From contig NW_003215602.1 of the NCBI RefSeq assembly GCF_000006405.1, positions 51,001-88,339 of the forward strand: a DNA stretch of 37,339 nt, written 5' to 3'. The position numbers and the translations under genes are program-made. Below are positions 1-37,339 of this stretch, piece by piece. Within the stretch, counting starts at the first letter, position 1; every line of letters starts with the position of its first letter. This stretch comes from Perkinsus marinus ATCC 50983. Taxonomy: Eukaryota; Perkinsozoa; Perkinsida; Perkinsidae. A model generated the notes under the pieces. The model was not told the DNA's origin. It was given only the letters and a program-made list of their open reading frames with translations, and ran no database searches.

Positions 1-460
1 GAGAGATGAGCGGACACGGAGGCAAGTCGACGAGTGGTCAGCCACGCGAGGCGGCGTCCTAAACTCGTAGAGCCACTCTAGCCCGATCAACTCTGGGTAT
101 CAGCTTGGTCTAACCCCGAGACAGAGACGCACAGAACCCAGGTCTCATGATGAGACTAACATCCCGCCGGGATGATCCCGGCAGGGCTACTACTCGAGAC
201 CACCTCGAGAGTCACGACAGCTTCCGCTTGTCGTTCTTTACCCCACCATCCAGCCACTAAGGGAGTGACTCAATCATGGTGTCAACCATGTGATATTGTT
301 ATCAACAATTCGTTGACGTCCCAATGGTTCGGACCCTACGCCATAGGTCGGTGCTGTAGGGATAGCGATCCCAGCCTATATTTGACCTGCCACTTCAGGG
401 CGGCACATGACTGGGCCACGTTGGTTCCCTACCAAGTCCCAGTCAGTGCTTAAAACACAA
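1..460 (+). other. Degenerate coding-like stretch, possibly retroelement end
   Basis: A 93-codon frame (172-453) ends in a stretch with the flavour of the C-terminal domain of a retroelement integrase: a D-I-V-I start followed by W-F-G-P-Y and a late L-V-P-Y. No catalytic residues are present and the upstream part is broken by stops, so this is a family resemblance only. A short Lys/Glu-rich frame follows at 469-654 and looks like low-complexity sequence, not a gene. Confidence 0.2.
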
Positions 461-856
461 CATATTAAGTGAAACCGCACAATGATGGAAAAATTAGTCT
501 TAAACCTGCCACTTCATACACGATATTCGATGAACCTGAAGAAAAGAAGCAAATGGATGAAAGGAAAGAACCAAGAAGACTGAAAGGAAGAAAGAAAGAG
601 GAAAAAAAACTAAACACCGTCACACCCAAGATAGCTCGTCTGATGCCTAACTAAGAGTGCTTGAGGGTTTCCAACAGGAATTCTCAAGCACTCTGGGGGA
701 ACTTTCTCTGTTCTTGGGTGTATGTTCCGAAGGTGATCAGACTGGATCACTGCTTTAGCAACGACTTGACGTCTTGCTTTTCTCTTGAAATTCCGTCATC
801 TGTCTTTCGGCTATCCGTGAACTTGCTCTCTTGGGAGACCTTCACTCTTTTTTGAC

Positions 857-1456
857 TTGTGTTTTTCAGGTGGAGTATCAGCTCTTACCCATCAAGCTAT
901 GAGCAATACCTCTGCCGCTCTTATTATAAGAGCGGCAGTCAGGGCTGGGACTCATAGGGAGTGTAGTGGTAGTAGGGCTAGGACTCATAGTAGGCGGTGG
1001 CAACATGACAAGCACAGTGTATTACTTCAGATATTCGGGGAACTCAGTCCCACCGGGCTAGAGCTGAATCTCCGCTGGGACCGAGCCTCCTTCAAGGAAC
1101 GCACTAGACTGTACTGCTGGGTACATATGCTACGAGCCGTGCGTGGATGGCTGCCTTCTCATATAAACAAAACTACAGAGGGATCGGTCGAAGCGGCGGG
1201 AGAGAAACGAGGAGATTTTTACCGCGACTTGAAGGCCCTCCACTGCTGTGGCAGCGATGATCTCTTCGAAGGCCGGCGTCAGGCTGTTGAAATCGAAATG
1301 GTCCACCGCATATCCCTTACTCTGGAAGTCGTTCGAATCAACCTGGGTGAGACAAGCCGGTACGTGGTACGTTGGATGTCATGCGATTCCCGGCTTCGTA
1401 CCACGGCACACTGTGCCGTAGAGGGAGTCAATTCAAGTGTGAAAGAAGGCACGTGA
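857..1456 (+). pseudogene. MULE-type N-terminal DNA-binding domain remnant
   Basis: The last ~90 codons of this 199-codon frame resemble the FAR1/MuDR-type DNA-binding domain found at the start of Mutator-like transposases. It has an L-F-E-G-R-R-Q-A start, then V-x-R-I-N, then Y-V-V-R-W and C-D-S-R-L-R. Zinc-ligand cysteines are partly missing (W replaces the expected C after Y-V-V-R). The first half is not recognisable and contains a perfect 13-bp-arm hairpin (912-938) that probably inserted there. No catalytic core follows; the only MULE core in the window is at 9.1-10.6 kb. A decayed fragment is most likely. Confidence 0.45.
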
Positions 1457-1578
1457 AAGGGAGGAGGCATTACCGAGTGTCACCGGATTTCACCGATGTC
1501 ACCGAATGAAAAGTAGTGCAAGTGCATGTAAATAATAGGAAACGACGCCGCGCGAAGCGCGGCATCAAGAATATAATG

Positions 1579-1660
1579 GTTGTTATGGTGTAGTGGTAAG
1601 TGCATGCGTATGGCATGCTAACGAGCCAGGTTCAATCCTTAGATATCTCGTAATCTTTTT
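1579..1660 (+). repeat. tRNA-like sequence with pol III promoter (SINE or tRNA pseudogene)
   Basis: A consensus A box (TGGTGTAGTGG, 1586-1596) and B box (GGTTCAATCC, 1629-1638) lie at tRNA spacing, and a T5 terminator follows at 1656-1660. A perfect 5-bp anticodon-type stem (GCATG/CATGC) encloses a 7-nt loop. The acceptor stem does not pair and the base before the anticodon is not T, so a functional tRNA is unlikely. A tRNA-derived SINE head or tRNA relic fits better. Confidence 0.5.
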
Positions 1661-1830
1661 GTATTTGTTCATTATAATCTTATTACGTGCTCTTTTCTTC
1701 CTCTTGCGTCTTGCGTTTATCAAGTAGTGTTAGTCTTTAAATACAATGCGGGGACCGGAACTCGAGACACGACTAGAAGTGTGAACTCGACAGATTTTTG
1801 CGCGACTTTGTGATGAAGAAACACTTGATA

Positions 1831-1852
1831 GTCATCAATGATGACTCATCAT
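1831..1852. repeat. 14-bp inverted-triplication insertion (S = TCATCA)
   Basis: Pattern w-S-x'-S'-w'-S-x with w=G and x=T, all 14 determined bases correct. No second copy of this locus is in the window. Confidence 0.7.
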
Positions 1853-1869
1853 AATCACAGGACAAACAA

Positions 1870-2367
1870 ATGCGGAACAAATTGAGCATTGGCGATTTCA
1901 CTCACAAAGTTGTGAACGATATTCTGCCAATGTCCAGTAGAAAGATTGACCGCTCGAACGCCGCGAATACGAGGCATTACGAAGATGTAACGGAAGTAGG
2001 GGCGTCGAAAACAGAACATGCAACTGCCGCAAAATGGGAAGCTACGGCGAAAATTACCGAATTTTCGCATGCTTCAGCTAACATGCGTTACATATTTACC
2101 TCATCGAGGAAAGTTGACTCAGGTTTCCTCACTCCAGCCAATATCCTCCGTTACATCGGAATGTTGAAGGGGAATAGCCAGGATGCCAATTTTAATGAGT
2201 TCACGTCTTTGATGCTGAAAGTTTATGTCATCCACGTCTCTCGTCAAGCCACATCTTGGCGCCAGTGCCGCTGTTCTTTTACCTCATTTTTGAAGTCGAA
2301 AGTGTGCTACCACGTAATTGAAGTCGGTATAAGACTCCGTTCACTTGACAGCATGCCACTCTACTGA
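1870..2367 (+). CDS. Unrecognised 165-aa reading frame
   Basis: An uninterrupted ATG-to-TGA frame of 165 codons between the two tRNA-like sequences. The product is Ser/Thr/Lys/Arg-rich, has no signal peptide or clear membrane segment, and shows no family motif I recognise. The minus strand is also partly open here, so it may be chance or a decayed transposon exon. No splice signals were identified with confidence. Confidence 0.2.
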   Translation: MRNKLSIGDFTHKVVNDILPMSSRKIDRSNAANTRHYEDVTEVGASKTEHATAAKWEATAKITEFSHASANMRYIFTSSRKVDSGFLTPANILRYIGMLKGNSQDANFNEFTSLMLKVYVIHVSRQATSWRQCRCSFTSFLKSKVCYHVIEVGIRLRSLDSMPLY

Positions 2368-2513
2368 GTGGCGCGCAGTGGCGCAATCACTACCGATGTG
2401 GAGAAGCAAAGGGGTAATGTACAAGATGCTGCTTGCCTCAGACAATACAACTACGATAGCTGAACTATACCGGAAGAATGAGTTCACGAGCCAAAACTAC
2501 TAATCTCGGACTA

Positions 2514-2552
2514 CGAATACCTCACGTGATTAGTAACCACGTGAGGTATTCG
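2514..2552. repeat. Perfect hairpin, 15-bp arms, 9-nt loop
   Basis: Arms 2514-2528 and 2538-2552 are exact reverse complements around loop ATTAGTAAC. It is one of three hairpins in the window with a loop of exactly 9 nt. Confidence 0.8.
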
Positions 2553-2622
2553 CTTACTCGTAGTAACCACTGGTTACTTCGTTTTATTTCGCGAAAGGGC
2601 GGGTATTTAATAGATTATGCTT

Positions 2623-2689
2623 TTATCATAGATTCGAACTTGGGCGCCCCCTGAGAAAATCTTAAATTCTAACCACTACATCACAATAA
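2623..2689 (-). repeat. tRNA-like sequence, minus strand
   Basis: On the minus strand a consensus B box (GTTCGAATC, 2631-2639) follows a one-mismatch A box (TGATGTAGTGG, 2673-2683). The flanking 7-mers TTATTGT and ATGATAA pair along all seven positions, two by G-T wobble, as an acceptor stem would. The T stem has mismatches and the total is about 67 nt, so a tRNA relic or SINE head is more likely than a working tRNA. It points toward the tRNA-like sequence at 1.6 kb. Confidence 0.4.
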
Positions 2690-2743
2690 TCACAAAAAAT
2701 TTTCACCAAGTGTCCACGGATTAAAGTGCGAGTCCTCGCAAAA

Positions 2744-3629
2744 GTCGATTTTCCGAGGGCTATTTCCGAGAACTCGGACCGAGTCACTTTCCCCGAATTT
2801 AAGTGCTAAACGACAACACGAGCTCGGACTCGGAAAAAACTCATAACTCGGAAACATTCGAACTTAGATATATAGTAATCTCGCGACCAGACTGACTGCG
2901 TGATTCGAACACTTCTTTGCATTTATCAATTAATTTTACGTAATGCGTTGAAGAGAAGCATCGCGCGATCAAGGAACACGTGATATCACCACAACACAGT
3001 CGAGTTTGCGAGTGCCTCGAAACTCACAGTGAGTGAGTGATACTCACAGGCGCAAGTCTCTTCAATGCGGCTACAAAGGGCTACAATACGACATTCCAGC
3101 CTTGCAAATTAATACTCCTGTCTTCACAAGCGCACATATCGAACTACCTCCGAAAAGTTAGTTCAAGCGGGATACAAAGCATTGATTTCCGTTAACAACA
3201 AAATGTTTGTATCGGGAAGAAGAGCGACAGAGGAGTGAGCTTGTGTTCGGCGAGGCTTTGGGTCAGTTTGCTCTCGATGACAATAGCCATGCCTGAGCCA
3301 ATAATGATATTGGCAATAGCTTATTGCACGTAGCCTGTATGTGTTTGAGCTGTTTGGTGGCTGAGCTTCTGCTATCTTGGCGCAGAGTTGCGTTTTTCCG
3401 AGCTCGGGTCCAGATCTCCGGGAGTCCAAAGACCCTGAAAACTTTTTGAACTTGGAACTCGGAAAGCAGGGCACATTAATCGAAAATAGGAAAATCGCTT
3501 TCCTCGGAACCGAGTAACACGAATTCCGAGCTCGGAAAAATGCTCGGAATTCCGAACGCTCTTTAATTCGTAGTTTTTATCCGAGTTCGGAAAAGCCGCT
3601 TTTCCGAGAACTTGGGCTCGGAAATCGAC
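2744..3629. mobile_element. Probable non-autonomous DNA element rich in CTCGGAA/TTCCGAG
   Basis: Both ends carry inverted GTCGATTT(T)CCGAG. The ~150 bp inside the left end and ~230 bp inside the right end hold many copies of CTCGGAA or TTCCGAG in both orientations, while the middle (2,890-3,390) has few. Terminal inverted repeats with dense subterminal repeats are typical of non-autonomous hAT- or MULE-like elements. The right end abuts the point where homology to the UbiA locus (TCGACAGAAG, 11.65 kb) begins. No clear target duplication was found and no transposase is encoded. Confidence 0.4.
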
Positions 3630-4455
3630 AGAAGTAGTACTTCTGTCGATGAAGTACGAAGTACGAAGTCACTTCTGAAGTACGTCATTGGCATAGTAGA
3701 GTGTTAGGACAACGGACCCTAGCAGAACGTAGGAAACCTGAACGAGTTCATTATAGCTAGCGAGATGTGGCCATACACATAATTGGCAATTATGTGTGAG
3801 TCCGTGTTGTATACTATGTGTATACTATGTTGTATACACATGATCAGTGCACAATAATTAACTTCGGGCACAGCCTGTACTCGTACAATAGCTATGTATC
3901 ATAATGATGATGAGTAAGTGCACAACGTCACATAATTCACAATGTGAATTTCACACGACTATTCCTTTCTTCTCCGCGTTATTGCTAGCCAGTGGAATAT
4001 CCGCGCACCTGAAAAGACGACATGCTAAGGCGACTGAGATTAGCAACAAGGTTCTATAATGAAGACACTTCGATTATCTAATAGAACGAGGGTGAGAAAA
4101 TTATGCCGAACACGAAATATCAACTGTTCGAGAAGGACCTAGCCTCCAAAGAAAAAATATATTCGGCAGATGATCTGCCGCAGATCCACAAAGTTCTTAT
4201 CAGTGTTGGAGGAATATATGCTCGCTTCTCTCAGCTGACTCTTCACTATACACGTGTTAATGTGAATTTTGTACAGAAACCAATGAGAATCTGCGCAAAT
4301 TCCGTCAGACTTTTCATACTATCACCAACCATGTGCATATTTTCCTACAAGCTCCTCGTTATCACCGATTGATGGTATCGAGATGTTATTCACATCACAA
4401 GACAACATAGTATAACAGGAAGAAATTAGGAGCACGCACAGCAGCTCCCAAGGGC
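3630..4455 (-). pseudogene. Truncated UbiA gene copy A (3' part, exon 2 lost)
   Basis: This stretch is collinear with 11,660-12,530 of the intact UbiA gene on the minus strand: part of exon 3, intron 2, intron 1 and the 3' end of exon 1. Most of exon 2, which carries the second Asp-rich motif, is missing: the sequence runs from the intron 2 region (near 3,960) straight to the intron 1 acceptor region (near 3,990). Homology ends at CCAAGGGCC and is fused to an integrase scrap. An 89-codon plus-strand frame (4103-4372) falls in intron sequence and is spurious. Extra palindromes (3,630-3,690 and 3,775-3,797) are absent from the intact copy. Confidence 0.6.
3775..3797. repeat. Perfected palindrome, 11-bp arms, 1-nt centre
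   Basis: Arms ACACATAATTG and CAATTATGTGT flank one G. The matching site in the intact UbiA copy (about 11,758-11,782) is an imperfect palindrome, so this copy looks like one arm was corrected against the other. Confidence 0.7.
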
Positions 4456-4460
4456 CTCTG

Positions 4461-4547
4461 CGCCACTCGTTGGCAGATACTGCCATCCAGCACTTGCCAA
4501 TTCCTGCAGATCCTGTTGCGTATGGAGGTACCTCTACGACGAACTAG
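4461..4547 (+). pseudogene. Integrase-derived scrap, copy A
   Basis: The frame starting R-H-S-L-A-D-T-A-I-Q-H-L matches the continuation of the integrase-like pseudogene at 31.22-31.42 kb and ends in a stop. It is joined directly to the truncated UbiA fragment upstream, so the junction (about 4,456) is a rearrangement breakpoint shared with unit B. Confidence 0.4.
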
Positions 4548-4720
4548 GCAGTGCCTGTCTTGATTTCATTATTTTTTCATAGGTGATCTATCCGTGTACG
4601 GTTTGTGGCTGGTTTACACTGCACAAGGCTGTGCGGAATCTCGTTCATTGATAGCGTTTTATGTGAAATACGTGAGTTGATCGATATTGTTAGGGCAGAA
4701 GGACTCCGGAAAGAGGGAGA

Positions 4721-4742
4721 CTTCTGACTCAGAAGTTCTGAG
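4721..4742. repeat. 14-bp inverted-triplication insertion (S = TTCTGA)
   Basis: Perfect w-S-x'-S'-w'-S-x with w=C and x=G. The same site is simple (GAGACTTCTGAG) in unit B near 14,450 and in unit D near 31,990. Confidence 0.85.
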
Positions 4743-4796
4743 GATCTTTTTTTTTCGATAGCATCGGGATATGTTCGAACTTCGATAGCGAGTTGT

Positions 4797-4925
4797 AAAC
4801 ATCTTCTGATCGCTAACTCATCATCTAGCGGCGATGCCAGTGTTGGGTTGATCAAGAAAACCCTACACTGAAAGCCTCGAATTGAGTATCATGTGTAGTA
4901 ACTTTCCATCTCATCCTTTCCATCC
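4797..4925 (+). promoter_or_regulatory. Conserved 5' flank of secreted-protein gene 1
   Basis: About 130 bp before the start codon is shared by all five family members (also 14,508-14,637; 22,083-22,217; 32,041-32,195; 34,380-34,510). It contains CATCATCTAGCGGCGATG and a CT-rich stretch ending in CCATCC just before the ATG. No clear TATA box was identified. Its conservation next to diverged coding sequence suggests a shared promoter and 5' UTR. Confidence 0.4.
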
Positions 4926-5378
4926 ATGTATAGATCGAACTGCAAGTTGGTGATCTTGGTCCTGATCATTTCGATGTTATCAGTGTTCGCCGACCCTCCC
5001 AAAGGCCACTACGTCGGATCTGACTTGAAGCCTAGTTATCTTCGAATAGATGCAGCATTCAGCGACATTCAAGGTTCTATGACCCTTCATTTCAGTATCG
5101 AATGTGGCGCTACCCGTAAAAGGTTCGACGCGTGGTTTGGGCTCTTCCTCTTGCCTAACACGAGGTACAGATATGCAATCTTGCCCCCTCTAGATGAGTA
5201 TAACCAACTGTTATCCTTTTACAACAAGGAATGCGGCCGCGCTCCAGCAAGTTTTCCTGATTTCTACAACTTCGGCTACGACGAAGTAGCTGGTCGCGTC
5301 TCCGTTCTGGTCACAGGGCCTGAAAGGAGTAAGATGGTTTACCTATATAAGCATAAGCCGTCATTTTGGCACCGGTAG
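4926..5378 (+). CDS. Small secreted protein, family member 1 (150 aa)
   Basis: A single uninterrupted frame. Residues 1-22 form a classic signal peptide: M-Y-R-S-N-C-K, a hydrophobic run, then an S-V-F-A cleavage site. The mature part of ~128 aa has two cysteines (C60 in I-E-C-G-A-T-R-K and C103 in K-E-C-G-R) that could form one disulphide, a P-D-F-Y-N-F motif near 111-116, and a basic aromatic C-terminus. There is no transmembrane segment after the signal and I recognise no domain. Member 4 (32.2 kb) is nearly identical, and members 2, 3 and 5 are more distant. Members 2-4 end shortly after K-x-x-S/P; here the frame runs four residues further because the usual stop is changed. A secreted effector-like role is inferred only from size, signal peptide and tandem expansion. 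Confidence 0.75.
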   Translation: MYRSNCKLVILVLIISMLSVFADPPKGHYVGSDLKPSYLRIDAAFSDIQGSMTLHFSIECGATRKRFDAWFGLFLLPNTRYRYAILPPLDEYNQLLSFYNKECGRAPASFPDFYNFGYDEVAGRVSVLVTGPERSKMVYLYKHKPSFWHR

Positions 5379-6105
5379 CTTGGAGGGGAGTAGATGGCGT
5401 CTCGCTGAGGAGAGTCTACTGTAACATTCCTTCTAGCATCGTCCTTAGCCCCGTCAGATGCTTCATCATGAATCTTTTATTCAACATCCACCCGTGGATG
5501 AATGATTATTACCCTTTTCCAGTTACATCGGCGCGTTTTATTAGAAATTTCATTCGAGAGGATGGATACATAATCATCTTTTATGGGTCCAGAGTGTATA
5601 CGTTATTCTTGGAGTATACTGAGCATGCATCTGCCCGTACGAAGAGTCACATTCAGTTGGTCATATCATCGAGTCGACTATGAAGTCACTTTGGTAACCA
5701 AAGTTTGGTTGTCTCAGTCGAGACATGGGTATCGATACTATCGATACCCATGCTATCGATTCGATAGCGTACAGCTCTAAAGATTTACAGATTCTGTCTA
5801 GATTGCTCTGTCGCGTTCTATCAAGTGACTAACCGTACGCAACATCTTGCCACACTCAGTGTGGCAAACTGTCTTAAGACGCAAAACCTGCGAGATGGAG
5901 GCGTCTCACTCGGCATGCGCTTTACATTGAATCTGGTCAACAGATTTCGGTTAGTCGGACAGAACGCGTCAATGTAACTGTAGTGAGTCATTCACCGTGA
6001 ATGATTCACAGTGGTATCTGTCGTGGTGATAGACACTTGTCGGTTGGAGATCTCAGAATCCTTCAGCTATGAAGCACTGTGATGTGGACCGAATCCATTT
6101 GCTCC
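5379..6105 (+). repeat. 3' flank of unit A, shared with units B-E
   Basis: Non-coding sequence homologous to the 3' flanks of the other four genes, beginning with TTGGCACCG(G/T)TAGCTTGGAG. The first ~170 bp, probably 3' UTR, are the best conserved. Several local palindromes are unique to this copy, including a 14-bp-arm hairpin around 5,726-5,754 and a 12-bp-arm one near 5,986-6,012. Homology ends near 6,105 at a Gypsy fragment. Confidence 0.7.
5850..5871. repeat. 14-bp inverted-triplication insertion (S = CACACT)
   Basis: w=C, x=G; one mismatch in the second S (CAAACT). Units B, C and E carry the uninterrupted CTTGCTACACTA at this site. Confidence 0.75.
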
Positions 6106-6106
6106 T

Positions 6107-6464
6107 TCATACACTTATCCTACCAGGATGTCCTGCTAAAGCTGAGCCGTGATGTGCATAAAGTATTTGTTGTTGAAGAGAAGTTGGCACCACTAATCGC
6201 AGAACATTGTCATAAGGACAATGTCTGACATTGAATGTCATTCTGAACATCACCTGATGGTCTAACATAATATAGAAGATCATCTTGTAGTTTAATTAAG
6301 GACGCCATTCTTCTCCACTTCTCCACATCACGAGATTGATCACGTCCATCCGGTGTAGTCTTGGATCTCAAATAACGACACAGATCACCGTAAACCGGAC
6401 CTTCGTGTTGTTCTCGGCGAAAGTCTTCTTCAGATGAGGTTATTCCCTCACCAGCAGCTAACAA
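6107..6464 (-). pseudogene. Gypsy-type pol fragment (region before integrase and H2C2 zinc-binding domain)
   Basis: Read on the minus strand, 6464-6210 resembles the linker between RNase H and integrase of Ty3/Gypsy polyproteins, ending D-D-L-L-Y-Y-V. After a frame shift, 6206-6107 continues as L-R-L-V-V-P then H-H and A-G-H-P-G-R, the start of the integrase H2C2 zinc-binding domain. The shift coincides with a 28-bp insertion (6207-6242) made of two nested 14-bp inverted triplications. The fragment ends at the edge of unit A. No reverse transcriptase or LTR was found nearby. A retroelement remnant, not a functional gene. Confidence 0.6.
6207..6242. repeat. Two nested 14-bp inverted-triplication insertions
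   Basis: The outer event (plus strand S = TGTCAT) has one mismatch. Inside its last copy, a second event (S = AATGTC, w=C, x=A) is perfect. Together they add 28 bp to a retroelement reading frame and shift it by one. Confidence 0.8.
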
Positions 6465-7226
6465 ACAGGTATCATCATCACGCTGGATGGATCACGCATC
6501 ATCACAGGATCATTTCATAAATTGTATTTCAAAGGCAACTGGCATCTCGAACAGTATTCGACTCCATCAATAATGATGTAAGTATTATCGATCCCTAGAA
6601 AGTGAGGGGGGGGGGGCTTTATAAAGGTATTTATATATCGGTTTGGGTATCAAGCGAGTTGATTAAGTCATGATTATCATTGGTGTTATGGTTAATATAT
6701 AAATAGTAGTTGGAGCAGGTAACTATGGGGATCTTATCGTCATATAGTGAGATATATACAAAACAGGAAGCGGTAGGAAAGGATCGTCGAACTCACCACC
6801 TCTGAGTACTAGTCGTATTCTTCGATTACGCCGCCATTCACGGGGTCTTTGCCGCTTACAAGGAACCCGTTGGGTGGTACCTTCCAGAGATGTTCAAGCT
6901 GGCGATATTTGGGAGGTGGTCGTCGTCGAATATGAAGAAACTTAATAACGGCGGAACCTATGAGATAACTGAATCTTGTTGATTCACATTTTCCCTAGTG
7001 TTTCGTAGTAGTTTATGAACATTTTAACAAATCATCTCGACAATGTCATCCCAAATAAGAATTTGCTAGGACACCTCTTAAAACAATTTATAGTATTGTC
7101 AAGAAGGGATAAGTATCACAGGCAGTGTATAAGTGTATCAGCCCCCCCATTAATATGATAATCTGATACAGTGGTCGTATTAATGGTGTTATATTATTCA
7201 TGTAGAGTTCGGTGTATTAACTAATG

Positions 7227-7245
7227 TTAGGCTTAGGGTTAGGGT
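7227..7245 (+). repeat. Interstitial telomere-like repeat
   Basis: TTAGG, one C, then two TTAGGG units and a T. It is short but matches the telomere repeat of most fungi and animals, and could be a scar of telomere-primed end repair or chance. Confidence 0.5.
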
Positions 7246-8053
7246 AAATCGTGATTTAGGTTTTGGAATCCTAGGATTAGTTTTTACTAAAATGTATTAT
7301 TCATTGTTATTCATTGTCATTAATCCCAATATTAGACAAAGGGGGCAGCTAATGGAGTTGAGTAAATTAGTAGATTAGATTCAGATTGAAAGAAGTTTTT
7401 TCACGTAACTACTAACTTCAGATTCGAAACTCGAGATTTATAAATCCGGAAACCTAATTGATATAACAAGATGGTCAACTATTTGGTCAAGTTTGGAGCA
7501 TTGGTCAACTAAACTATTATTATTATCCCCTACAACCTGTACAGCCTGATGCCTTAGTATGATTGTCAGATTGATCATTAATATCTATTCATAAGATAAT
7601 TATTATTCAACCGCCCATACACATATAGATACCAAGAGATTGCCTTATTAAGCTTAGTCAATGCAGATTATAATCCTTACACACTTCTCCGACATTAACA
7701 TCTACATCTACATCATCACACACTCCTCTCCATTCTCCGGATGCTTTTCCAGGTCTTCTCAAGATGTTATAGTGTAAGTTACTTGGATGAGTTTATCGCT
7801 TCTCATATTCATACCAACATGAAGGAGGCTCCTTCAAGGAGCCCTTTCTATTGTATGTTCGCAGAGTTTGATGTGTTGAGTGGTAAATAACCGAAGGGCC
7901 GTTAGACGGGTGGTATCAGTGATGGCCCTTAGCAAGTGGAAACTCAGGACCACTGTTCGCATAGGACACGTTGTTATAATAACGACGTTATTCCCTGTTG
8001 ATATCGCTGATGGTCGGCATGACCATATGCTGGTGATGAGCAGTTACTGTATG

Positions 8054-8074
8054 ATCATCATCATCATCATCATC
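8054..8074 (+). repeat. ATC microsatellite
   Basis: Seven ATC units. A second tract of six units lies at 19,948-19,965. Confidence 0.9.
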
Positions 8075-9148
8075 CATGTCAGAGCTGCAACGATACACCA
8101 ACAACAAGTGATCGACAGGGAATTGGTCCCCAAAGTCGACTGTCGTCATTGTCAATCGCGGTCGAACGGGCAAGATCGTAATCATTGATGTGAAGGAGCT
8201 CATAGGGTAGAGGTGCCGAAGAGGTAAATGAAACTGCAGAAGAGTAATCATGCACGGCACGACTTGAACTTTGTTAGAGCTGGATGCCAGCCTGTTCTGT
8301 CCGACTGTAAATTCTCACAATTACATCGGGCTCTGCGAAGGAGGTATCAGAAAGGGAGTTTCCAAGACAAATGGAAATAGGATGAAGGATCATCATCCAC
8401 CCCCGAGTTCATGCTAAGTGGAGCCGGTAAGTGTAGATCTCGTTAAATCTGGTTAAATCTATAAGATTCATGTCTGATCTGGTTGAAACTCTAGGAAATA
8501 TATAGAAGAGAAAATCTCTCTTTTCTCTGAGAAATCGTTACTCCTATCGGATATTATCGCAAACCATCGCAAAATCTATCGGATATAGTAGAGTAAGCAA
8601 TTGAGTTCGTATGGGCAAAGGAGGTATTGGGCCGAGCACGCAGCCCAGACGTTACGAAATTCTGATTTTTTCATTCACAAGTTTCCCGGTGCTCTTATTG
8701 ATACCGCTGCCAGGAGACCTCTGATGATTGTAGTTCTCACAACAACAGGCGTCGATAGCGCCGCGCAGTTGCGTTTCTCCAGCGATCACCATAATACAAT
8801 ATCATCTGAATAACTAAGATATATTTTCTTGGCTAAACCGATGCGCTCCCTGTTAATGGTGGTATCTGGAGGACTTCTACAGTCGTTAAATCAAGGTCGA
8901 TATCCGTTAGTTTTCTCTCCTTCTCTGGTTCAACCGCGATAGTTGCATGGCCTGGCTGTTAATCACTGACCTGTTTCCACTTTTCCTGCTCTTCAGCTCA
9001 TCTCTCGGGGAATGACTCGCCATCGTCCGACAAGGTATTTCGCTGAGTCCATTTTGGCTCGTCGCAGTTTTTTTTTCGTCGAATGTCGACCAACAACGAT
9101 TATGGTATATGAATAGATCCGACTTAAATCTGGAAGTTCAAGCATTCA

Positions 9149-10637
9149 GGTTTCAGCGAAGCTGCCAAGTTCAGCAAAGATTTTATTGTGAAGGCGGTGA
9201 AAGAATACCCGGACTTGGAGCTCGACGCAATTGTCGCCTTCGGGATTTCGAGTTGGCGACACCAAATGTGAGAGCGGGATAGTCGCTTTGACTGGCTCCT
9301 TTGTCCCAATGATTGACGGCGCTTGCTGCTGCCATCAAACTCGCTGATGCGCGGTTAGCTGAGCCATCGGATGCGGTGCGTAAACAAGTCTATAACCGTC
9401 GATATGCTTGCGAGCAAGAGCGTCACGATGGCATTCGTGGGCCTGGGAAGACTTTCTACGAGCTAAAGGGGTAAGTTGAGAGCCTGCCCAGCCCACCCAG
9501 AGACGACACCCAAGCATTCTGCCTGGCGTCATCTCTCGACCCCAATGATGACTATTTCGCATTCTTCAGCTGCCTGTCAATCCTCCGCAACCACGCGGAT
9601 TCTACAATCCTTGTGGGTGATTTCACCCACAATTTATCGTGGGTTGGAATACCCACATTATTGTTGGGCACTCACTCTCGAAAAGGCGCATTTCAATTAC
9701 TCTCGATTGGTTACAGCAGTCGCGAGGATTCTGAGCATGTAGAGGCTGGTATGAGAGGAATTGTCCACTGGTGCGAGAGATTGGGTATCCCGCACCATCC
9801 GTTCATCCTGATCGCAGATTGTGCGGGTTGCTTCGGAAGGGCATTTGAGGCGGTAGTGCAGCTCTCAATACTGATGGTTGTTCGCCAGGAATGTCGTTCA
9901 CAGGTTCACGGGCTCTTCATTCCCGACCGGCTCGACGGAAATTATCGTCTCCCACCCTCTTTATCAGTCTCGGCCACGACACCACCTATTAATGTACGTG
10001 TGCATTGCCATGTGCGCATGCGCGACAACATTAATAAAGCACTCAAGAAGTATATTAAGCCTGCGAACGCAGGCGAGAAGCGATGGGCAGAGAAGCAGAA
10101 GGAGAGCTTTAGACAAGCTATTGCCTTCATACAGAACTCATCGTGTGAAAGACACTTCCGAATTGCATGTCAACTCATGGTGTCGGCTTGGGAGCTTCAT
10201 CATAAAGAGATGGTCGACTATTTTCGAGAGCATTGGGTACACAAGAAATGCATGTGGGCACAGGGAGTACCGGATGATGTGATGCCGCTCTTGATAGAAC
10301 CTAAGCAAGACACAAATGCTCGATGTCAGATACCAAACTACATTTCAAGAAGTAATAATGCATGCGAAGGAATGAATAACGCACTCAAATACGGTAAGTC
10401 TTACATGAAACCACCATTCATATCACTCTTTAATGCGGCTCTGACCTGGTCAGCCTGATCAGGAAAGCTGTCTTAGGTATGATAGAAAAAGGTACATCGA
10501 TAGCTGACCTTACCAGCCAACTCTGTACGGATGCAAGTCTGTACGGACTATGGCCGCCAAACAGCCCTTATAAGAGTCTTATACCTCCGACTACTCCTGG
10601 CTCTGCAGCCCTCTTGACCACACCTACGGGAAGGTGA
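9149..10637 (+). pseudogene. Mutator-like element (MULE) transposase, broken
   Basis: Three coding segments in different frames. 9149-9267 starts G-F-S-E-A-A-K-F-S and precedes a stop. About 9309-9470 ends at a good splice donor (GTAAGT, 9471). About 9500-10637 is the catalytic core. The core shows the MULE pattern: V-G-D-F-T-H with W-V-G-I-P and L-L-L-G-T, then I-A-D-C-A-G, and S-N-N-A-C-E-G-M-N-N near the end. The last ~60 codons follow in a shifted frame because of a 14-bp insertion at 10,440-10,461; removing it would restore continuity. The stop after the first segment and the frame change near 9,270-9,310 indicate decay. No terminal inverted repeats were identified. Confidence 0.65.
10440..10461. 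repeat. 14-bp inverted-triplication insertion in MULE frame (S = CTGACC)
   Basis: w=T, x=A; two of 14 determined bases differ. The reading frame downstream continues as plausible transposase when the 14 bp are disregarded, which supports an insertion. Confidence 0.65.
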
Positions 10638-10674
10638 AGTTTGTCAATTCCTCAACTGAAGCAGGCAGTCCTAA

Positions 10675-10709
10675 CGTAGTTATGCATTGATGATCAATGC
10701 ATAACTACG
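10675..10709. repeat. Perfect hairpin, 16-bp arms, 3-nt loop
   Basis: Arms 10,675-10,690 and 10,694-10,709 around TGA, just after the MULE remnant. It is followed by further partial copies of the same words. Confidence 0.8.
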
Positions 10710-11535
10710 ATCAATGATTGATCTCTTTATGCGTTGTCCACGGTTTCAACTTTAGTGGATATTGCATCGTAAACTCATCTCGTAGACGCTAACTCAATCA
10801 ATCAAAGGTTTCTTATTTCATCGTATCAGCATCAGCGACTCAAGTTCCTGCAATCCAACATCAATGTCTTGTGCGCTTGGCTCGTTTGAAGCTGTACCCC
10901 TCGAGTTTTACGTGCGTTTTTTCAACTGGTTTCAGCCACCCGGATGTTACTTTATTGACGCTATCCAGTGTTCGAGTTCGACGAGCTTTGACGCAATCTA
11001 TGTGTTATAAGAGAATTTTATTTTCTCACACGGCCTCATATCATCCTGAGAGGATGAGTTTGGTATGATGATCACTGAAGATTTTCCGGCCATAAGTCAT
11101 TCATCTTGGTGTGAGTAGAAAGTCCTACGCTGTTGCCGACTTGGTAACACTTGATACCGATGTGTAAGCAACTCGATGAATTCTCTGTTGGGTGACTGAA
11201 TAACCGTTATTCAGTTAGTCCGAACACTGTCCTGTGACACAGGACCTGTGTGCATCTTCGTCATCAATCTATCCGGCGTGTCTAACCTCTTCATATCACT
11301 CAATTTCAACTATTCTGTCTGCTGCCTATGGAAAATTACATACAACTCAACAGTTGAGTCAACACTAACGCAGGAGTAGTTGTCAGACAGGTAATAAAAG
11401 TAGTAATGATGATTGTCGTCACTAGGATCTCCAACAATGGGCAATATGCTGTCATTGTACCCTCTAGGAGTAAAAGTAGGTCTACACTAGATTCTAGCGC
11501 GGAAGCGATATACACTAGGCAGGATGAACGACGAC
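10710..11535. other. Intergenic, no gene seen
   Basis: The 3' side of the UbiA gene. Only short frames without motifs. It contains one 14-bp inverted triplication (11,230-11,251) and a 10-bp-arm palindrome just upstream of it. Confidence 0.5.
11230..11251. repeat. 14-bp inverted-triplication insertion (S = CCTGTG)
   Basis: Perfect pattern with w=T and x=T. No paralogous locus is available. Confidence 0.7.
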
Positions 11536-12945
11536 TCAAGCGAGAACTTGGCTAGACCATGCGTGAAGGATATAGGGGGACACCAGTGCGACCTGCATGT
11601 AGAATATGGGCAATGTATGCTTGTTTACGCTGGTATCCCTCTCGGGAGAATACATCGACAGAAGTATATCACTGACATAGTAGAGGGTTAGGACAACGGA
11701 CCCTAGCAGAACATAAGAAACCTGAACGAATCCATTATAGTCGGCGAAATGTGGTCATACACATAAAAGGCAATTTATGAGTCCGTGTGGTATACTATGT
11801 TGTACACATATAAATAGTGCGCAAATATTAACCACAGCCACAACCTGTTACTATCATAATGCTGATGAGGGAGTGCACAACGATGAAAGTCATATTATTA
11901 GCACAACTATTCGTTTCTTTCTGACCAACAAGACGGGAACTTACCACAGCTGAACTCAAGCTCAGGGCCAACATAAGCTGTACGGCTCTTCGCTTGCCGA
12001 TCTTCACAGCGGTTGTGTTCTTCCCAACTTGTGCATCATCGTCGATATCGATTAGTTCTCCATAGAAATGACTTTGCGTCATCGCCAGCCAGTGAAATAC
12101 CCACCCACCTGAGACGACATGTTTGAGTGATTGAGATTAGCAAAGAGGTTAAATTGAGAGACAGTTCGATCATTAAATAGAATCAGGGAGGGAATGATGC
12201 CGAACATGAAATATCAACTGCTAGGAAAGGTTTAGCCTCGAGAGAAGAACTATACTCGCAAATTCCGAATCAGTGTTGGAGGAATATATGCTCGGTTTCT
12301 TCAACTGAGTTTTCACTATAAAAGTGTTCATGTGAATTCGGGTAGGAATGTACAGAAACCTATTAGCGTCTCTCAAAATTCCATCAGAATTCCCGTATTG
12401 TGCACATTCTCTACAACCTTCTCGTCATTACCGATTGATGGTATCGGGACGTTGTTCACATCACAAGAGAACATAGTGTAACAGGAAGAAATGACGAGCA
12501 TGCACGGCAGCTCCCAAGGGCCCCTCCGACCAAGCGATATGGGAGGAACGTTATAGAGAATGTTTCCGACGATATGGAAGACACCCCATTTGAGTGGTTT
12601 CAGGCTTCCACTCGAGAGCACGAGTACGGCCATCGGACATACGATACTGAGTGCCATGATTGGGGGTAACTGAGCGAGTTGGGATTTGCTCGCTCTGGCG
12701 CCCCATGTGAAGTTCCCTTTCCGTGAATGTAGTTGATCGACATCAAAATCTACCATATCATTCATACCAAACATGAGTAGATTGAGGGGAAATGTGCAAA
12801 CGAGGAGACCAATGTAGAAGGGCAATGTCTTGAAGACGTGCCAGTGCCCCCCCGTGGGCCAGAGGTACAGCCAAGCCGTGACAAACCATACACGAGGACG
12901 CGCTAGCATCACTGTACTTCGAAGGGTCAGGTATTCCGGGGACAT
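11536..12945 (-). CDS. UbiA-family prenyltransferase, three exons (287 aa)
   Basis: Exons at 12945-12432, 12108-11945 and 11721-11536 join in frame (514+164+186 nt = 288 codons with stop). Introns begin GTAATG and GTAAGT and end TCTCAG and TTCAG. The product is a polytopic membrane protein with both UbiA Asp-rich motifs: N-D-M-V-D-F-D-V-D (62-70) and D-I-D-D-D (192-196), followed by G-K-N-T-T-A-V-K-I-G. These motifs bind Mg-diphosphate when a prenyl group is moved onto an acceptor; the acceptor cannot be told. The length fits the family (about 280-310 aa). Start chosen at M-S-P-E-Y-L because homology-like sequence begins there; the frame stays open 61 codons upstream. No frameshift or palindrome insertion lies in the exons. 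Two truncated copies (3.6-4.5 and 13.6-14.2 kb) sit in the repeated units. Confidence 0.75.
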
Positions 12946-13560
12946 GAGGGAATGTGGAAAAACGTGCAGGTCAATCGTGTCGATTTGTTTATGGAAGATG
13001 CTTATAGAAGCTTTGCGTTTGATAGCAACCCGTTGCGTTTGATGGGAAATGCGAGTGCATATGTTCACGGGATTCCCATGAACATGCGCACAAGCGATTT
13101 CGGGTCCGAAATCGGTGTTCCCAATCAAGACAAATGCAAAGACTTGAATCCTAGGAAATGAATAATGAAGATCCAGAACGTGTCTGCCTACGCAAGGCTG
13201 CGGGGAAACATGCTCTCAGCGACGCACGACGTAGTTGCTCTTACAATAGTCTAGATTCCTTGCAGCGCATTCACGTGTATAACATCCAACGTGGGGAAAT
13301 GTGCACGTGGTCAACTCTGTACGTTGTTGAAAATATGAAAATTCCGATGGAACTCTGGAAAATCCTCGCTAGGACTTCGTGACAGAGAGAAGGAGTGCGT
13401 TTAGTCCGCATTCTCTCGTTTCATCAAGCAGTGTACAATTTAACGGTATAGGGATGACAATGCTCTCTGCTTCGCCTCTTGTCCTTACCGGCGTTCGAGT
13501 TGTCATGAGCAACTCGTGTGTTGGACTCAACCGTAGCGAGAAGCTGCATCTTAGCGAGTG
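12946..13560. other. 5' side of the UbiA gene
   Basis: No supportable gene. 13,455-13,555 is a fragment of the unit B/E 3' flank (compare 16,310-16,410), so this interval is already part of the duplicated mosaic. Confidence 0.4.
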
Positions 13561-14160
13561 CAGAACGTCACATTATTCACAGGACTATTCGTTTCTTTAT
13601 GACTAACAAGACAAGAACGTGCCATAGCTTAACTCAAATTCAGAGCCAACACCATCTGTTAGGCCTTCGCTTGCCGATCCTTACACTGTAAGGATTAGTG
13701 GAATATCCACTCACCTGAAAAACCGACATGCTTAAGCAATCGAGATTAGCATCAAGGTTTTATAATAAAGACACTTCGACCATCTAATGGAACGAGGGCG
13801 AGGAAATGATGCCGAACACGAAGTATCAACTGTTCGAAAAGGAACTCAGCCCCGAGAGAAGAAATACACTCGCAAATTCCACATCAGTGTTGGAGGAATA
13901 GCGCTCGCTTTCGTCAGTTAATATTTCACTATACAAGTCTTTATGTGAATTCGGATTCAACTTCAACCCGAATTCAACCGTTGAATTGCACAGAAACCAA
14001 TAAGAATCCGTTAGACCTTCCACATTATCAGCAACCATGTGCATGTTTTCCCACAAGCTCCTCATTATCACCGATTGATGGTATCGGGATGTTATTCACA
14101 TCACAAGACAACATAGTATAACAGGAAGAAATAAGGAGCACGCACAGCAGCTCCCAAGGG
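13560..14160 (-). pseudogene. Truncated UbiA gene copy B
   Basis: Matches 11,880-12,530 of the intact gene with gaps: a piece of intron 2 and exon 2 (lost near 13,680-13,700, where a 9-bp-arm palindrome sits), intron 1 and the 3' end of exon 1. It stops at the same CCAAGGGCC junction to integrase sequence as copy A, so the fusion predates the duplication of units A and B. It cannot encode the second catalytic motif. Confidence 0.55.
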
Positions 14161-14166
14161 CCTCTG

Positions 14167-14308
14167 CGCCACTCGTTGGCAGATACTGCCATTCAGCACT
14201 TGCCAATTCCTGCAGACATTGTTGCGTATGAAGGTACCCCTACGACGACCGAGGCAGTCGCCTCCAACAGTGACCGTCCCTGTCTCGATTTCTTTATTTT
14301 TTCATAGG
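14167..14308 (+). pseudogene. Integrase-derived scrap, copy B
   Basis: Same frame as copy A (R-H-S-L-A-D-T-A-I-Q), open about 19 codons longer, ending at TAG next to TTTTTTCATAG. That motif precedes the conserved GTGATCTATCCGT block of all A, B and D units and resembles a splice acceptor. Confidence 0.4.
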
Positions 14309-14637
14309 TGATCTATCCGTGTACAGTTTGTGGCACCTGTTTATACCGCACAAGGTTGTGCGGAATCTTGTTCATTGATAGCGTTTTATGTGAAATACGC
14401 GAGTTGATCGATATTGTTTGGGCAGAAGGGCTCCGGAATGAGGGAGACTTCTGAGAATATTTTCTTCCGGTAGCATCGGGATATGTTCGAACTTCGATAG
14501 CGAGTTGTAAGCATCTTCTGGTCGCTAACTCGTCATCTAGCGGCGATGCCAGTGTTGGCTTGATCGAAAAAACGCTTCACTAAAAGCCTCGAATTGAGTA
14601 TCATGTGTAGTAACTTTTCATCTCATCCTTCCCATCC

Positions 14638-15078
14638 ATGTATAGATCGAACTGCAAGTTGGTGATCTTGGTCCTGGTGATTTCGGTGCTATCAGTGTTT
14701 GCCGGACCTCCCCACGGCCGCTACCTCGGATCTGACTTGGAGCCTAGTTATCTTCGAATAGATGCGGAATTCACCGGGGAGAGCGATCCTCTAAGCCTTG
14801 ATTTCAGTATCGTATGCGGTGCTACCCGTAAAAGGTTCGAAGCGTGGTTCAAAGTCGGGATTTGGCTGCGTGCCCAGAACATATATGCAATCGAATCCCC
14901 TCTAGATAAGTATAAGCAACTTCTATCCTTCTACAACAAGGAATGCGGCCGCACTCGAGCAAGTACGCCCGATTTCTACAACTTCTACTACGACCAAAAA
15001 GCTGATATCGTCTCTGTTAAAATCGAAGGGCCTGGAAGGGAGAAGAAGACGATTAACCTATATAAGAAAGATTCGTAA
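14638..15078 (+). CDS. Small secreted protein, family member 2 (146 aa)
   Basis: A single-exon frame. The signal peptide (1-22) is nearly identical to that of member 1. The mature part has conserved C60 and C103, the G-A-T-R-K-R-F-E-A-W stretch, L-L-S-F-Y-N-K-E-C-G-R, P-D-F-Y-N-F-Y-Y-D, and a Lys-rich tail. Residues 46-58 and 72-86 differ strongly from member 1 while the flanks stay alike. Member 3 is its closest relative. An out-of-frame ATG lies 44 nt upstream. Function unknown; secretion is the only supported property. Confidence 0.75.
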   Translation: MYRSNCKLVILVLVISVLSVFAGPPHGRYLGSDLEPSYLRIDAEFTGESDPLSLDFSIVCGATRKRFEAWFKVGIWLRAQNIYAIESPLDKYKQLLSFYNKECGRTRASTPDFYNFYYDQKADIVSVKIEGPGREKKTINLYKKDS

Positions 15079-15975
15079 TTTTGGCACCGTTAGCTTGGAG
15101 GGGATGAGATGGCCTCCCGCTGAGGATAGTCTACTGTAACATTCCTTCTAGCATCGTCCTTTTCTCCCGTCAGATGCTTTCATTATAAATCTTTCATTCA
15201 ACATCCACCCGCGGATAAATGATTATTACTTTTCCCAATCTCATCGGCACTTTTTATCGGAAATTTCATTCGAAAGGATGGATATATAATCATCTTTTAT
15301 GGGCTAGAGTGTATACATTTTCCTTGGAGTATACTGAGCATGCATCTGCCCATACGAAGAGTCACGTTCGGTTGGTCATATCATCGAGCCGATTATGAGG
15401 TCTTATTGGTTGTCTCAGTCGGGGCATGCTTATCGATAGCGTACAGCTTTTGAGGATCTTAGAGATTTACAGGGTCTGTCCAGGTTGCTTTGTCGCGTTC
15501 TATCAAGTGAGTAACCGTACGTAACATCTTGCTACACTAACTCAAGACGCAAGACCTGCGAGATGGAGGCGTCTCACCCGGCATGCGCCGCGCTTTACAT
15601 TCAATCTGGTCGACAGATTTTGGTGTAGTCGGACGAGACGCGTCAATGTAACGAATACTTTTGAGTTAGTATAGTGAGTATGATCGTACTGTATGTTAAT
15701 ATGCTGAGTGATTCACCGTCGTACCTGTCGTAGTGATAGACACTTGTCGGTTGAGGATCTCAGCACTGTGATGTGGACCGAATCCCTGTGCTCTTTACAA
15801 TGTGGAGATAGCATAATTCATCTCTGTATTTCACTCAACGTTTGAATGACTGTGATGCTCTGAAGTCAAGGCGCTCCTTCCCTACAGAGCGCTGGTCGAC
15901 GAGCTCAACGTCGCAGTGTTGGTAGGTTCGCGAGTGAATGACTGGAGCCACGTCCAAGACGCGACATCAGAGCTG

Positions 15976-15997
15976 GTGACAGGCTGTCACTGACAGC
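15976..15997. repeat. 14-bp inverted-triplication insertion (S = TGACAG)
   Basis: Perfect pattern, w=G and x=C. Also present at 35,873-35,894 with one mismatch, so it predates the B/E duplication. Confidence 0.75.
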
Positions 15998-16576
15998 ACG
16001 TCGAACAACAACTTGGTTATACGAATTTGTGTCAATCAAGCCGTTCGCAGCATCGGGTACACCCCAGAGTTGAGAGGTAAATTCGATGCTAAGAATCTTG
16101 GCATCGATTCTTGTATCAATGCTATGGATGGATGAGCTGCACTCATGAGTGATTAACTCGCATTTTCCTACTTCTCAATGTCATCATTGTGAATATCAAG
16201 TCTCTCAGTTTCGTAGGATCCCCCGCGTTTATATTGTTAAGAAACCTAGTATATCTCTCGCCAAGTTCAAGCAATGTACGATGCAACCTTATCAACCGTA
16301 TAAGAATAACGATGATCTCTGCTTCGCCTCTTGTCCTAACCGGCGTTTGAGTTGTCATAAGCAACTCGTTTGTTGGATTCATCCGTAGCGAGAAGCTGTA
16401 TCTTCAGCGGTTGATATCGTATACACCTCTTTATCGTGGTGTAAGGGTATACCGGTCGAGACGAAGCCCTTCGAAGCTATGCTGAATGTTAATCGCGAAA
16501 GCAGAGAATTCTTCAAAAGTAGGTTGATCAGCGAGAACACTCATAATGCAGATACAAGGGCTCTGAGACGAAGCCG

Positions 16577-16598
16577 ATTTACAGTGTAAATTTTACAC
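16577..16598. repeat. 14-bp inverted-triplication insertion (S = TTTACA)
   Basis: Perfect pattern, w=A and x=C, shared with unit E (36,501-36,522) but missing in unit C (near 25,535), where AAGCCGATTT runs straight into CTCCAGTTG. Confidence 0.8.
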
Positions 16599-17195
16599 CA
16601 GTTGAAGATAATGTTTTGTAGCACTTTTCCGCGCTGAAGTTTTGAATCTATGGTGCGAGAATGAAAGCAATGAAAACACCATTCTTCCTCAGAACCAAGG
16701 CTTTCAATAAACGACTGTTCCCACTTCTCATGAAGCTTCGAAATGTCTGCAAAGTACCAGTGTGAGGATATGTGTTTGCTTCCGTCGATTGAATTCGTTA
16801 GTTTCCTCAACAAATTGTGGAAATCCACACACGATTCTGCCAAAATTTCCTCAGAATTTCCATTTAGTCGACCATGTGCATATATTCCTATGCTGCAAAG
16901 TGCAACGAAAGATCAACACTGCATCATTTCCATATCAAATTCAATTTTTCAAGAAAAGTTTATTTTTTTCTCCCTTTTGTTACTATTCGGTTCATTTTGT
17001 CAACCCTTTATAGATTTGGCTGATATTTTTATATTTTGGGAATATTACACCCAATTTGTTGATTTTTTACTTTTTATTAAACATTTTCTCCAAAATTTCA
17101 ATAAAATACCAATAATAATTAATGTTATACCCAGTCTATTTGAAAGCATAGGAGTTTAAATAAAACTCCTTTGCTTTCAAATTAAACTGTTTAAT

Positions 17196-17357
17196 TCAGC
17201 CCAGAACACACTTGTAAAACTGCGCAATCTGACCTGAGCTGAGATTCGTGTCGATGACGTCCAGGAACTCGATAACATGCGAAGTTCCGTTCAACGAGTA
17301 ATTATCCTCGAAAACTATTTTCTCGGCGATATTTTTACCATCAAAATCTGTACGAAT
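17196..17357 (-). pseudogene. Conserved minus-strand exon, split by a transposon
   Basis: The minus-strand frame ends in S-S-G-Q-I-A-Q-F and contains Y-S-L-x-x-T-S-H-V-I-E-F-L-D-V. The same frame is open in unit E (37,120-37,285) and unit D (29,419-29,616). Here it is cut by the hAT-like element; the rest of the exon lies beyond 18,711. Family unknown. Confidence 0.35.
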
Positions 17358-18702
17358 CATACCCCGGCATTTTGGCGGGATGAGAATAGTCGAGAATTCC
17401 CGTCAACATGCCGAACCGTTATTCTCTCTCGTTTTCGTCTCGCGAGATTTCGCGAAATTTCGCGGAATATTTCGTCAGGCGACGCACGTGTGCGCCAACA
17501 GGAAAGCAAAAAATTGGCTCAACTGACATTGCTCCGCCATTAAGCCGAAATATCGCGCGCCATGTACTACACATGTAGTATATACTACATAGTATATATT
17601 ATTTGCAGCGCTTATTTCATATGCCTTGTCCGCAAAGTCCTTCTTGTCGTTCTCGTTCACCGGAACCGGCTAGGTCGCCAGGTGAAGACTCCACAATACG
17701 TCTTGTTGATCTCACGGCCATCATCGATGATCTGGGCAACGACCAAGGCAACGACCAGCTGGTCACAGAGTGACCACTATTAAGATCCCTTGAACTGGGG
17801 TTTATACCGCCTCTGGAAAGCGCTCAATCAAAAGCACTGGTTCTCAACCCGAACTTTCCAATGGCTATCCTATATGCCATTCCCGTCCAATGCCATACAA
17901 GATAGCCAGCCTAAATCTGGGCGCGTATACCAGGTACAGGTATACTATACCTGTACCGAGAAATGTTATTCCCTTAGATGCCGCATAGGCACAGGTCTTT
18001 GGCCAAAAGTGGAGTATGAGGCTCAACCTTTGAGCACCAAGTTACTATTTAACTAGCCGTTATCACGTTCTAGGCTTTTTCACTCGTGTCACGTTCTGTA
18101 GTCAGACTGAGTATCACAGACTTCCAATGAGGTCTTTCGTTGGTAGTGCGGATTCAATAAGAATCCACAAACTCTTTGGCGGCAAGTGGCATCCTGCTTA
18201 CTACACACCAATTAATATAGTCGTATATACTATGATAATAATACTATAATATAGTACTATCATCACAAATCACAGATTACAAATTACTATAGCACGAAAT
18301 GTTTATCGCAGAGATTTGGTTAGAACTACTGGATACTCCCGACTCATGATCCGCGACGTGTGAGATACTGTACGCCTTAGAGAACAAGGCCATTTAAAGC
18401 GCGACAGGTCTCTGGTACAGTCGCTCTGCATATAGCGGATGTATTTATATCTCGCACTGCGGTTTGCCGTCTGCGGGACATAAAAACATGAAATAGCACA
18501 AGAATGTTCGTTGCAGTGCCAAACTCAGAGAATAATTCACAGAAGAACTCATTAATAGCTGACTGCAAGATTCGGCGAGAATCCCGCGATATTCTCGCTT
18601 ATTCTCGCGACCCTGCACAGCTCACTATTCTCTCTCGTTCTCGTTCGCGAGACGAGAATAATGCGAGTCTCGACTTTCTCGAGACTCGCATGCCGGGGTA
18701 TG
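17358..18702. mobile_element. hAT-like non-autonomous element, 1,345 bp
   Basis: Begins CATACCCCGGCAT and ends with its inverted copy ATGCCGGGGTATG. It is flanked by an 8-bp direct repeat GTACGAAT (17,350-17,357 and 18,703-18,710). Units E (37,274-37,281) and D (29,588-29,595) show the empty site with one GTACGAAT. Subterminal regions share TATTCTCTCTCGTT and GCGAGA-type words, typical of hAT elements. Inside are only short frames and no transposase, so it depended on another element. Internal palindromes include GGTACAGGTATA (12-bp arms, 17,933-17,957) and a 13-bp-arm hairpin beside the right end. Confidence 0.85.
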
Positions 18703-18710
18703 GTACGAAT

Positions 18711-19300
18711 AGCACTGTGGGGAAATATGCACATGGTCAACAACATAAGAAGTTTTGAGAGATTTTTGGAGTTTCACCTATTTTTCCGTGGAGTGGCCGC
18801 CACTCCACGTAAAATGGTGTTACGCCACTCAGTGGCGTAATACTCTGTGAAAAGCGCGATGCTCGCGGTGATACGCAGTAGTCGTGAAACACGTTTTTCA
18901 CGTGTTTTCCATATCACGGGTGAAACTCCAGTGTTGGTTTCTGTATATTTTTACAACTCCTGAGCTAAGCTGAGGAAAGCAAACATATATCCCTCTAACG
19001 CTGGGATTTCACTCGTGATATGAAAAAAAAGCACATTTCGCTCCGCATGTGAGCAGCGAATAGCGTTCTTCACATGAAGTTTTACACCACCTAACATAAA
19101 ACGGGGGAAACTTCATTGCAATAAGGTGAACATAACTTCCCTACCACTTTTTTGCCGAACCAGGGGGAAATATACAGATAAAGGGACCGATATACAGGTT
19201 GCACCAAATAACTCGCAGAATTCAACGAGTTTCCCAGTGAGAAAGGTCTTCAGAAAGGTCTTCACGAGCGCTTTTCAATGGAAACTTTCCTCGGTTGACG
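18711..19300 (+). repeat. Continuation of unit B flank, shared with unit D
   Basis: Resumes the flank after the transposon and is homologous to 29,596-30,300. Palindromes at 18,787-18,809 and 18,820-18,840 are unique to this copy. No gene seen on the plus strand. Confidence 0.65.
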
Positions 19301-19322
19301 AAGGCGTGCATACTCTAGGTGC

Positions 19323-19691
19323 ATGTATACTAAGGCTGCGGATCGGCTTGCTATGCTCACGGCTCCTGGAGTTGCGCGAGGTCTGATCGACGGGGGTCAA
19401 CGGATGAAACCCTTGACGATTGATCATGGCTTCCCAGGTGAGAGCTGGCTGGCTCCCAATGAACCTCAGCTCACCTGTTTCGTGGTCATCACAGACGCGG
19501 CCACCGGGTACTGAGTCGTGGTCGGTGCTCCGTCCACCGCTACTGAAGTTACGTTGAAGCTGTTCTGGGACCGTTGGGTGTCTTACTTTGGCATTCCTCT
19601 GAGTCTCATGTCGGATAATAGTGCGTTGGATTCTCAAATGATGCGTCACTCGTTGACTGTTAAACAATTGGGAACTCAAGGCAATAGTTAA
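19323..19691 (+). pseudogene. Retroelement integrase core fragment
   Basis: Frame with I-D-H-G-F-P-G, then V-V-I-T-D-A-A-T-G-Y, an internal stop, then A-x-x-V-T-L-K-L-F-W-D-R-W, F-G-I-P-L and S-D-N-S-A-L. This is the first part of an rve integrase core with the two Asp of the D,D(35)E triad; the Glu is missing. Truncated on both sides. The same gene's later part survives at 31,224-31,421. Confidence 0.6.
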
Positions 19692-19737
19692 CGGAATCTA
19701 GAGATTCTATCTACAATCGTACTCATAAAATCATCAA

Positions 19738-20465
19738 CTAGCTTCGAGCTAAGCTAAGATTCCATAGTTGCGCACTCTGCACAACTACATCCCCCTCCAT
19801 GAGAGACAGAAAAAAGTATACAATATGAGTGATAGGATCATCGGAAACAGCGAACATAGGTTTATCTGGTAAGGATAATAGTATCGTATCAAAATCAATA
19901 GAATCTTTACATTTTACATTACTAACTTTAAGGACTCTATCATTCCCATCATCATCATCATCATCATTGACATCACTATCAACAATGGTAGAAACGCCAA
20001 GAACAGTATCACTCTCATCCATCGTGCCCATAACGTCCTCGTCACAGACCAGATTATCACCAGGAGGTAGAATAGCTCATCATCAATCTAATAAGTAGAT
20101 TGACAATGTCGAAGGTTTCTACTCTCTACATCGCCTGGATACATCAGACCGTCCTCGAAGTTGTGCTTTACACTAACCCAAAAGCCATCATCGGCGGTAC
20201 ACCATCCAACGACAGAGAGGTTCTTCGATGGTTGCACTATCCGAGAACCCGGGAGCTTGGCGCTCTGCAAATAACCATACCAGTCCAAGACCTGTGCATA
20301 CGTAATCTTCTTCTCAATCAGCAGCTCTTCGCATTTACTCTGTAACTCACTATCTGTAATATGTCGTAAAAGTCGCACGTTCTCTACAGCACCAAAGGCT
20401 TGGGCAATCTGCAAACCAACAGAGCTTGAAGGAGTTGTCGTCGGGTTCTCCACCATGCTAACCAT
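19738..20465 (-). CDS. Unassigned pair of minus-strand frames
   Basis: A 125-codon frame (20465-20088) with amphipathic helix-like composition is followed in another frame by a 97-codon Asp-rich frame (20031-19738) containing an Asp run from the ATC microsatellite. They could be two exons or one frame broken by a shift near 20,080. The first frame ends at the border of a repeat shared with unit D. I recognise no family; a transposon or host exon are both possible. Confidence 0.3.
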
Positions 20466-20842
20466 TTGGGACCGGTATGAGTATCGTCCGCCTCTTGCGG
20501 CTCTACTTTAATGCTACCAACGTATTGCTTGTACTAGAAACCATATATATATAGCAACTTTCAGCTTCTCACTTACCCTCCTCGGCTATAAATCCAACCA
20601 CAATCGACTCACCTGCGACATATGAAGCAGAAACTCTATTCCCGTGTTGATTTCGCTCTGCATGCTTTTGTGTCATCGAAAGCAATGCGTGATTGAGATT
20701 TTGTGTGGTTCGCATCGTGTCATCAGCAGTATCAAGACAGTACACAATCTAAGCAACCCCAGAAAGTTGCAAACGAAACGCCCGCTTCGTACCCTTGCTT
20801 CCTTATAGGTGATTTATCCGTATACGGTTTGGAGCTTTCGAA
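20466..20842 (+). repeat. Repeat shared with 31,524-31,876
   Basis: Both copies hold the frame M-W-F-A-x-C-H-Q-Q-Y and N-E-T-P-A-S-Y-P-C-F, which stays open across substitutions. It ends at GGTGATTTATCCGT, the block that in units A, B and D leads to the secreted-protein promoter. In unit C homology stops after ACGGTTTGG. Product unknown. Confidence 0.5.
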
Positions 20843-21440
20843 TGGTGGCTCATACGTTTTCATATCTATTCTGGATCGGGCTGGACAATTGCATACGCAC
20901 GCACGCACGAACGCACGCACGCACGCACGCACGCGCAAAGTTATCATGAAGTGAGAGAATACGCTCCGCTCGCTTCGCTCGCTCCGCAATTGATATGACT
21001 TTTTTAATATAGTGGTAATGGACTTCTAACGTAGTATAGGTGGCCTGGGCGAGTATAGACGGCATCTGAGCAGCCTGCTCAGATGTAGTGGGATGACGAG
21101 CCGTATTCGTTCTCCTGAAGAACTTCTTCAGGGGCTACTCGGAATTAGCTGCGGTGGTGGCGACTGAGTCTCATCGCCATGCACAAGGCAGCGGTGTCCA
21201 AAGCATTCCTCGGGGACACTTGAGGGCCACGGTGGGTCTGGGCACCACGTGGAGGTTGCTGACCTATCGAACTCGACATAATGGGAGAGCAAGGGAATCG
21301 GCCGTGTCAGCCGCACATCACTGATCGATAATCTGTACATCAGCTATTGTGCGCACACGCCGCGCGCAGCGACCACTACACCACAGCGACCACTACACGT
21401 ATACACGTGCAAGCTGTCACGCAGACGCAGACGCACAATA
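20843..21440. other. No gene seen; ACGC repeat inside
   Basis: Contains an ACGC microsatellite (about 20,894-20,934) that produces spurious Arg/Thr/Ala/His frames, and two palindromes with 1-nt centres (21,066-21,088 and 21,115-21,133). Confidence 0.5.
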
Positions 21441-22080
21441 AAGGTAGCAGGCCTTGGCAGAACACTATAAACTCAAAGGACTATAAAGTTGGAGTTGTTC
21501 AACAATCTTCTAACACATCCCAGTAAAGATGCTCCGCAGAAGGGCACGGTACCATCGACATGTGGGTCAGTTAAGGAGACAGGCACTGCTGGCGCGGGGG
21601 CGCATAACTGTCCCGAGTACAACACTGACCATGGTGCACGGGAGACTCGAAAGCTTCGTGCAGAAGCCGCCCCTATCGAGACCCGAGCGCACGCCCAAGC
21701 AGAAGACGAAAGACGGGTCAACGAAACAATTCTGTTGAGGACCTAGAGTCCACCAACCTCAGGGAACCTAGAGCACCCGAGATAGGGCTAAACACGTAGC
21801 CCTATCCGGGTCCACGGTGTAAGGAGTCCCCACTCTCCGCTCCGCTCTTTGTATATTCCGCTAACGCCCATAGCCTGATCGATACATAGCACAATAGCTT
21901 AGAAGTAGATCTAAGTGCAGCTCACACATATCCTCACCTCGTCGCGTTGCTAGTATGGTTGGAACCCCAACACACGGCACGTGAGTCACGTGCCGTGGAC
22001 CCGTGCCGTCACGTGACGTGACACGCGAGTACATCGCGAAGCGAGATTACGCACGTTTAACACCGAGAAACAGGGTTTGG
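21440..22080 (+). repeat. Repeat upstream of gene 3, shared with unit E
   Basis: Homologous to 33,885-34,380. An 85-codon frame (21,489-21,746) of polar composition is interrupted in E by a stop near 33,999, so it is not maintained; a retroelement gag start is conceivable but unsupported. Two 14-bp insertions in E are absent here. A 12-bp-arm palindrome (21,973-21,997) is present here but not in E. Confidence 0.55.
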
Positions 22081-22217
22081 CGGAACATAAACATCATCTG
22101 GTCACTAACTCATCATCTAGCGGCGATGACAGTGTTGGGTTGATCGAGAAAACGCTACACTAAAAGCATCGAATTGAGTATCATGTGTAGTAACTTTTCA
22201 TCTCATCCTTTCCATCC

Positions 22218-22658
22218 ATGTATAGATCGAACTGCAAGTTGGTGATCTTGGTCCTGGTGATTTCGGTGCTATCAGTGTCCGCCGGACCTCCCCAAGGCCA
22301 CTACCTCGGATATGAGTTGAAGCCTAGTTATCTCCGAATAGATGCAGAATTTACCGGGAAGAGCGATCCGCTGAGCCTTCATTTCAGTATCGTATGCGGT
22401 GCTACCCGTAAAAGGTTCGAAGCGTGGTTCAAAGTCGGGATTTGGCTGCGTCCCCAGAACATATATGCAATCAAATCCCCTCTAGATAAGTATAACCAAC
22501 TTTTATCCTTCTACAACAAGGAATGCGGCCGCACCCCAGCAAGTACGCCCGATTTCTACAACTTCTACTACGACCAAAAAGCTGATCTCGTCTCCGTCAA
22601 GGTTCAAGGGCCTGAAGGGAAGAAGAAGACGATTAATCTAAATAAGTATGAGTCGTAA
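22218..22658 (+). CDS. Small secreted protein, family member 3 (146 aa)
   Basis: Intact single-exon frame, closest to member 2. It has the same 22-residue signal peptide (S-V-S-A at the cleavage region), C60 and C103, K-x-G-I-W-L-R, P-D-F-Y-N-F-Y-Y-D and a basic tail. Differences from member 2 are scattered substitutions, many changing amino acids. The gene sits behind a different upstream block from A, B and D (the C/E type), but the last ~130 bp before the ATG are shared by all. Secreted; function unknown. Confidence 0.75.
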   Translation: MYRSNCKLVILVLVISVLSVSAGPPQGHYLGYELKPSYLRIDAEFTGKSDPLSLHFSIVCGATRKRFEAWFKVGIWLRPQNIYAIKSPLDKYNQLLSFYNKECGRTPASTPDFYNFYYDQKADLVSVKVQGPEGKKKTINLNKYES

Positions 22659-22779
22659 TTTTGGCACCGTTAGCTTGGAGGGGATAAGATGGCCTCTCAC
22701 TGAGGAGAGTCTACTGTAACATTCCTTCTAGCATCGTCCTTAGTCCCGTCAGATGCTTCATCATAAATCTTTTATTCAA

Positions 22780-22801
22780 CATCCACGGTGGATGATCCAC
22801 C
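22780..22801. repeat. 14-bp inverted-triplication insertion (S = ATCCAC)
   Basis: Perfect pattern, w=C and x=C. Units A, B, D and E all have the simple site. Confidence 0.9.
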
Positions 22802-23220
22802 CGTGGATGAATGATTATTACTTTTCCCCAATCACGCTTTCATTCGGAAAATCGGCGCTTTTATCGGAAATTTTCACAGAAAATTTCATTCGAGAGGATG
22901 GATATATAATGATTATATAAAGATGAAAGATGATTATCATCTTTCAGGGCTATAGATCGTATTATACGTTTTCCTTGGAGTATACTGAGCCTGCATCTGC
23001 ATCATGCTTATCCGATAAGCATTTAGCATCAGACGCGATTCGCGTCTGCTACAGCTTTTGAGGTTCTTAGAGATTTACAGGCTCTGTCGAGGCTGCTTGT
23101 CGCGTTCTGTCAAGTGACTAACCGTACGTAACATCTTGCTACACTATCTTAAGACGCAAAGCCCGCGACGTCTCACCCGGCATGCGCCGCGCTTTACATT
23201 GAATCTGATCAACAAATTTT

Positions 23221-23242
23221 GGTGTAGACTACACCGTGTAGT
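23221..23242. repeat. 14-bp inverted-triplication insertion (S = GTGTAG)
   Basis: Perfect pattern, w=G and x=T. Units B and E have the simple TTT(T/A)GTGTAGTCGGACG type site. Confidence 0.9.
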
Positions 23243-23265
23243 CGGACGAAACGTGGCAATGTAAC

Positions 23266-23316
23266 GAATACTTCTGATTCAGTGTAGTGGCCCAGTACAC
23301 TGAATCAGAAGTATTC
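23266..23316. repeat. Perfect hairpin, 21-bp arms, 9-nt loop
   Basis: Arms 23,266-23,286 and 23,296-23,316 around GTGGCCCAG. Only a diverged single-arm sequence is found at this place in units B and E. A second palindrome with 13-bp arms follows at 23,331-23,357. Confidence 0.8.
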
Positions 23317-23381
23317 CAGTATCAGAAGTAACCATACCCACTACTAGTGGGTATGGTTTTACTGTATGTGAATATGGTGAG

Positions 23382-24446
23382 CAAACTTCTGAAAGTTTCG
23401 AGTTTCGAGGCTTGATCTCGAGTCGATTGGTCTTCAATCCCACCAAAATTGACTGATTAAAAGTTGGAGAATCGGATCGAGCCTCGACACCTGAGACCCT
23501 CAGATGTTGGTCATAGTAGCAGTACCATTAATTGTACAGTTACTGTACTATAGTACAACTTGTACTCGCTGTGGTGTTCACGGGAGCACTCTGCTGTCCT
23601 ATCAGCGGAATCAGGGTATGCCATATTCTACGGCAAAGGTTAGGAACGAAGCTTGCATCGGAGAGCTCTACAAATTAACATTATCGAGAGGCTTTAGACG
23701 AGAGCTCGCCCCAGACGATCGACATCGTTGTTCATACACGTGTCAGGCGAGCTGGGCACATGTTTGAGGTCTGTCTGGGCCTACTGGTTACAGTAGCATC
23801 AGGATTCCTGCAGAAGCTACTGGTTCAGCGTTGCTGGACGCGGATTTTCTATAATTCCCGAAAAGGCTGGTATTATTCCCCAAAATAATTCCTTTCTTCC
23901 CTTCCCTAGGAATATTCCCGGGAATAATAGGGATAATTCCCCACTTTCAGCCACCCTGGAGCGAGTGAATACTTCTCATTGGGTCATAATTGCGGCTGAA
24001 AAGGAGGAGCACTGTCAGATGGGACTCAATCTATGAAATGATCGATAAGATTATCAAAAGCTGGTCAGCAGTTGAGGATCTTTTTCGAGAAAAAAAGACG
24101 CTGTAGTACAGCGAAAAAGGGAGTGATTCTCTGATTTAGTTTGGTGTGACTTCAGTAATTTCTATAATCTACTTTCGAACAAGGAGTTACTTGTTCAAAC
24201 GCGAAGCTTTCTGCAGCCGTTCCGTGTTGTGACCAAAGTTATGCAATGCCGTTCGCCTGATACTGCTGTGAAGTTTATCATGTAAGTGCCCATGTTCGTA
24301 CGTTCTATGTGTCACTGGTGCAATGTGACGCACACTTCGTTATCATCCGCTTAATGGTAATCCGCACCACGTTATGTCACCTTGTAGAACATATTGTGCG
24401 TTGCGCTGATCGCCCCGTAAGTCATTTTATCAAATCGTTACTATCA
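23382..24446. other. Insertion in unit C, non-coding part
   Basis: Left part of the ~1.8 kb that interrupts unit C. 23,848-23,950 is rich in GGGAATAAT/ATTATTCCC words in both orientations, which look like transposon subterminal repeats. No coding sequence is recognised in this part. Confidence 0.35.
23534..23555. repeat. 14-bp inverted-triplication insertion (S = TACAGT)
   Basis: w=G, x=A; one mismatch in the second S. No paralogous locus. Confidence 0.6.
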
Positions 24447-25196
24447 GGGAGCTGGAACGTTGCTGGCGATTTCTACAGACTTTCCCACAAGGAGAGTTTG
24501 ATGAATTACAAGAGATTCGCGCGAACCTCAAAGTTTTTTACGGGCATGAGTTTCAGGTCATACTCAATCTGACACCAGACGCCCTGCTCCCCGCAATGCT
24601 ACATCCTGTAACCAAAGTCCGAGGCGTCGAGAAATTGGAGATGGTTGTCGAGTTCAGGAGACGTGTGAGAATTGAACAGTCGATTCTTCGACGTGAGAAT
24701 TTGGTGAATGCCTTGGTCAGAGATCACCACGGACGAAGACATCGTTGATCTATGCGATGACGAAAGTAATGAGGAGAACAACAACAGGGAAATCAACGTT
24801 CCACCAGAAATTGTTGAAATCACCGATGATAGCCTCATGCGTGGGCTACTCGACGTGCAGGAGCTCCCAAGATGGGCTGATGATGGTACACACAAAACAA
24901 GAGATGAGAAGGCTATCTTGATCGACAAAGAGGTGAAACAATGGGCGAACCTTGTTGGTCATTCTGAGGACTATCAAGCCTTCTGGAATACTGCTAAGCT
25001 CGAATATCCATATCTTGCTCGCACGGCTACGGTAGCTTATGGTGTTGTTATATCGACAGCCTGTGTCGAAAGCTTATTTTCGGAAATTCAAGACATCAGC
25101 GGTGATAAGAGGTCGAGACTGAGGATAGCGGTCATAGAAGCATTACAAAAACTTGGCATACGCAGGGGCTGTTCGACGAATAGAGGTTGGTCATAG
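24447..25196 (+). pseudogene. hAT transposase C-terminal remnant
   Basis: Frame 24,447-24,749 reads L-K-V-F-Y-G-H-E-F then L-L-P-A-M-L-H-P-V-T-K, matching the region of hAT transposases before the dimerisation domain. A different frame (24,708-25,196) carries an acidic linker and the hAT dimerisation signature: Y-P-Y-L-A-R, then S-T-A-C-V-E-S-L-F-S, then K-R-S-R-L-R and V-I-E-A-L. The two frames overlap at 24,708-24,749, so a frameshift has occurred. The DNA-binding and catalytic N-terminal two thirds are absent or unrecognisable. It lies inside unit C. It is not evidently the source of the hAT-like element in unit B. Confidence 0.7.
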
Positions 25197-25204
25197 CAAT
25201 GGAG

Positions 25205-26230
25205 ACATTAAAGTGGTATCTGTCGTAGTGATAGACACCTGTCGGTTGAGGATCTCAGCACTGTGATGTGGACCGAATCCCTGTGCTCTTTACACCAGAG
25301 TTGTCCGTACCGGCATTCAAGTTGTCATAAGCAACTCGTTTGTTGGACTCATCCGTAGCAAGAAGCTGTATCTTCTACATTATCTTCTTTATCGTAGCGT
25401 AAGGGTATACCGGTCGATACGAAGTCCTTCGAAACTATGGTGAAGGTTCACTGCGGAAGTAGAAAATTCTTCGAAAGTAGGTTGAACAGCGAGAATACTC
25501 ATAATGCAGATACAAGGGCTCTGAGACGAAGCCGATTTTCTCCAGTTGAAAATAATGTTTCGCAGCTGTACAATCTAGGCCCCACCTTTCGATAGAAGTT
25601 GACTGAGGTCAGCCAAACTTGAGGGATGCCGAGAGGCCTCCTCCACCGTCGCCTTCAACGATGTCACCCGTAGGCGAAGTTTCTGAATTAAAGGTATGAA
25701 AATGGGAGCACCGTGCAGCACGGTCCGTGCTTCATCAGAACCAAGGATCTCAATACACGACTGTTCTCACTTCTTATGAAGCTTCGAAATGTGACATTTC
25801 CAATGTCTGCAGAATACCAGTGTGAGAATATATGTTTTTCCTCAACTGAGTTCGTTAGTTTCCTCAATACATTGTGAAAATCCACACACGACTTTCCCAA
25901 AATTTCCTCAGAATTTCCCTATTTCTACCAACACATGTGGTTGACCATGTGCGTAGATTCCTACGCTGCGAAATGCAGTGAAAAATCAACACTGTAGCAT
26001 TTGAAATGCTACAACTTGCTAGACGGAAACGCTGCATTTCCATGCCAAATTATTTTTTTAAGAAAAGTTTACTTTTATTGCCCATTTTGTTACTATTTTA
26101 TCCGTTTTGTAAATATTTTATTTGGTTCAACCAAATTGGTTGACATTGTTCAATTTTGGAAATATTCCACCCGTTTTGTTGATTTTTTACCTTTTTCTTC
26201 AACATTAATATAAAAAATTAACTAAAATTA
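25205..26230 (+). repeat. 3' flank of unit C, second part
   Basis: Resumes homology with B and E (compare 15,720 onward) with a deletion after CTGTGCTCTTTAC. It is diverged and contains palindromes of its own (25,990-26,010 and near 26,115-26,135). Ends in AT-rich sequence near 26,230. Confidence 0.6.
25786..25807. repeat. 14-bp inverted-triplication insertion (S = AAATGT)
   Basis: w=G, x=C; one mismatch in the second S. Units B (about 16,740) and E (about 36,663) carry simple CGAAATGTCTGC. Confidence 0.85.
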
Positions 26231-26669
26231 AAGTATCGTTCCACGCGATTGCACACATTCCCGCCGTCGATGTCCTAGGCGGGCAAATACCTTATGAAAG
26301 GGCTGAAGAGCCAACACCCAAGGAACTCATATCTGTAGGCCCAGACATCTCTGTAAGCCCAGACATCGGCGGCTCCCTTATTCACTTAGTGAATTTCATA
26401 GTGAATTTCACTATGTTGAACTTGAGACTCACTTCTTGCTAATCGACTATACATATGAAAAAAACGCCAGATTTGTTATCCAAGACTGTTGGGTAGTTGG
26501 TTCGGTGAAAGCCGTTAGCTATTTGTTCAGGCAGTGAGCATAGCTAGAAGCATCGAGTAATAGCTAACATGTTGAAGGGCCATCGACTGGTCCGGTCGTT
26601 ATCCCTGCTGACAGGTGCTCTAGAGCAGCACCGATGACATCAGGACCTGATGATCAGGTCCTGATAAGC

Positions 26670-26691
26670 CGGACTTCAAGTCCGGGACTTG
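26670..26691. repeat. 14-bp inverted-triplication insertion (S = GGACTT)
   Basis: Perfect pattern, w=C and x=G. It follows directly after a 12-bp-arm hairpin (26,639-26,665). Confidence 0.7.
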
Positions 26692-27735
26692 ATAATCGAA
26701 TTACAAGTTATGAAATGCAGTTGTCAGCGATGGGCTATCTTTCCCGAACCGCCCATGTTGCCCGCGGTATTACCATTCTGGTTGTGCATATGCTGCACCT
26801 ACTAAGCAATGATCTGTAGTTATACATCTCCGCGGGGCAACATAGGCCTCCCCATTCAACTACCTACCTCGCGACTCGATTTTTTGCATTTACCAAGAGA
26901 GTGCCGAAGATATAATTATCTTCATTCCTTCATCAGCAATCTAAGAACTTACCCACTGCCCAAATTTGCACTGCTTCCGTGCGCATCCGTATCTCCAAAG
27001 GGTACATGCGCATGCTTTCAGAACCTCGTCTTCAAAGCCTCTTCGCAGTATTCTCCGTACACGTTAGAACGCCATTCTGACCTCCCTTCGCCAATTCCTC
27101 GCTCAAAAAGCCTTGACACTAAACTGCGTCTCGCTGAATAACCGGTTATGTTATCCTAGTTCCATCCCAGTGCCTGCATTGACCCAATATTAATGGGTAT
27201 TCCTCGTTCAAGGACTCTTTCAGCTTCGCTGCAAGAAATTTCCGAATATCTGGGAAGATGCGCAGGTACTGACTCAGTGTTACTGAGAACGTGATGCTTC
27301 TTTATTTCGCTGCGAAATTTTCGCAGCAGATATTAATGACCAGTTCGTGCGCGGCGCACCATCTAGCTCTGGAATTGTGAACGTTGGGGCGTTCCGTCTT
27401 CTTTCTTGTCGCCTCCGTGTCTTCATGCCCTGGATACCTATCCGCAAGCGCTGCCTTTTCCCGAGGCCGTCGGTTTTCACCGAGTTGTCCATCAAGTTGT
27501 ATGTTTCATCTATTTAAGTGACTAATGCGGTGCGCATCAACGCGAGAGTTCTAATTTGATCGGAGAGGCTGCCAGTACTTGTGCGAGGGCTTATCAGGGC
27601 GTCGATAGGCTCGTCCCCAGATTGGAGAGTCCCCAATGGGGACCCTAATTGTGCCAGTATCCTTCTTTACGTATCTCTTTATTTGTCTTTATTTTGTCTG
27701 ATGCCAATTTAAGTCATGAGTTCCATAACGCCCAT

Positions 27736-27757
27736 GTTGCCAGTGGCAACTTGCCAC
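27736..27757. repeat. 14-bp inverted-triplication insertion (S = TTGCCA)
   Basis: Perfect pattern, w=G and x=C. No paralogous locus. Confidence 0.7.
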
Positions 27758-27850
27758 ATAAACGATCCTGGTGTAACAGCTGTGGTGATGCCTTCTGCAA
27801 CTCGGCTGTTATGGCTCTAGCAACAGGAATTCGGGGTATTCCACCCGTGA

Positions 27851-27872
27851 TATGAGACTCTCATAATGAGAG
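27851..27872. repeat. 14-bp inverted-triplication insertion (S = ATGAGA)
   Basis: Perfect pattern, w=T and x=G, 94 bp after the previous one. Confidence 0.7.
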
Positions 27873-28696
27873 CAGCACTGATCGCGTCAATGGAGGCGTC
27901 AGCAGAAGCCAAACACCTCTGTGCGATGAATCACCCATCATGGGTGTTTCCCCAGTTCCTATTGCGCGAACGTGACAAACGAACTCAGAGTTGAGCACTT
28001 CAAATTGAAGTCTTCAATCCTTTTCTCGAGATTGCTTCGTAGTCTGACCGAATACCTCACACTTCGCAATCTCTTGCGCTCAATGATGCAGTGGACGTCG
28101 TATAAGGCTGCGAGGCCGCACCTATAAACAAGGCAGATCTGCCCAGAGAAAAGTAGCCTGTCAGCAATTTTTGGACGAGTGGATCCTTCGACCATTCTTC
28201 AAAGGTCAACTCTGGATGATTAGCTAGCGGAAGTATATCCTATTCAGTACCAAATCTGTCGTCATAGCTATCGCATGTGAAATCAGAACAATCGTCAGCG
28301 ATATATTGGGCGTCGACCTCGATGCTGGGGAACTCTTCATGGAGACTGCCATCTCATCAACGAACTTTCCGACAGAAAGTTTAAGACCTCAAGAACGGCT
28401 AGGAACCCAGAATCCGGGTCCCGGACCGACTCAATACCAGAAGTGGTGAGTGTCCTGCGGTCGACTGCGACCATCTCACCCTTCAAGGCTGACCCATGAC
28501 ATGATTCTCTAAATCATCGGCATTCGCCATTGAAGGGATAAACAGGAAGCTGATAGAATTGAGAGAGAAAATCAACAACCTGGATAAAGAGAGGAACAGT
28601 TCATGGGTCCGAGATGGATCGTTCAATACGTAACGTGTGCCATTGCTCGCGTTTCAGCATAGGACCAGTTGCACAGCCACTGCGGCAGTTGCAAAT

Positions 28697-28718
28697 GTCT
28701 AACCGTTAGACTCTAACG
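28697..28718. repeat. 14-bp inverted-triplication insertion (S = TCTAAC)
   Basis: Perfect pattern, w=G and x=G. No paralogous locus. Confidence 0.7.
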
Positions 28719-28907
28719 TGTGCTAATGTCTACACGCTATTCATAAAATTGCGCAAAAACTAGCCCAAAGGTGATTCACTCCGGGAATTGGGTCCCAGGT
28801 ACATTTCCGAAGTTATTCCTAGGAGAGCATCCTGGGCCATCTTTCAAGGCCTAGCTTCTACGGCTCATTTCTCACGGTCATAATTATACGAGATCTTGAT
28901 TTTGTTA

Positions 28908-29022
28908 CACGCTCTTCAAAGGCGAGCCCCGAAGGTCTCGCGCTCTTCAGAGGCAAGTCCCAAAAGTCTCACGCTCTTCTGAGGCAAGTCCTGAAGGTCT
29001 CACACTCTTCAGAGGCAAATTC
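28908..29022 (+). repeat. 31-bp tandem repeat, about 3.7 copies
   Basis: Units of the form CACGCTCTTC-AGAGGCAAGT-CCTGAAGGTCT with a few substitutions each. The 31-bp period is not a multiple of three and the repeat lies in no recognised gene. Confidence 0.8.
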
Positions 29023-29043
29023 ACTCAATTTTTATGACATACG

Positions 29044-29328
29044 TCACATTGTAAACCTACGATCTAACTGTACAACATAACGAGAAAGGATAAACGCTAT
29101 AAGTCGATCCAATTCCAGTAATACTACATGTGCTGCCCAATTATATCCATCCCGTAAGTAAGCTTTCCAGCTAGACAGCCTTGTACCAAGCGAGACATCG
29201 ATATGATCCTGCGCTTCAGTCAACAGAGGGAACATTTCCTCTGCCGTCCAGGGACGCCACGTGGAGGCACTCAGGTATGGTCCCCATATGTACTCCCCCC
29301 CGTTGCAATCGCGCGCGCCTCTTTTCAA
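29044..29328 (-). CDS. Unrecognised 94-aa reading frame
   Basis: Open minus-strand frame with several Trp residues and an A-E-E-M-F-P-L-L-T-E-A stretch. No signal peptide, no motif recognised and no second copy in the window. It ends about 20 bp before the start of unit D homology. It may be chance or a relic. Confidence 0.15.
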   Translation of the reverse strand: MKRGARDCNGGEYIWGPYLSASTWRPWTAEEMFPLLTEAQDHIDVSLGTRLSSWKAYLRDGYNWAAHVVLLELDRLIAFILSRYVVQLDRRFTM

Positions 29329-29418
29329 CCTCGCCCAATGAATTGACCTATCAATTTCAATAAAATACCAAGAACATTAATGTTATGCTCAGTCTATCTG
29401 AAAGCATAGAGGTTTAAT

Positions 29419-29616
29419 TTACACCAGAACACACGTGTAAAATTGCGCAATCTGACCTGAGCTGATATCCTTGTCGTTGATGGGAGCCGCAGCGACGTCC
29501 AGGAACTCGATAACATGTGAGGTTTCTTCCAACGAGTAATTCTTCTCGAAAATTATTTTCTCGGTGATTTTTTTACCATCAAAAACCGTACGAATAACAG
29601 TGTGGAAAAAATCCAC
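29419..29616 (-). CDS. Conserved minus-strand frame, copy D
   Basis: A 65-codon frame whose last ~55 residues match those in units B and E: F-D-G-K-K-I-T-E-K-I, Y-S-L-E-E-T-S-H-V-I-E-F-L-D-V, then S-S-G-Q-I-A-Q-F. Relative to B it has a 15-bp in-frame insertion, which suggests the reading frame was maintained for some time. In E a CCCCACAG sits at the upstream edge, as expected of a splice acceptor; here the AG is lost. The 5' exon was not found. Function unknown. Confidence 0.35.
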   Translation of the reverse strand: MDFFHTVIRTVFDGKKITEKIIFEKNYSLEETSHVIEFLDVAAAPINDKDISSGQIAQFYTCVLV

Positions 29617-29746
29617 ATGGTCAACAACATGAGAAATTTTGAGAGATCACTGGAGTTTCACCTGTTTTACGTAGAGTGGCGTAATAGTCTGTGAAAACCC
29701 CGATATTCGCGGTGATATGCAGTAGTCGTGAAAGTTTCTGAAACTT

Positions 29747-29813
29747 ATATTAAAAACACTAGTGAAAAGCATGTTCCACGGTGAAACATGCTTTTCACTA
29801 GTGTTTTTAATAT
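29747..29813. repeat. Perfect hairpin, 29-bp arms, 9-nt loop
   Basis: Arms 29,747-29,775 and 29,785-29,813 are exact reverse complements around CCACGGTGA. The B copy (about 18,880-18,930) has a single diverged arm. This is the longest perfect inverted repeat found. Confidence 0.85.
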
Positions 29814-30091
29814 CATGGGTGAAACTCCAGTGTTGCTTCCTGTACATAAGCATCGGAGCATTTTTTACAACTCCTCAGATAAGCTGAAGACAGCAAACAT
29901 ACATTCCTCTAACACTGCGATTTCACCCGTGATATGAAAAACACGTTTCGCTCCGCATGTGAGCAGTGAATAGCATCCGATATGGGGTCATCTGTCCGCT
30001 GTAATTCGCAAAGTGTTTCCAATTCACTTCATATCGCGTTCTTCACATGAAGTATTACACCACTTTACATAAAACGGGTGAAACTCTATTG

Positions 30092-30113
30092 AAATACGCC
30101 GTATTTAATACGG
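30092..30113. repeat. 14-bp inverted-triplication insertion (S = AATACG)
   Basis: Perfect pattern, w=A and x=G. The B copy (near 19,112) has a simple CAATAAGGTGAACAT at this point. Confidence 0.8.
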
Positions 30114-30195
30114 TGAACATAAATTCACTACCTCTTCCCTGCCAAGCCATGGGGGATTGTACAAATGAAGATACGGTCTCTTAGAGGCCAATATA

Positions 30196-31222
30196 CAGGG
30201 TGTCCCAAATGACTCGCAGAAATTTTCCAAATTTTTCCGCGAGTAAAATTTTTCAGAAAACTTTTGCTGAGTGTGCACTTTCAATGTAAGAGACCTTCCA
30301 TTCATCTAATACAGGCTGTATTATACAGCCTCACGATAGTTAGAGTGGAGGAGTAGCTTTGTTACTCTCACCCAGCATGCCTCGAATGAAGGAAATACCT
30401 CATGATAAAAACCCAAGTTTGGGTTTCTAGACTACGAATGACCTAGATTTAGCTCACACTGGGCGGAGAATCTCGATCCAGCCAGGTCTCTTAGAGAATA
30501 ATCATTTTTCCACTAGATTCTTCAGCATGACTGCCATAGGTGGGCGGTCTATCGCGGACCCTGGGCAGGCGAGACAGTCAGGGACTCTGTCAGAGTGGAT
30601 CAGTGATCCAACGCTGAATGGCAATGACATTGCAACTGTCAGCTGATGATTAGCTCAATATATATTCTACACTGAGCCACCCCAACTTCTACAATATAGA
30701 ATTTTTCTAATAAAAGTTTGAATAGAAGCTCCCACTTCAAGGCCTTTCCAGAGGAAGTCTGCTGATTTCAACTGGAATAGTCCTCCAAATCTAAGCTAGG
30801 GATGGAAATTCCATCATGGAATACGATGATGTAGAGTCCCGTCATATGCAGCGCGGCGCCACTGGCGTCATGATGCAGCATAAAGAAGTAATCGAACGAG
30901 ATACTGTTGACGGTCGCCCGTATATGAATTCACTCGCAGATATAACCGACACGATCCGCGGCAAAGTTCGTAGTATTCAGCAAACAGGAAGTTTTCAAAT
31001 CATTTGAGTCAAATGCAATATGATCCCCACGGAAGCTTGCAGGAATGATTCATTCATTCTGAATGAATTGTGTCAACGCATTTGCTCTAAATTACACGAA
31101 TATCCACTCCCCGCCAATTGTGGGAACTTTCCGAAACTTTCGGAAAAATTCCCGGAAACTTTCCTCTAAAACTTTCCGCCGTTTGGGAACCCCTTTCCCG
31201 AGTCGGGAATCCCGACACCCTG
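30196..31222. mobile_element. Possible DNA element with CAGGGTGTC ends
   Basis: Starts CAGGGTGTCCCAAATG and ends with the inverted 9-mer (GACACCCTG), where it interrupts the integrase fragment. Both ends are followed inward by AT-rich GGAAA/TTTCC-rich sequence. No target duplication is visible and the first 100 bp also occur, diverged, in unit B, so the boundaries are uncertain. A 63-codon frame (30,816-31,007) is unrecognised; no transposase. Confidence 0.3.
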
Positions 31223-31223
31223 G

Positions 31224-31421
31224 TCCACCGCTACTGAAGTTACGTTGAGGCTGTTCTGGGACCCTTGAGTGTCTTACTTTGGCATTCCTTTGAGTATCAT
31301 GTCGGATAGTAATGCGTTGGATTCTCAAACGATGCGCCACTCGTTGGCAGATACTGCAATTCAATACTTGCCCATTCCTGCAGAGACTGTCGCGTGTGGA
31401 AGTACCACCAAGACGACCTAG
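31224..31421 (+). pseudogene. Retroelement integrase core fragment, unit D
   Basis: Begins S-T-A-T-E-V-T-L in the same frame as the 19.3-19.7 kb fragment and carries F-G-I-P-L-S-I-M-S-D, then R-H-S-L-A-D-T-A-I-Q-Y-L as in the A and B scraps. One internal stop replaces a Trp or Arg codon. Truncated at the left by the CAGGGTGTC element and ended by a stop. It links the integrase fragment of B with the scraps in A and B, so all derive from one retroelement. Confidence 0.55.
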
Positions 31422-31523
31422 GCAGTAGCCTCCAACGGCGATCGTGGCTGTTTCGACTTTTCCATCAACTTTTGGGAGCTACAAAGGTATAGAAATTCAG
31501 CTTTCAGGAAGGTTTTCCGTTCT

Positions 31524-31876
31524 GAGTATCGTCCGCCTCTTGCGGCTCTACTTTAATGCCACCAACCTATTGCTTGTACTGGAAAACATATATATAGCAA
31601 CTTTCGGCCTCTCATTTGCCCTCCTCGGCCATAAATCCAATCACAATCGACTCACCAGCGACATGTGAAGCAGGAACTCCCTTCTCGTGCTGATTTCGCT
31701 TTGCATGCTTTTGTGTCATCGAAAGCATTATGTGATTGAGATTTTGTGTGGTTCGCATTGTGTCATCAGCAGTACCGAGACAGTACACAATTTAAGCAAA
31801 CCCAGAAAGTTGCAAACGAAACGCCCGCTTCGTACCCTTGCTTCCTTATAGGTGATCTATCCGTATACGGTTTGCG
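31524..31876 (+). repeat. Repeat shared with 20,466-20,842
   Basis: Second copy of the block holding the M-W-F-A-L-C-H-Q-Q-Y frame. Here it continues through GGTGATCTATCCGT into the secreted-protein promoter region, as in A and B. Confidence 0.5.
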
Positions 31877-32195
31877 GCAGGTTCACACCGCACAAGGTTG
31901 TGCGGAATCTTGTTCATTGATAGCGTTTTATGTGAAATACGCGAGTTGATCGATATTGTTAGGGCAGAATGGCTCCGGAATGAGGGAGACTTCTGAGGAT
32001 CTTTTCTTTCGGCAGCATCGGGATATGTTTGAACTTCGATTGTAAACATCTTCTGGTCACTAAGTCATCATCTAGCGGCGATGGCACTGTTGGATTGTGC
32101 ACCAGTGGTGATTGGCTTGATCTAGAAAACGCTACACTAAAAGCATCGAATTGAGTATCATGTGTAGTAACTTTTCATCTCATCCTTCTCCATCC

Positions 32196-32633
32196 ATGTA
32201 TAGATCGAACTGCAAGTTGGTGATCTTGGTCCTGGTGATTCCTGTGCTATCAGTGTTCGCCGACCCTCCCAAAGGCCACTACGTCGGATCTGACTTAAAG
32301 CCTAGTTATCTTCGAATAGATGCAGCATTCGGCGACATTGAAGGTTCTATGACCCTTCATTTCAGTATCGAATGTGGCGCTACCCGTAAAAGGTTCGACG
32401 CGTCGTTTAGGCTCTTCCTCTTGCCTAACACGAGGTACAGATATGCAATCTTGCCCCCTCTAGATGAGTATAACCATCTGTTATCCTTCTACAACAAGGA
32501 ATGCGGCCGCGCTCCAGCAAGTTTTCCTGATTTCTACAATTTCGGCTACGACGAAGTAGCTGGTCGTGTCTCCGTTCTGGTCACAGGGCCTGAAAGGAGT
32601 AAGATGGTTTACCTATATAAGCATAAGCCGTAA
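32196..32633 (+). CDS. Small secreted protein, family member 4 (145 aa)
   Basis: Nearly identical to member 1 except for a few substitutions and a stop at the usual place, giving a shorter C-terminus (…K-H-K-P). Signal peptide 1-22, C60 and C103 are conserved. The frame is open 15 codons further upstream to an ATG at 32,151 because of one extra base in the CT-rich leader. I chose the inner ATG since it places the hydrophobic core correctly and is common to all members. The 3' flank also resembles unit A, so A and D form one subfamily. Secreted; function unknown. Confidence 0.75.
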   Translation: MYRSNCKLVILVLVIPVLSVFADPPKGHYVGSDLKPSYLRIDAAFGDIEGSMTLHFSIECGATRKRFDASFRLFLLPNTRYRYAILPPLDEYNHLLSFYNKECGRAPASFPDFYNFGYDEVAGRVSVLVTGPERSKMVYLYKHKP

Positions 32634-33180
32634 TTTTGGCACCGGTAGCTTGGAGGGGATTAGATGGCGTCTCGCTGAGGAGAGTCTACTGTAACATTCC
32701 TTCTAGCATCGTCCTTAGTCCCATCAGATGCTTCATCATAGATAATTTTTTCAACATCCACCCGTGGATCAATGAATATTACCTTTTCCCAATCACATCG
32801 GCACTTTTTATCGGAAATTTCATTCGAAAGGATGGATATATAATCATTTTTTATGGGTCTAGAGTGTATACGTTATTCTTGGAGCATACTGAGGATGCAC
32901 CCGGCTGTACGACGAGTCACATTCAGTTGGTCATATCATCGAGTCGATTATGAAGTCACTTTGATAACCAAAGTTTGGTTATCAAAGTGAATCATTCACC
33001 GTGAATGATTCACAGTGGTATCTGTCGTGGTGATAGACACCTGTCGGTTGGAGATCTCAGAATCCTTCAGCTATGAAGCACTGTGATGTGGACCGAATCC
33101 CTGTGCTCTTTACAATGTGGAGATGGTATAATTCATCTCTGTATTTCACTTAACGTTTGAATGACTGCGATTTCCTGCCA
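32634..33180 (+). repeat. 3' flank of unit D
   Basis: Closest to the unit A flank. A 16-bp-arm hairpin (32,956-32,990) and an overlapping 12-bp-arm one (32,987-33,013) replace a longer stretch of flank that is still present in A. Homology ends near 33,180. Confidence 0.65.
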
Positions 33181-33884
33181 CGAAACCTTTACCAGGACCC
33201 TAGCAGAAAATTGAGCGCCAAGGCTTGGTGGTTTTAGAGGGTTTTGGGGGAAAATGGAGGGCGCCTGTCAGTTTCTAAGGGCAAGCAATGATGACTCGTC
33301 ATTGACGAGTCCATAACTTATACATATGATGTACAAGGCCGAACATCCAATGGAGGTGTAACACACTGAACTTCGGTGACCGATTCAGTCAGACCGAAGA
33401 CAGCTGATTGCAAACAAAACGCTTGAATTATTGCATCTCGAATGAAAGTGGCACTGAAGTTTAGTAGCTAGAACAAACCACCGTAGTTCACAGGATAGCA
33501 GATTATATATCGATTTGATATCGCTTAATGCTACATGCTTGCGACTCGCAAGTTGCGAGTCGATGGCTTAAATTCTATATCAGACTCATCAACTCAAAAC
33601 AGTTAGGTAAGAAACTAAGTTAATAAGTTATTTGAACCTATCGGATGGGTTCATCCTACCCGATGTGCTCGAGGAATTCTCTCTGAGACTTCTTTACCAT
33701 GATCCGTCCATACCTTCTCGGCTCTGAATCAGAGTCTCTGATATATGTGTCGTGCCTCTGCAGCGGGTCGGAACTTTTGACCGGCCTGCCCGCTCAGGTG
33801 ACTGTAGGAAACTTCGCTAATATAACATCGGCCACCCGACGGCATTGACCTAGTGAAAAGGAATTACCCCGCAGACGTAAGCGC
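33181..33884. other. Spacer between units D and E, no gene seen
   Basis: No frame with a motif. Palindromes at 33,286-33,304 and near 33,543-33,563, and one 14-bp triplication. Confidence 0.5.
33721..33742. repeat. 14-bp inverted-triplication insertion (S = CTCTGA)
   Basis: w=G, x=T; one mismatch at w'. No paralogous locus. Confidence 0.6.
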
Positions 33885-33903
33885 ACAAGACAGGTAGCAG
33901 GCC

Positions 33904-33925
33904 TTGGCAGTCTGCCAATGGCAGA
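33904..33925. repeat. 14-bp inverted-triplication insertion (S = TGGCAG)
   Basis: Perfect pattern, w=T and x=A. Unit C has simple GCCTTGGCAGAACAC near 21,451. Confidence 0.9.
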
Positions 33926-34244
33926 ACACTATAAACTTAAGTGACTGAAAAGTTGGAGTTGTCCAACTATCTTACAACACATCCCAGTAAAGATGCTCTG
34001 TAGAAGGGCACAATACCATCGACATGTGGGTCAGTTAAGGAGACAGGCAATGCTGGCGCGGGGGCGCATAACTGTCCCGAATACAACACTGACCATGGCG
34101 CACGGGAGACTCGAAAGGTTCGTGCAGAAGCCGCCCCTATCGAGACCCGAGCGCACGCCCAAGCAGAGAACGAAAGACGGGTCAACGAAATAATTCTGTT
34201 GAGGACCTAGAGTTCACCAACCCCAGGGAACCTAGAGCACCCGA

Positions 34245-34266
34245 GATAGGGGCCCTATCATAGGGC
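34245..34266. repeat. 14-bp inverted-triplication insertion (S = ATAGGG)
   Basis: Perfect pattern, w=G and x=C. Unit C has simple CCGAGATAGGGCTAA near 21,781. Confidence 0.9.
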
Positions 34267-34510
34267 TAAACACGTAGCCCTATCCGGGTCCACGGCACGT
34301 GATACGAGAGATGCACGCAAGTACATCGCGAGGCGATATCACGCACGTTTAACACCGAGAAACAGGGTTTGGCGGAACATATACATCATCTGGTCACTAA
34401 CTCATCATCTAGCGGCGATGACAATGTTGGGTTGATAGAGAAAACGCTACACTAAAAGCATCGAGTTGAGTATCATGTGTAGTAACTTTTCATCTCATCC
34501 TTCTCCATCC

Positions 34511-34963
34511 ATGTATAGATCGAACTGCAAGTTGGTGATCTTGGTCCTGGTGATTCCGATGCTATCAGTGTTCGCCGATCCTCTCCAAGGCCACTACTTC
34601 GCATCTGACTTGGAGCCTAGTTATCTTGGAATAGATGCAATTTTTTTTATAAGGGAGAGCAATCCTCTAAAACTCCAACTCCGCATCATATGTGGCAAAC
34701 AACGTCACGGGTTCGGAGGGTGGTTCGATCTCGAGCCAACCAACGACGTGGTACCGTCGCTGCCAACCCAGAAGATATATAAAACAACTGCTGGTGCCAC
34801 TATACCCATCGACTGCGGCCGCCCCCGAGCAAGTATGCCCGATTTCTCCACCTACTACTACGACGAAGCAGCTGATCTCGTCTCTGTTAAGATCAAAGGG
34901 CGTGAAAATGAGGAGAAGACGATTAACCTAAATAAGTATAATCCGCAAATTTTGCCACCGTAA
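34511..34963 (+). CDS. Small secreted protein, family member 5, divergent (150 aa)
   Basis: Signal peptide 1-22 is conserved almost to the residue, but the mature domain is the most divergent of the five. The G-A-T-R-K and L-L-S-F-Y-N-K-E stretches are replaced, residues 72-98 are unalignable by eye, and only the two cysteines (C61, C102), the D-C-G-R-P-R-A-S-M-P-D-F region and the D-L-V-S-V-K-I-K-G strand remain. The tail Q-I-L-P-P is new. The frame extends 15 codons upstream to 34,466, as in member 4; the inner ATG is preferred. Intact despite divergence, so probably expressed. Diversifying change of a secreted protein is an inference. Confidence 0.7.
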   Translation: MYRSNCKLVILVLVIPMLSVFADPLQGHYFASDLEPSYLGIDAIFFIRESNPLKLQLRIICGKQRHGFGGWFDLEPTNDVVPSLPTQKIYKTTAGATIPIDCGRPRASMPDFSTYYYDEAADLVSVKIKGRENEEKTINLNKYNPQILPP

Positions 34964-35642
34964 GCTTGGAGGGGATGAGGGATGACCTCTCGCTGAGGAG
35001 AGCCTACTGTAACATTCCTTCTAGTATCGTCCTTAGTCCCGTCAGATGCTTCATCATGAATCTTTTATTCAACATCCATCCGTGGATGAATCATTATTAC
35101 TTTTTCCCAATCACATCGGCGCTTCTTATCGGAATTTTTCACAGAAAATGTGATTCGAGAGGTTGGATATACAATCATCTTTTATGGGTCTAGAGTGTAT
35201 ACATTTTCCTTGGAGTATACTGAGCATGCATCTGCCCATACGAAGAGTCACGTTCGGTTGGTCATATCATCGAGCCGATTATGAGGTCTTATTGGTTGTC
35301 TCAGTCGGGGCATGCTTATCGATAGCGTACAGCTTTTGAGGATCTTAGAAATTTACAGGGTCTGTCCAGGTTGCTTTGTCGCGTTCTATCAAGTGAGTAA
35401 CCGTACGTAACATCTTGCTACACTAACTCAAGACGCAAGACCTGCGAGATGGAGGCGTCTCACCCGGCATGCGCCGCGCTTTACATTCAATCTGGTCGAC
35501 AGATTTTAGTGTAGTCGGACGAAACGCGTCAATGTAACGAATACTTTTGAGTTAGTATAGTGAGTATGATCGTACTGTATGTTAATATGCTGAGTGATTC
35601 ACCGTCGTACCTGTCGTAGTGATAGACACTTGTCGGTTGAGG

Positions 35643-35664
35643 ATCTCAGGCTGAGATTCTCAGC
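35643..35664. repeat. 14-bp inverted-triplication insertion (S = TCTCAG)
   Basis: Perfect pattern, w=A and x=C. Unit B (near 15,756) and C (near 25,250) have simple GGATCTCAGCACTG. Confidence 0.9.
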
Positions 35665-35872
35665 ACTGTGATGTGGACCGAATCCCTGTGCTCTTTACAA
35701 TGTGGAAATGGCATAATTCATCTCTGTATTTTACTCAACGTTTGAATGACTGTGATGCTCTGAAGTCAAGGCGCTCCTTCCCTACAGGGCGCTGGTCGAC
35801 GAGTTGGTCACAGTGTTGGTAGGTTCGCGAGTGAATGACTGGAGCCACGTCCGAGACGCGACGTCAGAGCTG

Positions 35873-35894
35873 GTGACAGGCTGTCACTGATAGC
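35873..35894. repeat. 14-bp inverted triplication, copy of the unit B event (S = TGACAG)
   Basis: Same event as at 15,976 with one substitution in the second S, inherited through the B/E duplication. Confidence 0.7.
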
Positions 35895-36456
35895 ACGTCG
35901 AACAACAACTTGGTTATACGAATTTGTGTCAATCAAGCCGTTCGCAGCATCGGGTACACCCCAGAGTTGAGCGGTAAATTCGATGCTAAGAATCTTGACA
36001 TCGATTCGTGTATCAATGCTATGGATGGATGAGCTGCGCTCATAAGTGATTAACTCGCATTTTCCTACTTCTCAATGTCATCATTGTGAATATCAAGTCT
36101 CTCAGTTTCGTAGGATCCCCCGCGTTCATATTGTTAACACACCTAGTATATCTCTCGCCAAGTTCAAGCAATGTACGATGCAACCTTATCAACCGTATAA
36201 GAATAACGATGATCTCTGCTTCGCCTCTTGTCCTAACCGGCGTTTGAGTTGTCATAAGCAACTCGTTTGTTGGATTCATCCGTAGCTGTATCTTCAGCGG
36301 TTGATATCGTATACACCTCTTTATCGTGGTGTAAGGGTATACCGGTCGAGACAAAGCCCTTCGAAGCTATGTTGAATGTTAATCGCGAAAGCAGAGAATT
36401 CTTAGAATTAGAAAAGTAGGTTGATCAGCGAGAACACTCATAATGCAGATACAAGG

Positions 36457-36498
36457 GCTCTGACTCAGAGCTCTGACTCTTCGTCTCAGAGACGAAGC
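36457..36498. repeat. Compound palindromic insertion of 27 bp
   Basis: Between GGGCTCTGA and GACGAAG, which are contiguous in unit B (about 16,557), E has two adjoining inverted copies: one of GCTCTGAG and one of GAGACGAAG (9-bp arms, 1-nt centre). It looks like two events of the 14-bp type with one base lost and some later change. Confidence 0.7.
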
Positions 36499-36500
36499 CG

Positions 36501-36522
36501 ATTTACAGTGTAAATTTTACAC
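36501..36522. repeat. 14-bp inverted triplication, copy of the unit B event (S = TTTACA)
   Basis: Same perfect pattern as at 16,577. Confidence 0.75.
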
Positions 36523-37119
36523 CAGTTGAAGATAATGTTTTATAGCACTTTTCCGCGCTGAAGTTTTGAATCTATGGTGCGAGAATGAAAACAATGAAAA
36601 CACCATTCTTCCTCAGAACCAAGGCTTTCAATACACGACTGTTCCCACTTCTCATGAAGCTTCGAAATGTCTGCAAAGTACCAGTGTGAGGATATGTGTT
36701 TGCTTCCGTCGACTGAATTCGTTAGTTTCCTCAACAAATTGTGGAAATCCACACACGATTTTGCCAAAATTTCCTCAGAATTTCCATTTAGTCGACCATG
36801 TGCATATATTCCTATGCTGCAAAGTGCAACGAAAGATCAACACTGCATCATTTCCATATCAAATTCAATTTTTTAAGAAAAGTTTATTTTTTTCTCCCTT
36901 TTGTTACTATTCGGTTCATTTTGTCAACCCTTTATAGATTTGGCTGATATTTTCATATTTTGGGAATATTACACCCAATTTGTTGATTTTTCACTTTTTA
37001 TTAAACATTTTCTCCAAAATTTCAATAAAATACCAATAATAATTAATGTTATACCCAGTCTATTTGAAAGCATAGGAGTTCAAATAAAACTCCTTTGCTT
37101 TCAAATTAAACTGTTTAAT

Positions 37120-37285
37120 TCAGCCCAGAACACACTTGTTAAACTGCGCAATCTGACCTGAGCTGAGATTCGTGTCGATGACGTCCAGGAACTCGATAAC
37201 ATGCGAAGTTCCGTCCAACGAGTAATTATCCTCGAAAACTATTTTCTCGGCGATATTTTTACGATCAAAATCTGTACGAATAGCA
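37120..37285 (-). CDS. Conserved minus-strand exon, copy E
   Basis: Uninterrupted version of the exon that the hAT-like element cuts in unit B. On the minus strand a pyrimidine-rich TTTCCCCACAG just upstream (37,286-37,296) resembles a splice acceptor, followed by A-I-R-T-D-F-D, then Y-S-L-D-G-T-S-H-V-I-E-F-L-D-V and a stop at 37,120. The 5' exon lies beyond the window, so the gene is partial. No family recognised. Confidence 0.4.
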
Positions 37286-37339
37286 CTGTGGGGAAATATG
37301 CACATGGTCAACAACATAAGAAGTTTTGAGAGATTTTTG

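What the first reader, a model, noticed from the sequence alone, without database searches (positions are those of the whole stretch)
1831..36522. Recurrent 14-bp inverted-triplication insertions with fixed geometry
At 21 separate places (start positions 1831, 4721, 5850, 6207 nested twice, 10440, 11230, 15976, 16577, 22780, 23221, 23534, 25786, 26670, 27736, 27851, 28697, 30092, 33721, 33904, 34245, 35643) the sequence has the form w-S-x'-S'-w'-S-x. S is 6 bp, a prime means reverse complement, and x and w are the bases next to the original S. Fourteen bases are fixed by the other eight. A perfect match is expected about 0.00014 times in 37 kb of random sequence (37,339/4^14), yet about 16 are perfect and the rest differ at one or two bases. 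S differs every time, so this is not a repeat family. The product is strand-symmetric and always 14 bp longer, which argues for an enzyme or repair complex with defined spacing (for example a 6-nt staggered cut plus an inverted 8-bp copy, or two template switches) and not random slippage. It resembles a nano-scale duplication/inverted-triplication event. I know of no described system with this signature.
Basis: seen in the sequence. Interest (0 to 1): 0.95.

Follow-up and report, generated by a model that had tools for sequence, protein, structure and literature searches.

The report
Transposon excision scars, uniformly repaired
The odd 14-base insertions look like healed scars left where cut-and-paste jumping genes of the hAT kind landed and left again, nearly all mended in one particular way, so that this DNA keeps a dense record of vanished jumping genes.

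Summary
Paralogues show empty sites: one 8-mer w-S-x, with 14 bp added. The formula equals T[1-7]+rc(T)+T[2-8], with T=wSx. That is the product expected when a hAT transposon with an 8-bp target duplication excises, leaves flank hairpins offset by one base, and these are opened far from the tip and annealed through the 8-nt target sequence. Support: six sites carry 20-31-bp insertions that fit the same two hairpins joined without annealing; resident elements' 8-bp duplications share the scars' sequence preference; one hAT derivative sits inside a scar. Excision itself was not observed. The cleavage chemistry is known (Ac/Ds, Hermes). Unusual are the near-uniform repair outcome and the density: 1.3-8 perfect scars per 10 kb with few resident elements found.

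The parts
160..181 (.). perfect scar, T=CATCCCGG
1831..1852 (.). perfect scar, T=GTCATCAT
4165..4186 (.). perfect scar, T=GGCAGATC
4721..4742 (.). perfect scar, T=CTTCTGAG; 14-bp gap in paralogues
5689..5710 (.). perfect scar, T=CTTTGGTT; 14-bp gap in L041
6219..6240 (.). perfect scar, T=CAATGTCA
7821..7842 (.). perfect scar, T=GAAGGAGC
11230..11251 (.). perfect scar, T=TCCTGTGT
15976..15997 (.). perfect scar, T=GTGACAGC; shared with 35873, 14-bp gap in L041
16577..16598 (.). perfect scar, T=ATTTACAC; shared with 36501, 14-bp gap in L041
22780..22801 (.). perfect scar, T=CATCCACC; 14-bp gap in paralogues
23221..23242 (.). perfect scar, T=GGTGTAGT; 14-bp gap in paralogues
25710..25731 (.). perfect scar, T=ACCGTGCT
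26121..26142 (.). perfect scar, T=TTTGGTTG
26638..26659 (.). perfect scar, T=CATCAGGT; first of a chain of three palindrome centres 7 apart
26670..26691 (.). perfect scar, T=CGGACTTG
27304..27325 (.). perfect scar, T=ATTTCGCA
27736..27757 (.). perfect scar, T=GTTGCCAC
27851..27872 (.). perfect scar, T=TATGAGAG
27997..28018 (.). perfect scar, T=ACTTCAAT
28697..28718 (.). perfect scar, T=GTCTAACG
30092..30113 (.). perfect scar, T=AAATACGG; 14-bp gap in a paralogue
30308..30329 (.). perfect scar, T=AATACAGC; 14-bp gap in L012
30801..30822 (.). perfect scar, T=GATGGAAT
31195..31216 (.). perfect scar, T=TTCCCGAC
33538..33559 (.). perfect scar, T=CTTGCGAG
33904..33925 (.). perfect scar, T=TTGGCAGA; 14-bp gap in a paralogue
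34245..34266 (.). perfect scar, T=GATAGGGC; 14-bp gap in a paralogue
35643..35664 (.). perfect scar, T=ATCTCAGC; 14-bp gap in two paralogues
36501..36522 (.). perfect scar, T=ATTTACAC, paralogous with 16577
3935..3956 (.). scar, one mismatch
5850..5871 (.). scar, one mismatch; 14-bp gap in paralogues
5989..6010 (.). scar, one mismatch
23534..23555 (.). scar, one mismatch
25786..25807 (.). scar, one mismatch; 14-bp gap in two paralogues
26645..26666 (.). scar, one mismatch, chained with 26638
30994..31015 (.). scar, one mismatch
32986..33007 (.). scar, one mismatch, part of a chain of three centres
32993..33014 (.). scar, one mismatch, part of the same chain
33377..33398 (.). scar, one mismatch
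33721..33742 (.). scar, one mismatch
35873..35894 (.). scar, one mismatch, paralogous with 15976
3624..3657 (.). long product: left hairpin read 13-14 nt, right 0-1 nt (20-bp insertion)
   Evidence: fit of the two-hairpin model, no clean paralogue seen
5724..5767 (.). long product: left hairpin about 14-15 nt, right about 8-9 nt, joined without annealing (29-bp insertion)
   Evidence: paralogues lack it but align with several gaps
10675..10723 (.). long product: left hairpin about 17-18 nt, right about 7-8 nt (31-bp insertion)
17925..17957 (.). long product inside the resident element: left hairpin about 1-5 nt, right hairpin up to 13 nt; an exact 20-bp insertion against the sister copy L044
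17350..17357 (.). 8-bp target duplication, left copy GTACGAAT
17358..18702 (+). resident 1345-bp element without coding capacity shown, terminal inverted repeat CATACCCCGGCA; absent from two paralogues, which hold a single GTACGAAT
18703..18710 (.). 8-bp target duplication, right copy GTACGAAT
24708..25196 (+). 162-aa ORF with a hAT C-terminal dimerisation match (PF05699, E 6.5e-5, 23.1 bits, cut-off 21.4)

Best explanation
The 22-mers are excision scars of hAT-type DNA transposons. (1) An element inserts and duplicates an 8-bp target T = w-S-x. (2) On leaving, the transposase nicks each flank one base outside the element and the freed 3' end joins the opposite strand, so each flank ends in a hairpin whose single tip base is the complement of the base next to the element (x' on the left, w' on the right). 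(3) Host enzymes open both hairpins at least about 7 bp from the tip. The unfolded arms x'S'w' and wSx are then complementary over all 8 nt of T; they anneal and are sealed as T[1-7]+rc(T)+T[2-8], a net gain of 14 bp. (4) Now and then the arms are joined without that annealing, leaving longer insertions. Shown here: the sequence, its excess, the empty sites, the long variants, resident elements with 8-bp duplications of matching preference, and one element inside a scar. Inferred: that an element occupied each site, the hairpins themselves, the opening distance, the polarity of the overhangs and the annealing step.
For: Only T length 8 with offset 1 is in excess; this is the geometry described for Ac/Ds, where palindromes centre on the complement of the base next to the transposon end (passages) and cleavage is placed at the flanking 5' nucleotide (passages). 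Of 18 fourteen-bp indels between paralogues, 14 are scars with at most two mismatches; 13-bp and 15-bp indels number 7 and 1. Fitting both hairpins with free lengths p and q gives 71 sites with p+q=8 and six with p+q=14, 14, 18, 22, 23, 25; 12 Markov simulations of the contig gave none with p+q of 7 or more. The 17932 case is an exact 20-bp insertion against a sister element. The element at 17358-18702 has an exact 8-bp duplication and is absent from two paralogues. PF05699 has 14 matches in the assembly, all 14 over the cut-off; C172:11890-14940 is a 3051-bp element with 12-bp perfect inverted repeats CAGGGGTTTATC, an exact 8-bp duplication and a 760-aa ORF. Twenty resident target 8-mers score 0.73 on the scar-derived matrix against -0.81 for background, 0 of 20,000 random sets as high; scars themselves 0.54 leave-one-out. 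L051, a relative of that hAT element (78-83% identical segments), sits in the middle 8-mer of a scar, 13 of 14 constraints met.
Against: No excision was observed, and no site is seen both filled and scarred in alleles or strains. Seven of the eight elements checked at both ends do not sit in such a scar (L046 has related palindromes). Scars far outnumber the resident elements found. The ordinary plant-type footprint (p=q=1) is not in excess, 2 seen against 2.6 expected. I predicted loss of Ku to explain annealing-dominated repair (note); a Ku match is present. 13 of the 20 resident 8-mers come from one-ended matches to a 13-base terminal motif, and that family alone reaches only p=0.013; the single TATAGATGGGC element alone p=0.28. 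Against solved structures one transposase only reaches Hermes weakly (E 0.02, residues 499-555) and another not at all. Of 33 lone odd palindromes in the window, 29 show no T suffix of 6 or more beside them, so much of that class is not accounted for.
Confidence: 0.88

Rival explanations
1. A domesticated or free hAT-type transposase, or a related nuclease, makes the same staggered hairpin reaction at bare 8-bp targets, without an element ever having been inserted.
For: Many scars, few resident elements found. The scars' preference matches transposon targets, as it also would here.
Against: Both copies of T needed for rc(T) to be shared by the two flank hairpins arise naturally from a target duplication; without an insertion one has to invent a second copy. 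One element sits exactly in a scar.
Confidence: 0.05
2. Replication-based template switching at short hairpins (quasi-palindrome type mutation) made the insertions.
For: It produces inverted copies of neighbouring sequence, and some lone odd palindromes remain unexplained.
Against: It has no 8-bp ruler and no reason for single-base tips; lengths 5-7 and 9-14 are empty or at chance, and the long variants keep the same T and tip offset.
Confidence: 0.03
3. Excision scars of another transposon superfamily with 8-bp duplications (for example Merlin-like or 8-bp MULE-like elements).
For: The CATACCCCGGCA family in the window has no transposase shown, so its superfamily is inferred from the 8-bp duplication and CA end only.
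Against: Passages on the MULE element Muta1 report mostly precise excision when duplications are present. An element with a hAT domain and 8-bp duplication is in this genome, and a hAT-bearing family here has a related CATAC end.
Confidence: 0.04

Closest known systems
Ac/Ds (hAT) excision footprints in plants, Saccharomyces and Candida
   Same: 8-bp target duplication, palindromes centred on the complement of the base beside the element, palindrome arms up to 20 nt in yeast, frequent use of microhomology (passages of PMC5873905; passages of PMC1978519)
   Different: There the products vary (28 kinds among 128 Candida revertants). Here one product, the full 8-nt anneal, makes up 71 of the 88 model-consistent sites, and the simple p=q=1 footprint is not in excess.
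TcBuster / Hermes (hAT) excision in animal cells
   Same: flank hairpins followed by end joining, complementary nucleotides at the scar (passages of PMC3499496)
   Different: reported scars have a few added bases or deletions up to 50 bp, not one uniform 14-bp product
V(D)J recombination P nucleotides
   Same: flank hairpins opened away from the tip leave short palindromes (comparison made in the passages; the details are recalled)
   Different: no 8-bp duplication and no one-base tip offset (recalled)

Membership tests
hAT transposon excision scars | 8-bp target site duplication | tested here: met
   scar geometry only at T length 8; exact 8-bp duplications at six elements checked at both ends with their regular ends (window element, L043, L044, L045, L048, L009) and at L051; not at L046
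hAT transposon excision scars | palindromes centred on the complement of the base next to the element (tip offset of one base) | tested here: met
   offset 1 only; description of the feature
hAT transposon excision scars | empty ancestral site with a single T | tested here: met
   paralogue alignments, 14 of 18 fourteen-bp indels (examples)
hAT transposon excision scars | hAT transposase in the genome | tested here: met
   14 PF05699 matches, all over cut-off; 760-aa ORF inside an element with 8-bp duplication
hAT transposon excision scars | same site seen occupied by an element | tested here: inconclusive
   L051 sits inside a scar, which fits recapture or re-insertion; no allele pair with and without element
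hAT transposon excision scars | transposase active, hairpins formed | not testable with these tools
   needs an excision assay
RAG/Transib-type excision | 5-bp duplication, hairpin without offset (recalled) | tested here: not met
   T length 5 with offset 0 has 1 perfect match
Mutator-like elements | about 9-bp duplication | tested here: not met
   T length 9 gives 0 or 1 perfect at offsets 0-4
template-switch (quasi-palindrome) mutation | variable lengths without a fixed ruler | tested here: not met
   single geometry

The most novel reading that the evidence does not exclude
In this lineage hAT excision sites are healed by a near-dedicated route: flank hairpins are cut well away from the tip and the 8-nt target sequence itself serves as the splint, thousands of times over, so that the genome preserves a datable record of where transposons once sat although few elements remain.
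Probability: 0.4. Interest if true: 0.75.

Novelty: new variant of a known kind. Interest (0 to 1): 0.6.

Why it matters
hAT hairpin intermediates are usually read from a few dozen laboratory revertants. Here each scar records its own target and repair outcome, and extrapolating the measured densities (1.3 per 10 kb in the rest of the contig, 3.7 in the other loci, 8.0 in the window) to 54.5 Mb gives very roughly 7,000 to 20,000 perfect ones at the first two densities. If right, a simple text search for the formula would reveal past hAT activity in genomes where the elements are gone, and hairpin opening and annealing rules could be read from evolution.

Tried and rejected
Fixed 14-bp copying or two template switches: rejected because the long variants keep the target and tip but not the length. 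Loss of Ku as the reason for annealing-dominated repair: predicted, then a Ku match was found; DNA polymerase A family and DRMBL (SNM1/Pso2-like) matches are also present and were not assigned further. Ordinary p=q=1 footprints: not in excess. Shorter joints (p+q of 2-6) in the contig are at simulated levels; p+q=7 has 2 against 0. Large insertions between paralogues: only 17358-18702 had both an exact 8-bp duplication and matching ends. Automatic search for exact 8-bp duplications with inverted ends in the contig gave 7 rows, one convincing. Target preference outside T: one of ten flank positions (-2) had chi-square 14.6; the others were 5.6 or less. Even-length or other spacings for lone palindromes: no spacing other than 7 stood out. 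Species: the assembly is unnamed; a cytochrome c1 exon is identical over 126 aligned residues to PDB 9fzl and 9fq7 chains, which I recall as Perkinsus marinus, not confirmed by any search (no paper held names those entries). A first protein search with a window ORF gave only unnamed relatives.
Full report
WHAT IS THERE. The formula w-S-x'-S'-w'-S-x occurs 30 times perfectly in the window, with 12 more at one and 12 at two constraint mismatches. Simulated sequence of the same dinucleotide make-up gave a mean of 0.00 perfect in 200 runs. Varying the length of T from 5 to 14 and the offset from 0 to 4, only T=8 with offset 1 is in excess; the 4 perfect matches at (10,3) share the same palindrome centres. 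Counting palindromes without any formula gives 135 odd ones with arms of at least 6 against 18 even ones, and 37 neighbouring centres exactly 7 apart.

HOW FAR IT EXTENDS. The window is C321:51001-88339 of a 54.5-Mb, 347-contig eukaryotic assembly. With mismatches counted against the majority base, the window has 30, 17 and 16 sites at 0, 1 and 2 changes; the rest of the fetched contig (130,647 readable bases) 17, 23 and 24; 22 loci on other contigs (69,847 readable bases) 26, 22 and 24. These other loci were picked because they carry hAT domains, relatives of the window or repair genes, and three of them (L013-L015) are near-identical copies, so their density of 3.7 perfect per 10 kb is not a random sample. 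Parts of the contig read N.

INSERTIONS INTO EMPTY SITES. Paralogous stretches within the window and on other contigs show the site without the 14 bp, holding one w-S-x (examples). Across 39 alignments (31,599 columns), 18 indels are 14 bp long, 14 of them scars with at most two mismatches; one further, at 30304, overlaps the perfect scar at 30308 but is placed off register by the aligner; 13-bp and 15-bp indels number 7 and 1.

WHAT THE FORMULA MEANS. With T=wSx it reads T[1-7]+rc(T)+T[2-8]: two overlapping hairpins, each with a one-base tip that is the complement of the outermost base of T. [quoted passage not shown] If both hairpins are opened at least 7 bp from their tips, the unfolded arms are complementary over exactly the 8 nt of T, and annealing there gives the observed product with no free parameter.

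THE EXCEPTIONS FIT TOO. Letting the two hairpins be read to any depth p and q, the contig and 20 other loci contain 71 sites with p+q=8 and 17 others; six of these are long (p+q=14, 14, 18, 22, 23, 25; insertions of 20-31 bp), four in the window at 3637, 5738, 10692 and 17932. Simulations of the contig gave none at p+q of 7 or more, while joints of 2-6 appear at simulated levels. The 17932 case is an exact 20-bp insertion relative to a sister copy of the same element. The window also holds 33 odd palindromes without a partner 7 bp away, 18 of them with arms of 8-17; four of the 18 are the long products just named, and most of the others lack a clear copy of T beside them and remain unexplained.

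RESIDENT ELEMENTS. The window holds a 1345-bp element (17358-18702) with CATACCCCGGCA ends and the duplication GTACGAAT, absent from two paralogues. Relatives lie in at least five other places, three of those examined with exact 8-bp duplications (L044, L045, L048). C172 carries a 3051-bp element with CAGGGGTTTATC ends, an exact 8-bp duplication, a 760-aa ORF and a hAT dimerisation domain. L009 is a second hAT-bearing element with duplication GTGTTGAA. Three copies of a third hAT-bearing family are identical or 99.96% identical over about 2,400 bp and then diverge. Scar targets (68 different ones) favour G, T and T/C at positions 1-3 with the mirror image at 8-6 (chi-square p 8e-6, 2e-3, 1e-4). 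Twenty resident target 8-mers share this preference (mean score 0.73; background -0.81; 0 of 20,000 random sets); seven come from elements seen at both ends, 13 from one end only.

AN ELEMENT INSIDE A SCAR. In L051 a relative of the C172 element is flanked by GTTGCAG-GCTGCAAC and GCTGCAAC-TTGCAGA: the middle 8-mer of a scar is its duplication, with 13 of 14 constraints met. Either an excised element was caught between the two opened hairpins or an element re-entered an old scar. Its terminal bases differ from those of the C172 element. L046 and L061 also have inverted copies of their own target beside them; the chance of a 7-mer inverted copy in one 32-nt flank is 0.011, so these two alone are weak.

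WHAT IS SHOWN AND WHAT IS INFERRED. Shown: sequence, excess, geometry, empty sites, long variants, resident elements, shared preference, L051. Inferred: occupation of each site by an element, hairpins, opening distance, overhang polarity, annealing. Ku, polymerase A family and DRMBL matches are present, so the reason why annealing dominates is open.

COMPARISON AND NOVELTY. Described hAT scars are heterogeneous (28 kinds in 128 Candida revertants; small insertions and deletions for TcBuster). In rice, passages on 94 putative excisions (all superfamilies) report only eight perfect ones. I saw no report of a genome filled with this one product in the listings; the yeast study of hairpin repair by Yu and colleagues is not held and may contain the same product. 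I therefore call it a new variant of a known kind.

Noticed in passing
window 4926-5378, 14638-15078, 22218-22658, 32151-32633, 34466-34963: Five related ORFs of 146-165 aa with hydrophobic, signal-like N-termini form a cluster; the three scanned or searched had no Pfam match and only unnamed relatives.
   Followed up: partly
window 26207-29352: A block of 3146 bp missing from two paralogous stretches; it holds seven perfect scars and no matching ends with an exact 8-bp duplication.
   Followed up: partly
window 26645/26652/26659 and 32993/33000/33007: Chains of three palindrome centres 7 bp apart, as if a scar had been hit twice.
   Followed up: partly
window, 18 lone odd palindromes with arms 8-17, e.g. 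925, 3786, 21074, 23344: Single long odd palindromes without a partner centre; four of the 18 are the long products, most others unexplained.
   Followed up: partly
L046 77-831 (C108:46106-46860) and L061 (C249:101749-101801): Element ends with inverted copies of their own target sequence beside them.
   Followed up: partly
L013, L014, L015 (C79, C157, C333): Three almost identical hAT-bearing copies that diverge at one shared end, suggesting recent movement.
   Followed up: partly
window 28908-29018: Tandem array with a 31-bp unit, 3.6 copies.
   Followed up: no
window 12373-13128, minus strand: ORF with a UbiA prenyltransferase match below the family cut-off (21.3 bits, cut-off 34.2).
   Followed up: no
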